DNA of 64,000 nucleotides from Phycisphaeraceae bacterium (GTDB lineage Bacteria > Planctomycetota > Phycisphaerae > Phycisphaerales > SM1A02): the NCBI GenBank assembly GCA_019636755.1, contig JAHBWZ010000006.1, positions 186,001-250,000 on the forward strand, in the 5' to 3' direction. The position numbers were made by a program, and so were the translations under genes. A model generated the notes under the pieces. It did not search any database. It saw only the letters and a list, made by a program, of their open reading frames with translations, and was not told the origin of the DNA. Position 1 is the first letter of the stretch. Each line of letters starts with the position of its first letter. This document shows positions 1-64,000 of the stretch, one piece after another.

Positions 1-854
1 ATTCGCCCGTGACCACGTTCAGGGCTCATGTGGACGAGCCACAGCGTCGGCATGCTGAGCGGAAATCGACACGCGGGATCCATGGAGATGCGCGCCGCGG
101 GGTCCGCAAACCCCGCGCTCATCGAGACCAGCAGTCGCTCTCCGGCGAACACGGCCACGGCCACGCCGGGCGCCTCGGGGCTGGGCACCATGTCCGAGAT
201 GTCCAGCGCGACACGAGAGACCACGGACACCGGGTCCAGCGACTGCAGCGGGCCGGGCACGAGGCGCCGCGCATGCCTCCTGGCTTCCACCGCCTCGACC
301 AGTGCTGCAAATGAAGCACGCCGACGAAGCGGTGCGAGATCGGGATCGAATCGCAGATGAACGGGGTCGTCCCATCCCATCTGGATGGCTGACACGAGGG
401 CAGCGTGGGCCTCGTCGAGCCGCCGGAGCCGCGCCAGTGCGCATGCGAGGTTGTAGTACCCGATCGGGTGTCGCGGGATCACGTCCACGAGCGCCGCCGC
501 GGTCACCGACGCTCGCTCGTATCGCATCGCCGAGTGCTCGGCCGCGAATCTCGCCAGGAGCTGCTCAGGCGCGGTCTCGGGAAGTGCAGCCAGATCCGAT
601 CTGTCCAGCCATGCCGGATGGTGAATCGCCCACCGGACATCACTCCCCTGGTCCACCGTGCCATCGCGGACCTCCGGATGGATGAGGTCCCCCGGGATGG
701 ACGTGACCCGGCGTCCGTCGGCCGCCTGACACATGGCTCCCGGGACGTCCGGGGCGGCGGCCAGAAGGGTTCCGGCCGCGAAAACCAGCCGATACCCGCG
801 CGAACTCCGACGCCCGTTCGAAGTGCCCCGTCCCCTCTGATGTCTCTGCTCCAT
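1..854 (-). CDS. TPR/serine hydrolase-like protein, partial (C-terminus beyond window)
   Basis: This leftward frame is open from an ATG at 854 to the window edge, giving at least 284 residues. A hydrophobic segment near residues 22-42 looks like a signal peptide or anchor. Residues about 120-190 resemble the end of a TPR array ([11 protein letters not shown], then a DPDLAPLRR-type closing stretch). From about residue 225 the sequence resembles the start of a class C beta-lactamase-type serine hydrolase ([16 protein letters not shown], then [15 protein letters not shown]). The catalytic SxxK motif would lie beyond the edge, so the hydrolase call is inference. The gene is divergent from the dihydrouridine synthase gene. 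No clear Shine-Dalgarno sequence precedes the ATG. Confidence 0.6.
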
Positions 855-974
855 GCCTGGAACTCGCCACGGTACGGCTATCGGGTGGGCGCCCTCGCCG
901 AACCGGGTGCGCCGCCCTCGCGATTCGTGGATCCAGTCCCTGCGGTTCGCGCGAAAACCGGAACTGCCGACGGA

Positions 975-980
975 TACACT
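975..980 (+). promoter_or_regulatory. Candidate -10 hexamer (TACACT) for leaderless dus mRNA
   Basis: TACACT ends 7 nt before the ATG at 988, so transcription would begin at or next to the start codon. No Shine-Dalgarno sequence and no convincing -35 box are visible. The same arrangement recurs at several other genes in the window. Confidence 0.5.
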
Positions 981-987
981 CGGCCGG

Positions 988-2049
988 ATGCTCCGTATCG
1001 GCACTCTGACGATCGACCCGCCATTGCTCCTGGCGCCGATTGCCGGGTACACCGACCTTGCCTTCCGACGGATCTGCCGCGAACTGGGGGGCGTTGGTCT
1101 CGCGAGTACCGATCTTCTCAACTGCCACTCCGTCCTCTGTGAATCCCGGGGCGCACTGGCCCTTGCGGAGACCTGCTCGGAGGATCAGCCGCTGTGCATG
1201 CAACTCTACGGCAGCGCGAATGACCCCCTTCCGGAGGCCGCCGCATGGGCGTCGACGCACGGTGCCGTCGTCGTCGACATCAACATGGGATGCCCAGTGG
1301 ACAAGGTGTGCAAGAAGAACGGCGGATCGCTGCTCCTGCGCGACCTCCCGACGACCGTCGATCTGGCCCGGCGGGTCGTCCGGGCGGGCGAGCGCTCGGG
1401 GGTCCCGGTGACGGCCAAGATGCGCCTTGGCTGGTCGGAGCGGGAGATCGTCGCTCCGGAACTCGCGAGGCGACTGGAAGATGTCGGGATCGCGGCCGTC
1501 ACGGTCCACGGACGGACCACGGAGCAGCGGTTCCGAGGCGAGGCATCGCGCACGGGCATCGCCCGGGTCGTGGAAGCGGTCCGACAGATCCCGGTCATCG
1601 CGAACGGGGACGTCCGCACGCCGGACGAGGTCCTCTCCATGTTCCAGGCGACCGGCTGTGCAGGCGTCATGATCGGCCGCGGCGCCCTGCGGGCCCCGTG
1701 GCTGTTCGGCCAGGCCGCCTCCGCGCTGTCGCGCGGCGGACAGATCCAGGAACCGACAGTGGCCGACAAGGTGATGTGCGTCAGGCGGCACTTCGATCTC
1801 CTGATCGAGCACCGGGGGAGAGACGACGCCCTCCGAGTGATGTCCTCTCGAATCTCGTGGTACGGCAAGACGATGGGCCACGTCCACGGGCTGAAGGAAG
1901 CCATCCGGACGGCCTCCTCGACCGATGCCGTCTACGAGGCCCTCGACGGCTGGATAGACCAGGCTCGGGGAATCGAGGGCCCGGAGATGCCCCCGGCCTC
2001 ACGCCGGGAGAGGATCGGCGAGAGATGCCGGTCGGAGCGGGGTGGCTGA
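988..2049 (+). CDS. dusB: tRNA-dihydrouridine synthase (DusB-like)
   Basis: The 353-residue product is an FMN-dependent enzyme of the Dus family, which reduces uridine to dihydrouridine in the D-loop of tRNA. Visible motifs are the N-terminal APIAGYTD (residues 16-23), INMGCP with the conserved cysteine (about 98-103), KNGGSLLL (110-117), TVHGRT (172-177), the phosphate-binding ANGDV (205-209) and MIGRGAL (228-234). The length is normal for DusB. The frame is open upstream to 853, but the extra 45 residues are Arg/Pro-rich and match nothing in the family. A TACACT box 7 nt before 988 also favours that start. The gene appears monocistronic. Confidence 0.92.
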
Positions 2050-2234
2050 GCACCGTGGCGTTCGCCCTCCTTATACGGACTCCTGCGCGGGGCCCCGTCC
2101 GCGCACGCCTGCGTGCGGGCGGCGGATTCCGCCCCTCCCTCGCGTACGGTCATCCCCCGGGGACTGAGAAGGGCGAGGGAGCCGACGTGCATCCCGTCGC
2201 ATGGGCCGACTTCGCATTTTGTCCGAGAGGCGTG

Positions 2235-2263
2235 TTGTGCGGGATGGGATCGGGTGCTATTCT
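2235..2263 (+). promoter_or_regulatory. Candidate sigma-70-type promoter of PEP-CTERM-like gene
   Basis: TTGTGC (2235-2240) and TATTCT (2258-2263) are separated by 17 nt, which is ideal housekeeping spacing. Transcription would start near 2270 and leave a leader of about 130 nt before the ATG at 2399. Confidence 0.5.
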
Positions 2264-2335
2264 GACCGCTGGTGAGACTCGGGCCGCCCACGCAGCGCTC
2301 CGAGCGAGTTCTAAACCCGTCCCTATTCGGTCATC

Positions 2336-2352
2336 GGTGCGACGGTCGCACC
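2336..2352 (+). promoter_or_regulatory. 5' UTR stem-loop
   Basis: GGTGCGA (2336-2342) pairs perfectly with TCGCACC (2346-2352) across a 3-nt loop in the leader of the downstream gene. It could stabilise the mRNA. No riboswitch fold was recognised. Confidence 0.35.
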
Positions 2353-2398
2353 ACCGTGAGAAGCAGAGAGAGACCTCAATCGGGAGGAATGAGGCCCT

Positions 2399-3172
2399 AT
2401 GTCTGCTTTCACCACCACGCGTACCGTCACTCCTATCGTCCTTGGCATCGGACTCGTCGCGGGATCGGCCTCGGCCGGCTCGACGTATCCTGACTTCCTG
2501 ATGACCTGGTACACCACCGCCGACACGCAGGGCGCGGTGACGTACGACCCCGCGGATTTCGGCGGGGTGACCGAAGGCCCGGGAAGCTGGAACTACATCG
2601 GTGATCTGGCCGGTGACAACTGGCTGCTCTCCTGGGACTGCACGGTGGCACCGGGTGGCGGCGCCGGAGTCGGCGTGCCCGGAACGGCCTTCGTCAACGC
2701 GGCGATCACCGTCACCAACAACTCGCTGAACATCGAGACGTTCTCCGTCCTGATGAGCCTCGGCGCAGGCCCGATCGGCCCGATCACCGACCTCTCCGGG
2801 TCCGTGGGCGCCACCGTGACGAACAACCAGTTCGGCGGCAGCGCGACGCTCGGTGCACCCGCCGGTGACTCGGTGTACCACGCGTACATCGACTACCCCG
2901 GCTCGCCCGTGGCAACCCTCTGGGATGCCGGCTATTCGCTGACTGCCACCGGGCCGTTCGCGTCGAACTCCGATTCAGACGGATTCGCCGCCCCCGGCGC
3001 AGGTGGCCCGGTGACCTCGAACATCGCCATCCTCCTCCAGTTCACGCTCTCGCCGGGCGACACCGCGTCCGTGAACGGAATCTTCACGGTTACCGCGGTT
3101 CCCGCGCCCACCGCACTGTCGGTTCTCGGCATGGCGTTCTTCGGCCTCAATCGGCGGCGTCGACGCGCGTGA
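2399..3172 (+). CDS. Secreted PEP-CTERM-like (PAP variant) protein
   Basis: The 257-residue protein has an N-terminal signal peptide (residues 1-27, ending SASA), a low-complexity beta-rich body without cysteine-rich or catalytic motifs, and a typical tripartite sorting tail. The tail has VPAPTAL in place of PEP, then a hydrophobic helix (LSVLGMAFFGL) and five arginines at the end. Such tails are recognised by exosortases, and an exosortase gene lies at 38.1-39.9 kb. A Shine-Dalgarno GGGAGG lies about 10 nt upstream of the ATG. The protein is a clear paralogue of the one at 5854-6546: both have an ITD motif in the middle and an LLQF-type strand followed by GDT before the tail. The substrate or structural role is unknown. 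Confidence 0.85.
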   Translation: MSAFTTTRTVTPIVLGIGLVAGSASAGSTYPDFLMTWYTTADTQGAVTYDPADFGGVTEGPGSWNYIGDLAGDNWLLSWDCTVAPGGGAGVGVPGTAFVNAAITVTNNSLNIETFSVLMSLGAGPIGPITDLSGSVGATVTNNQFGGSATLGAPAGDSVYHAYIDYPGSPVATLWDAGYSLTATGPFASNSDSDGFAAPGAGGPVTSNIAILLQFTLSPGDTASVNGIFTVTAVPAPTALSVLGMAFFGLNRRRRRA

Positions 3173-3299
3173 TACCTCCCGGGCATCGGGCGCAGGGTGC
3201 GCCGTGCGTCCCGGTGCATTGATGGCCTCATGAACCCCGGTCGCTCTCTGTGGCCGGTTCAAGAAGAACCGGGTACTGCGGGTCGGATCGGAACAGGGT

Positions 3300-3345
3300 G
3301 GGCTCGGGCGAGTTCAGCGAACGCGGACCTCGCCCGAGCCCTTTT
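3300..3345 (+). terminator. Rho-independent terminator
   Basis: A perfect 13-bp GC-rich stem (GGGCTCGGGCGAG at 3300-3312 with CTCGCCCGAGCCC at 3329-3341) is followed at once by TTTT. It lies 128 nt after the PEP-CTERM-like gene and ends its transcript. A smaller hairpin (3254-3272, CCGGTTC/GAACCGG) precedes it. Confidence 0.85.
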
Positions 3346-3449
3346 CAGTGCGCATTCTGAGTACGTAGAGGACGTTCGCTGTCGGGCCGTGACGGGCGGA
3401 GATCCGCCACGGTCGCCGGGCGCCGGAAACCGCGAGAGGGGCATCCCAG

Positions 3450-5432
3450 ATGAATCGACCAGTGAGGCGTGAGCGATCTGAACGCCGGGCATCCAGGCGC
3501 GTCCGATGGGGCATGGCGTTGTGCGCGGCCTTCCTCGGCGCTGCGGCGATCGCCGCGGGCGGCGCGCGCGGAGGCGGCCCCCTGCCGACCGGCGAAGATG
3601 CCTTCTTTCAGGCCGGGACCCAGCCGCTCATGCCCGGGGTCGCCCCGCTGGAGCCCGCGCTGCAGTGCAGCATCTGTCATGGCAATTACGAGCCGGAGCA
3701 GGTACCCGGCCGGGGCGATCCCGACAACGCATGGGCCGACTTCCTCACGTATGAGCCGTCACGCCTCTGGCAGAGCACCATGCTCGGCCAGAGTGCCCGC
3801 GACCCCGTGTTCTGGGCAGCGCTCGTGATCGCGAACCAGGACGTCGAAGGTGCCGGTCAGTTCTGCATGCGTTGCCACGTCCCCGGCGCGTTCCTGAACG
3901 GCCGGCATCTTCCTGCGGACGGGTCGGCCGTCACTGGCGCGGACTTCGACGGCGTCAGCTGCGTGATCTGCCACCGCATGGTGGATCCCGTCTACAAGCC
4001 GGGGATCTCACCCGCGGTCGACCAGGCGATTCTCGCGGCACTCGACGCGGAAGGGCTCATTCCACCCCAGTCGAGCAACGCGCGGTACATCATTGACCCG
4101 ACGGACTCCCGCCGCGGACCGTATTCTGCGGCGGGAATGCCGTTCAATCCGCACTTCGGATCACCGGCACCGCCGATCATCGAGTCGCCGTTCCACAACT
4201 CCAGCGAGTTCTGCTGGACGTGCCATGACGTGAGCAATCCGCTGGTCGTCCGGAACCCGGACGATACGTACTCACTCGGCGACACCAGCAAGCCGCATCC
4301 CACGGGCGATCACCATGAGATGTTCCCGCTCCACCGCACGTTCGCGGAGTGGAAGAACAGTTATTACTTCACGCAGGGTGGCGTCCCGCATTTCGGACGG
4401 TTCGGCGGCAACCACCCCACAGGAATCGTGTCGACCTGCCAGGACTGCCACATGCCGCAGGCAGAGGCCTTCGGCTGCAATCTTCCTGGATTCCCGCTTC
4501 GCAACGATCTCGGAGCACACAGTTTTGCCGGATCGAACACGTGGGTGATGCGCGCCATTCACGCGCTCTTCGACACGTCTCAGAGCGGGCTGACGGATGA
4601 ACTCGTGGAGGCATCCGTCGCGCGGAATCGAGTCATGCTGGAGAAGGCATCCGATCTGACACTCACACAGTACGGATCCACGCTGCGGGCGCGTCTCATC
4701 AACCAGACCGGCCACAAGCTCCCTACCGGGTTCCCGGACGGGCGCCGCGTGTGGATCAACGTCCGCTTCCTGGATTCCGGGGGCGAGTTGATCGCTGAGC
4801 GCGGCGGATACGACCTTGACTCGGGCCGGTTGATCGACGACGGCGATGACACGGTCGTCTTCGAGACGATCCTCGGCATCGATGAAGCGCAGTCGAAACT
4901 CGTCGGAAAGCCTGTCGGCAAGACCTTTCACTTCCTGCTCGCCAACACGATTCTGAAGGACAATCGCATTCCGCCGCGCGGCTTCTCGAACACGCTCGCC
5001 GTGCAGGCACAGACCGCATCGGTCGGTGCGACCTACCAGAATGGCCAGCACTGGTATGACGCTGACTTCCCGATTCCGGCCCCCGCCAGGGAAGTCGTCG
5101 TGACCGTCTACCACCAGGTCACCTCCGGAGAGTTTGCCGAGTTCCTCCGCGACGCCAACACGACCGACAGCCAGGGCGACGATATCTACGCCCTCTGGCA
5201 GGACCACGGCGGACGGCTCCCGACCGTCATGGACAGTGTCGCCATCCAGCTCTCCAATCCCGCCGACCTGAATGGTGACGGAGAGATCAACTTCGATGAC
5301 CTGCTTCTCCTGCTCTCCTGGTGGGGAGACTGCCCGATCGGCCCGCCGCTGTGCATCTATGACCTCGACGGAGACGGGATCATCGGATTCGCCGACCTCC
5401 TCCTCCTGATGTCCGCATGGGGGGCGTCCTGA
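3450..5432 (+). CDS. Secreted pentahaem c-type cytochrome with dockerin-like C-terminal repeats
   Basis: The 660-residue product starts with a signal peptide (basic residues 1-20, hydrophobic 21-38). Five CxxCH haem sites are visible: CSICH (73), CMRCH (139), CVICH (171), CWTCH (255) and CQDCH (330). A beta-rich region of about 270 residues follows, with the GHKLPTGFPDGRR signature seen in planctomycete multihaem proteins. The last 58 residues hold two calcium-binding dockerin/EF-hand-like repeats, DLNGDG and DLDGDG, each followed by a Leu-rich stretch and WG. The protein is therefore probably exported, haem-loaded outside the cytoplasm and attached or complexed through the repeats. The electron donor and acceptor cannot be told from sequence. 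An SD-like GAGAGGGG lies upstream of the ATG. It has no operon partner. Confidence 0.85.
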   Translation: MNRPVRRERSERRASRRVRWGMALCAAFLGAAAIAAGGARGGGPLPTGEDAFFQAGTQPLMPGVAPLEPALQCSICHGNYEPEQVPGRGDPDNAWADFLTYEPSRLWQSTMLGQSARDPVFWAALVIANQDVEGAGQFCMRCHVPGAFLNGRHLPADGSAVTGADFDGVSCVICHRMVDPVYKPGISPAVDQAILAALDAEGLIPPQSSNARYIIDPTDSRRGPYSAAGMPFNPHFGSPAPPIIESPFHNSSEFCWTCHDVSNPLVVRNPDDTYSLGDTSKPHPTGDHHEMFPLHRTFAEWKNSYYFTQGGVPHFGRFGGNHPTGIVSTCQDCHMPQAEAFGCNLPGFPLRNDLGAHSFAGSNTWVMRAIHALFDTSQSGLTDELVEASVARNRVMLEKASDLTLTQYGSTLRARLINQTGHKLPTGFPDGRRVWINVRFLDSGGELIAERGGYDLDSGRLIDDGDDTVVFETILGIDEAQSKLVGKPVGKTFHFLLANTILKDNRIPPRGFSNTLAVQAQTASVGATYQNGQHWYDADFPIPAPAREVVVTVYHQVTSGEFAEFLRDANTTDSQGDDIYALWQDHGGRLPTVMDSVAIQLSNPADLNGDGEINFDDLLLLLSWWGDCPIGPPLCIYDLDGDGIIGFADLLLLMSAWGAS

Positions 5433-5853
5433 TCGCGGTCCGTTCGCATTGACCTGCTTCGATTGACTGGTCGACGCGTCGGTCGGGCGACTGCAGGCAA
5501 GCCCGCCGCTGGCCGATAAGCCAGGCAGGCGGGGCCGAATTCACGGGTGGACGCGACGACGTTCGGGCTCTGTCAGGGCCACCGCCGGCGGCGATGCGGA
5601 TCGATCTGGAGCGGTGCTCGCATTTCGACGCCGGTGGTGTATCGTGTTTCGAAATGCCCTGGATTTTTGGTATCCGCGCCAGCGAGCCTGAGGTACACTC
5701 CCTGCTGCCCGCGGCGGGTCCGGGAACCAGGCTCGTCTCCGGATGGGTGGGTTCGGCTGCTCTGGAAATGTCTCTCTCGGGCATCCGAGTCTGAAGGAAG
5801 AAGGAAGTCGGGCGGCCCCCGGCCGCCTCAGAAAGGCAACAGAGGAGAAGGTC
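5433..5853. other. Intergenic region: terminator hairpin and leader of the next PEP-CTERM gene
   Basis: These 421 nt contain no convincing gene. They hold an imperfect hairpin at 5502-5533, a TACACT box at 5694-5699 that could be the -10 of the downstream gene, and a perfect 7-bp leader stem (GGCGGCC 5811-5817 with GGCCGCC 5821-5827) about 27 nt before the next start codon. Confidence 0.5.
5502..5533 (+). terminator. Possible terminator hairpin after the cytochrome gene
   Basis: CCCGCC (5502-5507) pairs with GGCGGG (5528-5533), and CTGGC (5509-5513) with GCCAG (5520-5524), around a 6-nt loop with a small internal loop. There is no T-tract. It lies 70 nt after the cytochrome stop codon. Confidence 0.4.
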
Positions 5854-6546
5854 ATGCGCGTATCGATGGGTCATGTCGCAGGCGCCCTTGCGCTCGCGCT
5901 CACAGGCAGTGTCTTCGCCGGTCCCACTGTGACGATCAATTTCAGCGCCGATGATGGGACCAACGAGGTCTTTCTGCCGGTCGGGAGCCCTGTCTCCGGA
6001 TCGACCTACAACTTCATGGGCTTCTACGCGAACGCGAACAGCACACTCCAGTTCGACTTCAACGCGGATCCGACCGTCTCCGATGACGGCGCGTTCCTCG
6101 GGAGCGGGTTCACGCTGCAGAACCTGAGCAATGCGCCGATCACCTACACCATTGAGATCATCCTGGATCTCACGGATACCGCCGGCCCGATCACCGACTA
6201 CTTCGGTTCCCAGGCATTCACACTCGTCGGTGCGAACGGCCTCTTCCAGGGCATCAACGCCGGCGCCAATATCTGGGAGGCATACGCGGACGGCAACTTC
6301 GTTGCTGGTCTGTTCGCAGGTCAGAGCATGACCTCGACAGTCGAGTCGGCCGGCAACCTCGGTGACAACGTCAACGGCCAGATCGGCCCGGTCATGAACA
6401 CGATCTCGCTCCTGATGCAGTTCGAACTCTCCGCCGGTGACACGGTCACCTCCACCGGTGCATTCGGCATCATTCCGACCCCGTCGGCCCTCGCCCTCTT
6501 CGGGCTCGCCGGACTTGGTGGCGCACGTCGCCGCCGCCGGAACTGA
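5854..6546 (+). CDS. Secreted PEP-CTERM-like (PTP variant) protein
   Basis: This 230-residue protein has a signal peptide (residues 1-22, ending VFAG), a beta-rich body and a sorting tail. The tail is IPTPSALALFGLAGLG followed by an Arg run, with PTP in the place of PEP. It is paralogous to the protein at 2399-3172. The start at 5854 is chosen because a strong Shine-Dalgarno AGAGGAGAAG ends 3 nt before it and the signal peptide begins there. The frame is open upstream to 5743, but that part lacks a signal-peptide-like start. It is probably exported and processed by an exosortase. No enzymatic motif is visible. Confidence 0.85.
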   Translation: MRVSMGHVAGALALALTGSVFAGPTVTINFSADDGTNEVFLPVGSPVSGSTYNFMGFYANANSTLQFDFNADPTVSDDGAFLGSGFTLQNLSNAPITYTIEIILDLTDTAGPITDYFGSQAFTLVGANGLFQGINAGANIWEAYADGNFVAGLFAGQSMTSTVESAGNLGDNVNGQIGPVMNTISLLMQFELSAGDTVTSTGAFGIIPTPSALALFGLAGLGGARRRRRN

Positions 6547-6583
6547 GCCGCGGCGTCATCCCGCCAGCTCCTGCTGAATTCTG

Positions 6584-6614
6584 GATGCCCCGGTGTCACG
6601 GACACCGGGGCATC
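6584..6614. terminator. Bidirectional terminator hairpin
   Basis: A perfect 14-bp stem (GATGCCCCGGTGTC at 6584-6597 with GACACCGGGGCATC at 6601-6614) closes a 3-nt loop. It lies between the converging PEP-CTERM-like gene and the pilus operon, so it can serve both. No long T-tract follows on either strand. Confidence 0.7.
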
Positions 6615-6692
6615 TCATCTAACCGGAATCAGACGCTGCGCAAACACGCCGTCGTGCGGCGCGCAACCGCCCACGGATCGCCGCGCAGACGG

Positions 6693-7934
6693 CTACCCGG
6701 CCATCACGGACCCCATCCGGAAGATCGGGAGCAGCAGTGCCAGCGCCACCCCGCCGATGACCACGCCCATGATCATGATCATGACCGGCTCGATGAACGC
6801 GGTGACCTGCTTGACCTCGGCATCGAGTTCCTGATCGGCAAACTCGGCAAGACGATCCATGACCTCAGCCAGCCGACCCGATCGCTCACCAGACGTGATC
6901 ATCGTTGACACGTTGGATGGAATGTACCCGGACTCGACAAATGCATCGCTCAGGTGACGTCCCTCCCGGACATCCCGCTCAACCCGGTCCCAGATGCGAT
7001 CGAACTCTGAGTTGTTCGTCACGCCGCGAACCAGCTCAATGATGTCGAGCAGGCTGACATTCGCCGCGAGAAGCGTGCCCATCGTCCGGCACGCACGGCT
7101 GATGTAGAGCTTGCGATACAGTCGACCGAGAACCGGAAGGTTGACACGCAGCCAGTCGATCCAGCGCCGTCCGGTCGGCCGGCGTGCGAATACCCATGCT
7201 GCAATCATGGCGCCGACCGCCAGCGGCAGATACCACTTCCACTGCGTTCCGGCGAATTCGCTCACCGCGAGAAGTGCGCGTGTCGGGCCAGGCAGCGCCG
7301 CGGCCTTCCCTGCGTAGATCGTTGCAAACTTCGGGAGAATCACCACCACGAGAAACGCGCTGAGTACGAGCGCGGCCCCGACCATGAACGCCGGATATGC
7401 GACGGCGCCCCGGATCTGCCGCGCGGTCTGCCGCTCCTTGCGCAGATACCGCGCGATTCGCCCCAGCATCATCCCCAGTGTTCCGGACGCTTCCGACGCG
7501 CGCAGGAGACTGATCATGATCCCCGGAAAGACGCCCGGCCATCTCTGCGCGGCTGTCGAGAACGTCTCGCCGTGCATGAGGTCGGCGCGCAACGCCTCGA
7601 AGACAGCCCGCTGCTCCGGCCGACGGACCTGTGCACAGTAGGCGCCAAGTGCCTCGGCCAGCGGCACGCCCGTCTCGAGCATGACTGACATCTGCTCACA
7701 GAAGACGACCACGTCGTCGCGCCGGATCGACTTTGCCCCGTGGTCCCGCCGGATCTGCGCCGAATCAAGGCGATCCTCATCGCGCCCCGACCTTGCCGTG
7801 ACGGAGACGACCGTACGCCCTTCGGCGCGAAGCCGTCTGCTGACCTCATGCGGATCGGCCGCCGGCATGGACCCGGCGATCATGTTCCCGCGCGGATCCC
7901 GCGCCCGGTAGTTGAAATTCCGTGTCGTCGACAT
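6693..7934 (-). CDS. pilC: Type IV pilus/type II secretion inner-membrane platform protein (PilC/GspF)
   Basis: This 413-residue platform protein works with the PilB ATPase to assemble pilin subunits. It has the usual duplicated GspF domain: the FCEQMSVMLETG motif near residue 85, a first membrane helix near 220-245 (AALVLSAFLVVVILP), a second near 265-285 and a C-terminal helix near 385-405. The protein has the usual length for the family. It is the last gene of the leftward pilus operon, and its ATG at 7934 is 4 nt from the end of pilB. The downstream hairpin at 6584-6614 is the likely operon end. Confidence 0.92.
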   Translation of the reverse strand: MSTTRNFNYRARDPRGNMIAGSMPAADPHEVSRRLRAEGRTVVSVTARSGRDEDRLDSAQIRRDHGAKSIRRDDVVVFCEQMSVMLETGVPLAEALGAYCAQVRRPEQRAVFEALRADLMHGETFSTAAQRWPGVFPGIMISLLRASEASGTLGMMLGRIARYLRKERQTARQIRGAVAYPAFMVGAALVLSAFLVVVILPKFATIYAGKAAALPGPTRALLAVSEFAGTQWKWYLPLAVGAMIAAWVFARRPTGRRWIDWLRVNLPVLGRLYRKLYISRACRTMGTLLAANVSLLDIIELVRGVTNNSEFDRIWDRVERDVREGRHLSDAFVESGYIPSNVSTMITSGERSGRLAEVMDRLAEFADQELDAEVKQVTAFIEPVMIMIMGVVIGGVALALLLPIFRMGSVMAG

Positions 7935-7938
7935 CGCG

Positions 7939-9672
7939 CTACCCCGCGGTCACCTGCAGGACTTCCTCCGCGGTCGTGAGGCCGCCCTTCACTTTCACCA
8001 TGCCGTCACTCCGGAGGCTGACGAAGCCGCTGCTGTGAACGATTGCCAGGATCTCGTGAAGTCCCGCTCCGCGCGCAATCGCGCCCATCGTCTCCTCGTT
8101 CGGGATCAGCATCTCGAAGATGCCGATCCGACCGGCGAACCCTGTTCCCCGGCAGCGTGCGCAGCCCTGCCCTCGCTGGAGTGTCTCCACCGGGCCGGCG
8201 TGCATTTCCACCACCGCACGCACCACCTCCTCGGGAACATAGCTGTCCTTGCAGTGCGGACAGATCTTCCGGACCAGGCGCTGGGCAAGCACACCCCGCA
8301 GCGTCGCCGCCACGAGATACGACTCGATTCCCATGTTGACCAGGCGGGTGACGGCACTCGGTGCATCGTTCGTGTGGAGCGTGGAGAACACCAGGTGACC
8401 GGTGAGCGCCGCCTGCGTGGCGATGATCGCGGTCTCCTCATCGCGGATCTCGCCGACCATGAGAATGTCCGGGTCCTGTCGGAGAATCGCCCGGAGCGCC
8501 ATGCTGAACGTGAATCCCGCCTTCTCGTTCACCTGTGACTGGTTGATCCCCGGGATATGGGCCTCCACCGGGTCCTCGACCGTCGAGATGTTGAGATGCT
8601 CCGAGTTGAGCATATTCAACACCGAATAGAGCGTCGTCGACTTTCCGGATCCGGTCGGACCGGTCACCAGGACCACGCCGTTCGGAAGGGAGACGACCGA
8701 CTTCCACGCCTCGAGCATCGATGCCGAGAACCCGAGCTTCTCCAGCGAGACGATCGTGTTCCGGTTGTCGATCACCCGGATCACCACCGTCTCCCCGAAC
8801 TTCCCCGGCATCGTCGACACCCGGAGATCGATCGGTCGCCCTTCCATCATGACGTGGATGTCGCCATCCTGCGGGACGCGACGCTCGGAAATGTCCAGGT
8901 TCGCCATGATCTTGATACGGCTCGCGATCGCCGCCTGCATCTGGTACGGCGGATGGAGCCGGTCATACAGCCGTCCATCCAGTCGGAACCGGATCCTGAG
9001 GTCGCGGTCCTCAGGTTCGATATGGATGTCTGAAGCGCCGTCCTGTACCGCGGAATAGAGCACATAGTTGACGAGTTTCACGACCGGGTTCTGTCCGGCG
9101 ATCTCCTCCAGGTCCGCGATCTCAGTCGCGGCCTTCTCCACGACGCTGAAGTCGGCATCGTCAATGTCCTCATAGATGTCGTCGATGACGAAGACATTGG
9201 CTGCGGGCAGATATGCCCGCAGCGCCGCGCTGATCTCCCCGGATGTCGCCACCGCGATCTGCACAAGATGACCGGTGAGTCGTCCGATCTCCTCGACCAG
9301 GTACATGTTGGCGGGCTCGGTAATCGCAACGGTGAGCACGCCCTGGACAAGGAACAGCGGAAGGACACTGTTCTCCTCGATGAACTCCCGCGGGAGTACC
9401 TCGATCACCTTGGGATCGGCGATTCGCGCCACCTGCGACACGAACGGAACGCCGTAGCCATCCGCCACGGCCTGGAGCACGTCCGCCTCGGTCGCGAGTC
9501 CGAGTTCGATGAGGATCTCACCGAGCAGCCGTCGCTTCCCACGGACGCGCTGATGTTCCAGCGCCTGCTGGAGCTGCTCGGCCGTGATCACCCCGCGGGA
9601 TACAAGCAGGTCGCCGATCTGAACACGGGGCACTGCGAAGGTCGATGCATGTCCGGATGCTGGCTGGATCAC
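7939..9672 (-). CDS. pilB: Type IV pilus/type II secretion assembly ATPase (PilB/GspE) with MshEN-like N-terminus
   Basis: The 577-residue cytoplasmic hexameric ATPase powers pilin or pseudopilin extrusion. Walker A is GPTGSGKS (338-345), the Asp box lies near 361-370, Walker B is LMVGE (404-408), the His box is STLHTNDA (430-437), and a zinc site is formed by C471, C474, C504 and C507. Residues 15-78 contain two tandem helix-loop repeats of the MshEN type, which binds cyclic-di-GMP in other proteins. The usual RLG of each repeat is QIG (18-20) and LLG (49-51) here, so binding is uncertain. The gene lies between the STAS gene and pilC. No pilT retraction ATPase is present in the window. Confidence 0.92.
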   Translation of the reverse strand: MIQPASGHASTFAVPRVQIGDLLVSRGVITAEQLQQALEHQRVRGKRRLLGEILIELGLATEADVLQAVADGYGVPFVSQVARIADPKVIEVLPREFIEENSVLPLFLVQGVLTVAITEPANMYLVEEIGRLTGHLVQIAVATSGEISAALRAYLPAANVFVIDDIYEDIDDADFSVVEKAATEIADLEEIAGQNPVVKLVNYVLYSAVQDGASDIHIEPEDRDLRIRFRLDGRLYDRLHPPYQMQAAIASRIKIMANLDISERRVPQDGDIHVMMEGRPIDLRVSTMPGKFGETVVIRVIDNRNTIVSLEKLGFSASMLEAWKSVVSLPNGVVLVTGPTGSGKSTTLYSVLNMLNSEHLNISTVEDPVEAHIPGINQSQVNEKAGFTFSMALRAILRQDPDILMVGEIRDEETAIIATQAALTGHLVFSTLHTNDAPSAVTRLVNMGIESYLVAATLRGVLAQRLVRKICPHCKDSYVPEEVVRAVVEMHAGPVETLQRGQGCARCRGTGFAGRIGIFEMLIPNEETMGAIARGAGLHEILAIVHSSGFVSLRSDGMVKVKGGLTTAEEVLQVTAG

Positions 9673-9684
9673 GGGTTCCTCCGC

Positions 9685-10020
9685 TCAGCGCAGGCTGCGC
9701 GCCGCCGACTCGATTGACTCATGCACGTCGAACTTCCGCTCCAGGCGGGTGACCGTGAGAATCCGGGAGACCGTATCGTCGAGGCCGACCAGGCGCAGCC
9801 TTCCTCCCTTCCGGTCCAACTGTGACGAGAGCCAGAGCAGCTTCTCGAGCCCTGCGGAGTCGACCAGGCCGACATGCGTCATGTCCAGCACTACGTGACG
9901 GATACCGGCATTGAAGCGGTCCTCGGCAGCTCGCCCGAACGCGTCCACCTGGTCCGCGGTAAGACTGCCGCTCATGGTCAGGACGCTGACAGGACCATGA
10001 TCCTCGTAGCTGACTTTCAT
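9685..10020 (-). CDS. STAS domain protein (anti-sigma factor antagonist-like)
   Basis: The 111-residue protein is a single STAS domain of the SpoIIAA type. The phosphorylatable serine is probably S55 in LVDSAGLEKL. Such proteins switch partners when phosphorylated by an anti-sigma or serine kinase. No such kinase or PP2C phosphatase is encoded nearby, so the partner is unknown. Its ATG overlaps the HD-GYP stop by 4 nt, so the two are translationally coupled. The position between the HD-GYP protein and PilB suggests a role in the same signalling chain, which is inference. Confidence 0.85.
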   Translation of the reverse strand: MKVSYEDHGPVSVLTMSGSLTADQVDAFGRAAEDRFNAGIRHVVLDMTHVGLVDSAGLEKLLWLSSQLDRKGGRLRLVGLDDTVSRILTVTRLERKFDVHESIESAARSLR

Positions 10021-11639
10021 CGTGCCGCTCCCGCACCGTCGCGGCGCATGTGTTCATCGATGAGTCGATCGAACTCGCTGAAGTCGAGTGCGAGAAACGC
10101 CGGCACGAGGTCCGGGTCGAACTGCGATCCCGCACACTTCTGCACTTCTGCGAGGACCTCAGCCCGCGACAGCCGGCTCCGGTAGGTGCGATTGCTGCTC
10201 ATCGCGTCGAATGAGTCTGCGAGGGCGATCAGGCGCGCAATGCGCGGGATCTGCTCGCCTGCAAGTCCCGACGGATACCCGCGTCCGTCCCAGCGCTCGT
10301 GGTGATGCAGCACGCCGGGAAGAACCGGACGGAAGTGCGGGATATCACGGAGAATCCTGTGCCCGATCTCCGGATGCCGTCGGATCCAGGCGAACTCCTC
10401 TTCCGTCAGCCGGCCTGGCTTGGTCAGCACCGCCTCCGGAACACCGATCTTCCCGACATCATGGACAAGGCCAGCCTTGTGCGCGATCGCAACATCCTCC
10501 TCAGGCAGTCCTGTCGCGGCCGCCAGGTCCCGTGTCAGGAGCGCGACACGCCGTGAGTGACCGAACGTGTAGGGGTCCTTCGCATCGATCGACGCGGTCA
10601 GCGCCTCGAGCGTGCCGACGATCGTCGCGTTGAGATCATCATAGAGAGCCGCGTTCTCGAGAAAGATCGCGGCATGACCCGCGGTAGCAGCCAGAAGCTT
10701 GAGATCGGACGAGCTGATTCTTGCACCGTCGCCCGTCTTCTCTCCGGCAACGAAGTGACCCAGCAGTGCCTCATCGCTTCCGATGATCGGCTGGACAAGG
10801 AGCGACGCCCCCAGCCCATCGGCGAGCTTCGACCCTGGGTCGCGTGCATCGACGACGAATGAGCCGCGATCCTCACCCGATGCCGCGAGATCCCGGAGAA
10901 ACCGGCGGATGACTGACGGCGGCGGTCCGTCGCCTGCGAAGATCGACCGGCCGCTCATGCGCTTGAGCCGGTCAGTATCATCCTGCAGGACCACGGCGAT
11001 CCATCGGAACGACAGCGTCTCGAAGAGTTCATCCGCTACGGTCGCGACGAACCGGTCCGGCTGCTCGACGACGGTCATGTTGCGGATCGTCCCGTAGAGG
11101 AGATTGATCTCCTCGTACGACTCGCCGAGTTCGCGGCCGATACTTTCCAGCTCCAGCGAAGCGGACTCGATGCGTGTCTCGTCCTCCACGAGATTCCGCA
11201 CGAGAGCCGCCAGTCGATCGCACTCGCCGGGATGCGCCGGTGGCAGCGAGAGGATCATCGTCCGCGTGGACTCGAGGTCCAGCCGTGCCGACTGACAGAG
11301 AGCATGCAGGAACTCCGACTCCACGATCTCGAGTGTCGGAATCGCGAGGATAGCGCTCAGAACCGGACGGCGGCGTCTCGGGATCACGATCGGATACAGT
11401 CGAAGTCCCGCGAACGGCTGCACCGGATCGGTCAGGCGCTGCTCCGACCACTGTTCGCGAAGGGATCCGATCGCCTGGCGTACCAGCGGCGAGCCGGTCA
11501 GCAGCCGGCGCAGCCGGTCGGTCATGCACTTCTCCGTCGGCAGGGTCATCGCCGGAAGGAGAATCAGACCGAGCCGGCGGACCCTGTCCTCCACGGCGAC
11601 GACGGCCGTCGGATCGATGACCTGCGCAGACGGTGTCAT
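10017..11639 (-). CDS. GAF and HD-GYP domain protein, probable cyclic-di-GMP phosphodiesterase
   Basis: This 540-residue soluble protein has an N-terminal region of about 180 residues of unknown type, a GAF-like sensor region (about 186-330) and a complete HD-GYP domain. The metal and catalytic signature is intact: H361, H393-D394 in LVHDVGKIG, HHHE (445-448), DGRGYP (451-456) and DSFDAM (475-480). The family hydrolyses cyclic-di-GMP to pGpG or GMP. The start ATG overlaps the response-regulator stop by 4 nt, and the stop overlaps the STAS start by 4 nt. It could lower cyclic-di-GMP under control of the neighbouring kinase and regulator and so affect the pilus ATPase. Confidence 0.88.
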   Translation of the reverse strand: MTPSAQVIDPTAVVAVEDRVRRLGLILLPAMTLPTEKCMTDRLRRLLTGSPLVRQAIGSLREQWSEQRLTDPVQPFAGLRLYPIVIPRRRRPVLSAILAIPTLEIVESEFLHALCQSARLDLESTRTMILSLPPAHPGECDRLAALVRNLVEDETRIESASLELESIGRELGESYEEINLLYGTIRNMTVVEQPDRFVATVADELFETLSFRWIAVVLQDDTDRLKRMSGRSIFAGDGPPPSVIRRFLRDLAASGEDRGSFVVDARDPGSKLADGLGASLLVQPIIGSDEALLGHFVAGEKTGDGARISSSDLKLLAATAGHAAIFLENAALYDDLNATIVGTLEALTASIDAKDPYTFGHSRRVALLTRDLAAATGLPEEDVAIAHKAGLVHDVGKIGVPEAVLTKPGRLTEEEFAWIRRHPEIGHRILRDIPHFRPVLPGVLHHHERWDGRGYPSGLAGEQIPRIARLIALADSFDAMSSNRTYRSRLSRAEVLAEVQKCAGSQFDPDLVPAFLALDFSEFDRLIDEHMRRDGAGAAR

Positions 11640-12037
11640 GCCGCCTCCGAGTTGCCCGACCGCGGCGCGTTCTCTGCGAGAATCTGCTCCACCCGGCGCA
11701 GGACCTCGCGCGGGCCGAACGGCTTGCTCATGACCTCCCGGATACCTGTTCCCGCGATCGCCTCCTCGGCGAGATTGAATCCCTGTGCGGTCAGCATGAT
11801 GATCGGAATGTGCGCTGTCGTCGGCTCTGCACGCAGCGCCCGCGCCAGCTCCAGACCGTTCCGGTATTCCATGTGCAGGTCGGTGATCACGAGATCCGGC
11901 CGTTCGCGGATGGCGACCTCTGTGCCTTCCTCGCCGTCAATGGCGGTCAGCACCTCGTGACCGGCGTTCCGGAGTTTGATGAGAAGCACCTGGACAATGT
12001 GCGCCTCATCATCGACCACCAGGATCCGATATCCCAT
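11636..12037 (-). CDS. Single-domain response regulator (CheY-like receiver)
   Basis: The 133-residue protein is a receiver domain with no output domain. Phosphoacceptor D53 lies in LVITDLHM, with acidic pair D9-D10, switch T83 and K105 in SKPFG. The start at 12037 is preceded by GGAGGAGCAGG, a strong Shine-Dalgarno. The frame extends upstream, but that extension lies antisense-like inside the kinase gene. It is probably phosphorylated by the adjacent histidine kinase. As it lacks DNA-binding capacity it may act by contacting the HD-GYP or STAS protein encoded downstream. Confidence 0.9.
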   Translation of the reverse strand: MGYRILVVDDEAHIVQVLLIKLRNAGHEVLTAIDGEEGTEVAIRERPDLVITDLHMEYRNGLELARALRAEPTTAHIPIIMLTAQGFNLAEEAIAGTGIREVMSKPFGPREVLRRVEQILAENAPRSGNSEAA

Positions 12038-12050
12038 CTCCTGCTCCTCC

Positions 12051-13511
12051 TCAAGCCGCCGTGCGCAGCCCGGCGTATCGCATCGGGATGCTGCATGTGA
12101 ACCGCGAGCCGAGTCCGAGCTTCGACTCGACCTCGATCTGTCCCCTGTGAACGGTCTCGATGATGTGCTTGCAGAGATTGAGGCCGAGACCTGTTCCCTT
12201 CGCGATCCGGCTGTAGTTCTCGATACGGAAGAATTTCTCGAAGACGCGGTCGATCGAATCCGGCGGAATTCCGAGTCCCGTGTCGGCAACCGAGAATACC
12301 ACCGTTCGCGTCAGGTTCTCCGAATCCGCGGTCACGGTCACGCGCCCGCCTTCAGGGGTGTACTTGACGGCGTTCGAGAGCAGGTTCAGGGCGACCTGGT
12401 ACAGCATGTCCTCGTCGCCCTCCACCGTAAGGTCGACATCGGAGATCCTCGAGATCAGCGTGATCTTCTTCTCCTGCGCCTGCGGGGAAAGAGTCTCCAC
12501 GGCGCGCGCCAGGACGCCCTTCATGTCGACGAGCGTCCTGGACACCTGGAGAATCCCGGCCTCGATCCTCGAGATGTTCAGCATGTTGTCGATGAGCCGG
12601 CCGAGCCGGTCGGACTCGTTGCGGATGATCTTGTAGAAGTCCACGCGGGACTCCTCATCCGCCGCCTCGCCGTCAAGAAGCATCTCGATGTAGGCGCGGA
12701 TCGATGTCAGTGGTGTGCGCAGCTCATGACTCGCCTTCGCAACGAAATCGGTCTTCAATTGCGAGACTTCCCGCTCCCGCGTCAGATCATGGAGCACGGT
12801 CACCACACCGGCGGAATCATTGTGAGCACCACGGACGGACGAGAGCGCGATGTCGCAGAGCATCCGCTCAGGCCGGTCGGAGCCGGTAATCGCATGTTCA
12901 ACCGTGCGCTGGGCGCCCGGCCCCGCCTCCCGGACATCCCGGATGAGCTGGCAGAGTTCGAGATCAGCGACGACCTCGGCAACAGGCCGGCGCATCGCGA
13001 TCTCAAGGCGGAAGGCGAGATCGCGCGCCGCCGCGGCGTTGGCCATGACCACCTCGTCGAAGGCGTTGGTCACGAGTACACCGTCCCGAAGCGCGTCCAG
13101 GACAGCCACGACGAGTTGCCTCTCCGTCTCCGCGACACGGTGTCGGATGCGGAGTTCTCTCGCCTCCGCCGCCAGACGCTGCTCACGCTCCGACCTCGCC
13201 GAGAGAGCGGACGTCGCCGCCGACGCCACCGGGCTGAGGACGCCGCCCGCACCGATCGTGCCCGGCCGCTCGGCAGCCGCTTCCTCGGAGATGCGCCGTG
13301 CCAGCCGGCCGGCACTCCGGGAGGTGAGTGCAAGCGCGAGCCCCTGGAGCACGAGTGATGCGATGACCACGGGCAGGCCGACCGTCAGGAGCGTCACCGG
13401 CCCCGCGCTCAGGCGCGCAGAGACTCCCGGTGCGACGAGATGGTGCAGCCCGACGGCGGCGGCTCCGACCGCAAACGCGAGCAGCAGACTGATCCAGACG
13501 GCTCTTGCCAC
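12051..13511 (-). CDS. Membrane sensor histidine kinase with PAS domain
   Basis: The 486-residue kinase has two membrane helices (about 5-25 and 36-62), a short cytoplasmic linker, a PAS-like domain (about 130-245), and HisKA and HATPase_c domains. H262 in KASHELRTPL is the phosphorylation site. The N box includes N376 and N380, the G1 box is DTGLGI (410-415) and the G2 box is GTGLGL (439-444). I chose the GTG at 13511 because GGAG lies 6 nt upstream and the first helix begins directly after it. Longer starts would overlap the upstream lipoprotein gene and add a non-family Arg/Pro-rich stretch. It has almost no periplasmic loop, so it probably senses a membrane or cytoplasmic cue. Confidence 0.88.
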   Translation of the reverse strand: MARAVWISLLLAFAVGAAAVGLHHLVAPGVSARLSAGPVTLLTVGLPVVIASLVLQGLALALTSRSAGRLARRISEEAAAERPGTIGAGGVLSPVASAATSALSARSEREQRLAAEARELRIRHRVAETERQLVVAVLDALRDGVLVTNAFDEVVMANAAAARDLAFRLEIAMRRPVAEVVADLELCQLIRDVREAGPGAQRTVEHAITGSDRPERMLCDIALSSVRGAHNDSAGVVTVLHDLTREREVSQLKTDFVAKASHELRTPLTSIRAYIEMLLDGEAADEESRVDFYKIIRNESDRLGRLIDNMLNISRIEAGILQVSRTLVDMKGVLARAVETLSPQAQEKKITLISRISDVDLTVEGDEDMLYQVALNLLSNAVKYTPEGGRVTVTADSENLTRTVVFSVADTGLGIPPDSIDRVFEKFFRIENYSRIAKGTGLGLNLCKHIIETVHRGQIEVESKLGLGSRFTCSIPMRYAGLRTAA

Positions 13512-13569
13512 GATGATCTCCGAGGATCCGCGATCGATCCCCGGATCGTGATCGCGCCCTTCAACCGGA

Positions 13570-14787
13570 TCAGTTGTCGGCTCGTGCCTGCAGGAACTGC
13601 ACCATGGATGCCTCGAGCCAGCGGGCATCCTGAGAAGATGGATCGCGTGCGACGGCCGTGCGGTATGCGTGGAGTGCATCCTGCGGACGTCCCGCCGCCT
13701 CGAATGCCCGTCCGAGAAGGATCAGAGCAGCGGTGCCGCTGGAGTCGCGATCGACCGCGCGCTGGAGCATCGGCAGTGCGGCCTCGGCCCGCCCCAGCGA
13801 AAGCTCGACCGCGCCTTCGAGCATCCACCCCTCCGGCCTGCCGGGGGCCAGTCGCTGGACGCGACGCGCCGCCTCGGACATCCGGGCACGATCGTCGATG
13901 TCCCACGAGAGCAGCCCCAGTTCGATCCAGGCGGAGGTGTCCGTCGGATTCTCGTGGACGATGTTCCGATAGCGTGCATGGGCCTCGTGAAGCTGACCCG
14001 TCTGCACGAGGCACCTGGCCTCGAGGACCGCGAGATCAGGCCGGACGCGTCCGATGCGCCGGCGCAGGCTCTCCGCCGTGGACACCGCTTCGTTGAACTG
14101 CTGCGCCGACCACTGGGCCCAGAGGTGCTCCTCGAGCAGCTGCGTGTTCTCAGGATCGAGCATCCGGGCCTGCAGGAGGAGCTCCGACGCGCGCCGCGGG
14201 TTGCCCTGCAGCATCTCCACCTGGGCCAGGAGCTGGAGCAGGACTGCACTGCTCTCGAAGAACCGGAGTCTCGACTCGACGAGCGCGCCGGCGCGATCGA
14301 CCTGCCCGGTCGAGAGAAGCATCTCCGCCGCCGCGACGAGGTACTGCAGGTTCTCCGGCTCGAGTTCCAGCGCCTTCTGATAGGCCGAGAGCGCCTCCTC
14401 GTCCCGTCGCCAGCGCTGGCAGACGATGCCGAGGTAGTACTGTGCCTCGGCCTCCGCTCCACCGAGTGCAATCGCTTCCGCGAACGCCTTTTCGGCGGCT
14501 TCGAGCCGATTGACCTCCAGCAGAATGCGCCCTCGCATCACGTGGAACATCCCGGCCCCCGGCGCCTGTGTGATCGCGTGGTCGATCTCCCGCAGCGCCT
14601 TCTCGAACTCGCCGGTCCCGTAGTACTGCCGGGCGCGCTCGTAGGTGAAGCTCGCCTGGAAGCCGTCGATGCGGGCACGGGCATCGGCTCTCGCCTCCTG
14701 GCCGGCACGGGTCGGGCCGGCGCAGCCTGCACCGAGGAGCATGACCGCGGCCACGAGGACGGACGACTGAAGCATGCGGATGATCAT
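13570..14787 (-). CDS. TPR-repeat lipoprotein
   Basis: The 405-residue protein has a lipoprotein signal peptide with lipobox LGAGC (Cys about 22) and roughly eight to nine TPR units from residue 50 to the end, for example YYLGIVCQRWRRDEEALSAY. TPR lipoproteins such as PilF/PilW act as pilotins for the secretin in type IV pili. Its place directly after the secretin gene fits that role, but it is longer than a typical pilotin. It begins the lipoprotein-kinase-regulator-HD-GYP-STAS stretch. A GGAG lies about 13 nt before the ATG. The function is inferred from repeats and context only. Confidence 0.8.
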   Translation of the reverse strand: MIIRMLQSSVLVAAVMLLGAGCAGPTRAGQEARADARARIDGFQASFTYERARQYYGTGEFEKALREIDHAITQAPGAGMFHVMRGRILLEVNRLEAAEKAFAEAIALGGAEAEAQYYLGIVCQRWRRDEEALSAYQKALELEPENLQYLVAAAEMLLSTGQVDRAGALVESRLRFFESSAVLLQLLAQVEMLQGNPRRASELLLQARMLDPENTQLLEEHLWAQWSAQQFNEAVSTAESLRRRIGRVRPDLAVLEARCLVQTGQLHEAHARYRNIVHENPTDTSAWIELGLLSWDIDDRARMSEAARRVQRLAPGRPEGWMLEGAVELSLGRAEAALPMLQRAVDRDSSGTAALILLGRAFEAAGRPQDALHAYRTAVARDPSSQDARWLEASMVQFLQARADN

Positions 14788-14822
14788 GGTGATTCGACTC
14801 CGGTCTCTGAGTAGGGAGGAAT

Positions 14823-14852
14823 GGCGGTCGCGGAGTCCCCTCCGCGACCGCC
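14823..14852 (-). terminator. Strong intra-operon hairpin after the secretin gene
   Basis: A perfect 12-bp stem (GGCGGTCGCGGA at 14823-14834 with TCCGCGACCGCC at 14841-14852) closes a 6-nt loop, 40 nt beyond the secretin stop. There is no T-tract on the minus strand, so it may attenuate or protect the upstream message rather than end it. Confidence 0.6.
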
Positions 14853-14892
14853 GTCGTGTGTTCTCTCTCTTCTCCCCGCCCGGCCGACTCCG

Positions 14893-16950
14893 TCACTCGT
14901 CGATGAAGCCGGCGCCGGGCACCTCGACGGTCGTCATCTCCGGCTGCCGGTCCTCGCCGGCGTCGTCCGCGAAGTCCTCGGCGAACGGCGACCACCGGCC
15001 CGCGCCCGCTGCGAGGAAATACTCGTGAATGAACCGGTTCATGAACGCCCGTCGCTCCCGCTCCGCCGCATCAGCCGGCGTCGTCGGGTTCGTGGCGGGC
15101 ACCGGGCCTGTCGATGACACCGCGCCGGCCATGCGTTCGCCGCTCATCCCGGTGCCGCCCGGGATCGCCTGCGGCATGAATGGCTGCGGCGTCAGTCGGC
15201 TCTGGATGTCGCCGCTCGTGGCGGCTCCCAGCCGCCCGCGGATTGCGCGCTCGATGATGCTTCGCTCGAAGTGCGAAGTCTCGTCACCGAGCAGTCGCTG
15301 CCGCAGTCGCGCGATTTCGGGCTGCTTCGAGTTGAGCCGCAGGGAGTTGTTGATGTGATAGACGGCCTGGTCCACATCACCCCGCTCGAACGACTCGAGC
15401 GCGCGGGCGTTGTGGTTCGACGTCTGCCGCTCCCGGCTGAACGGAAGGAGTCCCTGACGTGCGCCGAGCATGACCTTGTCGGTGTAGTAGGCTGCTTCGG
15501 ACCCGATCGACCAGAGAATGTCATCCTTCACGATCGTCGGGGTGATCATGAAGATGATCTCGTCCCGCGCCACGTCGTCGTCATGCCCTCGGAAGGCCGC
15601 GCCGAGCACCGGAATGTCACCGAGCACGGGAACCTGCCGGCGCGAGATGTTGTTCCGCTCCTTGTACAGGCCGCCGAGCACGAGCGTCTGACCGTCCTTG
15701 ATCCGGACGTTGGTCGTCAGTTCATTCGTGAGTTCGTCCGGGATCGTGGTCTCCCGGCCGGTCTGATCGGTGACACGGCGCAGGCTGGCCTCGCTGACGC
15801 GCGGCCGGAGTTCCATGCGGATCATGTCGTTCTGTGCGATGAACGGGCGGAAGGTGAGCTGGATGCCCGTGTCGAGGAACTCGACGCGCTGCGTCGCCGC
15901 GGTCTCGGTGACCGATGTCGAGAGGTACCCGATCTTCGCACCGACCAGGATCTCGGCGCGCTGCCGGTTCAGGCACATGATCTTGGGCCGCGAGAGGACG
16001 GTGTTGTCGGTCACGTCGTCCAGCAGCCGAAGGAATCCCGCGACGTCGCCACGGACCACGCCCAGCTTGAATCCGCCGGCGCCGGCCGTGTTGCCGACCG
16101 TCGACTGCAGGCCCAGTGCCCGATTGTCTCCGGGAACGAAGCCGTCGGACCGCGTCGCCTTGGTGTCGGCGCCTGACTCGTTGCCGAGCAGCAGGTTGTT
16201 GACCGCCGTCAGCGGGTTCGTCAGATTGGTGAAGTTGAGGCTGGAAAGGGCCGCGAAGTCGACGCCGAATGCGTTCTTCTCCGTCAGGTTGCTCTGGAGG
16301 ATGGTCGCCTCGACCAGCACCTGCCGCGGCGCCGTGTCGATGTCCGCGATGAGTCCGGCGATCCGCTCCAGATTCTCTGGGAAGTCGTTGACCACGACCC
16401 GCGCCGTGAACGCGTAGGAGTCCGTCCCGCCGGCGCTCACGCTCGGGGCGAAGCCCTCGGCCACGTCGCCTCTCGCGACGGCCTTGCCGCCATCGCTGAG
16501 GAGCGGTTCGATCATCTCGAGCGCGTCCTTCGCGGAAAGATAGTCCAGTTCGTAGATGCGCGACTCGCGCCGGCGCTTCCTGGCCTCCATCTCCTCCAGC
16601 TCGGTGAGCGTGTAGATGTAGATGAAGTTGCCCTCTGACCGGTAGCCGTACCCGTTGACATCGAGGATCGCGTGGAGCGCCTCATCGAGCGAGACATCAA
16701 ACAGGTTCGCGTTGATCGTTGCAGAGACGTTCCGTGACGTGATGATGTTCTTCTCGAACTGGATCGCCAGCATGGCGAGTACCTGGCCGAGATCGGTGTC
16801 CTGCACCGCCAGGGTCACGGACTGCTGTGTGCCGCCGCGCGCGGCCCCGCCGGCCTGTCCGAATGCCACGGGCGTCGACGTCGCGAGTACGAGCGCCGTT
16901 CCCACGCCGGCAAGCCGGCCGAAGAGTCTGGTTCGACGGTTCTGGTTCAT
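14893..16950 (-). CDS. pilQ: Secretin (PilQ/GspD family) with unusual C-terminal extension
   Basis: This 685-residue outer-membrane secretin forms the pilus or secretion gate. It has a signal peptide (residues 1-31, ending VAFG), an STN-like domain (about 44-112), an N1-type domain (about 125-205) and the secretin barrel domain (about 205-480), which includes VPVLGDIPVLGAAF and the end motif EIIFMITPTIV. After the barrel comes an unusual tail of about 190 residues with one TPR-like helix pair (ARALESFERGDVDQAVYHI) and a charged, acidic end. An AGGAGAG Shine-Dalgarno precedes the ATG. It is the last member of the conserved pilM-N-O-P-Q block. Confidence 0.9.
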   Translation of the reverse strand: MNQNRRTRLFGRLAGVGTALVLATSTPVAFGQAGGAARGGTQQSVTLAVQDTDLGQVLAMLAIQFEKNIITSRNVSATINANLFDVSLDEALHAILDVNGYGYRSEGNFIYIYTLTELEEMEARKRRRESRIYELDYLSAKDALEMIEPLLSDGGKAVARGDVAEGFAPSVSAGGTDSYAFTARVVVNDFPENLERIAGLIADIDTAPRQVLVEATILQSNLTEKNAFGVDFAALSSLNFTNLTNPLTAVNNLLLGNESGADTKATRSDGFVPGDNRALGLQSTVGNTAGAGGFKLGVVRGDVAGFLRLLDDVTDNTVLSRPKIMCLNRQRAEILVGAKIGYLSTSVTETAATQRVEFLDTGIQLTFRPFIAQNDMIRMELRPRVSEASLRRVTDQTGRETTIPDELTNELTTNVRIKDGQTLVLGGLYKERNNISRRQVPVLGDIPVLGAAFRGHDDDVARDEIIFMITPTIVKDDILWSIGSEAAYYTDKVMLGARQGLLPFSRERQTSNHNARALESFERGDVDQAVYHINNSLRLNSKQPEIARLRQRLLGDETSHFERSIIERAIRGRLGAATSGDIQSRLTPQPFMPQAIPGGTGMSGERMAGAVSSTGPVPATNPTTPADAAERERRAFMNRFIHEYFLAAGAGRWSPFAEDFADDAGEDRQPEMTTVEVPGAGFIDE

Positions 16951-16986
16951 GTCTTGGTGCTCTCCTGCTCACCCGTCCTGACGCTG

Positions 16987-17580
16987 TCAGGGAATCGGGC
17001 TGCGCATCTTCAGTTCGAATCGATGGCCCTCATGCTCCAGGGTCACCGACCGATGTCCCACCTCAATCAGCAGGAATCGCCGATCACTCCCGCGGCCCGC
17101 CGGGACACTCGTCCCGACCGAATAGGCCTGCCCGCCGATCAGGGCGAGCGATGCCGTCGGCATGACGGCGTCGAGAGTGAGCGAATCAACAAGCATCTGG
17201 AGCTGCCTTCGGAGGTTGGCCTCAACCTCCATCTGATTCTCGGCCGTTTCAGGGCCTGACTTGGGCTCATTCCTGAACGCACCCGGAGCCGGCTCCGGAA
17301 GGGGAAACTGCCGCGACGGAATGCGGAACGCATCGCGCATCGGGAACTCATCGAGCCGGACTTCGACGCGCTGCACCTCGACGGGGCCGGTCTGCACGGG
17401 CGCTCCTGCGGTACGGGCGGCCCCGCCCTCGGGAACGGCGATCGCCATGCGCGGCATGTTGGTCACGATGATCAGGCGTGCCCAGAGCAGGAGCGCTACG
17501 GAGAGCGCCACGCAGAGCATGCCGAATTTGCGCCGGTCCGCGGTCGCACGGATCCAGAACCTGCGGAGTCGAAGCATCAT
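16987..17580 (-). CDS. PilP/GspC-like inner-membrane alignment protein
   Basis: The 197-residue protein has an N-terminal membrane helix (about 21-41) and a periplasmic part ending in a small beta domain. The pattern there (YSVGTSVPAG, then FLLIEVGHRSVTLEHEGHRFEL) matches the homology region of PilP and GspC proteins, which bind the secretin. No lipobox is visible, unlike classical PilP, and the single helix is closer to GspC. Its position between the PilO-like gene and the secretin supports the call. Its ATG overlaps the pilO stop by 4 nt. Confidence 0.75.
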   Translation of the reverse strand: MMLRLRRFWIRATADRRKFGMLCVALSVALLLWARLIIVTNMPRMAIAVPEGGAARTAGAPVQTGPVEVQRVEVRLDEFPMRDAFRIPSRQFPLPEPAPGAFRNEPKSGPETAENQMEVEANLRRQLQMLVDSLTLDAVMPTASLALIGGQAYSVGTSVPAGRGSDRRFLLIEVGHRSVTLEHEGHRFELKMRSPIP

Positions 17581-18164
17581 GGCCGGTCCGACCCTCCTGC
17601 GTCCGCGTAGATGACGTCGAAGCCGATCGAGAAGTGCACGGGCGGAGAGCCCGGTCCATCGATCGCCCGATCCGCGGTCGCCCGGACGGAGGTCACCCGA
17701 AGGAGACGGTCCATGCGTTCAATCGAGCGCAGCAGTGCGAACCCGCTGTCGAACGAGCCTCGCAGTTCGACCGTCAGCGGTATCGCCTGCTCCGGCCATC
17801 CTTCTTCACCGGTGGCACGGGTCGCGGCGCCGGTCGTGAAGTTCTGATCGAGGACCAGGACGCCGTCCACGGGGAGCGCAAGGCGACCGACGATGTCCGC
17901 GGTATCCGCTGTCGGTGGAACCGTCCGGCAGGACCGGGCGATGAGCCGTCGCTTCTCAGCGAGTTCCAGCGAGAGCCGTCGCTCGTCGTCGGCGATGACT
18001 GCCGAGATCCCCACGCGATGCGAAAGCGACCGGATCTCCCGCCTGATCAGCACGCTCTCCCGATAAGCCGGCCAGGCGGCGGCGAGGCCCCCGAGCAGCA
18101 CGATGCCGATGCCGGTGACGGCCGCGCCCAGGCGGTGGCGCATCTCGGTGCTCATGCGGATCAC
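17577..18164 (-). CDS. pilO: PilO-like pilus alignment protein
   Basis: The 195-residue bitopic protein has a membrane helix at about 14-31, a coiled-coil-prone stretch (REIRSLSHRVGIS to about 75) and a ferredoxin-like periplasmic part. Sequence conservation in PilO is low, so the call depends on length, topology and gene order (pilM-N-O-P-Q). Start and stop both overlap neighbouring genes by 4 nt (ATGA). It likely forms a heterodimer with the PilN-like protein. Confidence 0.75.
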   Translation of the reverse strand: MIRMSTEMRHRLGAAVTGIGIVLLGGLAAAWPAYRESVLIRREIRSLSHRVGISAVIADDERRLSLELAEKRRLIARSCRTVPPTADTADIVGRLALPVDGVLVLDQNFTTGAATRATGEEGWPEQAIPLTVELRGSFDSGFALLRSIERMDRLLRVTSVRATADRAIDGPGSPPVHFSIGFDVIYADAGGSDRP

Positions 18165-18826
18165 GAGCGACCTCCTCCGGCCGAGGCGATCGCCATCGGA
18201 GCGATGCGATCCAGGTCAATCCGGATAGTGACCCGGAAATCACGCGCCGGGACGCCACGCACCAGCCGGGTCCGGCTGAAGTCAAGCGTGACGGTCTCGG
18301 TGAACTCAAGAGCCTGCAGTTCCGCCACGAATCCGGCGACCGCACGATCATCCGGCGCAAGCCCGGAGATCTCGATGCGTGCAGGCCGTGCCGGTGCCGA
18401 TGCCGTCGCACCGGCCGGCGCCGCCGCGGTCCGCGCCGAGCGCGCAGTCCGTCGGCCGGTCGCCTCGACGTCGATGCGATCGATGGCGGCGCCCTCGGGA
18501 AGTCGGTTGGCGATCGTCGCGATCACGCCGGCGAACTCGATCGGCTGGGCAATCGCGCGGTACCGCGCCAGGGCACGATCCAGGTCCGACGACTCGGACC
18601 GGATCTGCGCGATCCGGCGCTCCATGCGGATCACCTCGTCGTGCTTCGCCTGCGCCGTCGCGAGTGACTCGCGGAGTCCTCCCCGCAATACGCGGGCGTG
18701 GACCGTCAGGGTGCTCAGCACCACGACGCCCGCGATGATCGCGGCGACATACCGACCCGTCCTGAGGCCGGCATTCGTACGCTCATGTACGGAGGACGGC
18801 AGAAGGTTGATCGACTGTCGGATCAT
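18161..18826 (-). CDS. pilN: PilN-like pilus alignment protein
   Basis: The 221-residue protein begins with the hallmark INLLPSSVHE (residues 6-15), the short cytoplasmic tail by which PilN binds PilM. A membrane helix follows (about 27-46), then a coiled coil and a periplasmic ferredoxin-like domain. An Ala/Pro-rich insert lies at about 125-150. It overlaps pilM by 4 nt upstream and pilO by 4 nt downstream. Confidence 0.88.
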   Translation of the reverse strand: MIRQSINLLPSSVHERTNAGLRTGRYVAAIIAGVVVLSTLTVHARVLRGGLRESLATAQAKHDEVIRMERRIAQIRSESSDLDRALARYRAIAQPIEFAGVIATIANRLPEGAAIDRIDVEATGRRTARSARTAAAPAGATASAPARPARIEISGLAPDDRAVAGFVAELQALEFTETVTLDFSRTRLVRGVPARDFRVTIRIDLDRIAPMAIASAGGGRS

Positions 18827-20004
18827 GCCGCCCCCCTTCTCATCTGCGCCGCCGCCGCCGCATCCGCCCCGCGCCGTACCCGGCTCGTCTCCAGACCGCG
18901 CAGGGCGAGTCCGGCCGCAACGGCCCAGGACGACATCGGCCCCTGGTCCCGACCCAGCCGCGCATGCAGCGCGGATCGGAGCGATGTGAGCGTTGCCGTC
19001 GGAGCGTCCAGGTCGACGGGCAGGCCGGTGGCCTCGGCGAGCATTTCGAGCAGCCCGGGCTCCCGACCGTTGCCGCCGGTCACGATCATGCTGCGCGGCG
19101 GCTCACCGCGGAAGGTGACGTTGTAGTAGCGGAGGCAGAGTACGACCTCGCGGATGACCTCGGCGAGAAGTCCGCGCGACGCGTCGAACACGGCGCGCTC
19201 GACGCTCTCATCCATGTGAATCGCCTCGTCGGCGGGCCTGGAGGAGTCATCGAGCGCTGTCCCGCGCTCGAATCGGGCGATGCGCGCGGCGCGAAGTTCC
19301 GCAGCGGACTCCGGCTCGATGTCCAGTCGTTCGCGGACCTTCTCATCGAGATCCCGACCGCCCACGGAGATCTGCTTCGCGAACGCGATCGATCCGCCGC
19401 GCAGCACGATCAGCGTCGACGCGGAGTGCCCGACGTCGAGGATCACCCGGACATCGCGTTCATCGGCCTCCCGCCGATGCCGTCGGCTGAACAGGCGCGT
19501 GAGCGCGAAGAACCCGGTCTCCACGGCGACGGGATGAAGCCCCGCCGCGAGCAGGGTCTCGACCGGGGGCATCAGGTCATCGTGCGCGACCGCGACGATG
19601 ATGATCTCCTCTCGCTTCTCGTTACCACCGGCACTCAGACCGGTCCGGATGAAGTCCGCCTCGAGCCCCTGGCGATCGAGGCCGAACCGCTCTGCCGCCT
19701 CCCACCGTGCCGCCTCGCGCAGTTCGTCATCCGACATGGCCGGCAGCCGCACGGACTGGAGCCGGACGACTTCACGCGGGAGACTCAGGACGCAGCGACG
19801 ACCCCGGAATCCCGCGTGCGCGAGGAGCGACTCGAGCCGGTCCGCGGACGGCAGACCGCTGCCTCCGGGCGTCCGCGGGAGCATGGCGGCCCCGACGACG
19901 CGCAGACCGGAGGAGGCGGTGCGCAGCTGGAGCACGCGCAGACCGACAGCGCCGATGTCGAAGCCGATGGGTCCGCACTGTCCGCCGAGCAGTCCGCCGA
20001 GCAC
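18823..20004 (-). CDS. pilM: PilM-like actin-fold ATPase of the pilus
   Basis: The 393-residue cytoplasmic protein has the actin-like phosphate-1 motif (IGFDIGAVGLRVLQL, residues 13-27) and a second nucleotide motif (VILDVGHSASTLIVL, about 190-204) followed by the GGRDLDE stretch. PilM forms a cytoplasmic ring that links the PilB/PilC motor to PilN. The C-terminus has an Ala-rich tail. It heads the translationally coupled pilM-N-O-P block and lies 36 nt downstream of a prepilin gene. Confidence 0.9.
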   Translation of the reverse strand: MLGGLLGGQCGPIGFDIGAVGLRVLQLRTASSGLRVVGAAMLPRTPGGSGLPSADRLESLLAHAGFRGRRCVLSLPREVVRLQSVRLPAMSDDELREAARWEAAERFGLDRQGLEADFIRTGLSAGGNEKREEIIIVAVAHDDLMPPVETLLAAGLHPVAVETGFFALTRLFSRRHRREADERDVRVILDVGHSASTLIVLRGGSIAFAKQISVGGRDLDEKVRERLDIEPESAAELRAARIARFERGTALDDSSRPADEAIHMDESVERAVFDASRGLLAEVIREVVLCLRYYNVTFRGEPPRSMIVTGGNGREPGLLEMLAEATGLPVDLDAPTATLTSLRSALHARLGRDQGPMSSWAVAAGLALRGLETSRVRRGADAAAAAQMRRGAA

Positions 20005-20040
20005 GTCTGTGTCTCTCCTGGTCTCTTCCGCTGCCGTCGT

Positions 20041-20619
20041 TCAGGGATCGATGCGGGAAACGGTGATCTTCCCGGTGAACGCCGCGATGCTCACGCGGTA
20101 GACGTCGTCGTTCACGCCGATGTCGATCGTCCCGCCGAGACCCGGCAGCCCGCCCTCCCGGACGGTGCCGCCCATCTCGTCGTAGACGACGAAACCGTTC
20201 TCGCCGTCTATCTGCACGTCGAGGATGCGGACACCGGTGAACCGGCTGTCCGCGTCGAACCGGACGACGTATTCGCCGAGCGTCCCGGGCGGGGAAAGCG
20301 GATCGCGGATCCAGTCGGCGAGCGCGGGGTCCAGCGCAAGGGCGTAGTCCGCCTCGGTGACACGCGCGAGGCCGTACCCGCTGCCGTCGTCGAAGAACTC
20401 CACGCGCCGCAGTTCCTGTCGCGCCAGCGCGTCGGCCTGAGCGAACGTCATGTCCGCCACGAGACGTCGGACCGCGGCCTGCGCGCGCATGCTGTCCCGA
20501 CCGACGATGTTCGGGATGAGCAGCGACGCCGCAAGTCCGAGCAGGCCCACGACAAGCAGCAGCTCGACAAGCGTGTAGCCTCGCCGATTTCCTGCCCCTG
20601 GCGTGAACGACGTGCTCAT
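20041..20619 (-). CDS. Prepilin-like protein (GspH/minor pseudopilin type)
   Basis: The 192-residue protein has a type III prepilin leader, cut before Tyr in RRG/YTLVELLLVV, followed by the usual N-terminal helix with Glu5. The body is beta-rich and lacks the short GspG-type calcium loop, so it resembles GspH-like minor pseudopilins. I chose the ATG at 20619 because GGGAGGAG precedes it. An alternative ATG at 20682 overlaps the upstream stop by 4 nt but gives a very long leader. Confidence 0.85.
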   Translation of the reverse strand: MSTSFTPGAGNRRGYTLVELLLVVGLLGLAASLLIPNIVGRDSMRAQAAVRRLVADMTFAQADALARQELRRVEFFDDGSGYGLARVTEADYALALDPALADWIRDPLSPPGTLGEYVVRFDADSRFTGVRILDVQIDGENGFVVYDEMGGTVREGGLPGLGGTIDIGVNDDVYRVSIAAFTGKITVSRIDP

Positions 20620-20678
20620 GAGGACTCCTCCCGCCGATCCGGTGTCAGGCCGATCGGGCCACGGAACGGACTTCGCAC

Positions 20679-21053
20679 TCAATCGCCGCTGATGCGGGCC
20701 TCGATCTCCTGGATGTTCGTCACCTCGACGCGCATCCGGCCGGTGGAGAGCTGGCGGTTCGTCGCCTCAAGGCTCTTCTGGATCGCCCGGAGCGACTGGA
20801 TCATCTCCAGGCGCTGCGCTGCCGCATTCGGGACTGAACCGTCACGATCGCCCGCCTGCGCGTGCGCCTCGGAGGCGAAACTGCCACGATCCGCGACCTG
20901 TGTCCAGATGAGACAGGCCACGAGCACGGCGTTGATCGTGAGAATGATGCTCAGGAAGCCGGGTCGGCCGCCTGAAGCACGACAGGCGTCACCCTGATCC
21001 GGGCTCCGTCGTGGTGAATCCGCCTGAGGACTGTCCTCGCGCATGGCTCGCAC
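20679..21053 (-). CDS. Small single-pass membrane protein of the pilus operon
   Basis: The 124-residue product is not a recognised family. It has a basic, Ser/Arg-rich N-terminus, one membrane helix (about 33-52) and a periplasmic part with a coiled-coil-like stretch (about 75-110). It is embedded between two pilus genes with 21 and 59 nt spacing, so it is probably an accessory component of the same machine. Confidence 0.65.
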   Translation of the reverse strand: MRAMREDSPQADSPRRSPDQGDACRASGGRPGFLSIILTINAVLVACLIWTQVADRGSFASEAHAQAGDRDGSVPNAAAQRLEMIQSLRAIQKSLEATNRQLSTGRMRVEVTNIQEIEARISGD

Positions 21054-21074
21054 TCCCGCGTCGGCCGCAGGAGG

Positions 21075-21758
21075 TCACGAACGCCACCTGGCGCCGTGCA
21101 CGACCCGCGTAACCGTCGCCCGTCCATCGGCGGATTCGGGTGTGAAGGTGAGGGTCAGGCGTACGCTGGCGCCGCGGCCGGGGTTATCAGACAGTCGCTC
21201 GACGCGCAGATCCCCCACGCCGACCGCCGCGATGCGCGCCTCGACGGCCGGGTTGCTCCGGAATCGCGCCGGAAACGCGCGGGACTCCAGGGCCGCCGGT
21301 TCCATCCGGATCGACCGGCCGCCGGATTCCCCGGGCATCGCATGGACGCGGATGGACTCCAGCAGGCGACTGTGTGAGATCACGAGGATCTCCCCGAGGT
21401 CAGCGTCGCCCGTCGGTCCGCCCCCGCCGGCGGCGCCGGTCCGGAGCACGATGTCCAGCGTTCGATCCGTTCCACCCGGTTCGTGCACGGCAACCACGTG
21501 CGTGCATTCCAGGATCATGGTCGCCAGCAGGTCGATCACGGCGGCATGCGACGGGGCTTCACCCGGATGCGCGCCCTCGATGACCCGCGCGGGACTCCGA
21601 CCGAGCGCCAGGCGCGGCCCGACGACGATCGCCCCCCCCGTGGCGAGGCTCGCGGTGCCCAGGATCAGCAGCAGCTGCACGGTGGTGGCCGCCCGGCGAC
21701 ATCCCGCCGGACGGGATGACCCCGCATTCCACCTGCACTGCCCGCTCCGGTTCCGCAC
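21075..21758 (-). CDS. Hypothetical membrane-anchored protein in the pilus operon
   Basis: The family is unknown. With the GTG start at 21758 the product has 227 residues. A basic N-terminus leads to one membrane helix (about 25-47), followed by a soluble domain without clear motifs. The start was chosen because GCGAGGAA lies immediately upstream and the GTG is 10 nt from the stop of the upstream prepilin gene. A later GTG just before the helix is the alternative. The compact spacing implies a role in pilus or secretion assembly, possibly as a divergent pseudopilin-like or accessory subunit. Confidence 0.6.
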   Translation of the reverse strand: MRNRSGQCRWNAGSSRPAGCRRAATTVQLLLILGTASLATGGAIVVGPRLALGRSPARVIEGAHPGEAPSHAAVIDLLATMILECTHVVAVHEPGGTDRTLDIVLRTGAAGGGGPTGDADLGEILVISHSRLLESIRVHAMPGESGGRSIRMEPAALESRAFPARFRSNPAVEARIAAVGVGDLRVERLSDNPGRGASVRLTLTFTPESADGRATVTRVVHGARWRS

Positions 21759-21768
21759 GCTTCCTCGC

Positions 21769-22215
21769 TTACTCGGCGAGCACCATGCCCGCATCGTCAA
21801 TCGCGTACAGGCGCGCCCGCGCCGTACTCCAGTACCAGCCGTCCGAGATCGCGGCGCCGGATGGATCACCCGGGTTTGCCGGGCCGGCCGCCACGCCGTG
21901 CGCCGAGGCGCGGAGCGGATTCGCCGGAGGCGTCATCAGGAAGCCGTCGGCCAGAAGTTCATCCCAGCCCGTGCCGTCGGCAACCCCGGGCGGCACAGTG
22001 CCGTCATGGACGATCCGATAGCGCTCGATGGTCTGGCGCAGGATCTGGAGCTGCCTCGAGACGGAGACCGCACGGGCCTCCGTCGACGCATCCGAGAACC
22101 GCGGGATGACGATTGCGGCGAGGATGCCCAGGAGGCTCACCACGATGAGCAGTTCAATGAGAGAAAAGCCCCGGATCCCGTTCACCCGGCGTGCGGTCGC
22201 GATTCCCCTCGTCAT
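21769..22215 (-). CDS. Prepilin (second PilA/GspG-like pilin)
   Basis: The 148-residue protein has the cleavage motif RG/FSLIELLIVV and the long N-terminal helix with Glu5. It is related to the neighbouring major pilin over its length: both have SVQSQLQTVR/SVSRQLQILR-type helices, a GW-D-L motif and an end with YAID-D-G-V. The start at 22215 gives a 16-residue leader. The ATG at 22236 is also possible but lies only 7 nt from a strong hairpin. It is probably a minor pilin or alternative subunit. Confidence 0.85.
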   Translation of the reverse strand: MTRGIATARRVNGIRGFSLIELLIVVSLLGILAAIVIPRFSDASTEARAVSVSRQLQILRQTIERYRIVHDGTVPPGVADGTGWDELLADGFLMTPPANPLRASAHGVAAGPANPGDPSGAAISDGWYWSTARARLYAIDDAGMVLAE

Positions 22216-22243
22216 TCGTCTGCACTCGCTCGACATGTGAAAT

Positions 22244-22273
22244 GGGGCGCCGGCGCTTCCGCGTCGGCGCCCC
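22244..22273 (-). terminator. Attenuator-like hairpin after the major pilin gene
   Basis: GGGGCGCCG (22244-22252) pairs perfectly with CGGCGCCCC (22265-22273). On the minus strand it lies 53 nt after the pilin stop and is followed by ATTTC. It probably limits read-through or protects the pilin mRNA so that pilin is made in excess over the rest of the operon. Confidence 0.6.
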
Positions 22274-22326
22274 GTGTGTTCAGGCTCCACGATCATCAGC
22301 CGATCGACGATCGCGGCAGATCACGA

Positions 22327-22752
22327 TCAGAAGTCCAGGACGTTGCCGTCCGCGTCGATCGCGTACATGACGCGGCGACCGGTGTGCCACATCCAGCCGT
22401 CGGTCGCAGCGCCGCCCGCGGCGTTGCCCGGCTCGATCGCGCCGACCACGATGCCCGTGGCGTTGCTGCGCATCGCGTTGCGCGGCTCGGCCATCAGGTA
22501 GTTGCCGTTGACGAGCTGATCCCAGCCGTTGGCGTTGAAGTCCGGATACGAGCCGTTCTGAACGCGGAAGAGCTCCACCTGGCCGCGCACGGTCTGGAGC
22601 TGGCTCTGCACGCTGCTCGCCTGCGCATCCTCGGAGGCGCTGGTGAACTGCGGGATGACGATCGCGGCAAGGATGCCGAGGATCACGACGACGATCAGGA
22701 TTTCGATCAGCGTGAAAGCACGATTCGTGGTTCGCTTGACCATGGGTTGCAT
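22327..22752 (-). CDS. Major type IV pilin/type II pseudopilin (PilA/GspG-like)
   Basis: The 141-residue prepilin has a short leader cut in NRA/FTLIEILIVVVILGI. Position -1 is Ala rather than Gly, which is less common. Glu5 and the N-terminal helix are intact. The mature part has the GspG-like pattern with YPDFNANGWDQLVNGNYL and a C-terminal MYAIDADGNVLDF. As the first gene of the leftward operon, followed by a stabilising hairpin, it is the best candidate for the main subunit. An AAGGAG lies just before the first ATG; an in-frame ATG at 22743 is the alternative start. Confidence 0.88.
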   Translation of the reverse strand: MQPMVKRTTNRAFTLIEILIVVVILGILAAIVIPQFTSASEDAQASSVQSQLQTVRGQVELFRVQNGSYPDFNANGWDQLVNGNYLMAEPRNAMRSNATGIVVGAIEPGNAAGGAATDGWMWHTGRRVMYAIDADGNVLDF

Positions 22753-23053
22753 TCGCTCCTTCGCTCAATCCGCCCAGATGAGGTGTCGGTGAAGAGGTCG
22801 TTCCGGGGAGATCCCGCCCCTCCGTGGGGCCGCGCTGCGCCCCGCGGGCGGGCGGGACTCGGCGCCTGCTCGGGCCGGGGCTCCTCGCCCGACACGTGCA
22901 TGGACCAGTGATCGACCCGCCGCCGGCCTCTCTCCACCTCGTGCCGCGTCAGGCGACCGGCATCCGGGCCGGTGTCCCTGCGCAGACCGCAGATCCGTCG
23001 TTCCCTGCCACGGCACGATGTCCGCGTAACCGACCGATGCCCGCGATGCGGAC
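22753..23053. other. Upstream region of the pilus operon; no gene seen
   Basis: These 301 nt lie between the PilZ-like gene and the major pilin gene, both leftward. A short hairpin (GCCCC/GGGGC near 22826-22840) is present. I looked for a sigma-54 -24/-12 element and a clear -35/-10 pair for the pilin and found neither. The region is very GC-rich. Confidence 0.4.
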
Positions 23054-23470
23054 CTACGCCGCGGCGGGCGCCGCGAAGACCAGGGCGAGCCGGTAGCCGC
23101 GGCCGTTCGGGAGACAGCGGAGCACGGTCGCTCGACGCGGTACGGGCCCGAGGCCCGACACGGTCAACGGCGTGCCCGGCACCAGCGCCCGGTTGCACGC
23201 GGCGCCGATGGCGTCCTCGGACGCGTCCAGGATCTCCATGGCGTGCCGTCGACCGAAACCGTCCCCGCCCGTCTCGTGACAGATCACCACGCCCTCGGTC
23301 GACCATCGGTCAGCGCGGCGTCGTTCGAACCGGTAGACCTCGGGGATGCCGGCATCCGGCGCGGCACAGCCCGGAGTTCCGGTCAGACTCGGCGCGGGCG
23401 CCTGAACGCGCGTCAGGGTGCGGCGGACGCGCGGGGCGCCGTGTGATCGGGAACGGGCGGAAGCGCTCAC
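23054..23470 (-). CDS. PilZ-like domain protein (possible cyclic-di-GMP receptor)
   Basis: The 138-residue protein has an Arg-rich RRRADR stretch (about 50-55), matching the RxxxR half of a PilZ site, and a beta-barrel-like part with DASEDAIG (82-89). In canonical PilZ domains the second motif is DxSxxG; the glycine is Ala here. Binding to cyclic-di-GMP is therefore plausible but not assured. The GTG start at 23470 is preceded by CCAGGAG with 8-nt spacing. It lies upstream of the pilus operon, on the same strand, and may link the HD-GYP signal to the pilus. Confidence 0.65.
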   Translation of the reverse strand: MSASARSRSHGAPRVRRTLTRVQAPAPSLTGTPGCAAPDAGIPEVYRFERRRADRWSTEGVVICHETGGDGFGRRHAMEILDASEDAIGAACNRALVPGTPLTVSGLGPVPRRATVLRCLPNGRGYRLALVFAAPAAA

Positions 23471-23624
23471 GGCTGTGTCTCCTGGAGCGGCGGGCCGGCG
23501 GCATGCCGGGGGCCCAGGAGGGCTCCGTCCGGCGACCATGCGGGCCGCTCGAGCAGGTTCCATCGTCCGGGGATCGCGCCGACTCAACGGAAAGTTCCGG
23601 GAACCCGGCGGGGAGGTCGGTGGG

Positions 23625-23630
23625 TACACT
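23625..23630 (+). promoter_or_regulatory. Candidate -10 hexamer (TACACT) for the DUF1015 gene
   Basis: TACACT lies 11 nt before the ATG at 23642, which would give a leaderless or nearly leaderless transcript. No Shine-Dalgarno sequence lies close to the ATG. Confidence 0.45.
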
Positions 23631-23641
23631 CGCCGCCCATC

Positions 23642-24871
23642 ATGCTTCGCATCGCCCCATTCCCCGCGCTCCGACCCGATCCATCGCTCGCATCGCGCGT
23701 GGCGGCCCTTCCCTACGACGTGGTCACGACCGAAGAGGCCAGGGCGCTTGCGGCGGGCAATCCACACTCCTTTCTCAGGGTGTCCCGGGCGGAGATCGAT
23801 CTGCCGCCGGACACGGACCCGTATGCGGAGGCCGTCTACGACCGCGCCCGGGAGAATCTGGACCGCCTCATCACCGACGGCGTTCTCCTGCAGGATTCGA
23901 CGCCGCGCCTCTACGTCTACCGACTCGTGCGTCAGGGCCGCGCGCAGGTGGGTCTGGTCTGCCGGTGCCACGTCGGCGACTACGAAGAGGGTCGGATCAA
24001 GCGGCATGAACTCACGCGGCGCGACAAGGAGGACGACCGGACCAGGCACGTCCTGCGCCTTCGCGCCAACGCAGGTCCGGTCTTCCTGGCGTTCCGCGAT
24101 GACGCCACGGTCGCCGGACTGCTCGCCGCGGTCACCGCGGGCGAACCGCTGTATCACTTCGACGCGGTCGACGGCGTCACGCACACCATCTGGATGGTGG
24201 CGGACCCCGGACCGTTCATCCGGGCCGTCGGTGCCCTGCCCGCCGCGTACATCGCCGACGGGCATCATCGCGCGGCCTCGGCGGCGCGGGCCGGCAGGGA
24301 ACTCCGCCGGCTCAATCCCGGCGCGCCCGACGGCGCGCCCTGCGACTGGTTTCTCGCCGCCCTGTTTACCGCCGGCACGCTGACGATCCTTCCCTACAAC
24401 CGGGTCGTCCTCGACCTGAACGGGCGGACACCCGCCGGCTTCCTCTCGAGGCTGGCGGAGATCGGCTCCGTCACGCCCACGCGCGATCCGTGCCCCGATC
24501 GCCCGGGCGTCTTCTGCGTGTACCTGGCGCACGCCTGGCATCGTGTCGAGATCGATCGGGCAAGGATCGATCCGGCGGATCCGATCCGGTCCCTGGACGT
24601 CTCCCTGCTGCAGGAACTCGTTCTCGAGCCGATCCTCGGCGTGGGAGACCCGCGATCGGATCGGCGTATCGACTTCGTCGGCGGGATCCACGGGACGGCC
24701 GGCCTGGCGGCCCGCGTGGATTCCGGCACGGCGGCGGTCGCGTTCTCGCTCCACGCGACGACCATGAGTCAGCTGCTCGACGTCGCGGACGCGGGCGAGA
24801 TCATGCCGCCCAAGTCGACCTGGTTCGAACCGAAGCTCCGAAGCGGCCTCCTGGTGAACCGGATCGAGTAG
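23642..24871 (+). CDS. DUF1015 family protein
   Basis: The 409-residue soluble protein matches the DUF1015 family along its whole length: LPYDVV near residue 23, NPHSFLRV, LYVYR near 95, and the invariant-looking IADGHHRAASA near 205. The biochemical role of the family is not established, although it is often found next to serine biosynthesis genes. Here it is followed on the same strand by serA after 54 nt and then serC, so a role linked to the phosphorylated serine pathway is likely but inferred. Confidence 0.88.
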   Translation: MLRIAPFPALRPDPSLASRVAALPYDVVTTEEARALAAGNPHSFLRVSRAEIDLPPDTDPYAEAVYDRARENLDRLITDGVLLQDSTPRLYVYRLVRQGRAQVGLVCRCHVGDYEEGRIKRHELTRRDKEDDRTRHVLRLRANAGPVFLAFRDDATVAGLLAAVTAGEPLYHFDAVDGVTHTIWMVADPGPFIRAVGALPAAYIADGHHRAASAARAGRELRRLNPGAPDGAPCDWFLAALFTAGTLTILPYNRVVLDLNGRTPAGFLSRLAEIGSVTPTRDPCPDRPGVFCVYLAHAWHRVEIDRARIDPADPIRSLDVSLLQELVLEPILGVGDPRSDRRIDFVGGIHGTAGLAARVDSGTAAVAFSLHATTMSQLLDVADAGEIMPPKSTWFEPKLRSGLLVNRIE

Positions 24872-24912
24872 CACCGGACACGAGGCGCGGCTCCGGGACC
24901 CGGCCCGCTTCG

Positions 24913-24918
24913 TAGAAT
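24913..24918 (+). promoter_or_regulatory. Candidate -10 hexamer (TAGAAT) for serA
   Basis: TAGAAT ends 7 nt before the ATG at 24926. It overlaps the earlier in-frame ATG at 24917, which would then not be transcribed from this promoter. This decides the start in favour of 24926. Confidence 0.5.
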
Positions 24919-24925
24919 GGCCGCC

Positions 24926-26191
24926 ATGTCTACCGTCACGCCCTCGGGCGGCCCCTCGACCCAGGCGCCGCGCACCCGCTCGCTTGCCGTGCTGATCGCG
25001 GATGCGTTCGAGCCCGGCGGACTCGACGCGCTCCGGGCACTGGGGTGCCGGGTCGATGCACACCCGCAGGCGACCGCCGATGATCTCGGCGACCTGCTGC
25101 GTCTGCACGATCCCGATGTCCTGATCGTCCGATCCACGAAGGTCAAGGCGCCCGCGATCGCCGCGGCGGGCCGGCTCAGCCTCATCGTGCGCGCAGGCGC
25201 CGGGGTCGACAACATCGATCTCAACGCGGCCTCCGCGGCCGGCATCTTCGTGGCGAACTGCCCGGGGCGCAACGCGCTGGCGGTGGCGGAACTCGCCTTC
25301 GGTCTCATGCTCGCATGCGACCGGAGAATTCCGGATCAGGTCGCGGAACTGCGCGCGGGCCGCTGGAACAAGAAGGGCTTCGCCGCCGCCCGCGGGCTCC
25401 ACGGCCGCACGCTCGGCATCCTCGGCCTCGGCCAGATCGGAGAGGCGATCGCGGTCCGGGGGCGCGCCTTCGGCATGCGCGTCATCGCGTGGTCACGCAG
25501 CCTGACGCGGGAACGGGCAGAGATGCTCGGCCTGGGCTGGTGCGGTTCGCCGATCGAGGTCGCCCGCCATGCGGACATCGTGTCCGTCAACGTCGCCGCG
25601 ACCGCGGATACGAAGCACCTGGTGAATGCCGCATTCCTCGCGGAGATGAAGCCGGGGGCGTACCTGGTCAACACCTCCCGCGGCACCGTGGTGGACGAGG
25701 CGGCGCTGATTACCGCGATCCGGACCCGCGGGCTTCGCGCGGGACTCGACGTATTCGATCCGCAGCCCGCGCCGACCGACACGGAGTTCACCAATCCGAT
25801 CGTGCGCGAGCCGGGCGTCTACGGCACGCACCACTGCGGCGCCTCGACCGACCAGGCGCAGCAGGCGATCGCCGCGGAGACTGTCCGGATCGTCGACGTG
25901 TACAGCCAGAGCGGCCAGGTCCTCAATTGCGTCAACATCCACGCCGCCAGTCCGACGAGCATCCTGCTCTCCGTGCGACACCTGAATCGCCCGGGTGTTC
26001 TCGCGCACGTCTTCCATGTTCTCAGCGACGCAGGCATCAACGTCGAGGAGATGGAGAACATCCTGTACGAGGGCACACAGGCGGCATGCGCCCGGATCAG
26101 GCTCGATCAGCGGCCGACCGGCGGACAGATCGACGAGATCCGCCGCAATCCCAACGTGTTGAGTGTCGTCACCCGCGACATCAGTGAATGA
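24926..26191 (+). CDS. serA: D-3-phosphoglycerate dehydrogenase
   Basis: This 421-residue NAD-dependent enzyme oxidises 3-phosphoglycerate in the first step of serine synthesis. The Rossmann motif GLGQIG lies at 167-172, the substrate arginine is R252 in NTSRGTVVDE, and the catalytic histidine is H303 in GTHHCGASTDQAQ. A C-terminal ACT domain (about 345-420) is probably regulatory. The catalytic acid, normally Glu in a VFxxEP motif, is Gln279 here (VFDPQP). Activity may be altered, or another group may serve. serC follows after 13 nt. An ATG three codons earlier is possible, but the promoter position disfavours it. Confidence 0.9.
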   Translation: MSTVTPSGGPSTQAPRTRSLAVLIADAFEPGGLDALRALGCRVDAHPQATADDLGDLLRLHDPDVLIVRSTKVKAPAIAAAGRLSLIVRAGAGVDNIDLNAASAAGIFVANCPGRNALAVAELAFGLMLACDRRIPDQVAELRAGRWNKKGFAAARGLHGRTLGILGLGQIGEAIAVRGRAFGMRVIAWSRSLTRERAEMLGLGWCGSPIEVARHADIVSVNVAATADTKHLVNAAFLAEMKPGAYLVNTSRGTVVDEAALITAIRTRGLRAGLDVFDPQPAPTDTEFTNPIVREPGVYGTHHCGASTDQAQQAIAAETVRIVDVYSQSGQVLNCVNIHAASPTSILLSVRHLNRPGVLAHVFHVLSDAGINVEEMENILYEGTQAACARIRLDQRPTGGQIDEIRRNPNVLSVVTRDISE

Positions 26192-26204
26192 GCGAGGCAC
26201 CGTC

Positions 26205-27353
26205 ATGAGCGTCCCGACCACGACCACCGGCGTTTCCACCCGCAGCGGCCCGGCCGCCGCCACCGACTTCGAGCGCGGCGTGCTCAACTTCTCCGCGGGT
26301 CCCGCGGTCCTCCCGGAATCGGTGCTGCGCCAGGCACGGCACGACCTCTGGGATATCGCAGGCACCGGCATCGGCATCCTGGAGCACAGCCACCGCGGCC
26401 CGGTGTTCGATCGGGTGATCGAAGAGGCGGAGGCGGATTGCCGCCGGCTCGCGGGGATCGGTGACGACTTTGCCGTGCTGTTCCTCCAGGGCGGAGCATC
26501 GCTCCAGTTCGCCATGATTCCGGCGAACTTCCTCGCGGACGGCGCCACCGCCGAGTACGCGATCACCGGCGTGTGGGCGAAGAAGGCGGCCGAGGCGGCG
26601 GCGCTCTACGGCTCCGTCCACGTTCCGTTCGACGGCAAGGGCTCCGGCTACGACCACACACCGGCGCGATCCGAGATGACCACGGCGCCGGCCGCCGCGT
26701 ACTTCCACTACTGCTCGAACAACACGATCTACGGAACCCGGTGGCAGGCGCCGCCCGTATCGGACCACCCGCTCGTCGCCGATACGAGCAGCGAGATGTT
26801 CTCGCGCCGCTACGACTTCGCACGGCATGCGATCATCTACGCCGGCGCCCAGAAGAACCTCGGTCCGGCCGGGGTGACCCTGGTCATCATCCGGCGGGAT
26901 CTGCTCGATCGTGCCGTCCGGAAGCTCCCGCCCATGCTCTCCTACGCCGTCCACGCGAAGGACGGCTCACGGCACAATACGCCACCGACCTTCGGCATCT
27001 ATCTCATGGGCCTCGTGTTCCGCTGGATCGAGGCACAGGGCGGACTGGACGCCGTCGAGCGCCGGAACGAGGAAAAGGCCGCCGTCCTCTACAGGGCCAT
27101 CGACGAATCCGGCGGGTTCTATCGCGGCGTGGCGCGACCCGACTGCCGGTCGACGATGAATGTCACCTTCCGCACGCCCTCGCCCGCGCTTGACGATCGC
27201 TTCGCGGACGAGGCAGCAAAGCACGGCATGGACGGCCTGAAGGGGCACCGGAGCGCCGGCGGCCTGCGCGCTTCCATCTACAACGCGTTCCCGGCGTCGG
27301 GCTGCGCCACGCTGGCGCAGTTCATGCGTGCATTCGCCGCTGCGAACGGGTGA
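26205..27353 (+). CDS. serC: Phosphoserine aminotransferase
   Basis: The 382-residue PLP enzyme converts 3-phosphohydroxypyruvate and glutamate to phosphoserine. The conserved start NFSAGPAVLPESVL lies at 28-41, GISILEHSHR is seen as GIGILEHSHR (55-64), and the PLP lysine is K217 in YAGAQKNLGPAG. An SD-like GAGG precedes the ATG at 26205, 13 nt after serA. The N-terminus is about 20 residues longer than usual. The stop codon abuts the stop of the converging membrane-protein gene, with no terminator between them. Confidence 0.95.
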   Translation: MSVPTTTTGVSTRSGPAAATDFERGVLNFSAGPAVLPESVLRQARHDLWDIAGTGIGILEHSHRGPVFDRVIEEAEADCRRLAGIGDDFAVLFLQGGASLQFAMIPANFLADGATAEYAITGVWAKKAAEAAALYGSVHVPFDGKGSGYDHTPARSEMTTAPAAAYFHYCSNNTIYGTRWQAPPVSDHPLVADTSSEMFSRRYDFARHAIIYAGAQKNLGPAGVTLVIIRRDLLDRAVRKLPPMLSYAVHAKDGSRHNTPPTFGIYLMGLVFRWIEAQGGLDAVERRNEEKAAVLYRAIDESGGFYRGVARPDCRSTMNVTFRTPSPALDDRFADEAAKHGMDGLKGHRSAGGLRASIYNAFPASGCATLAQFMRAFAAANG

Positions 27354-27740
27354 TCACGTCCGCTGGGCTGCGAGGATCCGGAAGCCCAGGCCACTGACGA
27401 GAAACGGCGCCACGAGCACCGCGCTGACCGTCCCGACCTGGACCAGCCGGTCCATGTCGGCCCCCTGCAGCCGCTCCAGCCCGACCAGCATCAGCGCAGC
27501 GGCGGCGAAGACGATGAAGAGCGTCATGTTGAAGCGGCAGGCGCCCAGCGGCGCGCTGCTGCCCGTCACGCTCCGTCGCACGCGCAGCAGCCCCCAGAGT
27601 CCCGCGAGAAGCACGGCGGTGCAGACGATCAGCGCGAGAATTCCCGGTTCATCGCGATAGAGAAGCGCCCACGCCAGGATGCCGCCGAGCACGAGCTGGC
27701 AGAGCGAAGCGAGCACGATGAAGAACCGGACCAGCGCCAT
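27354..27740 (-). CDS. Small four-helix membrane protein
   Basis: The 128-residue protein has about four membrane helices (4-26, 32-52, 70-92 and 98-120) with short loops. No family was recognised. GGAGG 6 nt before the ATG at 27740 fixes the start. It lies at the end of the leftward exopolysaccharide block, 79 nt after the phosphatase gene, so it may be cotranscribed. Its stop codon directly abuts that of serC. Confidence 0.7.
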   Translation of the reverse strand: MALVRFFIVLASLCQLVLGGILAWALLYRDEPGILALIVCTAVLLAGLWGLLRVRRSVTGSSAPLGACRFNMTLFIVFAAAALMLVGLERLQGADMDRLVQVGTVSAVLVAPFLVSGLGFRILAAQRT

Positions 27741-27819
27741 GGAGTACCTCCGTGGATCGAGCCGGTGACACGATCGATTCCGAGGCATGCCGCCGGCGCG
27801 CCCCGGGCGAAGAGCGCGG

Positions 27820-28389
27820 TCAGGTGCCGTCCGCGCAGACCGGAGAGTCACCCCCGCCGCGGGTCTGCGACGCCGTTCCCGGACATCCTCCGATCAGCGC
27901 GTCGAGCAGCGCTGCGCAGGCGGCGTCCACCAGCCGGAAGACGTCTTCGAATCCCTCCGGTCCGCCGTAGTAGGGATCCGGGACCTCCTCCACCGCCGCG
28001 CCCGGGTCCCATGACAGGAACAGCCGTGTCCGATCCCTCGGCGCCCCCCGGCGGAGCAGGTCGCTGAGATTGCTGTGATCCATGCAGAGGATGTGATCGA
28101 ACCGCTCGAAGTCGGCCCGCTCGACCTGCCGCGCGCGACCGCTGACGATGATCCCGTTCTCCGCGGCCACGCACCGGACGCGGGGATCCGGCGGATTGCC
28201 GGCGTGCCATCCACCCGTCCCGGCCGAGTCGATCATGAACCGATGCGCAACGCCGCGCGCCTCGACCTGGTGCCGGAAGACGCACTCGGCGAGCGGGCTG
28301 CGGCAGATGTTGCCCATGCAGACGAAGAGAATCCGGACCGGCTCCTGGGATGTCGTCATGGCTGAAGGGGTGTCCGAGAGGCTGGTCAT
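27820..28389 (-). CDS. Low-molecular-weight protein tyrosine phosphatase
   Basis: The 189-residue protein has the catalytic loop CMGNICRS (C24 to R30) and the general-acid motif DPYYGG in its C-terminal half. In exopolysaccharide clusters such enzymes (Wzb type) dephosphorylate the tyrosine tail of Wzc kinases, and a Wzc-like gene lies upstream in the same block. The substrate here is uncertain because that Wzc-like protein has a degenerate Walker A. Start at 28389 or at the in-frame ATG at 28359; neither has a strong Shine-Dalgarno. The C-terminal 30 residues exceed the usual length. Confidence 0.88.
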   Translation of the reverse strand: MTSLSDTPSAMTTSQEPVRILFVCMGNICRSPLAECVFRHQVEARGVAHRFMIDSAGTGGWHAGNPPDPRVRCVAAENGIIVSGRARQVERADFERFDHILCMDHSNLSDLLRRGAPRDRTRLFLSWDPGAAVEEVPDPYYGGPEGFEDVFRLVDAACAALLDALIGGCPGTASQTRGGGDSPVCADGT

Positions 28390-28417
28390 GGACGACGTAC
28401 GTCCGCGGTTGCGGCAG

Positions 28418-29842
28418 TCATCGCGAGGTCGTGGAGGTCGGCTGACGCGTCGAGACGGGCGGAACGGGCATCGCGGCGTCACCGAACCGGTTCATCATCG
28501 CCACCTCGAGCTGACGGCGTCGCGCGGCCTTGACCGCGATGACGCCGATGAAGGCGAAGATCACGATCGCGATCGCGTAGAGGAACCGCACGCGGACCTG
28601 CGCCACGAGCACAAGCCACGCGAGTGACACACCGACACCGGCGAAGAGAACCGTGATGCCGTACAGGCAGAAGACGGCCTTCCGGACGCTCCCGGTCACC
28701 CGTCGGAGCTGGTGGTGAATGTGCTGATCGTCGCCCGCCGACATCGGCTGACCGGCGAGCTTCCGACGGATGATCGCCAGCGTGGTGTCCATGATCGGCA
28801 GTCCGAAGACGATCAGGCCCGCGAGTACAAGGTCCGTCCGCCCGCGGTCACCGAGCATGAGGATGATCACGACGCACATGAATCCCAGGAGCAGACTTCC
28901 GCAGTCTCCGAGGAAGATCGTCGCAGGATTGAAGTTGTGCGGAAGAAACCCGAGGACCGCGCCGAGCAGCGCCACGCACAGCACGATCCGGGCCATCGCG
29001 AGCGGCCCGGAGCCGGCACTTTCTGTACCGCTCTCGGAGACGTGCATGGTCATCACGAGGCAGATCGCCAGGAGCGCGACCGCCATGATCGCGGTGACTC
29101 CGGAGAGCAGGCCGTCAAGCCCGTCGATCAGGTTCGCGGCGTTGCAGCCGCCAAGTACGAACAGCGCGATGAGTCCGGTCCCGATCCACTTGTAGACATC
29201 GCCGGCCACGATCTGCAGCCCGAGCACGCTGAAGACCGGATCCGTATCCGCGGGCGGAAGAAACGGCGCCAGCAGCCCGCGGGCGACCTGCCCGCCGAGT
29301 TCCTCGTTCAGGGCCAGTGCCGCCGCGGCGATCAGCTGCCCGACGAGTTTCAGCCGGGGGTCCCACCCCCAGACGTCGTCGGCAAGACCGGTGAACGTGA
29401 TGGCGAACATCCCGATGATGACGCCGATGGGGATCACCCGTCGCGTGGTCTCGGAATCCGAGAAGAAGACAGCGACCACCAGTGCCGCGAGAATCCCGAG
29501 GAACACGGAGACGCCGCCGAGATAGGCGACGGGAAGCGGATGCGACTTCCGCGCCGCATCGGGGCGGTCTATCACACCCGCGCTGATCGCGATCCGCCGG
29601 ATGAGCGGCGTGGTCAGCAGCGTGACAAGGAAGGCGGCCAGGAAGATCGGCGTGTACTGGTTCAGGAGCTCGATGATCGAGATCGTGAACGAGCCGTTCT
29701 CCGCCCCGGCCAGCCCGGCGATCGGGACCTGCGCCACGTCGCCCGGAAGGTCACGCAGGACCGACAGCCCACCCCCGCCCGACTCGATTCCCGTGCCGCC
29801 GAATCCGGCGAACGGGCCGTTCTGAACATCCTGCGCTGTCAC
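28418..29842 (-). CDS. Undecaprenyl-phosphate glycosyl-1-phosphate transferase (WecA/MraY family)
   Basis: The 474-residue polytopic enzyme starts lipid-linked polysaccharide synthesis by moving a sugar phosphate onto undecaprenyl phosphate. Signature motifs are the cytosolic DD pair in GLADDVWGWDPRLKL, NLIDGLDGL and FLGDCGSLLLGF, with about ten to eleven membrane helices. An N-terminal Gly-rich stretch of about 45 residues precedes the first helix. The start overlaps the epimerase stop by 4 nt. The sugar substrate cannot be told; WecA/TagO-type specificity for GlcNAc-1-P is a guess. Confidence 0.88.
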   Translation of the reverse strand: MTAQDVQNGPFAGFGGTGIESGGGGLSVLRDLPGDVAQVPIAGLAGAENGSFTISIIELLNQYTPIFLAAFLVTLLTTPLIRRIAISAGVIDRPDAARKSHPLPVAYLGGVSVFLGILAALVVAVFFSDSETTRRVIPIGVIIGMFAITFTGLADDVWGWDPRLKLVGQLIAAAALALNEELGGQVARGLLAPFLPPADTDPVFSVLGLQIVAGDVYKWIGTGLIALFVLGGCNAANLIDGLDGLLSGVTAIMAVALLAICLVMTMHVSESGTESAGSGPLAMARIVLCVALLGAVLGFLPHNFNPATIFLGDCGSLLLGFMCVVIILMLGDRGRTDLVLAGLIVFGLPIMDTTLAIIRRKLAGQPMSAGDDQHIHHQLRRVTGSVRKAVFCLYGITVLFAGVGVSLAWLVLVAQVRVRFLYAIAIVIFAFIGVIAVKAARRRQLEVAMMNRFGDAAMPVPPVSTRQPTSTTSR

Positions 29843-30861
29843 AGGATCGAGTCCTCCCGCTGCATGATCAGGTGCGATGCGACGTCCCGGATCGTCTGCA
29901 CAAGAGGGTACTCGGGAACGAAGCCCGTCGCCGTCCGGAGGCGCGTCAGGTCCGGCCTCCGGTCGCGCAGGTCATCGAACCCCTGTCCGAATGCCTCCCC
30001 GTAGGGTACGGACCGGAGTTCCGAACGGCTGCCGAGCGTCTCCACGACCAGCCGGGCGAGGGCGTGGATCGAGATCGGTTCGTCGTGTCCGAGGTTCACC
30101 ACCCGGCCGTGCAGCGCCCGGCACTCCGGGAGGTCCGTCAGCAGCCTGACGACGTCCCGGACGTCGCAGAAGCATCGCGTCTGCGCACCGTCACCGTGCA
30201 CCTCGAGCGGCCGGTTGTCCAGCGCCGCGGCCACGAAGCGCGGCAGCACCATCCCGTACTCGCCCACCTGGCGCGGCCCGACCGTGTTGAAGAAGCGCGC
30301 GATGACCACCGGCAGCCCCTGTTCACGGGCGTAGGCGAGCGCCAGGTACTCATCGATGGCCTTCGAGCATGCATACGACCAGCGCTGATAGATCGTCGGT
30401 CCGTAGACGACGTCGTCGTCCTCCCGGAACGGTGTGCGCAGCGATTTGCCGTACACCTCGGAGGTGGAGGCGATCAGGATGGGGGTACGCCGACGGGCGG
30501 CGAACCGGAGAATCGCGCTGGTCTCCAGCACGTTCGTCTCGATCGTGTCGATCGGCCGCTCGATGACGAGGCGGACGCCGACCGCCGCCGCGAGGTGGAA
30601 GATCCGATCGATCCGGACGTGCTTGAGGTCCGTCAGCCGGCGCGAGACCCGTCCCTCGAGCATCCGCACGGAGTCGATCGACCGCACATTCGCCAGATTC
30701 TCGCGCCGGCCCGTCGAGAGGTCGTCGATGATGATCACCTCATCGCCGCGGGCAACAAGTCGCTCGACGAGGTGCGACCCGATGAAGCCGGCGCCGCCGG
30801 TCACCAGTGCGCATGCGCGCCCCGCGCCGGCCATCGTTCGGCTTCCGGACTCAGCGGTCAT
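29839..30861 (-). CDS. NAD-dependent nucleotide-sugar epimerase/dehydratase (extended SDR)
   Basis: The 340-residue enzyme has GGAGFIG (22-28) for NAD binding, STSEVYG (132-138) for the catalytic Ser/Thr region and the YxxxK pair Y163/K167 in YACSK. The C-terminal half has the sugar-binding NTVGPRQ and VHGDGAQTRCFCDVRDV. The pattern fits UDP-glucose/GlcNAc 4-epimerases or UDP-glucuronate decarboxylases, and I cannot separate these. Both ends overlap neighbours by 4 nt, tying it to the Wzc-like and WecA-like genes. Confidence 0.85.
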   Translation of the reverse strand: MTAESGSRTMAGAGRACALVTGGAGFIGSHLVERLVARGDEVIIIDDLSTGRRENLANVRSIDSVRMLEGRVSRRLTDLKHVRIDRIFHLAAAVGVRLVIERPIDTIETNVLETSAILRFAARRRTPILIASTSEVYGKSLRTPFREDDDVVYGPTIYQRWSYACSKAIDEYLALAYAREQGLPVVIARFFNTVGPRQVGEYGMVLPRFVAAALDNRPLEVHGDGAQTRCFCDVRDVVRLLTDLPECRALHGRVVNLGHDEPISIHALARLVVETLGSRSELRSVPYGEAFGQGFDDLRDRRPDLTRLRTATGFVPEYPLVQTIRDVASHLIMQREDSIL

Positions 30862-33089
30862 TTCCTCGATCCGTCTCCGGCATCCTCCCGGGCGTACTGC
30901 GCCATGGCCCGGAAATTCTTGCGGAAGTACCCGCCCGCGGTCCGCTTCGCGCCGTTGAGCACGACGCCGAGCACCTCGGATCGTGCCCGGCCGAGCTGTC
31001 CGAGGACGCGCGCCACGAGCCCGCGCTCCTCCTGGCCCGCGCGAACGACGAGGACCGACGCATCCGCGCGATAGGCGAGCGCCAGTGCGTCGCCCGCCAC
31101 GATCGCCGGGGGCGCATCCACGATGACGATGTCGAAGCGGCTGCGCAGTTCCGCGAAGAGCGATGACAGCCGCTCCGTGTTGAGCCGCTCGACGATCCGG
31201 GAGGCCGCGGTCCCGGCCGGGATGACCGCGAAGCCCTCCTCGGTCTGCACCAGCGCCTCCTCGAGTGTCACCGCATCGCGAAGCAGGTCACCGAGTCCGG
31301 CGGCGTTCCCGTTGAGCCCGAGCATCCGCGCGACCTCCGGCCGTCGGAAGTTCGCATCGACCACCACGACGCGCCGCCCCGAGGCGCCGATCGCCGCGGC
31401 GAGATTCGTCACGGCGCTCGTCGTTCCGGATCCCGGCATGCCGCCGACGACGACGACGATCTGGAGCCCGCCTGCATCAAGACCACGGAGCAGGCCGGTC
31501 GCCGACTGGCGCCACGACTCCGCGAGAACGCTCAGCGGCGCACGGCGCACCACCATGTTCACGGACTTGACACCCGTCGGATCCTCCTCCAGTGCCGGCA
31601 CGACCCCGAGGATGCTCGCTCCCGGGATCACCAGCAGGTCACTCGCCGATTTGACACGCTGATCCGTGATCTCGCGGACGAACACCAGGCCGAGGGTGAG
31701 ACCGAAGACGAGGATGACGGCGATCGGGACGATGATCTCGATACGCGGGAACCAGAGTTCCCGCGGCTCCTCCGCGAACGCGACCACGCGCGTCCGGCGC
31801 GCATCGTCACGCGTCTTCATGAGCCGGACGTCGCGACTGAGCTGGATGAGTGCTTCCCGGGAGAGTTCGAGCGCGCGACGACGATCCTGCAGTGCGTGAT
31901 ACTCGGACTGCTTGGTGGCGATGTCCGCGAGGGACTTCGTCCGCGCCTCGAGTTCCTTTTCCTGCTGGCTGAGGACGGCCTTGGTCTGTTCGATCCGGTC
32001 GCTCACCTCCTTGAGGCGGGCGTTCAGATTCCGCCGGATCACGTCCTCCCGCTGCCGCTCGAGCTCATCTTCCGCCGCCCGCAGGCGGGCTTCCGCCAGG
32101 CGGACGAGCCGATGATCATCGGGGTACTTCTCCCGAAGTGACCGGATCTCCACCCGCATGTCATTGACGGTCCGGATGTGCTGGTAGACGGCGCCGTCGG
32201 TAGTCTCGGCGAGACGGACGTCCTCGTCGGAGTACGCGAGAACGCCGCGCAGCTTCGCGAGGATCTGCTCCCGGAGCGTCGCGTCACCCTGCATCATCAC
32301 CGTCGCCTGCGAGATGGTGTCGACGGCGCGCTGGACGGCCTGTGCCGCCTCCGTGTACCGCGGATCGTCGAGGCTCGTGATGCCGGAGTCGACGATCAGC
32401 CGGTTGATGGTGTTCTGGAGCCGCTCGAGGTCACCGTCGACCTCGCCCCGCTGCCGGTCGAACGCCGCGAGATTGACGTTGTAGACGCTCTCGTCGTCGA
32501 GGCGACGCCGCTCGATGTACGCGCGGGCGACCTCGTTCACGATGACCGCCGCGTCCGCGCGCTCGCGGGCCAGCCAGCCGATCTGGAAGAGATTCGTCCC
32601 GCGCATCGCGCTCGGGCGCAGTGACTTCTCGAGTTCATCGACCGCGTCCTCGACGCGCGGCTGGCCGGTCACGGGGTCGGCGAAGTTCCGGCGGAACCAT
32701 GCGGTGTTCTGGAGTTCCGGCCTGCGGGCGGCCGACTGCAGGATCGGGCGCTGGATGATGACCTCCAGTTCCGTCCGCGCGATGCGGGAGACATCCTCGT
32801 CCTTCATGCCCGTGGCGCGCGTGGAGAGGTCGCCTGCCTCGGTGATTCCCTGCTGGACTTCGAAGAGGGCCCGCGCCTCGTAGAGCGGGTAGAGAAACAG
32901 GAACCCGCCCCAGGCGGCCAGGCCCACCGCGGCACCGACGAAGATGGAGGCCACGAGCAGCAGCGCATGGCGGCGTGCGACGCGGAACGGATCGATCGAC
33001 GCCGCGGGCCCGAGCGCGCGGGATCCCGGCCCCGGCCGCGGACCAGCGGGCGAGACAGGAGAAGGCCGGGGCGATGTAATCGTGCTCAT
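30858..33089 (-). CDS. Wzc-like polysaccharide co-polymerase with degenerate tyrosine-kinase domain
   Basis: The 743-residue protein has a Wzz-type N-terminal domain with a membrane helix near 42-70, a long periplasmic coiled coil (about 150-400), a second helix near 440-460, and a cytoplasmic BY-kinase/MinD-like domain. The Walker A position reads GMPGSGTTS with Thr556 where Lys is expected. Walker A' is VVVVDANF (D578) and Walker B is IVIVDAPP (D658). Only two tyrosines remain in the C-terminal tail (Y721 and Y732) rather than a cluster. It probably controls chain length or export, while kinase activity is doubtful. It lies between the epimerase and the giant TPR gene. Confidence 0.85.
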   Translation of the reverse strand: MSTITSPRPSPVSPAGPRPGPGSRALGPAASIDPFRVARRHALLLVASIFVGAAVGLAAWGGFLFLYPLYEARALFEVQQGITEAGDLSTRATGMKDEDVSRIARTELEVIIQRPILQSAARRPELQNTAWFRRNFADPVTGQPRVEDAVDELEKSLRPSAMRGTNLFQIGWLARERADAAVIVNEVARAYIERRRLDDESVYNVNLAAFDRQRGEVDGDLERLQNTINRLIVDSGITSLDDPRYTEAAQAVQRAVDTISQATVMMQGDATLREQILAKLRGVLAYSDEDVRLAETTDGAVYQHIRTVNDMRVEIRSLREKYPDDHRLVRLAEARLRAAEDELERQREDVIRRNLNARLKEVSDRIEQTKAVLSQQEKELEARTKSLADIATKQSEYHALQDRRRALELSREALIQLSRDVRLMKTRDDARRTRVVAFAEEPRELWFPRIEIIVPIAVILVFGLTLGLVFVREITDQRVKSASDLLVIPGASILGVVPALEEDPTGVKSVNMVVRRAPLSVLAESWRQSATGLLRGLDAGGLQIVVVVGGMPGSGTTSAVTNLAAAIGASGRRVVVVDANFRRPEVARMLGLNGNAAGLGDLLRDAVTLEEALVQTEEGFAVIPAGTAASRIVERLNTERLSSLFAELRSRFDIVIVDAPPAIVAGDALALAYRADASVLVVRAGQEERGLVARVLGQLGRARSEVLGVVLNGAKRTAGGYFRKNFRAMAQYAREDAGDGSRK

Positions 33090-33157
33090 GACGGTTCTCG
33101 GACGAGTCTCTGTATCAGGCGGCGCCGGTCACCGGAACCCCGCCCGTTCGGATCGGT

Positions 33158-36100
33158 TCAGCGGCCTGCTGACTTTGCGTTGATTCGTGCGCGGACGCCC
33201 TCGACCGCGCGGCTCCCGTCCGCGTCGGGCACGGGGAGGCCCCGGAGCAGCTCCTCGGCGCGCTCTATGGACCGGCGGGCCTGGGCCTCGTCGCCCCGCG
33301 CAAGATATGCATCGGCGAGGTGCGCGAGGTTCGTCGGGTGGGCTTCCGCCGCCACACTGCGCTCGAGCAGCACCACGGCCTCGGCATGCTCACCGAGAAG
33401 GAACGCCACGCGGCCGGCCGTGTCCAGCAGGGACCACATGCCGGGCTGAAGCGCCACGGCGCGACGCGCGTGCGGTCGCGCCTCGGCGGGACGATCGAGC
33501 TTCTCCGCGAGGGTGTAGGCCAGGTTGTTCAGGGCCAGAAACTGATTCGGGTTCATCCTGACGACCTGCTCGTACCACCGGACGGCGTCGGCATAGCGCT
33601 CACCGCGCAGCGCCGCGTTTCCCATCTCCATCAGCACGGATTCCCGGAGTCGCTCGTCCTCGGCCGGAACTCCGGACAGGACGCTCTCGAGCAGGTCGAC
33701 CGCCCGGCTGGCGCCGGCGGCACCGCTCTCCGTCCAGATGCGCGCCATCCCGATCCGCTCGAAGCGATCCGGTTCGCCGCCGGCGAGTTCGCGGAGAGTC
33801 GCCTCGATCTGCACGGGCGTGGCGTCGATCAGCGTCGGCTTCATCTCCGCCACCCAGGCGACCATGGTCCCGGGATCGGCCTGACCCGCGGCGACGCGCG
33901 CCTTCTGCTGCGCGTAGGACTCCCGGAGCTGCATGATGCCCTCGGTCCCGCGTCCCAGCCCGTAGAGCGAGCGCGCATACACCTGGCGCAGGAATGCATC
34001 CTGCTGGATCGCCTGTGGATTCCTCCGGATCTCGTCATGGACACGCTGGTAGTCCCGCGCCTGCACACCCGGCTTCGCGAGAATCGTGGTGCAGAGCCGC
34101 GCCAGCAGCATGGGTGTGGGTTCGATCTGGTACGCCTGGGCGACGGCCGCGATGGCGGCGTCGTGCTCCCCGCGGCGCCCGTTCAGGTCCCCGACAAGCA
34201 GATGCCAGCCGACGGCCTGCAGGCCTCCGCCCGCCCGTTCCGCGCCTTCCTGTGCAACCGCCACGGCGCTCCGATACTCTCGCGCGCGGACGAGATGATC
34301 GACGAGCAGGCGCCGGAGCGTTTCATCCTGCGGCGTCGCCGTCAGGGCCTCCCGAAGCAGCATCTCCGCATCGCGCATTGCATCCGATTCAACCGCGTAC
34401 TGGTACCTCAGCCGGAGGAGCGCGGCGCTGCGCGGCGCGAGCTGCTGCGCCTGGGCGAGCGCGATCCGGGCCTGGTCGAGCAGGCTGCGATCGCGGGTCC
34501 GCCGGAACTCCTGCAGCCGCCGGTTCGCCCGGACCAGTGCCGCGAGTTCGCTGACCGGGTGGCGGCCGCTGAACGCATCCAGCGCCGCGTCAAGTCGCCG
34601 CTCGGCGGCCCGCGCCGCATCCGGATCACCGGAAAGCCATGCGGCGTCCGCCTCCGCATTGAGAATGTCGATCTCGAGTCCGTCGACCGCGAGGGTCCGT
34701 TCAAGCTGCGGCAGGATCGACTCGAAGCGCCGGCGCGCCTCGACCAGCCGATCGACGCGCCGGAGCAGTTCAACCAGCGTCAATTCGATGTCGCGCGCCT
34801 GCATCTCAAGCTCGCGGATGGTGTACTCGCGCGTATCGATCGTCTTGAGCACGATGCGCCGGGAAAGATCCTCCCCGCGCACGCGCTCCAGCGGCGGGAT
34901 CGCCTCCCGTGCGCGACCTGCCGCCTGCAGCGTGGAGCCGATGTACCAGTCGATCTCCGGGCGGCCCGCGAATCCCTGGTCGGCGGCCGACCGGAAGGTC
35001 ACCAGCGCGCTGTCCAGCCGGCCGCGCCGGCGCTGCACCTCGCCGAGCGCCATGATGCCGAGCAGTCGGGCGTCTCCCTCCGCCGTCTGAGCGAACGTCC
35101 GCAGGATCTCCTCTGCCTCGTCACCGCGCCCCCGGCCAAGCGCCGTGTCTGCACGAAGCACCGCCCAGCCGAGCGCACGAAGCGGCTCCTGCACGCCCGC
35201 CGAGAACTGCTCGATGATGGTGTCGCACTCGCGGCGCCACGCCGTCTGCTCCCGATCAATCTCCTCCCGCTGTCGCGCCGATCCCAGGAGATTCCATCGC
35301 TCCGGAGAGAAGCGAGGTTCGCCGGAGGCGGCGTCGAGCATCGTGGCGCGTTCCGGGCGATTGCGCTCGAGCAGGACAACAAGCGCCACGGCGTTCGCGG
35401 CGTCATCCGGCCGGTCGCGCCGCGCCCGTCTCCGCTCAGCGATCACGGTCGCCCGATTGCCCGCCAGTTCCTCGGCCGTCAGCCAGCGATTCCAGAGGTC
35501 GAGATCGCCCGGGCGGATACGCACGGCCTCCCGCATGATCGCTGCCGATTCCGCCAGCCGTCCGAGCTGGCGGTACGCGTCTGCCAGCGCCAGGGCGGGC
35601 CGGAGATCGCTCGGATTGATCGACCGTGACTGCTCGTAGGAGCGCAGCGCCTCATCGACGTTGCCGACGCTCACGTACGCGCCCGCGAGCACGAGGTACG
35701 CTTCCGAGGAGTACGGGATGCGGGTCACCGTTTCGCGCAGCGCACGGATCGCGCCCTCGTAGTCCCGCCGCGCCATGCGCAGGCGGCCCTCGTAGAACTC
35801 GCCGCCGGCAAGGTCGGCATTGGCCCGCCGGGCGTCCGCCACCAGCCGCTGCGCCTGTTCGAGATCGCCGGCGATCAGGGCGCGCGAGAAGCGGTACTCG
35901 ATGAGTCGGGGATCGTCGGGCAACTGGCGGATCGCCTCCGCCAGCAGTTCCTGCCGCCGTGCCTCCAGCCGTGACTCCAGCGCCCGCAGTGACTCCAGGT
36001 CGCCCGCCGGGCCGCCCTGCCCGGTCTGCGCAATCGCTTCGCGCGTCCGCTCCAGGCGCCCGGTGCAGTCCAGCAGCCGGGAGACGACCCGCTGCTTCTC

Positions 36101-38086
36101 GTCGGCCTCGAATACCTCCCACCATCGGTCGATCGATTCGATCTCGTCCGTGATGTCCGCGACCGCCAGGAGCGCCTCGAAGAGCCGGTTTCCCGGACTC
36201 AACTCGAGCGCGCGGCGGACGGCGGCCTTTGCACCCGCGCGGTCACCGGCGGAGAAGCGCACGTCGGCGAGCAGGCGAAGGAGTCGGAGATCGCCCGGAT
36301 GCGCCGCGATGAGCGACTCGATCGCGGCGGTCGCGGCGTCCCAGTTCCGCCCCTCGATCATCGGCGAGATCCGTCGCAGGTCCTCCGCGAGGGGATCCTG
36401 GAGCCGGCCGCCCTCGGCCGCGGCAACGCGCTCCATGGCGGCTCGCGCCGCCGCCGATTCCGGGTCGACGCGCAGCAGCCGCTCCGCCGTGTCCCGGATC
36501 GCCCGGTCGTCCCGCAGTCCTTCGACGATCCGCAGACGCGTCCGGAGAAGCGTCGCGTTCTCCGGGAACGATGCAAGCGCCCCCTCCACGCGCTCGCGTG
36601 CCAGACCGAGCTGCCCCTGCCTCTCGAGTGTCACCGCGGAGTAGACGAGCACCTGTGGATTCGTCATCCGCGACTCGCGGACAAGCCGGTCGAAATGCGC
36701 CGCCGCGGTCCGGAAGTCGCCTTCCGCGAACGCCAGCCGGGCATCGGCGTAGATGCACGCCGAGTCGTCGTCGGGCATCGAGGTCATCTGCCGCAGGCGC
36801 TCCCGCGCGTTCCGGATCGCCGTGAGTTCCTTCGTGGGCACTCCGCCTTCGAAGGACCGGGCGCCCGACTGCTCCCACCGGATGACCGCCGTATCCACGA
36901 GAACCGCCAGGGCCAGCCGCTGAAGCTGCCATCGCCGCATCGTGTCAAGGCTGACCTTCTGGCTCTCCAGCGCCAGCACGCGCTCCGCGGCGCGCTCCGC
37001 GTCTTCGAAACGCCCGCGACTCAGCAGGACCTGCGTGTAGATCGTGAGGTTGCCGATGTTCGTCGGATCACGCTCGACCAGGCGCTCGACCGCGCGCAGC
37101 AGGTCGGGCGATCCATCGATCGCGCGGAGCTCGTCGATCGACAGCATGGCACGGATGAGCAGGCCCGGCTCCTGGAGCCGGATCTCGCCATCGCGAAGTC
37201 CCTCCTGCGGTGGATCCGTGATGCGATCGACGTCGTTCATCAGGTCCCGGGCGAGCGCCACCCGGTCCTCGTCACTGAACACGAGGGGCCTGACGCCGCT
37301 TCGAGACTCGACGTCGGCGAACTCCAGCATCGCGACCACCAGCGGCGGCCCGCTGACGCCCCGGCTCCGCGCATCACGGATGGCCTGTCGGGCGTGGTCC
37401 AGCTGCTGACGCATCAGCTGCTGGTCGGTCGGCCTGGCGCGGTCCGCCATCGCCGCGCGTGCCTGGATCACGGCGCCCCACGCCCGGGCGTCGCCCGGGG
37501 TCGCCTCGATGTACCTGGCCAGGTCCTCGAATCCGCCTTCGACCCGGCTCGGCTCCAGCAGCGCCTGCCGCGACGGCGCGACGCGGGCCGCACCGCGGTA
37601 GTAGTAGCCGAGCACGTGCAGCGGATCCGATGGAGACACGCGATCCAGCATCGTCTGTGCCGTCGTCTCCAGGAGGTCCCAGAAGCCCATGGCGTTCTGC
37701 GCACCGGCCGCGGCGTGGACATGCTCGAGGTAGATGACGTGATACCGCGCGTCCGACGGATAGTGGATCGTCGCGTGACCGAAGCTGTTCACAAACTCGA
37801 CGAAGTAGTCACGCGCCTCGATCTCCGTCGTCGGCACGACCTGGAGGATCGCGTCCCGGAGCTTCGCGACGTACTCGAGATTCAGCCGGTCCTTCGCGAT
37901 GCCTCTCCGGTAGTTCCGGACCGCGGCCCGGACATCGCCCTCCGCCATGGACCTGTCGCCGGCGACGATGTGCCGCTCTGCATCGTACTTCAGCCGGATG
38001 AAGAGCACGACACCGACGGTGGCGCCGAGCGATCCGAGCACGATGATGAGGATGAGCAGCAGTCGGAAGTTGATACGGGCAGCCAT
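33158..38086 (-). CDS. Giant membrane-anchored TPR protein next to the exosortase
   Basis: The 1642-residue product has one N-terminal membrane helix (about 8-30) and then TPR or TPR-like helical pairs over almost the whole length. Clear units include YLVLAGAYVSVGNVDEALRSY and, near the C-terminus, LNNLAYTLAEKLDRPAEARPH. It lacks a lipobox. PEP-CTERM/exosortase loci of other bacteria often encode a large TPR protein called PrsT, and this may be a functional counterpart almost twice as large. It lies 6 nt downstream of the exosortase gene, so the two are cotranscribed. A scaffold role in polymer export or surface protein sorting is inference. Confidence 0.8.
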   Translation of the reverse strand: MAARINFRLLLILIIVLGSLGATVGVVLFIRLKYDAERHIVAGDRSMAEGDVRAAVRNYRRGIAKDRLNLEYVAKLRDAILQVVPTTEIEARDYFVEFVNSFGHATIHYPSDARYHVIYLEHVHAAAGAQNAMGFWDLLETTAQTMLDRVSPSDPLHVLGYYYRGAARVAPSRQALLEPSRVEGGFEDLARYIEATPGDARAWGAVIQARAAMADRARPTDQQLMRQQLDHARQAIRDARSRGVSGPPLVVAMLEFADVESRSGVRPLVFSDEDRVALARDLMNDVDRITDPPQEGLRDGEIRLQEPGLLIRAMLSIDELRAIDGSPDLLRAVERLVERDPTNIGNLTIYTQVLLSRGRFEDAERAAERVLALESQKVSLDTMRRWQLQRLALAVLVDTAVIRWEQSGARSFEGGVPTKELTAIRNARERLRQMTSMPDDDSACIYADARLAFAEGDFRTAAAHFDRLVRESRMTNPQVLVYSAVTLERQGQLGLARERVEGALASFPENATLLRTRLRIVEGLRDDRAIRDTAERLLRVDPESAAARAAMERVAAAEGGRLQDPLAEDLRRISPMIEGRNWDAATAAIESLIAAHPGDLRLLRLLADVRFSAGDRAGAKAAVRRALELSPGNRLFEALLAVADITDEIESIDRWWEVFEADEKQRVVSRLLDCTGRLERTREAIAQTGQGGPAGDLESLRALESRLEARRQELLAEAIRQLPDDPRLIEYRFSRALIAGDLEQAQRLVADARRANADLAGGEFYEGRLRMARRDYEGAIRALRETVTRIPYSSEAYLVLAGAYVSVGNVDEALRSYEQSRSINPSDLRPALALADAYRQLGRLAESAAIMREAVRIRPGDLDLWNRWLTAEELAGNRATVIAERRRARRDRPDDAANAVALVVLLERNRPERATMLDAASGEPRFSPERWNLLGSARQREEIDREQTAWRRECDTIIEQFSAGVQEPLRALGWAVLRADTALGRGRGDEAEEILRTFAQTAEGDARLLGIMALGEVQRRRGRLDSALVTFRSAADQGFAGRPEIDWYIGSTLQAAGRAREAIPPLERVRGEDLSRRIVLKTIDTREYTIRELEMQARDIELTLVELLRRVDRLVEARRRFESILPQLERTLAVDGLEIDILNAEADAAWLSGDPDAARAAERRLDAALDAFSGRHPVSELAALVRANRRLQEFRRTRDRSLLDQARIALAQAQQLAPRSAALLRLRYQYAVESDAMRDAEMLLREALTATPQDETLRRLLVDHLVRAREYRSAVAVAQEGAERAGGGLQAVGWHLLVGDLNGRRGEHDAAIAAVAQAYQIEPTPMLLARLCTTILAKPGVQARDYQRVHDEIRRNPQAIQQDAFLRQVYARSLYGLGRGTEGIMQLRESYAQQKARVAAGQADPGTMVAWVAEMKPTLIDATPVQIEATLRELAGGEPDRFERIGMARIWTESGAAGASRAVDLLESVLSGVPAEDERLRESVLMEMGNAALRGERYADAVRWYEQVVRMNPNQFLALNNLAYTLAEKLDRPAEARPHARRAVALQPGMWSLLDTAGRVAFLLGEHAEAVVLLERSVAAEAHPTNLAHLADAYLARGDEAQARRSIERAEELLRGLPVPDADGSRAVEGVRARINAKSAGR

Positions 38087-38092
38087 CAGGAG

Positions 38093-39901
38093 TTACTCCG
38101 CTTCACGAGCGGTCTCGTAGCGGGACCAGTCGGGAAGGCATCGCATGAGATGGGGGAGAAGCTCGGCAAGAAGATCGGCCGACGCGTCGACGAATGCGGC
38201 CCCGGTGAGCGACGCATCGCCGATCGCCGTGAACTGGACCTTGCAGTAGTACGCGTATTTCTGATCCAGGCGGAACGCGAGCCGCTTGACCCCCTCCGGG
38301 TTCGGCGTGACCTCGTCATTCGCGACGAAGAAGTACCCGGCGAAGATCGAGACTCCCTCCGCATCGGAGGTGAACTGCGTGGTGCGCAGCGCGAACTCCC
38401 CGTCAGGCATGCGGATCCGCTCCGGTCGGGACGTGATCCGGTTCGGGACCACCTGGTACCACACCGGGCTCCCGTCCCGACGCCGCCGATCCGGATCCTC
38501 GAACCAGCCCGACCGGTCGAGCGTGATCGGGACATTGACGGGATGCGTCTTCGCGTTGAATCCCGCGGCCACCAGGCAGCGGTCCGGCACGTGCGGCACC
38601 GCATCGATCAGACCGGTGTAGTAGGTGAGATGGACGTTGAGCGAGATGGCTCCGTCGGTGCTCGCCACCGTGGTCCGGGCGCTGCTGCCGCGATCCTTCG
38701 CGTAGTAGCGGTCGAAGTACAGGTTCGTTCCGAGTTCCTCGATCATTTCCGGCGACAGCTTCTCGGATTCGTGGAACGCCACCCACGAGCCGAGCGTGCG
38801 CGGGATGTTGTCGAAGTGTTCCCGCATCTCCACGGGGAGCTTCCGCAGGTACACGTCCAGCGCCGTCGCCGCCGCGCGGAGCCCGACGGCGCCGCCTGCG
38901 AGCACGACGATGGCGGCAATGAAGGCGGTCCGCGCGTGGCGGTCGAAGCGGAGCCGGAACGCGGGCGGCGCGGGGATCTCCGCGTCGTCGCCCGGGTGCG
39001 GAAGGATCATGCGGACCAGCCACATGGCGCCCAGGAAGAGCAGGAACGCCGGCACGAGCCAGACGAGTCCGACGAAGGAGTGGAAGTCACCGGCGGCAAG
39101 TCCGGCGTCGACGATCGCCAGCAGCCCCAGCGTCAGCACCCGGAGGATGTTGACGAAGATCGCGATCGGGACGCCGCATCCGATCACCAGGACGCGCCGG
39201 AAGTTCCCGGCGACGCCCGCCCAGGCCATGGCCGTCCCGAGCGCCAGGAACGCCATGAGCATCCGCATGCCGGAACAGGCTTCGGCGATGTTCAGCGGCA
39301 GCGGCTGCCCGTCGCGGTAGACGGTGATGGTGTTGCCGCTTCGCTCGGCGTCGGCGCCGACGAGGACCAGGAAGAGATGCGCGCCCCACGCCGTCCAGTC
39401 CTGCATTTTGAACGTGATCAGGCGGAGCAGGCGATCGGAAATGGTCTGCCCGAAGATCACCCAGTAGGCGAGCGGGAAGAGCATGAGCGCGAAGGCCCGC
39501 CACCCGAGGAAGAGCAGCAGGAGTCCCCCGATCGAGATGCCGACACTCACGCCGCGCAGGTTGTGATGGTGCAGGACCTGCGGGCCGAAGACGGAGACGT
39601 TGTACAGGGCCACCCCGACGACGACGACGACGAGGCCGAGCCAGGTGGTGCGCAGCGGTGTCTCGAGCAGCCGGCCGCGGCGTCGCCAGACGAACCAGCC
39701 GGCGATGATCGGGATGACGAGCGTGTGCCCCCAGTCCGCCTGCTGGACGATGGCCCACTCGACCTGCCGACTGAAGAAGTCCCAGAACAGCGCCAGAACC
39801 AGGATCGAGAGCGCGCAGGCAGCGCCGATCATCGCCGCGGGCGAGCCGGCCACGATCCCGCCGCGCCCGGCGAGCGACTGTTCTGAGACGTTCGACGTCA
39901 T
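38093..39901 (-). CDS. Exosortase fused to a C-terminal EpsI domain
   Basis: The 602-residue protein has about eight membrane helices in residues 25-300 and a soluble C-terminal domain (about 330-590) of the EpsI type. The exosortase triad is present: Cys209 in IAEACSGMRML, Arg254 in VNILRVL and His274 in DFHSFVG. Exosortases cleave and transfer PEP-CTERM-type proteins at the membrane, and EpsI domains accompany them in exopolysaccharide loci. I chose the ATG at 39901, just before the first hydrophobic block; an ATG at 39961 is also in frame. Two likely substrates are encoded at 2399-3172 and 5854-6546. Confidence 0.9.
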   Translation of the reverse strand: MTSNVSEQSLAGRGGIVAGSPAAMIGAACALSILVLALFWDFFSRQVEWAIVQQADWGHTLVIPIIAGWFVWRRRGRLLETPLRTTWLGLVVVVVGVALYNVSVFGPQVLHHHNLRGVSVGISIGGLLLLFLGWRAFALMLFPLAYWVIFGQTISDRLLRLITFKMQDWTAWGAHLFLVLVGADAERSGNTITVYRDGQPLPLNIAEACSGMRMLMAFLALGTAMAWAGVAGNFRRVLVIGCGVPIAIFVNILRVLTLGLLAIVDAGLAAGDFHSFVGLVWLVPAFLLFLGAMWLVRMILPHPGDDAEIPAPPAFRLRFDRHARTAFIAAIVVLAGGAVGLRAAATALDVYLRKLPVEMREHFDNIPRTLGSWVAFHESEKLSPEMIEELGTNLYFDRYYAKDRGSSARTTVASTDGAISLNVHLTYYTGLIDAVPHVPDRCLVAAGFNAKTHPVNVPITLDRSGWFEDPDRRRRDGSPVWYQVVPNRITSRPERIRMPDGEFALRTTQFTSDAEGVSIFAGYFFVANDEVTPNPEGVKRLAFRLDQKYAYYCKVQFTAIGDASLTGAAFVDASADLLAELLPHLMRCLPDWSRYETAREAE

Positions 39902-40284
39902 GGGGCTTTCATCGACACGGACGAGATCGCGGTTGACCCGCAGGGCGCCCTCGTGGGGCATGGACACGCCAGCAGCGACTCGAAGAGCCCGGGGGACAGG
40001 GCCGGGCACCCCGCCCGGTGAACGACCCGCAGGTTCTCCGCTGCCCGCGATCGTCCGTGACCCGGGGCGGCGCCCCCTCCCGCCCGAGCAGGACGACCGC
40101 GCCGGGGAAGGCATGGTACGGCGTGGCACGGCGCTCCGTTCGGCGGGGTGCGTGATGGGCGCGCGCCGTCGGGCCGGAAGCAGGCACGCCGCCGGCACGC
40201 GGACACGGAGGCGTGCCTGCCCGGTGACGCCGGTGGGAATCCATGCCCCGGAGTCCCCTGGCCGGGTCCGCCGGCGATGACCGG
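39902..40284. other. Intergenic region between exosortase and Wza-like genes
   Basis: These 383 nt contain open frames on the minus strand, but all are Pro/Arg/Cys-rich and unlike any family. Apart from the hairpin at 40180-40220 nothing was recognised. The promoter of the exosortase-TPR-Wzc block may lie here, but no clear boxes were found. Confidence 0.45.
40180..40220 (-). terminator. Hairpin after the Wza-like gene
   Basis: GCAGGCACGCC (40180-40190) pairs perfectly with GGCGTGCCTGC (40210-40220) across a 19-nt loop. On the minus strand it lies 64 nt after the stop codon of the exporter gene. Only two T residues follow, so termination efficiency is uncertain. Confidence 0.5.
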
Positions 40285-41850
40285 TCAGAAGCCGAGTCGG
40301 TTGGTGGGCGGTGCGCCGAAGACGTCGTTGCCGAAGTTCCGGTCGAGCAGGAACCCGAAGCCGTAGGTCGCGCGGAAGCCGTTTCGGATCACCGCGAGCG
40401 GGGTGGCCGCCCACGTGGTTCCGACGATGATGTGGTCGTCCGGCTTGAGCAGGATGTCGGGCTCGGTCCGATGGCGGATCGCCGCGAGATTCACACGGAT
40501 CACCGCCTCACGCGTGGGGCCGACCTTGCGGACCAGGTCGATGCGGTCCGGGATGGCGAGCTGGCTCAGGCCGCCCGCCACCGCAATGAGCCGACTGAGC
40601 GTCACGCCGTTGCGGATCGGGATTTCGAAGGAACCGGGCCGGTTGATCTGTCCGTCGACGTAGATGATGCCCTGCGCGGGAGGCTCGACGTAGATCTGGT
40701 CGCCGGGCCGGACGATGATGTTGTAGCGGCTGTCACCGTGCAGGAGCGGCGTCACCGGGATCTCGATGATCCGCTCCACGTACAGCGGCGGCTCGCCGGC
40801 CCGCTGGCCCGGGGCATCCGAGATGGAAGTGCCGTCACCGCTGGCCTGGACGCGCACCCACTCACGCCGCTCCTCGATGTACACCCATGCCCCGGGCCCG
40901 CCGCCCTCGGTCGGTCGGCGGCGACGGACCTGGTCGATGCCCTCCCGCGGCTGGCCGGTGGCCGGAACCGGCTCCAGGTCGTCGATGTCGATCGCGGGAC
41001 CGCCGTCCTGGCGCAGGGCACCGGGTTGCACGCCTCCGGGTCGCTGTTCGATGCGTTCGATGAGCTCGTCGATGTCGACAGCGGGCGCGGGTCCGGGCGG
41101 CGTGCCCGGGGCTGCGTCGCGACGGTCGAACCCGGGTCGAACCGACTCGGACAGGGCCACGCGCCGGATGACGAAGATGCGCTGGACGACGTCGGAGAGA
41201 CCACCGGCCAGCGCGGTCGCCTCCAGGAGCCGGAAGTTCGGCTCGGAGAGGATGTAGACGTTCGGGTTCCCGATGAACCCGTACAGCGCGTACTTGAAGC
41301 CGCCGCTCTGTTCGAGCGTGAGATCGATCTGTGGGAACCGGATGAGCGGGTCATAGAGGTCCCGGAGCGCGTCCTGCAGTTCCTGCGGGGTCATCCCCGC
41401 CGCGAGGACATCCCCGACCTCGGGAACCCGGAGGAAGCCGCCGGGATCGATGCGGCCCTGCGCCACCGCCCACTGGCCGGTTGCGTAGAGATCCAGGATC
41501 CGGACGGTCACCAGGTCGCCCGGCGACAGGCGATACGTGAGATCCGATGGGAGCAGGTCCTCCGGTGAAACCGACGTCGTCTGCCCCCAGGCATCCTCGC
41601 GGGACTCGATGGCGTCGAGTCTGGTCAGGATCGGAATGGTGGTCGGCTGGTGCTCCCAGTACCCGACCACGGACGGATTGAAGAAGCTGTCGACGTTGCA
41701 GCCGGCCAGACCCGCGCCGAGCACACCGAGGAGCAGCGGTGTGCTCCCTCGTGCCGCCGGCACCGCCCGCGAAGGGTGGCGTCGCGGCGCTGGGGCGTCG
41801 TGGTCGGATCCAGCCTGGGAAGCAGTCGTTCTGTTCTTGCGCGCGGTCAT
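40285..41850 (-). CDS. Wza-like outer-membrane polysaccharide export lipoprotein
   Basis: The 521-residue lipoprotein has a long basic N-region and the lipobox LAGC (Cys51), then a polysaccharide-export domain (about 95-180, SPGDLVTVRILD), a first SLBB-like unit (about 185-225), an Asp/Pro/Arg-rich insert of roughly 150 residues, and a second SLBB domain (about 410-470, YVDGQINRPGSFEIP). It ends in a hydrophobic stretch. It would form the outer-membrane conduit for the polymer made by the downstream genes. The ATG at 41850 has no strong Shine-Dalgarno. A TACACC box at 41925-41930 is a weak promoter candidate. Confidence 0.88.
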   Translation of the reverse strand: MTARKNRTTASQAGSDHDAPAPRRHPSRAVPAARGSTPLLLGVLGAGLAGCNVDSFFNPSVVGYWEHQPTTIPILTRLDAIESREDAWGQTTSVSPEDLLPSDLTYRLSPGDLVTVRILDLYATGQWAVAQGRIDPGGFLRVPEVGDVLAAGMTPQELQDALRDLYDPLIRFPQIDLTLEQSGGFKYALYGFIGNPNVYILSEPNFRLLEATALAGGLSDVVQRIFVIRRVALSESVRPGFDRRDAAPGTPPGPAPAVDIDELIERIEQRPGGVQPGALRQDGGPAIDIDDLEPVPATGQPREGIDQVRRRRPTEGGGPGAWVYIEERREWVRVQASGDGTSISDAPGQRAGEPPLYVERIIEIPVTPLLHGDSRYNIIVRPGDQIYVEPPAQGIIYVDGQINRPGSFEIPIRNGVTLSRLIAVAGGLSQLAIPDRIDLVRKVGPTREAVIRVNLAAIRHRTEPDILLKPDDHIIVGTTWAATPLAVIRNGFRATYGFGFLLDRNFGNDVFGAPPTNRLGF

Positions 41851-42046
41851 GGATGGGGTCCGCCGGATCGTCAGGCCCCGGCGCGGACGCAGCCTGCGCC
41901 GCCTGCGCGGGTTCTCCGGGTCAGGGTGTATCGGCCGAACCCCCCCCCTTCCTTCGCGCAAGATCGGCGAAGTTTCCGGACGCACCGGGTCCGTCCACAC
42001 CCGCGCCACCGGTCGGACCAGGTCGGGTCCGGCGCGTGCGGACGAA

Positions 42047-42052
42047 TACACT
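42047..42052 (+). promoter_or_regulatory. Candidate -10 hexamer (TACACT) for leaderless lipA mRNA
   Basis: TACACT ends 6 nt before the GTG at 42059, and there is no Shine-Dalgarno sequence. This supports the GTG start. Confidence 0.5.
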
Positions 42053-42058
42053 GTCCGC

Positions 42059-43192
42059 GTGGCAGACGCACACACTGCAGACAGCGGCGATTCCGGATCG
42101 CCCATCGGCGATCCGGTCGCGCCCGCACCCGTCGCCATCCCCCCCGCCGACGGCATCCGCCGGACCCTCGCGCGCCACCCGCGCCCGCTGGGGGGTGATC
42201 CGCTTCGGACCGCGCCGCCGCCCGCGTTCAGCCTCACCGGGCTCGTCCTGAACAACGTGCACGGACCGGACCAGCTGGCGGTCGGCCGCAAGCCGGCGTG
42301 GATCCGCGCCCGCGTTCCCGGCGGCGCGGGCTACGACCGGCTGCGCGGAATCGTCACGGCGCACCGCCTCCACACGGTCTGCCAGGAGGCCACCTGCCCG
42401 AACATCGGCGAGTGCTGGTCGCGCGGGACCGCGACGATCATGATCCTGGGAGACACGTGCACGCGCGCCTGCGGCTTCTGCAACGTCAGGACCGGCCGCC
42501 CGCTCCCGCCCGACACCGATGAACCGCGGCGCGTCGCCGCCTCACTGGCGCTCATGGGTCTCCGACACGTCGTCATCACATGTGTCGATCGGGATGACCT
42601 TCCCGACGGCGGCGCCGCGATCTGGGCGGAGACCATCAGCCGCGTGCACGATGCATGCCCGGAGATGACGGTCGAAGCGCTGATCGGTGACCACCGCGGC
42701 GACCATGCCGCGCTCGACCGGATCATCGCCGCCCGCCCGGCGATCCTCGCCCACAACATGGAGACGGTGCGACGGATGCACCCCGCGGTCCGCCCGCAGG
42801 CACGCTACGAACGCTCGCTGGCGGTCCTGCGCCACATCCGGTCCGCCGGACTGGTGACGAAGACGAGCATCATGGTCGGCATCGGTGAACGCGATGACGA
42901 GGTGCTCGCACTCATGGACGACCTGCGTGCCGCGTGCGACATCGACATCCTGACCATCGGCCAGTACCTGCAGCCGACGCGCAATCACCTTCCGATCGAT
43001 CGCTGGGTCACGCCGGACCAGTTCGCGGCCTTCCGGGAGGAAGGGCTGCGTCGGGGCTTCCGGGTGGTCGAATCCGGCCCGCTGGTGCGATCCTCCTACC
43101 ACGCGGAGGAACAGGCGGATCGCCTCTCGCCGGAGCGACGCGAGGTCCGGACGCGCATGGCCGCGCTGCTGGAGGGGAGCCGCGGCGGTTGA
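42059..43192 (+). CDS. lipA: Lipoyl synthase
   Basis: The 377-residue radical SAM enzyme inserts two sulfurs into octanoyl chains to make lipoate. The auxiliary-cluster cysteines are C108, C113 and C119 (CQEATCPNIGEC). The radical SAM cluster is C134, C138 and C141 (CTRACGFC). The C-terminal SSYHAEE holds the auxiliary-cluster serine. The first 75 residues are a Pro/Ala-rich extension not usual in the family. The GTG start was chosen because of the TACACT box just before it; the frame is open further upstream but without family similarity. Confidence 0.95.
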   Translation: MADAHTADSGDSGSPIGDPVAPAPVAIPPADGIRRTLARHPRPLGGDPLRTAPPPAFSLTGLVLNNVHGPDQLAVGRKPAWIRARVPGGAGYDRLRGIVTAHRLHTVCQEATCPNIGECWSRGTATIMILGDTCTRACGFCNVRTGRPLPPDTDEPRRVAASLALMGLRHVVITCVDRDDLPDGGAAIWAETISRVHDACPEMTVEALIGDHRGDHAALDRIIAARPAILAHNMETVRRMHPAVRPQARYERSLAVLRHIRSAGLVTKTSIMVGIGERDDEVLALMDDLRAACDIDILTIGQYLQPTRNHLPIDRWVTPDQFAAFREEGLRRGFRVVESGPLVRSSYHAEEQADRLSPERREVRTRMAALLEGSRGG

Positions 43193-43227
43193 TCGCGGAC
43201 GCTGTCGTGCTGCCAGGCCGTAGAAGG

Positions 43228-43259
43228 ACTCCGCCGGGCCGCTCGGAGCCCGGCGGAGT
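43228..43259. terminator. Bidirectional terminator between lipA and dapL
   Basis: ACTCCGCCGGGC (43228-43239) pairs perfectly with GCCCGGCGGAGT (43248-43259) around an 8-nt loop. It lies between two converging genes. No T-tract is present. Confidence 0.65.
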
Positions 43260-43273
43260 ACGTCAACAGCCTG

Positions 43274-44542
43274 TCAGGCCCGGACGGTGGACATCGCCGA
43301 CAGGCGATTCACCACGGCATCCACGTTCGCGCGCGAGTTGAACGCGGACACGCGGAAGAACCCTTCGCCGCAGCGACCGAACCCCGCACCCGGCGTCACG
43401 ACGACCTGGACCTCGTCCAGCAGCCGGTCGAACGTCGCCCACGATCCGGTTCCAGGCGGACACTCGACCCAGACATACGGCGCGTGTTCGCCGCCATGGA
43501 CCGTGAAGCCCGCGTCGCGCAGGCCGTCGATGAGACGGCGGGCGTTGCCCATGTAGTGATCGATGAGTGCCGCGGTCTGCGCGCGTCCCTCCGGGCTGTA
43601 CAGCGCCTCGGCACCGCGCTGCACCACGTAGGCGACGTTGTTCGACTTCGTGCTCCACCGACGCGTCCAGAGCGGGTGCAGCGGGACATGGCTTCCGTCG
43701 GCGCTTCGTCCCGCCACATCGCGCGGACAGACGGTGTACCCGCAGCGCACGCCCGTGAAGCCGCCGTTCTTCGAGAACGAGTGGAACTCGATCGCGCAGG
43801 TCCGGGCACCGTCGATCTCGTAGATCGAGTGCGGGCGTGCGGGATCCCGGATGAAGTCGCGATAGGCCACGTCATACAGGATGAGCGCGTCGTGCCGGCG
43901 CGCCCACGCCACCCACGCCTCCAGTCCCGCGCGGTCGATCATGCCGCCGGTGGGGTTGTTCGGATAGCAGAGGTAGACGACATCCAGCGGTCCGTCCGGC
44001 GGCGGCGGCGTGAAGCCGTTCTCCACCGTCGCATCCAGGTAGACGAGTCCCGCATACCGGCCGTCCGGGCCAGCGGGGCCGGTGTTGCCCGCCATCACGT
44101 TCGTGTCCACGTACACCGGGTAGACCGGGTCCGTGATCCCGATGCGGTTCGCGCGCCCGCCGTCCGCGGGACCGCACGCGAGGATGTCGAGGATCGCGCC
44201 GCAGTCGGTCTTCGATCCGTCCGAGATGAAGATCTCGTCCGGGTCGACGTTGACGCCGCGCGGCGCGAAGTCCCCCTCCGCGATGGCGCGGCGGAGAAAG
44301 TCATATCCCGTCGGCGGCCCGTATCCGCGGAAGGTCGCGCGGTCGCCCATCTCGTCGATGGCGCGGTGCATCGCGGCGCGCACGGCCGCCGGCAGCGGCT
44401 CCGTGACGTCGCCGATGCCGCAGCGGATGATGCGCCCGGCCCGATCGGGATGGGCCTGCTGCCAGTGGTCCACGCGCCGGGCGATCTCCGGGAAGAGATA
44501 GCCTGCGGTCAGCTTGCGGTAGTGGTCGTTGATCCGCGCCAT
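43274..44542 (-). CDS. dapL: LL-diaminopimelate aminotransferase
   Basis: The 422-residue PLP enzyme makes LL-diaminopimelate directly from tetrahydrodipicolinate for lysine and peptidoglycan synthesis. Family motifs include the N-terminal NDHYRKLTAGYLFPEI, IIRCGIGDVTEPL (38-50), FISDGSKTD (105-113), CYPNNPTGG (192-200) and the PLP lysine K258 in SFSKNGGFTGVRCGYT. The ATG at 44542 begins the conserved region; the frame continues upstream into the ribosomal protein gene and is a shadow there. It lies 37 nt after rplT and may be cotranscribed with it. Confidence 0.95.
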   Translation of the reverse strand: MARINDHYRKLTAGYLFPEIARRVDHWQQAHPDRAGRIIRCGIGDVTEPLPAAVRAAMHRAIDEMGDRATFRGYGPPTGYDFLRRAIAEGDFAPRGVNVDPDEIFISDGSKTDCGAILDILACGPADGGRANRIGITDPVYPVYVDTNVMAGNTGPAGPDGRYAGLVYLDATVENGFTPPPPDGPLDVVYLCYPNNPTGGMIDRAGLEAWVAWARRHDALILYDVAYRDFIRDPARPHSIYEIDGARTCAIEFHSFSKNGGFTGVRCGYTVCPRDVAGRSADGSHVPLHPLWTRRWSTKSNNVAYVVQRGAEALYSPEGRAQTAALIDHYMGNARRLIDGLRDAGFTVHGGEHAPYVWVECPPGTGSWATFDRLLDEVQVVVTPGAGFGRCGEGFFRVSAFNSRANVDAVVNRLSAMSTVRA

Positions 44543-44579
44543 GCCTGCGTCGCCGCGCGATCGCGCCTGCCGGTGACGA

Positions 44580-44942
44580 TCAGGCGGTCGCGAGCGCCTT
44601 CTCCGACATCTGCACAAGGCGGTCGAAGGTCTTCGGATCGGCGATGGCGATCTCGCTGAGCATCTTCCGGTTGAGCAGCACGCCGGCACGCTGGATGCCG
44701 TTGATGAACCGGCTGTATCGCGAGTCGCGCATGCGGCACGCCGCCGTGATGCGCGTGATCCAGAGTCGCCGCATGTTGCGCCGGCGCTGGCGGCGGTCGC
44801 GGAAGGCGAAGACCCCCGCCCGCGTGAGCGTGATCTTTGCCTGCTGCTTGTGACGGCTCCTGGTTCCCCAGTACCCGCGAGCCTCACGAAGGAGCCGGCG
44901 ACGGGCCTTGGTGCGGGCAGCACCCTTGCGAACACGAGGCAT
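44580..44942 (-). CDS. rplT: Large-subunit ribosomal protein bL20
   Basis: The 120-residue protein matches bL20 from end to end (MPRVRKGAARTKARRR at the start, a long basic N-terminal helix, RDSRYSRFINGIQRAG near 75-90). It binds 23S rRNA early in assembly and in other bacteria represses its own operon by binding the leader. It follows rpmI after 135 nt. Confidence 0.97.
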   Translation of the reverse strand: MPRVRKGAARTKARRRLLREARGYWGTRSRHKQQAKITLTRAGVFAFRDRRQRRRNMRRLWITRITAACRMRDSRYSRFINGIQRAGVLLNRKMLSEIAIADPKTFDRLVQMSEKALATA

Positions 44943-45077
44943 GAGACGACTCTCTTTCCAGTGAGGCCTTCGATGGTCGAGGCCGGTGGAGGGTCCAGCC
45001 CGGGGGCGTCCTCAAGGACGCGCTTCCGCCCGGCTGAACTGCATGCGACCCGGAATCACGAAACCCGACCGCCGCGG

Positions 45078-45329
45078 TCAGTCGGCCGACTCGACCGGCA
45101 GCTCCAGGGCCACGCTGCCGGGCGCCGCACGGAGCGACCGGCCGAGCATCCGCTCGATCCGCTTGATCTCGGTGCTCTTCACGTACGCCGGCTTGCGATA
45201 GCCGCGAAGCGTCGTTCCCGTCTTCCCGCTGCGAAGGTGCCGGCCGAAGGCCCGCCGGAACTTGACGCGACCGGACTTCGTGATCGAAATCCGCTTGAGC
45301 AGTCCCTTGTTCGGCTTCATCTTCGGCAT
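45078..45329 (-). CDS. rpmI: Large-subunit ribosomal protein bL35 with C-terminal extension
   Basis: The 83-residue protein begins MPKMKPNKGLLKR and has the basic body typical of bL35. It is about 18 residues longer than usual; the extension after LGRSLR is acidic. infC, which normally precedes rpmI, is absent here. The gene has its own strong promoter and a leader of about 130 nt. Confidence 0.93.
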   Translation of the reverse strand: MPKMKPNKGLLKRISITKSGRVKFRRAFGRHLRSGKTGTTLRGYRKPAYVKSTEIKRIERMLGRSLRAAPGSVALELPVESAD

Positions 45330-45463
45330 CGGGCAGACCTCTGGCGGATCCTGGGCGTTCGGCACGGCGTTCGACCGTCCGGGCGCGGACGACCGGACTG
45401 CGGCCTTCCACCGCGTCACGCCCCGAGGCGTGGCGCGCCCCCGCCCGGTCGGCCGAGCCGGGC
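45330..45463 (-). promoter_or_regulatory. rpmI-rplT leader with two hairpins
   Basis: In the transcript leader CACGCC (45417-45422) pairs with GGCGTG (45427-45432), and GTCCGG (45377-45382) pairs with CCGGAC (45393-45398). The bL20 protein regulates this operon through leader structures in several bacteria, so this region is a candidate site. That is inference from position. Confidence 0.4.
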
Positions 45464-45491
45464 AGTCTACCAGACCGCGCAGGAGCGTCAA
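45464..45491 (-). promoter_or_regulatory. Strong sigma-70-type promoter of rpmI-rplT
   Basis: On the minus strand TTGACG (45491-45486) and TAGACT (45469-45464) are separated by 16 nt, with a TGG just before the -10 box as in extended -10 promoters. This is the best promoter in the window. Confidence 0.75.
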
Positions 45492-45655
45492 GGCGGCGGA
45501 CCGCCGCCGGATCGGCGCCGTACGGCGCCCGCGCTCCGCGCACGGATCGATGACGGCCGCACGGTGGAGCATCCCGACCGGGCGCCGTCCGGGCGGTGAC
45601 CGGGCGCGGGGGCCGGTGCGGCCGGAGAGGGCCGCGCGACGCGCCGCGCGGGCAC

Positions 45656-46726
45656 CTAGTTGATGATCAGGCAGTCCGCCGGCGATGCGGGCTCGGCATC
45701 CTGCGAGAGTTCGAGGGCGCCGTGCGGCAGCCAGATGTTGTCCTGCCGGTCGACGACCGGGAGAAGGAGCCAGAGCACCGCGCCATCCGTGCGGAGGATC
45801 GCCTGCCCGCGCCCGCCATGGCTCTCCGCCGCGGCCATCGGCGCCGGGTGACCGCCGGCGAGCCATGCGTCGGCGAGCGGGCTTCGATCGCCCATGGCGC
45901 CGGTGATGATCGTCGGGGCGGTCCACGAGATGCGGAACCGTCGCTGCGTCCCGCTGCCCAGTCCGGCCGGAATCACCTGGTGACCGTACCGCAGCGTCCG
46001 GATGTCGCCATGGTGCCCGGGGCACCCGAGGTGCCCGAGGTCGCAGTAGCCCAGGTCGACCAGCGGCGCCGGGTTCATGATCTCCTGCCGGGACGGGAAC
46101 CGCAGCATCGATCCCGCGAGCGCCGTCGGCACGCCGTCGGCATGATCGCGGGCGTACGCGATGAACCCGGTGCCCAGGCGGCGAAGCGTGTCGACACAGC
46201 GGGCATCGGTCGAGCGCTGGCGCACGGTATCCAGCAGCGGCAGTGCGACCGAGGCGACGATCAGCAGGATCGCCGCCACCGCCACGAGATCCGGGACGCG
46301 CGGTCGGCCGCGTCGCGGGCCGGCTGCGTCCAGTTCAAAGCGAAGGCGCTCCGCCTGCGCACGCTCGTGGCGATCGATGCCGGCAAGCGTCACGTCGAGC
46401 AGCGTCGGGTCGGCGACCGGCGCGCGCAGCGCATCCAGGCGCCGCAGGACGCGCGACACGGCAAGCAGCCGCGCGACCTCACCGGCATCGAGCGTCCGTT
46501 CCATCCCGTCGTGAAGCGTCACGCGGCCATGCTCGACCGCAGCCGCCACCGCCGCGGGCTCGAAGCCGAGATCGACCCACAGGTCGAGCGCCCGTGCATC
46601 CGCCTCCGACAACACGGGCGCCGAATGTCCGTGCTGCGGCATGTCGGCCGTGGCGTCCGCGTCCGCGCCGTGCGCCGGATCCGGATCACTGCCCGGGAAA
46701 CGCGTCGATTCGTCTGACGATGTCAT
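45656..46726 (-). CDS. Membrane protein coupled to the ECF sigma gene (possible anti-sigma factor)
   Basis: The 356-residue protein has an acidic N-terminal part (about 1-120), one membrane helix (about 140-162, LVAVAAILLIVASVALPLL) and an extracytoplasmic part. The latter ends with HGGRGQAILRTDGAVLWL and DNIWLP, reminiscent of the H-x-DG tail of planctomycete DUF1559 pilin-like proteins. Its ATG overlaps the sigma-factor stop by 4 nt, the usual layout of sigma/anti-sigma pairs. No zinc-binding anti-sigma motif (HxxxCxxC) is visible, so the anti-sigma role rests on context. Confidence 0.6.
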   Translation of the reverse strand: MTSSDESTRFPGSDPDPAHGADADATADMPQHGHSAPVLSEADARALDLWVDLGFEPAAVAAAVEHGRVTLHDGMERTLDAGEVARLLAVSRVLRRLDALRAPVADPTLLDVTLAGIDRHERAQAERLRFELDAAGPRRGRPRVPDLVAVAAILLIVASVALPLLDTVRQRSTDARCVDTLRRLGTGFIAYARDHADGVPTALAGSMLRFPSRQEIMNPAPLVDLGYCDLGHLGCPGHHGDIRTLRYGHQVIPAGLGSGTQRRFRISWTAPTIITGAMGDRSPLADAWLAGGHPAPMAAAESHGGRGQAILRTDGAVLWLLLPVVDRQDNIWLPHGALELSQDAEPASPADCLIIN

Positions 46727-47592
46727 GGATGTCCTTCCGTCCCTGGCGCGTCCGCCTCGGGGGCGTATGCCGTTCTCCATCGCCGCGCGAAGGCCGCCAC
46801 CGCGGCATGCAGGCGGCTCTTGACCGTTCCGAGGGGGATCCCGAGACACTCGGCGATCTGCCCGTACGGCATCTTCTGGAAGTAGGCGAGCAGCAGGATC
46901 TCGCGCAGGTGCGCCGGAAGCGCGTCGATGATCATCCGCACCTGCTGCGCCTCTTCCCGTGACTCCACGCCCGCGCCCGGGACCGGGCTGTCCGACGCCA
47001 GCAGGTCGACGAACCGGTCTCCACCCTCGTCACCGACCGGAGCCGAGAGCGACAGCGTCCGGCGACGCTTCATGCGGCGGTGGTAATCCCGGGCCTTGTT
47101 CGCCGCGATCGTGAAGAGCCAGGGCTTGAGCCGGCGCTGCGGATCGAACTGCTCGGCGGAGAGATGCACCTGGAGAAACGTCTCCTGGAAGACATCGTCC
47201 GCCGCCGCGTCGGATCCGAGGAATCCCGTCAGGAACGCGAGCAGGTCGGCCTGGTACCGCGTCATCAGCTGGCGCAGCGCGGCGCGGTCGCCCGTGGCAT
47301 ACGCGTGAAGAAGTTCTTCGTCGGTCAGGTCCTGCACGCGGGCGTCCACCGCCGGTTGAGCCGGGCACCCCTCGCACCGTCTGCCGTCCGCGTCGCCGGT
47401 CCGCCGCCAGCCGAGAAACCGCTGGAGGGCGCCGGCCGCCCGCGCCAGCCGCGGGCCGTTCACGGGCAAGGTACCAAGAGGGAGCATCAGGGCGGACACC
47501 CGCGACGTACGTCGACCGCGGCGTTCCGGATCGCCGCGAGGACCGGATGACTCGAGAATCGGGTCCGCGGACGCTCGGTCAGTCGGTGCCAC
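46723..47592 (-). CDS. ECF-type RNA polymerase sigma factor
   Basis: The 289-residue protein has sigma region 2 (about 95-165, ADDVFQETFLQVH and KPWLFTIAANKARDYHRR) and region 4 (about 225-270, LAYFQKMPYGQIAECLGIPLG with TVKSRLHAAV). An N-terminal extension of about 85 residues contains CEGCP and is not part of the sigma fold. The GTG at 47592 lies 5 nt after GATAAT and would be leaderless. An ATG at 47487 is the alternative. It is cotranscribed with the membrane protein downstream. Confidence 0.9.
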   Translation of the reverse strand: MAPTDRASADPILESSGPRGDPERRGRRTSRVSALMLPLGTLPVNGPRLARAAGALQRFLGWRRTGDADGRRCEGCPAQPAVDARVQDLTDEELLHAYATGDRAALRQLMTRYQADLLAFLTGFLGSDAAADDVFQETFLQVHLSAEQFDPQRRLKPWLFTIAANKARDYHRRMKRRRTLSLSAPVGDEGGDRFVDLLASDSPVPGAGVESREEAQQVRMIIDALPAHLREILLLAYFQKMPYGQIAECLGIPLGTVKSRLHAAVAAFARRWRTAYAPEADAPGTEGHP

Positions 47593-47597
47593 CCCCG

Positions 47598-47603
47598 ATT
47601 ATC
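47598..47603 (-). promoter_or_regulatory. Candidate -10 hexamer (GATAAT) of the sigma-factor gene
   Basis: On the minus strand GATAAT ends 5 nt before the GTG at 47592. No Shine-Dalgarno sequence separates them except a G-run that overlaps the start. Confidence 0.4.
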
Positions 47604-47655
47604 CGCCCCGCCGTTCTCCGCCCCTGCGATCAACCTCCCGCCATCGGCACCGGGA

Positions 47656-48510
47656 TCAGCGGCCCGACGGCGCGTGCACATCGCCGGTCCCTGGACCGCT
47701 GTCCGGCACGGGGCGCCCGTCCGACACGCCCGACCGGCGCAGCGATTCGTACCACGCATAGGGATCGGGTCCGAACTCGTACCGGCGCGGCGCGATGCGC
47801 CTGGGATCCGGGGGGACGTCCGGCTCCCAGGCGCACCGGGCGAACATCCGGATGACGTCGGCGAATGCCGGAGGCACGGCCTCCTGCGCCGACAACCGCA
47901 CGACGCGCCACCAGGTCCGTCCGTCGCAACGCCCGCTCACCGCGATGACGGCCCCGGCGGGTCCTTCCGGCGCCAGGAGCGCCGGATTGCCCGTCGGTTC
48001 CGCCAACGCCCCGGCCGCTCCGCGCCCCCCATCCGGGCGCGATCCGCCCACGGCCGGACGGAAGCCACGGTCCTGCAGGAGTTCCCAGACCGCTTCCATG
48101 TCGCGGCGACTCAGGACGCGCCGGACCGGCGGCAGCCCCGCCGCATCGCCCACGCGGAGCGAGCCATCCGGCTGCAGCAGGTATCGCCGGCTGCGATTCT
48201 GCACGCCCTCGTGATCTTCGCCCCGTCGCGGCCCGACGCGCACCATGCAGTCGATCGTCAGGTCATCCGGGAGTCCGGTTCGAACGGGCCCCGCGTGTTC
48301 CTCGGCACCCGGCGGCGCGCCGCCCGCCGGCGGCGGCGACCCGCACCCGAGGAGGCCGGCGGCGATGACCAGGGCGCCCGCGCCCCCCGCGAGCGTTCGG
48401 CCGACTCCCCGTGCGACACCCGCCAGGCACGGGCGCGACACCGCGCGCGCGACGCGGACACCATCGGCGCCACCGCCGGAGCCCGCACGCACCTGGCCCG
48501 TCCACCGCAT
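47656..48510 (-). CDS. Hypothetical lipoprotein
   Basis: The 284-residue product has a long N-terminal region, a hydrophobic stretch and the lipobox LLGC (Cys about 56), then a mixed domain with no recognised family. Conserved-looking pieces are GRTWWRVVRL and YEFGPDPYAWYESLR. The ATG at 48510 lies 7 nt after TAGACT. The sigma-factor gene follows after 63 nt. The function is unknown. Confidence 0.65.
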   Translation of the reverse strand: MRWTGQVRAGSGGGADGVRVARAVSRPCLAGVARGVGRTLAGGAGALVIAAGLLGCGSPPPAGGAPPGAEEHAGPVRTGLPDDLTIDCMVRVGPRRGEDHEGVQNRSRRYLLQPDGSLRVGDAAGLPPVRRVLSRRDMEAVWELLQDRGFRPAVGGSRPDGGRGAAGALAEPTGNPALLAPEGPAGAVIAVSGRCDGRTWWRVVRLSAQEAVPPAFADVIRMFARCAWEPDVPPDPRRIAPRRYEFGPDPYAWYESLRRSGVSDGRPVPDSGPGTGDVHAPSGR

Positions 48511-48517
48511 GCGGGCC

Positions 48518-48523
48518 AGTCTA
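48518..48523 (-). promoter_or_regulatory. Candidate -10 hexamer (TAGACT) of the lipoprotein gene
   Basis: On the minus strand TAGACT ends 7 nt before the ATG at 48510, as at the other leaderless candidates. The box is identical to the -10 of the rpmI promoter. Confidence 0.5.
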
Positions 48524-48631
48524 CCAGTTCCCGCCGCGACGACGCCTTCGCCCGCGAGCCCCAGACCGTGCGGCGCGCCGCGCGGGGCCGGGGGGCGCGC
48601 ACACGACTGCGCGCCGACCGGTGCTCTCCGA

Positions 48632-48637
48632 TACGCT
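48632..48637 (+). promoter_or_regulatory. Candidate -10 hexamer (TACGCT) for pheT
   Basis: TACGCT ends 9 nt before the ATG at 48647. No Shine-Dalgarno sequence is visible. The first and second T and A positions fit, but the box is weaker than TACACT. Confidence 0.35.
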
Positions 48638-48646
48638 CACGATTCC

Positions 48647-50728
48647 ATGCACGCCAGCGCCACGTGGATCAATGACTATCTCGACCCGCCCGCCCCCCCC
48701 GAAGTGCAGGCCGACGCGCTCACGCGCGCCGGATTCCCGGTGGAATCGTTCGAGGAGGTCCAGACCGGCGCGGGGACGGACATCCGGCACGAGGTGGAAC
48801 TCACGTCGAACCGCGGTGACTGCCTGTGTCATCTCGGGCTCGCCCGCGAGATCGCGGCGATGTCGCGCGGCACGCGGCGCGTCCGCGAGCCCGCCGTGTC
48901 CCTGCCCGACGGCGGGCGCGAGCGCCCGGAGGACCTGGTGCGCCTCTCGAACGACGATCCCGCGCACTGCCCGCTGTACACCGCCCGCCTCGTCCGCGGC
49001 GTCCGGATCGGTCCCTCGCCGGCGTGGCTCCGCGATCGACTCACCGCGCGCGGCGACATCCCGCGGAACAACGTCGTCGATGCCACGAACTTCGTCATGT
49101 TCGAGTCCGGCCAGCCGACGCACGTCTTCGACCTGGCGAAGCTCCGCGGGCCCGAGATCCGCGTGCGGCGGGCCCGGGCCGACGAGCCGTTCCTGCCGCT
49201 GGGCGAGGGCGCCCAGGAGATCCGTCTCACCCCCGACGACCTGGTCATCGCCGACGCCGAGCGCGCCGTCGCGCTGGCCGGCGTCAAGGGAGGCGCGCTG
49301 ACCGCCGTCACCGGGTCCACCACGGACATTCTCATCGAGGCAGCCGCCTTCGCGCCGGGCGCCGTGCGCGCTGCGTCGCGACGGCACGGCATCGCCACCG
49401 ACTCCTCGTATCGCTTCGAGCGCGGCGTCCACCCCGGACAGATCGATGCCTCCGCCGAGCGCCTCTGCCGGATCATCCTGGACGTGGCCGGCGGCACCCT
49501 GGTGCCCGGATCACTCCGCGCCGGCGCCGCAATCCCGGCCCCGCGCACCGTCGCGCTGCGCCCGCAGCGATGCCGGGCGGTGCTCGGCATCGATGTCCCG
49601 GACGCGTTCATGCACGATGCCTTCGAGCGCCTGGGACTGGCGCCGCGCCGCGATGCGGAGGGGCGGATCGTGTGCACGATTCCGCCCGCACGCCTGGACC
49701 TCGAGCGCGAAATCGACCTCATCGAGGAGGTCGGCCGCCTGCGCGGCTACGAGGACATCGTGGTCCTCGACACGATCTCGATCGGTGTGAACCCGCCGCA
49801 GCCCTCGGAACTGGCGCGTCGCGCCGTCAGCGAACTGCTGGTGGGCATGGGCTTCCAGGAGACGGTCACGCACACGCTCGTCAGCGAGGCGCATGCACGC
49901 GCCTTCCTCTTCCCGGGAGACGACGCCATCCGCGTCGACGACGAGCGTGCGGGCGGCGAACCGATCCTCCGCCCGTCGCTCCTGCCGAGTCTGCTGCGCG
50001 TCATCCGGCACAACCTCGATCACGGACAGCGCGATGTGATGGTGTTCGAGTCCGCGGCGACCTTCGCCCAGGCGGTCCGTGCCCGGGGAGAGGACACGCA
50101 TCGCGAGCAGCGCGTCCTTGCCCTGGCAGCGACCACCGAGGATCCCGCCGTCGGATTGCGCCTGCTGCGCGGCGTGGTCGACCGGCTCATGGTCCTGCTG
50201 CGCGGACCGGCGGCGTGCCTTGCCGCGGCGGAGATCACGGCGGACGACGCGCCCCCATGGCTTGCCGCGGGACTCACGCTGCGACTGCAGGCGACGGACG
50301 CCGACCCCATCGGGACGCTCGGCGTGCTCGCGCCCGCCGTCCGGCGCCTCTTCGATCTCCCCGGCGCGGTGGCCGTGGCCGAACTCGCGGTTCCGTCGCT
50401 CTACCCGGTCTGGCCGCCCGACCTCGCCGCCCGGCCGCTGCCCGCGTTCCCCGCCATCGAGCGGGACGTTTCCGCGATCGTGGCGGATGATTGCCGCTGG
50501 GCGGCGATCGAGGACGCCGTGCGCCACCTCGCGCCGGCCCGGTGCGAGAGCATCGAATTCGTCACCGTCTATCGGGGCAAGGGGATCGCGCCGGGGCAGA
50601 AGTCTCTGACCCTGCGGCTGCGCTTCCGCGCTGCAGACCGGACGCTCACCCACGACGAGGTCGGCCACGAGATGGATCGCGTGCTGACGATGCTCGTCGA
50701 CCGGTTCGGCGCGGAGATCCGGCGATGA
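48647..50728 (+). CDS. pheT: Phenylalanyl-tRNA synthetase beta subunit lacking the EMAP/tRNA-binding domain
   Basis: The 693-residue protein joins PheS in the tetrameric enzyme that charges tRNA-Phe. It has the B1 start (ATWINDYLD), the TSNRGDCLCHLGLARE motif (about 53-68), B3/B4 editing-type regions (VVDATNFVMFESGQPTHVFD, split near 143-162), B5 and the C-terminal anticodon-binding fold (about 600-693). In most bacteria an OB-fold EMAP domain of about 110 residues interrupts B1; here residue 40 runs directly into the post-EMAP motif. The protein is about 100 residues shorter as a result. pheS is not adjacent. Confidence 0.93.
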   Translation: MHASATWINDYLDPPAPPEVQADALTRAGFPVESFEEVQTGAGTDIRHEVELTSNRGDCLCHLGLAREIAAMSRGTRRVREPAVSLPDGGRERPEDLVRLSNDDPAHCPLYTARLVRGVRIGPSPAWLRDRLTARGDIPRNNVVDATNFVMFESGQPTHVFDLAKLRGPEIRVRRARADEPFLPLGEGAQEIRLTPDDLVIADAERAVALAGVKGGALTAVTGSTTDILIEAAAFAPGAVRAASRRHGIATDSSYRFERGVHPGQIDASAERLCRIILDVAGGTLVPGSLRAGAAIPAPRTVALRPQRCRAVLGIDVPDAFMHDAFERLGLAPRRDAEGRIVCTIPPARLDLEREIDLIEEVGRLRGYEDIVVLDTISIGVNPPQPSELARRAVSELLVGMGFQETVTHTLVSEAHARAFLFPGDDAIRVDDERAGGEPILRPSLLPSLLRVIRHNLDHGQRDVMVFESAATFAQAVRARGEDTHREQRVLALAATTEDPAVGLRLLRGVVDRLMVLLRGPAACLAAAEITADDAPPWLAAGLTLRLQATDADPIGTLGVLAPAVRRLFDLPGAVAVAELAVPSLYPVWPPDLAARPLPAFPAIERDVSAIVADDCRWAAIEDAVRHLAPARCESIEFVTVYRGKGIAPGQKSLTLRLRFRAADRTLTHDEVGHEMDRVLTMLVDRFGAEIRR

Positions 50729-51363
50729 CAGACCCGATCGCCGCGCTGCCGGTCGCGACGTTCCTGGATCAGCTCGCCGCGCGGACACCCGCGCCCGGCG
50801 GCGGCGCCGCCGCGGCGGTCGCTGCCGCGCTGAGCGCCGCCGCGGCGCAGATGGTGGTGTCGTACTCCATCGGGCGGAAGGCGCTGGCGGCCCACGAGAC
50901 CTTCCTTCGAGAAGCGCAGACGAGTCTCGCCGCGGCCCGCGCCGACGCCCTCGACCTGGGCACGCGCGATGCCGACGCCTACGCGCACCTGGAGTCGCTG
51001 CTGCGTCTGCCCGACGACGATCCGCGACGACAGCGCGAGTTCGCCCAGGCGCGCGATGCCGCGACCGATGTCCCCCTCCGCCTGCTGGACCTGGCGCTGC
51101 GGCTCGCCGACATCGCCCTCGCACTGGCCACGCGATCGAACCCCCGGCTGGTGAGCGACCTTGCCGTGGCCGCGGCCCTGGCGGATGGCGCCGGGCGCGC
51201 GGCCGCATGGAACGTCCGGGCCAACCTGGCGCACGAGGACCGGCCGGGCCGGCGCGTCTCCATCGAGACACGCCTCACCGGCGCGCTCGAGCGGCTCGCC
51301 ACGACCACGCGGCGCCTCGAGACGGCGGCGATCGAGTCGCTGCGGACACAGGCCGCGCGCTGA
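50725..51363 (+). CDS. Cyclodeaminase/cyclohydrolase family protein (FTCD-C/FchA-like)
   Basis: The 212-residue helical protein has the family start VATFLDQLAARTPAPGGG (11-28) with the Gly-rich turn, then an Ala-rich helix, and NPRLVSDLAVAAALADGA near 137-154. The family includes formiminotetrahydrofolate cyclodeaminase and methenyl-THF cyclohydrolase. Which activity applies is not clear from sequence. Its ATG overlaps the pheT stop by 4 nt, so translation is coupled. Confidence 0.88.
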   Translation: MTDPIAALPVATFLDQLAARTPAPGGGAAAAVAAALSAAAAQMVVSYSIGRKALAAHETFLREAQTSLAAARADALDLGTRDADAYAHLESLLRLPDDDPRRQREFAQARDAATDVPLRLLDLALRLADIALALATRSNPRLVSDLAVAAALADGAGRAAAWNVRANLAHEDRPGRRVSIETRLTGALERLATTTRRLETAAIESLRTQAAR

Positions 51364-51380
51364 CGCCCGCGCGGCCATCC

Positions 51381-51420
51381 ATCCCGGCCCATCCCGGCCC
51401 ATCCCGGCCCATCCCGGCCC
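51381..51420. repeat. Four tandem copies of a 10-bp repeat
   Basis: ATCCCGGCCC is repeated four times without mismatch just after the cyclodeaminase stop codon, with a partial copy before it. It is noncoding and may vary in copy number between strains. Confidence 0.9.
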
Positions 51421-51458
51421 ACGCCCGCGGAGTGCATCACCGGCAGACGGCGTGCCGA

Positions 51459-51464
51459 TAGAAC
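51459..51464 (+). promoter_or_regulatory. Candidate -10 hexamer (TAGAAC) of the small zinc-ribbon gene
   Basis: GATAGAAC lies 11 nt before the ATG at 51476, with no Shine-Dalgarno sequence between them. The last position of the box departs from TAnnnT. Confidence 0.3.
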
Positions 51465-51475
51465 CCCCGCCCACC

Positions 51476-51823
51476 ATGACCCGGCACCGCCGCATCGAAG
51501 CCGACCACACGCCGGATCCGTCCGGCGGTCGCAGCCGCGACACGGCGCGTCCGGCACCGGACGCGGCACCCGACGATCGCGTCGAACTCTCGGACGGCCG
51601 GGTCATTCGCCGACCCGGTGCCGGCGCGTCGCTGGCCGCCGGCGGTCCGGATCGCCCGACGCCGTTTCTCATGGTCTGGTTCCGCTGCTGCCACGTCTAT
51701 GCGCGACTGGCGCGGTCCGCGGATGCCACTCGATATGAAGGACGCTGCCCGCGCTGCGGGGCGCAGGTCCGGGCGCGCATCGGTGACCACGGCACCACGC
51801 GCCGCATCTTCGAAGCACGCTGA
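51476..51823 (+). CDS. Small zinc-ribbon-like protein
   Basis: The 115-residue protein has a disordered charged N-terminus (1-60) and a compact C-terminal part: FRCCHVYARL (69-78), CPRCGAQVRARIG (91-103) and a final TTRRIFEAR. Four cysteines (C71, C72, C91, C94) could bind zinc. The same C-terminal pattern is familiar from small planctomycete proteins of unknown role. It stands alone, 20 nt from the converging membrane-protein gene. Confidence 0.7.
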   Translation: MTRHRRIEADHTPDPSGGRSRDTARPAPDAAPDDRVELSDGRVIRRPGAGASLAAGGPDRPTPFLMVWFRCCHVYARLARSADATRYEGRCPRCGAQVRARIGDHGTTRRIFEAR

Positions 51824-51842
51824 TCGGGCGGCGACGGGTATC

Positions 51843-52946
51843 TCAGATCAGTCGGCGCGGCGGCGGCGGGTCGGACTCGGCCACGACGACCGGCTTCTTC
51901 GGCGTCCTGGCGCCACTCGCGGCGGCGCGTTCGCTCCGGGCCCCTGGCGTCGCCGCGCTCGAAGGCGACGGCGCCGGGCCGGTGGGCCGGCCGGCGGCCC
52001 GCGCGGATGCTGCGGCGAGCGGCAACGGCGCACTCTGCGCCGGCGGGGCGGTCGCGCCCGCACCGGCTCCGGCGGCGGACGGCTGCGCCGCGACCAGCGC
52101 GGCCGTTTCGGCGACCTGCCTGGTCGCCCGATCCAGCGCCAGCGCGGCGCGGCTCGCGTGCAGGCTCCCCGGACGGATGCCCGCGGCCTCCTGCTCCAGC
52201 GCCGGGTCCAGCGCCAGGCGTTCGCGCCGCATGAGCCCGGCAGCGACGCCCGCGGAGATCTGCGCGCCGACGATCGTGAGGCCGGTGATGCACGCGAGCG
52301 GCAGCATCACGTGCCGGGCGAGGTGCGGCACCGTGGGGAACTCGCCCGCACCGCGCGCATCGGTGACCCGGGCGAGTTCCGCATAGGACCAGAGCGCCCC
52401 CGTTCTCCAGGGAAGGTCGAGAAACCGCAGCGCCGGGAGCACGAGGATCGTCACGAGCACGCCCCACGCGAAGGCGGACACCACGCGCTCCACGCCCGCG
52501 GTCGCCGACGCGACGGCAAGCTGTGCGGTCAGGGCGATGAGCGGAAGCAGCGCGAGCACGGCAAGGGTTGCGGTCGCGGCGGCGGCGCCGGCCCCGAACC
52601 GCAGATGACCGTCGATCGGCGCCAGGACCCGGTTCGGATCGACCGCGGGTGCGGCGGTCTCATGCACCGGTTCGTCGAACGGCGAGGCACGCCGGCCCGA
52701 CGACCCGCCTGCCTCGGCACCGACGATGAGCGGCGCAGTCGCCGGCTCCGCGAAACGCCATCGCACGTCCGTGAAGGTCACGACGGCCCAGATGACCATC
52801 TGGGCCAGGAGCGCAGCGCCGGCGATCCAGCAGCAGAGCACGACCATGCCCCTCAGGCGCCCGAGCGCACGGCTGACCGGCTCGGTATGCGTCGGCGGAG
52901 CGCCGCACTCCGAACCCGTGAGCGAGGAGCTGACCGGATCGACCAT
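51843..52946 (-). CDS. Four-helix membrane protein with Ala/Pro-rich cytoplasmic tail
   Basis: The family is unknown. The 367-residue product has four membrane helices (about 35-58, 115-140, 150-170 and 205-230) and then a disordered tail of about 110 residues rich in Ala, Pro and Ser that ends PPPPRRLI. GGAGGGGAG lies just before the ATG at 52946 and fixes the start. It is divergent from mqnC. Confidence 0.75.
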   Translation of the reverse strand: MVDPVSSSLTGSECGAPPTHTEPVSRALGRLRGMVVLCCWIAGAALLAQMVIWAVVTFTDVRWRFAEPATAPLIVGAEAGGSSGRRASPFDEPVHETAAPAVDPNRVLAPIDGHLRFGAGAAAATATLAVLALLPLIALTAQLAVASATAGVERVVSAFAWGVLVTILVLPALRFLDLPWRTGALWSYAELARVTDARGAGEFPTVPHLARHVMLPLACITGLTIVGAQISAGVAAGLMRRERLALDPALEQEAAGIRPGSLHASRAALALDRATRQVAETAALVAAQPSAAGAGAGATAPPAQSAPLPLAAASARAAGRPTGPAPSPSSAATPGARSERAAASGARTPKKPVVVAESDPPPPRRLI

Positions 52947-53140
52947 GACTCCCCTCCATCGGCGGGACGGGTGTCGGACTGAAGCGCCGGTGCCTGACCC
53001 CGCGCCGATACCCCGGACGGCGGCGTGGACGCCGCGCGGAACCTCGCGGTCCGCCATTCCTGCCGCGGCTTCGGGCTATCATCGCGGCCCCGTCCGCCGT
53101 CCCCCCGGGGCACCCGCCGATCCGACCGAGCACGCCGCTG

Positions 53141-54565
53141 ATGATGCCACCCGTCGCCCCGGCCACGCGTCCCGACGCCGATCCGTTCGATGCGGGCTTC
53201 CTGCGCGGGGTCGTCGGCGGCGAAGTGCGCCTGACGCCGGAACAGGCGATGCGGCTCCATGACGGACTCCCGCTCGACGAACTCGGCCGATGGGCCGATG
53301 CCCGCTGCCGCGTGCTGCACGGCGACGAGATCCGGACGTACGTCATCGACCGGAACATCAACTACACGAACGTCTGCACGGCAAAGTGCACTTTCTGCGC
53401 CTTCCGTCGCGATGCGCAGGATCACGACGCGTACACGCTCGCGGTCGACGAGATTCTCGAGAAGGTGCGGGAACTGGTCGAGATCGGCGGCACGCAGATC
53501 CTGATGCAGGGCGGGATGAATCCCGCGCTGCCGCTCGCGTGGTACGAAACGCTGCTCGAGGCGATCTCGTCGCGCTTTCCGACGGTGCATATCCACGCGT
53601 TCAGTCCCCCGGAACTCATCGAGTTCGTCGAGTTCTTCGGTCCGCCGGGCGAGACGCTGGAGGATCGCCTGCGCTGGGTGCTCACCCGCCTGCAGCGCGC
53701 CGGCCTGGACTCGGTCCCGGGCGGCGGAGGCGAGATCTTCGCGCCCGCCGTGCGCCGGAAGATCGGGCTGGGCAAGTGCGACGCCGAGGCATGGCTCACG
53801 GTGATGCGCGTCGCCCACGAACTCCGGATGAACACCTCGGCCACGATGATGTTCGGCCACATCGAAGGCGTGGCGGACCGGATCCATCACATGGCGCTCG
53901 TCCGCGACCGGCAGGACGCGGCGATCGCGGACTTCGGCCTCTCCGGTGGCGGACGGTACATGGCGTTCATCGCGTGGCCGTTCCAGCGCGAGAACACGCC
54001 GCTGGGCCGGGTCCGGGACTGGGGCGAGCAGCCCGGCGAAGAGGATGCGGGCGCGATGTTCCCGGGCGACGCCGTCGCGCGGCTCGACGGAACAGGCGAT
54101 CGTGCGGCGCATCCCGGGTTCGGTCGGCGCGTCCGCACGGTGACCGGCACCGCGTACCTCCGGACGCAGGCGATCAGCCGCCTCTTCCTGGACAACATCT
54201 ATTCGATCGGTGCAAGCTGGGTCACCATGGGGCCGCACGTCGGTCAGGCAGGACTGCGCTACGGCGCCAGCGACATGGGATCGGTGATGATGGAGGAGAA
54301 CGTCGTCAGCAGCGCCGGCACGACGTTCTGCCTCACCGAGGCCACGATCTGCCGTCTCATCCGGGATGCGGGATTCGTTCCCGCGCAGCGCGACAACAGC
54401 TATCGACTCCTTCGCCTGCATGATGGCGCCGACGCCCCCGACCTCCGGCTGGACGACTGGTCCGGCGTGCGCGGGTCACGACTGCATGTGCAGCAGGCGG
54501 ACGCGGCCCGGGCGACGGCGCCGGTGGAACTCTCGATCCGCACGACGGACTCCGCGCCCGTGTGA
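53141..54565 (+). CDS. mqnC: Cyclic dehypoxanthinyl futalosine synthase (MqnC)
   Basis: This 474-residue radical SAM enzyme closes the carbocycle in the futalosine pathway to menaquinone. The cluster cysteines are C79, C83 and C86 (CTAKCTFC). FIAWPFQRENTPLG (about 275-288) is the MqnC-type substrate motif, distinct from MqnE. MGSVMMEENVVSSAG lies near 380. An insert of about 45 residues (after VRDWGEQ) makes it longer than usual, as does a C-terminal tail of about 55 residues. A TATCAT box at 53077-53082 is a possible -10. ATG 53144 is an equivalent start, and no Shine-Dalgarno is visible. Confidence 0.9.
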   Translation: MMPPVAPATRPDADPFDAGFLRGVVGGEVRLTPEQAMRLHDGLPLDELGRWADARCRVLHGDEIRTYVIDRNINYTNVCTAKCTFCAFRRDAQDHDAYTLAVDEILEKVRELVEIGGTQILMQGGMNPALPLAWYETLLEAISSRFPTVHIHAFSPPELIEFVEFFGPPGETLEDRLRWVLTRLQRAGLDSVPGGGGEIFAPAVRRKIGLGKCDAEAWLTVMRVAHELRMNTSATMMFGHIEGVADRIHHMALVRDRQDAAIADFGLSGGGRYMAFIAWPFQRENTPLGRVRDWGEQPGEEDAGAMFPGDAVARLDGTGDRAAHPGFGRRVRTVTGTAYLRTQAISRLFLDNIYSIGASWVTMGPHVGQAGLRYGASDMGSVMMEENVVSSAGTTFCLTEATICRLIRDAGFVPAQRDNSYRLLRLHDGADAPDLRLDDWSGVRGSRLHVQQADAARATAPVELSIRTTDSAPV

Positions 54566-54576
54566 GCGTCCGGGCG

Positions 54577-55464
54577 CTACGCGGGCGCCGCGGTCGCCAC
54601 GCGGTCCGGCGCATCGATCGTCGACACGCGTCCGCACTCCGGACACCGCCATGGCGTCGGGCCGAAGAGGCGCTGACCGCAGACGCACCTGGGCTCCTCG
54701 AACCGGATCGTCATGGATGCCCCGCACGCGGTACACACGCATCGACCGCATGATCGCGGCTCCATCTCGCCGCATCCCGGACATCCGATGTCCGGCGCCA
54801 CCCCGGCCGGGACCGTGGACGTACGGCGATACGCCCACCGCCGGATCCGCCACGCCGCGAGCGTTCCCGGCAGAATGATGGTGGTCGCGATCAGCGCCAG
54901 GGCCACGCCGATCAGGGGAACCGCCAGCGCGGCATCGGCGTGATGACGCGTGAAGAGAATGCGCCACTGCACGTCCAGGTAGCCGAGATACCCGCTCCAG
55001 GCGAGAATCGGCACGGACCGCGCGAGCGTCACGCGCCAGCCCGTGAAGCCGCGCAGCCGGCACTCCGGCGGCAGGAGCGCGAGGCCGCCGACCAGCAGCG
55101 CCGCCCCGGCGCCGATCAGCGCCAGCATCCATCGATCCCGTTCGCCGGTGAACAGCGTCACGACGTCGCCTGGAGCGACTCCGGTCGACACGGAACGCAG
55201 GACCCACAGCACCGCGGCCGATGCGAGCGCGATCACGCCGATCGGCATCCACGGCGCGTGACACCCGCGTGACGCGAGCCAGAGCAGAATCCGCGCGATG
55301 ACGAGCAGCAGCGTGGCGCCGCACAGGGCGGGCCACCACCGGCTCATCTCCGCCGCAAGCAGGTCCCGGACCGCCACGATTGACGCCGCGGTGACGAGCA
55401 GCGCGATCGAGCAGGCGACGGCACGCTCCATGGCCCTCCGGATGCCCGTCAGGGTGCGGATCAT
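54577..55464 (-). CDS. Membrane protein with C-terminal double zinc ribbon
   Basis: The 295-residue protein has about six membrane helices (within 1-215) followed by a cytoplasmic tail with two zinc-ribbon-like knuckles. The cysteines are CPGC, CGRC and CTAC at about 225-245, and CVC and CPEC at about 256-275. No enzymatic motif was recognised. Its ATG overlaps the upstream stop by 4 nt. It is the last gene of a five-gene leftward operon. Confidence 0.7.
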   Translation of the reverse strand: MIRTLTGIRRAMERAVACSIALLVTAASIVAVRDLLAAEMSRWWPALCGATLLLVIARILLWLASRGCHAPWMPIGVIALASAAVLWVLRSVSTGVAPGDVVTLFTGERDRWMLALIGAGAALLVGGLALLPPECRLRGFTGWRVTLARSVPILAWSGYLGYLDVQWRILFTRHHADAALAVPLIGVALALIATTIILPGTLAAWRIRRWAYRRTSTVPAGVAPDIGCPGCGEMEPRSCGRCVCTACGASMTIRFEEPRCVCGQRLFGPTPWRCPECGRVSTIDAPDRVATAAPA

Positions 55465-56177
55465 CGGCGGACCACCCGGATGAGGAGCCCGCAGGCGCTG
55501 CACGCGTCATGCGGTCGAGCGGGGGGGAGATGTCCGTGGCAGCGCGGGCAGACGACCGCAGCACGGACGGGCTCACGGCCGAATGCCGGTCCGAATCCGA
55601 TGCACGTCGTCCACGCGAGGAGCACCGCCAGACCGAGAAACGGGACGAGTGCGAGCACGGCCGGATCGAATGGAACCCGGACGATCGCCGCGCTGCCGCC
55701 CCCGAGCCGCACCATCGCGATGAACCCGAGGCCCTGCGCGGCGATCAGCACCTGCCCCCCGCGCCGCGCGACGGTGCGCACGCGACCGCCGGGCGCGAGA
55801 CGCTCCGCGAGCCCCACGCCGGCACACGCGAGGCCGGCGACCAGGAGATCGAGTCCGATGGTCTCCGCCCATTCGACGCCCCGGTCCGGGAGCGGAAGCA
55901 GTCCGCCGCCGCCGAGCGCCGCGATCGCCGACGCACCCGCCGCGAGGAGGACCAGCACGATGCCCCCGCGGATCCACCGGCGACCGCGCGACAGCCATGC
56001 CGCGCGGTGCAGCGCCAGCCCGATCGCGCCGCCGGCGACGGTGATGAGGAGCGCCACGCAGAGCGTGGTCAGCCACGCGCGCTCCAGGAGGATTCCGCTG
56101 ACGCTCGCAACGCCCGCGACGATGGCGACGATGATCACGGCGACCTGCGCCGGTTTCGAGCGGCGCGGCGCCATCAT
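55461..56177 (-). CDS. Membrane protein with C-terminal zinc ribbon
   Basis: The 238-residue protein has about five to six membrane helices (13-200) and ends with a zinc knuckle: CPRC and CSAC at about 212-230. It resembles the downstream neighbour in plan but not obviously in sequence. Both ends overlap adjacent genes by 4 nt. The role is unknown. Confidence 0.7.
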   Translation of the reverse strand: MMAPRRSKPAQVAVIIVAIVAGVASVSGILLERAWLTTLCVALLITVAGGAIGLALHRAAWLSRGRRWIRGGIVLVLLAAGASAIAALGGGGLLPLPDRGVEWAETIGLDLLVAGLACAGVGLAERLAPGGRVRTVARRGGQVLIAAQGLGFIAMVRLGGGSAAIVRVPFDPAVLALVPFLGLAVLLAWTTCIGFGPAFGREPVRAAVVCPRCHGHLPPARPHDACSACGLLIRVVRR

Positions 56178-57658
56178 GGCATCACCGGGAGTCCGTCCGG
56201 TGCGAGCAGGATCGGCGCGAGACCGGCCTCGGCACGCAGCGCGTTCTGGTCCTCGACGTACCCGGCCAGCGCGTCGGCGCCCACGCGGAACACGAGGCCG
56301 TCACCGTCGACGATGAGCCAGTCCGGGGCCGCGGCGGTCGGACGGTATCCCGCCACCCAGAGGTCACCGCTGTCCACCATGTTCAGGAAGGGCCGCGGAC
56401 GGACCTCGCCCGGAATGAACCAGGCGACGTCACCGAACGCGGTGACGGTCGCATCGCGCCACGTCGCCTCGAGGCGCTCCAGCACGCGCACGCGTTCCGT
56501 GCCGTCGAGCACCTCCAGGAAGTGCGCCAGTGTGACGTCACCCAGGCGGAGCGCCGCGAGCGCCGTCACCGGGTCGCTTCGCACGAATGCGGGCGCCAGG
56601 TCCGGCCGCGTGACCAGGACGCGGGCCGGATGCATCGGGGCCCGGGACCCCGCCGCCGCGCCCGCCAGTTCCTGCGAGAGGGCGAAGAGCGCCGTCGCCT
56701 CCGTGGATGTCTCGGAGCCGGGGAACGGCACCGTCCGGCCGGCCACCGGGAGCGTTGCCGCGCCGGTCGTCCGGGGGGCGCTGTTCAGGGCGACGATCAT
56801 CATCGCGGCCCAGCCGCCGATCGCCAGGAGAATGATCGCCGCCGGTGGTCCGGCCACGGCAAGCGTGGCCCGGAAACCACCGACGGGATGACTCAGCGCG
56901 ACGGCGATGCATGCGACCACGACCCACCACGCCCAGAAGTACTGGCACCCGATGCACGGCACCGCCATGACCACGCCGGCGCCGCCGGTGTAGGCGATGC
57001 ACTGGAACGTGCGCCGGAGGCCTCCCGCCGCACCGCCCGTCAGGCGCAGCGTGCCGTGCGCCACGAGCGCCCACGCACCGGTCAGCAGCAGCAGCGCGAG
57101 CCAGACGCCGGCGGAGATCGCGCCGCCGATGGCCGCGCCGCGCGCCCACTCCGCCCACGCGCTGCGCCCGGAGAGTCCGGCCCCGCCCACGAGTGTTCCG
57201 AATGCGACGTACGGCAGCGCGTTGAGCGCGACGACGACGGCAAGCGTCAGCGCCAGGAAGCCGAACGCCTGCCGCAGATCGCTGCGCAGGGGCACGTCCC
57301 GCATGAGTCTTCCCGGATTCACCATCGCCAGTCCGACGGTCCGGATCCATGCGCGCCACGACCCCAGCGAGGCGCGTCGGAGCCACGGGGCCAGTCCGGT
57401 CACGCGTCGCGGGTCGACAGGACGGACGACCATGTCATCCATCCCGATCGCGCGATTGCACGACACGCAGGTGAACTGCGAGGGCACCAGTTCGCCCCTC
57501 GGACCCGTGCCGTAGTACGCCTGGTCGCAGTGCGGACAGCAGAATCGGACCTGCCCCCGCTCGAACTCGAACTCGCCGGGTCGGAACGGCGCACCGCACT
57601 CCGGGCAGACGCGCGTCGGCAGGTCCCAGAGCGGGTACTCGCAGGTACGGCAGAGCAC
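56174..57658 (-). CDS. Zinc-ribbon/Yip1-like membrane protein
   Basis: The 494-residue product starts with two zinc ribbons (C3, C6, C18, C21; then CPHC near 41-44 and CVSC near 64-67), followed by a Yip1-like membrane domain with about six helices (120-300). A soluble extracytoplasmic domain of about 190 residues ends the protein. Proteins of this plan are frequent in Phycisphaerae and have no known function. The gene lies 24 nt after ilvE and is coupled to the next membrane gene. Confidence 0.7.
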   Translation of the reverse strand: MLCRTCEYPLWDLPTRVCPECGAPFRPGEFEFERGQVRFCCPHCDQAYYGTGPRGELVPSQFTCVSCNRAIGMDDMVVRPVDPRRVTGLAPWLRRASLGSWRAWIRTVGLAMVNPGRLMRDVPLRSDLRQAFGFLALTLAVVVALNALPYVAFGTLVGGAGLSGRSAWAEWARGAAIGGAISAGVWLALLLLTGAWALVAHGTLRLTGGAAGGLRRTFQCIAYTGGAGVVMAVPCIGCQYFWAWWVVVACIAVALSHPVGGFRATLAVAGPPAAIILLAIGGWAAMMIVALNSAPRTTGAATLPVAGRTVPFPGSETSTEATALFALSQELAGAAAGSRAPMHPARVLVTRPDLAPAFVRSDPVTALAALRLGDVTLAHFLEVLDGTERVRVLERLEATWRDATVTAFGDVAWFIPGEVRPRPFLNMVDSGDLWVAGYRPTAAAPDWLIVDGDGLVFRVGADALAGYVEDQNALRAEAGLAPILLAPDGLPVMP

Positions 57659-57682
57659 GGACGGTCAGCCTCCGGGTCCGGG

Positions 57683-58615
57683 TCAGTCCTCGGGGGCGCT
57701 TCTCGCGACACGTCGGCGGAACTCCTCCGTGCACCGACGGGTGCAGGGACCGACGCGACCGCCGCCCACCGCTGCATCGTCGATGTGCGTCACACCGATG
57801 ATCTCCGCGGCCGTACCGGTCAGGAAGACCTCATCCGCGGCGCGCAGGTCCGCGAGACGCATGCGCGACTCCGCGGCCCGCAGCCCGCAGGCGGGGGCGA
57901 TGTCCTCCATGACGAAGCGCCGCGTGATTCCGTGCAGGATCCCGGCCTCCTTCGGCGGCGTCAGCAGGCGATCGCCGACCACGGCGAAGATGTTGTCTCC
58001 GGTGCACTCGCTCACCTCCCCGTCCATGTTGAGCATGATCGCCTCCAGCACGCCGGCGTCGATCGCCTCGACCTTCGCCAGGATGTTGTTGAGGTAGTTG
58101 AGACTCTTGATGGACGGATCCAGGGCGGCGATCGGAATGCGCGGCCGCTTCGCCACGATGACCCTCATGCCCTTCTCGTAGAGTTCCGGCGGGTACAGCT
58201 CGATGCGGTCCGCGATCACGATGACGGTGGAGCGCGGGCATCGGAACGGGTTCAGTCCCAGCGTGCCCTCGCCCCGGCTGACGACCAGGCGGATGTAGGC
58301 GTCGGTCAGCCCGTTCGCGACGACGGTTTCCCGGACCGCCCGATCGATCTCCTCGCGCGACCGGGAGACCTCCAGGCGGATGAACCGCGCGGACTGCCAG
58401 AGTCGATCGAGATGGGAACCCAGCTTGAAGATCCGACCGCCATAGACGCGGATGCCCTCGAACACGCCGTCACCGTACAGGAAGCCGTGATCGAAGACGG
58501 AGACCTTCGCCTCGCTCTTCGGCACCAGCCGGCCGTCGATCCAGATGAGCGGCTCGCGGCTGGTGGCGCCGGTGCCTTCGGCTCGGGTACCGGGGCTTGC
58601 GGAGGCAGTCGACAT
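57683..58615 (-). CDS. ilvE: Branched-chain amino acid aminotransferase (class IV PLP)
   Basis: The 310-residue fold-type IV transaminase carries out the last step of Leu/Ile/Val synthesis or the reverse. Motifs are FDHGFLYGDGVFEGIRVY (41-58), SRGEGTLGLNP (113-123), the PLP lysine K170 in PSIKSLNYL, and EVSECTGDNIFAV (about 206-218). D-amino-acid transaminase is the main alternative. The start overlaps the upstream stop by 1 nt (TGATG), with AAGGAG upstream. An internal TAGAAT at 58656-58661 could be a second promoter. Confidence 0.9.
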   Translation of the reverse strand: MSTASASPGTRAEGTGATSREPLIWIDGRLVPKSEAKVSVFDHGFLYGDGVFEGIRVYGGRIFKLGSHLDRLWQSARFIRLEVSRSREEIDRAVRETVVANGLTDAYIRLVVSRGEGTLGLNPFRCPRSTVIVIADRIELYPPELYEKGMRVIVAKRPRIPIAALDPSIKSLNYLNNILAKVEAIDAGVLEAIMLNMDGEVSECTGDNIFAVVGDRLLTPPKEAGILHGITRRFVMEDIAPACGLRAAESRMRLADLRAADEVFLTGTAAEIIGVTHIDDAAVGGGRVGPCTRRCTEEFRRRVARSAPED

Positions 58616-60570
58616 CAGGAGGCTCCTTCGCGCGATCGTTGCGTAGTCAGACTCGATTCTAACGGAGATCCGTCCGGCGACTCCGCGTCTCGGCCGGCGA
58701 TCGACGCCGCGATGACATATCGATGCAGCGCGCGCGCGACCCCGGCATCCTCGCTCCGCGGCACGATCACGCGGGCGAGTCTCCGGACGGCCGGGACCGC
58801 ATTCTCCATGGCGACCGGGAAGCCCGCCCACGCCAGCATGCCCAGGTCGTTCTCCCCGTCTCCGATCGCGAGGACCGCCTCGCGCGGGATGCCCCGGCGC
58901 CTGGCGATGCGCTGCAGCGCGACGCCCTTGTCCGCGCGCGGATGCGCCACCTGGAGCAGCGCGGAGCCGACCGGGAATCGCGCGATCCGCCGCTCCCGCC
59001 AGATTCCTGCCTCCAGCGCGCTGCGCACGCGCTCGATCTCCGGCGCCGCGCCGAAGAAGCAGACCTGCGTGACCGGCGCGTCGAGAAACGTCTCCAGTGC
59101 CGCGACGCCGTCCGGCCGGAGTGCGGAGGCGCCCGGAACCGCGGGATCGATCCGATCCGTGTACCAGCGGTCCAGCCGCTCGATCCCGATCATGATCGCC
59201 GGCGCGGCCCGTCGCGCCGCCTCGATCACCTCCGCGGCAACCGATGCATCCATCGACTCGTGGTAGAGCGCGCGACCCGCCGCCGCATCCCAGATCAGCG
59301 CCCCGTTGCACGCGATGACCGGCCCGGAAATGCCGAGCGCCTGGAGGATGGGGACCGCGGAGCGCGGCGGGCGGGCGGTGGCCAGGACGATCGTGCAGCC
59401 CGCCCGCTCCGCGCGGCGGCACGCCATCGCGACGCCTTCCCCGAGCCGTCCGTCGGCGCGGAGCAGGGCGCCGTCGACCGCGATTGCCGCCAGGCGGATG
59501 GCGTGCGCCGGGCCCGGCACCTCTGCCGGTGCCGCCGACCGCGCCGCGCCTTCTGGAGCGGAGGGCAGCGCCGACATGCCGGCCCGCGATGACCGCGCCG
59601 GCGCGGCGTCCGTATCCGGCGCGGCGACGCGCGCATCACCCAGGAGATCGGCGAGCGCTTCGGGCAGCGACGGAAAGCGGAAGCGGTACCCGAGCGAAAG
59701 CGCACGCCGGGGCACGATGTGCTGCGTCATCATCGCATACCGCGCGATCCCGCCCAGCGCCACTCGGACGGCGGGCGGCGGAACCGGCAGGAACGCAGGG
59801 CGCCGGAGGGCACGACCGAGCGCCCGGCTGAACTCCGCGTTCGTCACCGCATGCGGCGCCACGCCGTTGATCGGACCGATGACGCGCTCATCCCGGATCG
59901 CGAGATCGAAGATCCCGCAGAGGTCCGCGTGGTGGATCCACGACATCATCTGCAGGCCGAAGCCGATCGGGCCGCCGAGTCCGAGCCTGAAGATCGGAAG
60001 GAGCCTGGCGAGCAGTCCGCCGCGCGGATCCAGCAGGAGCCCGATGCGGACGGACACGACGCGCACGCCGAGCGGCGCCGCCGTGGCGGCGACGCCCTCC
60101 CATCGCACGCACAGGTCCCGCAGGAAGTCCGGGCGCGCATCGCCATCCGAGTCCCGCGCCGGCGCGTCCTCATCGACGGGCTCCGGCGCCTCGCCGTACC
60201 AGCCGATCGCCGAGGCGCAGACGAATGCGACCGGACGCCGCGCGGCGCCGCCGATCGCCTCCACCACCTGGTGGGTCCCGTCGACCCGGCTCTCGACGAT
60301 GCGCGCCTTGACGTCCCGGTTCCAGCGGCGGTCGGCAACGCCCGCGCCGGCAAGATGCACCACCACGTCCACACCGTCCACGGCCGCCTGCCACGGCCCG
60401 GGAATCGTCACGTCACCGGCAACCTCTTCGACGCCCGGCCGGCCCCGCAGCCAGGACGGAAGCCCGCGCCGGACGAGGATGCGCAGTTCGTCACCGGACG
60501 CGAGCCGTGACTCGACAAGCCGCCGGCCGATCAGTCCGGTGGCTCCCGTAACGAACAGCCGACTGCCCAT
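58615..60570 (-). CDS. Fusion of SDR39U1-type epimerase and HAD (Cof-type) domain with lost nucleophile
   Basis: Residues 1-310 form an SDR39U1/TIGR01777-type NAD(P)-binding protein (VTGATGLIGRRL at 7-18, ASAIGWYGE near 129-137, SWIHHADL near 215). A linker of about 45 residues leads to a HAD-IIB/Cof-like domain (about 358-620). HAD motif IV, GDGEND (570-575), and the lysine K548 are intact, but the DxDG motif reads AVDG: Ala364 replaces the nucleophilic Asp. The domain is probably not a phosphatase. The ATG at 60570 was chosen because TATCCT ends 7 nt upstream. Confidence 0.85.
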   Translation of the reverse strand: MGSRLFVTGATGLIGRRLVESRLASGDELRILVRRGLPSWLRGRPGVEEVAGDVTIPGPWQAAVDGVDVVVHLAGAGVADRRWNRDVKARIVESRVDGTHQVVEAIGGAARRPVAFVCASAIGWYGEAPEPVDEDAPARDSDGDARPDFLRDLCVRWEGVAATAAPLGVRVVSVRIGLLLDPRGGLLARLLPIFRLGLGGPIGFGLQMMSWIHHADLCGIFDLAIRDERVIGPINGVAPHAVTNAEFSRALGRALRRPAFLPVPPPAVRVALGGIARYAMMTQHIVPRRALSLGYRFRFPSLPEALADLLGDARVAAPDTDAAPARSSRAGMSALPSAPEGAARSAAPAEVPGPAHAIRLAAIAVDGALLRADGRLGEGVAMACRRAERAGCTIVLATARPPRSAVPILQALGISGPVIACNGALIWDAAAGRALYHESMDASVAAEVIEAARRAAPAIMIGIERLDRWYTDRIDPAVPGASALRPDGVAALETFLDAPVTQVCFFGAAPEIERVRSALEAGIWRERRIARFPVGSALLQVAHPRADKGVALQRIARRRGIPREAVLAIGDGENDLGMLAWAGFPVAMENAVPAVRRLARVIVPRSEDAGVARALHRYVIAASIAGRDAESPDGSPLESSLTTQRSREGAS

Positions 60571-60577
60571 GGGGGCA

Positions 60578-60583
60578 AGGATA
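60578..60583 (-). promoter_or_regulatory. Candidate -10 hexamer (TATCCT) of the epimerase-HAD operon
   Basis: On the minus strand TATCCT ends 7 nt before the ATG at 60570. No Shine-Dalgarno sequence is present. It would start the five-gene transcript that runs to 54577. Confidence 0.5.
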
Positions 60584-60770
60584 GCACGCCGCGGCGCCGT
60601 CATTCGTCCGGACAGCCGCCCGGTGGGATCCGACACGATGCCTGCGCAATCGTCACAGACCGTGCCGGTCCACGCCGATCGCCGTCCCGGCGCGGCGTCC
60701 GGCGCAGGTGCGCATCGTTCGATCGTACGGTCGGCCCGGTCCAGTCATGGGAGCGTGAAGGAGCGTGCAC

Positions 60771-61664
60771 ATGCATCCACGGACATTCAGGAATCAGGCC
60801 GGATCAGCCGGATCGATCAGCGTGATCGCCGGCGCCCTCGTCCTCGGCGCAGCAACGCCGCTGCTGGCGGAGGACACGGTCGCACTCCCGGCGACGATCC
60901 GCGACTTCAAGGCGTACGACGAGAGCGGCGGACACAACGACTTCCAGCGGTACTCGGGAACGACGCGCGTCGGCCTGGTCCAGGAACTGCTCGACGAGGA
61001 CGGCAAGCCCGCCCTGAAGAGCCAGTCCGGCGTCGAGATCCGCACGGAATTCCGCGATGCCCAGGGCCGCAACATCAACCCGGCGCTGTACAACCCCAGC
61101 CTCGGCGATGTTGCCGGCGTCCTGGAGCCGCGCTCCGATCACCGGATCTACTCGCCCGCCTCGTTCCACTCCTGGTATCGCGACGTACCCGGTGTCAACC
61201 TCTCCAGGGTGATTCATCTCACGCTGCGGCGGGCACCGGGCTCGGACGTCTACATCTTCGACAGCGATACCGCGCCGGAGTTCGTCGGCCTCGGCGGCTT
61301 CTTCCCGATCAACGGCGATCTCTTCGGCAACTACGCGTCGTGGGGGAAGAACTTCCACTTCACCACCGAGGTGCAGACGGAGTTCACCTACCGGCGCAAC
61401 GCCGGATACGTCTTCACGTTCTCCGGCGACGACGACGTCTGGGTGTACATCAACGGTCGACTGGTCATCGACCTGGGTTCACTGCACTCGCGCAAGGAGC
61501 AGACGATCGACCTGGACCGCCTGGACTGGCTCGAGGACGGTCGGGTCTATCCGCTCGCGATCTTCCACGCGGAACGGCGCACCAGCGCGTCCAACTTCCG
61601 CATGGAGACCACCCTGCCCCTTCGACCGGCCGGGCTTCCGCAGGTGACGGCGGCGTTCGACTGA
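60771..61664 (+). CDS. Secreted fibro-slime domain protein
   Basis: The 297-residue protein has a signal peptide (1-33, ending LLAED) and a fibro-slime/PA14-like domain: TIRDFKAY near 42-49, and the calcium-site-like FSGDDDVWVYINGRLVIDLG near 221-240 followed by the LHS and DLDRLDW motif. Such domains occur in cellulose-binding and slime proteins and probably bind carbohydrate. It has no PEP-CTERM tail. The ATG at 60771 has AAGGAG 7 nt upstream; the GTG at 60765 is too close to that site. It appears monocistronic. Confidence 0.87.
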   Translation: MHPRTFRNQAGSAGSISVIAGALVLGAATPLLAEDTVALPATIRDFKAYDESGGHNDFQRYSGTTRVGLVQELLDEDGKPALKSQSGVEIRTEFRDAQGRNINPALYNPSLGDVAGVLEPRSDHRIYSPASFHSWYRDVPGVNLSRVIHLTLRRAPGSDVYIFDSDTAPEFVGLGGFFPINGDLFGNYASWGKNFHFTTEVQTEFTYRRNAGYVFTFSGDDDVWVYINGRLVIDLGSLHSRKEQTIDLDRLDWLEDGRVYPLAIFHAERRTSASNFRMETTLPLRPAGLPQVTAAFD

Positions 61665-61698
61665 GACGCCCCCCGTCCCGTTCCTGACCACCACCCGT

Positions 61699-62427
61699 TC
61701 ACGGCGCGGCGGCCCGGATCTCCCCCTCGGACGATCCGGGCCGCCGCAGCGTGGTGAGCGTCATGCCGCCGACCGCCTCCACGCGCAGTTCAAGCACCTG
61801 GCCGGGATGCAGCGGCGCGTAGACCGCCTCGCCCTGGGCCACGCGCACGCCGATGCGCGCTGCCTGCGCCGGATCCGCTGCAACCTCCCAGAACTGCCGC
61901 CAGATCTCGCGTTCGAATCGCGCCAGGTCGCCCGCCGCGTATCCGGGCGGAACGGCACCGGGCAGGTCGATGGGGATGGCGTCCGCCGGCGCGAGCTCCT
62001 CGGAGAACACGCGGCGCAGCAGCACGAGCGTCCGTCCCCGCAGCGGGTGCCCCGCGCCGACATCCGCCGGATCGAAACGGACGGTCCATGCATCGATGTA
62101 GGCGACGCCGCCCGGGATCAGGAACCGCTGCCGCGCGATGTCCCGTCCGTCGTCGTCGAGCTCGATGAGCAGGAACACGGTGTCGATCGGGCGGCCATCG
62201 ATGCCGATCCGCTGCTCTTCGACCACCAGGTGGGCGATACGGTGGCTGCGGCTCAGCCGGGCCATCGCCGCCTCGCGCTCCGCCAGGCGCTGCGCGAACG
62301 CATCGTTCAGAGCGCGGAGTTCCTGGAGCGCCCGCGATTCATCCCGCCGGGCGATCCGGCCGGCCACGAAGAAGATCGCGGCGCCGAGCACCGCGGTGAG
62401 GGTGAGAGTCCGGAGAAATGTCTGCAT
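61699..62427 (-). CDS. Membrane-anchored coiled-coil protein
   Basis: The family is unknown. The 242-residue product has one N-terminal membrane helix (about 8-25), a coiled coil (30-65) and an extracytoplasmic domain (66-242) without known motifs. The ATG at 62427 begins the helix; an ATG further upstream is also in frame. It diverges from the large secreted protein on the right. The last codons encode half of a 15-bp hairpin. Confidence 0.7.
   Translation of the reverse strand: MQTFLRTLTLTAVLGAAIFFVAGRIARRDESRALQELRALNDAFAQRLAEREAAMARLSRSHRIAHLVVEEQRIGIDGRPIDTVFLLIELDDDGRDIARQRFLIPGGVAYIDAWTVRFDPADVGAGHPLRGRTLVLLRRVFSEELAPADAIPIDLPGAVPPGYAAGDLARFEREIWRQFWEVAADPAQAARIGVRVAQGEAVYAPLHPGQVLELRVEAVGGMTLTTLRRPGSSEGEIRAAAP
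61706..61747. terminator. Bidirectional terminator hairpin overlapping a coding end
   Basis: GCGGCGGCCCGGATC (61706-61720) pairs perfectly with GATCCGGGCCGCCGC (61733-61747) around a 12-nt loop. It lies 41 nt after the fibro-slime stop and within the last codons of the converging gene. There is no T-tract. Confidence 0.6.
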
Positions 62428-62521
62428 GGGCGTGTCGAGGAAGGATCGGCATCCGGCCGGATTCCGCATGAGGCGGAGAATCGACGGGACCGCGCCGGGA
62501 TTCGCCGATGAGTCCAGCGAC

Positions 62522-64000
62522 ATGTCCGCCGCCACCGGATACCGCCGTCCTCGCGCCCGCCACGACGCCTTCCCACGGACCGCCGTCCTCCTGGCAGCGC
62601 TGGTCGCTGTACCGACGGCGATCCCGGACCCCGGCGCCGCGGACGCCGGGCCGCGCTCCCGCCTGGTCCGGTCCTTCGACTTCGAGGATGCGGAGCGCCT
62701 GCCGATGACGTTCCCCCGTCCGTTCACGAACCTGGCCGACCGGTTCGGTGGCGGGCGGCTGGGCCGGATGGCGCTCAGCCGCGACGAGGCCGCGAGCGGC
62801 CGCTGGTCCCTGCTCTTCGAGCCGGACGGGGCGTCGCTGGGTGCCGGCATTCCTCCCGGCGAGATCCCGGTCGTCCCGTTCGCAGACCACCGCGTCCGGA
62901 TCCTCGTCCGCACGCGCGACCTCACGCGGGGCGGGGCGCGACTTGCAGGCCGACTGCATCGCGCCGACGGCTCGATCATCGCCGCGAGCGAACGGGTCTC
63001 GCCCCCGGTACGTGCCGAGGAGGCATGGACCGAGATCGCGATCATCGTCCCGGGGGACGACCCGGCGGCCGCCCACCTCTCGGTGGACCTCCTGGTGACC
63101 CAGCCCGCCCTGCTCGAACCCGGGCGCCCGACACCCCCGGAAATCCGGGGGCGTGCATGGTTCGACGACCTCACCATCACGATCGAACCGCGCGTCACGC
63201 TGACGCCGGCGGACGCGACCGGGATGGTGGACTCCGGTGCCGGGTCGGCGCTTCGCCTGGAGGTGCGCGACGCCGTCCACGAGTCGCTCACGGCCTCGCT
63301 GGAGATCCGCGATGCGCTCGGGAGCGTCGTGCATCGGCTGACGACGCCCTGTCCCCGCTCCGGGGCTCCCGTCGACCTGCCCGTCCCGCCGCTGCCGCCC
63401 GGCTGGTACGAAGCGGTCAGCCGCGTGCGGTCGATCGACGGGCTGCTCGCACAGCGCGCGGTCCGCTTCACCGTCCTCCCGGCGCCCCGCACCCGGAGCA
63501 GCGGAACGCCTGCCTTCGCGGTGTATCTCGCCGCGGATGGCGCCGACCCGGCCATGACCGCCGCGCGCGCCCGCGGGCTCGGCGTCCGTGATGCGCTGCT
63601 GGAGATTCCGCCGGGCGCTGCGGCCGCGCCCGAGACGCGCTCGGCCACGGCGCTCACCAGCCGGACCGCGGAGTCGATCTCGCGCGCCGACCTGGATCCC
63701 GGGTTCGTCCTTCCGCAGACGCCACCCGAGCAGGCGCACCCGCGCATCGAGTCGCTCCTGACCGACCCGATCTTCCGGGCGCGTTTCTGGCAATACGGCG
63801 CCGCGGACTTCTCCACGGAGCGCGTGCCGTCATCGCACCGGCTCGAGGATGCGGAGCGCGTGCTGCTCGGCGTGCACCACGATGCGCGCATCGTCCATCC
63901 CGTCAGCGTGCTGGCGGATCCCGAGGCCATCCGCGCGGAGACGCCGCTGGCCATCATGATTCCCAGAGCGCTGCGCCCGTCGGAGATCCCCGATGCGCTG
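62522..64000 (+). CDS. Large secreted protein with jelly-roll-like N-terminal domain, partial
   Basis: The frame is open from 62522 to the window edge (at least 493 residues) and continues beyond it. A signal peptide (about 12-42) precedes a beta-rich region of about 180 residues (FDFEDAERLPM, then AWFDDLTITI). This looks like a carbohydrate-binding jelly roll, with a second beta domain near 190-280 and a mixed region after 300. It may lead to a glycoside hydrolase domain, but nothing seen proves this. An in-frame ATG at 62468 would add 18 residues. It diverges from the coiled-coil gene. Confidence 0.65.
   Translation, partial: MSAATGYRRPRARHDAFPRTAVLLAALVAVPTAIPDPGAADAGPRSRLVRSFDFEDAERLPMTFPRPFTNLADRFGGGRLGRMALSRDEAASGRWSLLFEPDGASLGAGIPPGEIPVVPFADHRVRILVRTRDLTRGGARLAGRLHRADGSIIAASERVSPPVRAEEAWTEIAIIVPGDDPAAAHLSVDLLVTQPALLEPGRPTPPEIRGRAWFDDLTITIEPRVTLTPADATGMVDSGAGSALRLEVRDAVHESLTASLEIRDALGSVVHRLTTPCPRSGAPVDLPVPPLPPGWYEAVSRVRSIDGLLAQRAVRFTVLPAPRTRSSGTPAFAVYLAADGADPAMTAARARGLGVRDALLEIPPGAAAAPETRSATALTSRTAESISRADLDPGFVLPQTPPEQAHPRIESLLTDPIFRARFWQYGAADFSTERVPSSHRLEDAERVLLGVHHDARIVHPVSVLADPEAIRAETPLAIMIPRALRPSEIPDAL

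Follow-up and report, generated by a model that had tools for sequence, protein, structure and literature searches.

Within the window, the whole stretch of 64,000 nucleotides that was analysed, a planctomycete of the Phycisphaerales type carries a pilus cluster and a signalling kit with all genes on the minus strand, in the order pilins, PilM/N/O/P, secretin, TPR protein, histidine kinase (HK), lone response regulator (RR), GAF-HD-GYP protein, STAS protein, PilB and PilC. The first genes encode a major pilin-like, T2SSG-like protein with an N-methylation motif (22327..22752; Pfam PF07963, 1.2e-07, and PF08334), a second pilin-like protein (21769..22296, true start probably at about 22193; PF07963) and a pseudopilin-like protein (20041..20682; PF07963) that precedes pilM in relatives too. 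PilM (18823..20004; PF11104, 6.1e-21; TIGR01175 at 107.6 bits, cut-off 133) is followed by PilN (18161..18826; PF05137, 1.5e-05), which overlaps its neighbors by 4 nt, and by PilO-like (17577..18164) and PilP-like (16987..17580) proteins that have no Pfam match and are named by their position only, which is conserved in relatives. The secretin is of the PilQ/GspD type (14893..16950; PF00263, 2.1e-42; TIGR02515 at 213 bits, cut-off 284). At the other end lie the extension ATPase PilB (7939..9672; PF00437, PF05157), with an MshEN-type N-terminal domain at about residues 16-156, and the platform protein PilC (6693..7934; PF00482 in two copies, 7.4e-59). Alignment proteins of the PilM/N/O type, secretin, PilC, PilB and pilins thus occur together as the gene set of a type IVa pilus (T4aP), and since the NCBIfam scores for pilM, pilQ and pilB all fall under the curated cut-offs, we regard the system as a divergent T4aP member. 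Four PilT-family (retraction) ATPases score over the cut-off in the genome, none of them linked to the pilus cluster. Rfam, tRNA and sigma-70 promoter scans gave no matches.

The signalling genes are embedded between the secretin gene and pilB. They encode a membrane histidine kinase with a PAS-HisKA-HATPase organization of the PnpS/PhoR type (12051..13511; PF00512, PF02518), whose start is probably the GTG at 13511 (486 aa) rather than the ATG at 13679 within the TPR gene, a single-domain receiver of 133 aa (11636..12037; PF00072, 4.2e-20), a GAF-HD-GYP predicted phosphodiesterase with an extra N-terminal domain (10017..11639; PF13487, 3.1e-38) and a SpoIIAA/RsbV-like STAS protein (9685..10020; PF01740, 2.1e-18; TIGR00377). 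The genes and domains listed in the initial annotation were all recovered on the minus strand by Pfam, and its three tight joints are exact: a gap of 13 nt between HK and RR, and an ATGA with a 4-nt overlap at both the RR/HD-GYP and the HD-GYP/STAS joint. The gaps between STAS and pilB (12 nt) and between pilB and pilC (4 nt) are tight as well, so that all genes from HK through PilC are closely spaced. This spacing is typical of relatives, with median joints of -4 nt for RR/HD-GYP (n=54), -4 nt for HD-GYP/STAS (n=49) and 10 nt for STAS/pilB (n=49).

The TPR protein, which has a signal/lipoprotein-like N-terminus (13570..14787; Pfam TPR), had been listed beside the signalling genes. Its gene is spaced loosely, 105 nt from the secretin gene and 58 nt from the kinase gene, and the gap towards the secretin gene (14788..14892) holds a hairpin with 13 bp of G+C, picked up in a terminator-like scan and computed to fold at -50.5 kcal/mol (z -3.5), possibly a terminator, an attenuator or an RNA-stability element. 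The protein scores 72.5 bits against TIGR02521 (pilW), below the cut-off, and likewise stays below the cut-off for Tgl (NF033762). Because of the looser spacing, the hairpin and the PilW/Tgl similarity, we place it outside the signalling unit; it is more likely a PilW/Tgl-type pilotin of the secretin.

Conservation of the cassette

The catalytic residues of the cassette are intact throughout its orthologues. The H box and the N/G boxes of the kinase are conserved in 34 orthologues, with the kinase His in 34/34, and the acid pocket, D53, T83 and K105 of the receiver are invariant in 39 (Asp 39/39). All 41 HD-GYP orthologues carry HDxGK, HHE and DGxGY, in agreement with the family signatures HDxGK and HHExxDGxGYP. 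The best PDB match of the GAF-HD-GYP protein is PmGH (4mcw), covering both GAF and HD-GYP, from which it differs by its extra N-terminal domain and by its pairing with a receiver. On these signatures, the protein would hydrolyse c-di-GMP; eight GGDEF domains are encoded in its own genome.

Gene order was compared in three overlapping sets of loci. The cassette order is retained in 30 of the 33 informative pilus loci at order level and in 16 of 20 at class level, and HK-RR-HD-GYP-STAS-pilB in 51 of 60 named Phycisphaerae loci. In nearly all class- and phylum-level genomes (46/47), the gene directly upstream of pilB is STAS. As the cassette order persists among relatives with HD-GYP proteins of only 40-55% identity, it is conserved far beyond chance. 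The proposed link with the pilus, which unlinked cassettes in relatives would have contradicted, thus holds across the class. In a few genomes (L053, L063, L066) RR-HD-GYP follows the secretin, but STAS-pilB is missing there, and in a single genome (L057) the receiver is fused in frame to GAF-HD-GYP.

The only alternative placement of RR-HD-GYP adjoins a second pilus locus. In seven genomes this locus reads HK-STAS-PilB-PilC-PilM with the RR-HD-GYP pair nearby. The HD-GYP concerned descends, within the order, from the family of the first locus, and judged from sequence the RR-HD-GYP pair at the second pilus locus is a copy acquired from the first. The public genome collection was scanned with the GAF half of the HD-GYP protein, the full-length protein having conserved stretches common to all HD-GYPs. 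Outside the phylum, the matches were a STAS gene next to GAF-HD-GYP in Gemmatimonadota and an RR-HD-GYP pair in Nitrospirota; pilus genes were not recognized beside either.

The STAS protein

The STAS-only protein is SpoIIAA/RsbV-like. It scores 62.9 against TIGR00377 (cut-off 53.45), its predicted model (pLDDT 95.6) is best matched in the PDB by SpoIIAA bound to SpoIIAB (TM 0.92), and its phospho-site serine is S55, with Asp-Ser conserved in 33/33. The earlier designation as a partner-switch protein agrees with fold, family and serine. A partner kinase of the RsbW type, usually encoded close by, was not seen in the cassette, nor was a phosphatase or a sigma factor, and both RsbW-type kinases in this genome adjoin a STAS gene of their own. 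The same observations bear on classical partner switching, in which the STAS protein would be an anti-anti-sigma factor for a sigma factor of pilus or surface genes, as SpoIIAA/RsbV. Its family score, its fold, the invariant serine and the presence of two RsbW and seven SpoIIE-type proteins in the genome fit this scheme; the composition of the cassette and the pairing of both RsbW-type kinases speak against it, and we consider it quite unlikely.

In the HmpU/V/W partner switch of Nostoc punctiforme, too, a motility locus encodes STAS as a protein on its own, for which a direct target has not been established (PMC8256260). The Hmp system includes its own kinase and phosphatase; neither is seen in the cassette, where STAS is instead coupled to pilB.

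Exchange of the c-di-GMP enzyme

Other families of planctomycetes fill the HD-GYP slot with a GAF-GGDEF cyclase or with both enzymes, or leave it empty, while STAS-pilB is retained. The same slot is occupied by a GAF-GGDEF (RYGGEEF) cyclase in L153-L157 and by both HD-GYP and GGDEF enzymes in L167; L148-L152 have HK-RR-STAS-PilB without a c-di-GMP enzyme in the slot, and L159 and L162 keep STAS-PilB alone. The exchange of a hydrolase for a cyclase in one slot points to c-di-GMP as the relevant signal rather than to a chance neighbor.

The durability of the STAS-pilB pair also suits a different reading, in which STAS is a direct partner of PilB, a clutch like MlaB on the ATPase MlaF, and central to the unit, with the c-di-GMP enzymes acting in parallel or on other targets. 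This adjacency is the most lasting of all, kept without HD-GYP and GGDEF (L148-L152, L158-L162) and present in the second PilB lineage, the STAS tree broadly mirrors that of PilB, and the genome has no RsbW-type kinase to spare. MlaB likewise is a STAS protein encoded with an ATPase, and weak similarity in sequence (27 bits against the MlaB model NF033618, below the cut-off) and structure (MlaB ranking 35-50 among the fold matches) connects the two, but MlaF is an ABC ATPase. To our knowledge, no STAS-PilB interaction has been described. The conserved phospho-serine and the SpoIIAA-like fold fit partner switching by a kinase equally well, and we regard the clutch as unlikely.

The pilus might conversely be the sensor and not the target, the kinase reading pilus state or surface contact and HD-GYP altering c-di-GMP in the whole cell, comparable to PilO-SadC of P. 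aeruginosa. Indeed, HK is a membrane protein encoded next to pilus genes, and signalling from pilus to c-di-GMP is known in other systems (PMC11656802). This would leave both the strict STAS-PilB coupling and the lineages that have HK-RR-STAS-PilB without an enzyme unexplained, which makes it a quite unlikely reading.

The N-terminal domain of PilB

In PilB-type ATPases, MshEN domains have been proven to act as c-di-GMP receptors (PMC5013675, PMC11656802). The N-terminus of PilB, whose nearest PDB relatives are PilB structures, exceeds the cut-off of the c-di-GMP motif model NF053729 (57.1 bits, cut-off 38), and its motif I retains the L/G/L/L/Q contacts, with R9 variable within the class. Motif II is degenerate (R38 replaced by L, Q61 lost) and the spacer between the motifs is 7 residues, two longer than the canonical 5, so the domain departs from two complete 24-residue motifs with a 5-residue spacer. 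Several rows for PilB paralogues of the same genome, read in a wrong frame, were left out of this motif comparison. It may bind c-di-GMP, but given the degenerate motif II and the variable R9, binding may be weak or absent. PilB shares an N-terminal domain of the c-di-GMP-binding family with Vibrio MshE, Myxococcus PilB and Thermus PilF. It differs from these ATPases in its degenerate second motif and in the dedicated c-di-GMP enzyme encoded alongside it; Vibrio MshE appears to respond to the bulk pool of c-di-GMP (PMC11656802).

A proposed model for control of the pilus motor

With roughly even confidence, we propose that HK-RR-HD-GYP-STAS-PilB-PilC is an ancient unit, passed on vertically, that controls the extension motor of a T4a-like pilus, with local c-di-GMP gated by HK/RR and STAS as a phospho-switched partner. 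The membrane kinase would sense a signal and phosphorylate the lone receiver, which would dock on GAF-HD-GYP and gate the enzyme. GAF-HD-GYP would then remove c-di-GMP close to the motor, and the MshEN-type domain of PilB would read c-di-GMP and set pilus extension. STAS, presumably translated in step with HD-GYP and PilB, would bind PilB or bridge HD-GYP to PilB, and phosphorylation of Ser55 would switch this binding. The model builds on features read directly from the genomes, namely how the genes are ordered and translationally coupled, how deeply the unit is conserved, the intact catalytic sites, the RR-HD-GYP fusion, the swap of enzymes within one slot and the re-recruitment by a second pilus; from these we infer the enzymatic activity, the way in which extension would respond, the binding of c-di-GMP by PilB, and which partner and kinase STAS would have. 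Against the model speak the degenerate half of the MshEN motif, the lineages with an empty enzyme slot or with STAS-PilB alone, and the few genomes in which RR-HD-GYP follows the secretin but STAS-pilB is missing. The core of the initial suggestion, that a two-component system, a c-di-GMP enzyme and STAS control the pilus motor locally, gains strong support from comparative genomics.

As is proposed here, the PdeK-PdeR/FimX-PilZ system of Xanthomonas has a c-di-GMP phosphodiesterase that is driven by two-component signalling and acts on the extension motor PilB (PMC11656802). The output of PdeR is an EAL domain within the response regulator, acting via FimX and PilZ, whereas the RR described here is a lone receiver without EAL beside HD-GYP, and GAF-HD-GYP, separate receiver and STAS are encoded inside the putative pilus operon. 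Neither the proposed mode of motor control nor any pilus control in planctomycetes was found described in the open-access literature searched, and cassette and enzyme swap together point to a largely undescribed way to control pilus motors. New elements are the in-frame RR-HD-GYP fusion, the exchange of enzymes in one slot and the recruitment of an RR-HD-GYP pair by a second pilus locus. More speculatively, and on the doubtful side, these could represent a new class of pilus-motor control, inherited across the phylum, in which a STAS phospho-switch binds the extension ATPase directly and brings exchangeable c-di-GMP enzymes, be it a hydrolase, a synthase or both, to the motor under the command of a receiver. 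What keeps c-di-GMP local to a single machine is an unsettled question, and little is understood of what the N-terminal domain of PilB does. With one receiver, switch protein and motor tied together while the enzyme changes from a destroyer to a maker of c-di-GMP, these loci offer matched natural pairs for in vitro tests and would open a first way into the study of how planctomycetes control their pili.

Gene order of the pilus run and its conservation

On the minus strand of the window (contig C17, bases 186001-250000; the genome comprises 4.1 Mb in 20 contigs), the pilus run encodes pilins and pseudopilins, PilM, PilN, PilO/PilP (both assigned by position), a secretin, a TPR protein, a histidine kinase (HK), a lone receiver (RR), a GAF-HD-GYP protein, a STAS protein, PilB and PilC. 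The initial annotation had placed the kinase, regulator, HD-GYP and STAS genes between the secretin gene and pilB with three tight joints, and we find the same genes in the same order, joined by a 13-nt HK-RR gap and by ATGA overlaps at RR/HD-GYP and HD-GYP/STAS; GTG 13511 is most likely the kinase start. STAS and pilB are separated by 12 nt, pilB and pilC by 4 nt, the secretin and TPR genes by 105 nt and the TPR gene and the kinase by 58 nt. Between the secretin and TPR genes lies a perfect 13-bp G+C-rich hairpin (14821-14854), possibly a terminator or attenuator splitting the operon. The genome also carries a large set of secretion/pilus motors, with about 10 GspE/PilB-type and 4 PilT-type ATPases.

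The order HK-RR-HD-GYP-STAS-pilB is deeply conserved, as judged from metagenome assemblies of varying completeness, mainly within Planctomycetota, with the relatives' gene starts set by rule. The closest named public genomes are Phycisphaerales metagenome assemblies (Phycisphaerae, Planctomycetota). At the order level, 40 regions were fetched, seven of them contig ends or second loci; the remaining 33 are informative pilus loci, of which 30 have the full string after the secretin. In L053, L063 and L066 HD-GYP is the last gene of the cluster, STAS, pilB and pilC being absent there, and a search elsewhere in those genomes found no close pilB orthologue. The full string is likewise present in 16/20 regions from a class search and in 51 of 60 Phycisphaerae loci recovered when the GAF half of HD-GYP was used to scan named public genomes (most of the others are cut by contig ends), the three sets overlapping. 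STAS lies directly upstream of pilB in 46 of 47 class- and phylum-level genomes having a PilB orthologue. Spacing is kept as well, with median joints of -4 nt (HD-GYP/STAS and RR/HD-GYP), 15 (HK/RR), 10 (STAS/pilB) and 18 (pilB/pilC), and wider gaps at secretin-TPR (71) and TPR-HK (51). The comparison across Phycisphaerae that the initial annotation had proposed thus tested whether the cassette is unlinked from pilus genes in relatives, and found the linkage retained.

Modularity of the cassette

The content of the slot between RR and STAS varies outside the class. It is filled by a predicted GAF-GGDEF diguanylate cyclase (site RYGGEEF) in L153-L157 and is empty in L148-L152, and in a locus of another planctomycete family (L167:1776-10101, minus strand) HK, receiver, HD-GYP and GGDEF stand together before STAS-PilB; STAS-pilB is retained whatever the slot holds. 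HD-GYP is most likely the target of the lone receiver, because one genome encodes a natural in-frame fusion of RR and GAF-HD-GYP with both active sites intact (L057:1652-3826, minus strand). One Phycisphaerae genome has a gene for a GGDEF-EAL protein just downstream of pilC (L194:12175-14394, plus strand). In Gemmatimonadota (L252, L256, L259-L261, L266), a STAS gene directly precedes one for a GAF-HD-GYP protein, possibly as a pair of its own; no pilus genes were recognised in the vicinity.

A second pilus locus is present in seven genomes (L286-L291, L293). Its order, HK-STAS-PilB-PilC-PilM-PilN, differs from that of the first, and an RR-HD-GYP pair lies nearby on the opposite strand. PilB of this second locus falls in a different lineage, together with L167, and the STAS protein groups likewise with moderate support, in trees where short STAS and RR alignments leave deep branches weak. 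Since both group in the same way, the STAS-PilB pair appears to predate the split. The HD-GYP of the second locus branches from within the order-level HD-GYPs of first loci (branch 100/99), in a tree where that of L167, on a long branch, is placed uncertainly; the RR-HD-GYP pair was therefore taken up later.

Predicted activities and relation to known systems

By sequence, the cassette proteins are intact at their catalytic and phospho-site residues: 41 HD-GYP orthologues show no variation at the metal and GYP residues, 34 kinases none at the His and ATP boxes, 39 receivers none in the acid pocket or at the Asp, and 33 STAS proteins none at the Asp-Ser site. When the STAS comparison is widened to 95 proteins, a pattern search detects Asp-Ser in 85, and the other 10 keep the serine as judged by eye. 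The cassette STAS passes TIGR00377, and its model (pLDDT 95.6) best matches SpoIIAA in the SpoIIAB complex (TM 0.92); the HD-GYP model (pLDDT 81.5, pTM 0.50) matches PmGH, a GAF-HD-GYP. The genome encodes seven SpoIIE-type phosphatases and two clear RsbW-type kinases, each adjoining its own STAS gene (C17:79057/79503; C18:18254/18800). No kinase is obviously dedicated to the cassette STAS, which favours either shared use or a direct role on PilB.

The PilB N-terminus plausibly binds c-di-GMP. It passes NF053729, a curated c-di-GMP motif model, and aligns with the N-terminal domains of MshE and PilF. Compared against the MshE contacts (PMC5013675), motif I retains L10, G11, L25, L29 and Q32 or close equivalents, with Q32 present in 32/32 order-level sequences covering the position and R9 variable in the class but Arg in the ten sister-group sequences; motif II lacks R38 and Q61, and the spacer has two extra residues.

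A search of the open-access literature found no paper that deals with the control of pili in planctomycetes. PdeK-PdeR, MshE and FimX/PilZ are described in a 2024 review on the regulation of PilB, which mentions neither HD-GYP nor STAS (PMC11656802). The cassette STAS resembles HmpV of a Nostoc motility locus in being a STAS-only protein in a motility or pilus locus; the target of HmpV is not known (PMC8256260). We assign the cassette neither to the PdeK-PdeR family nor to the classical partner-switch family, and file it as a putative variant of the known c-di-GMP control of pilus motors.
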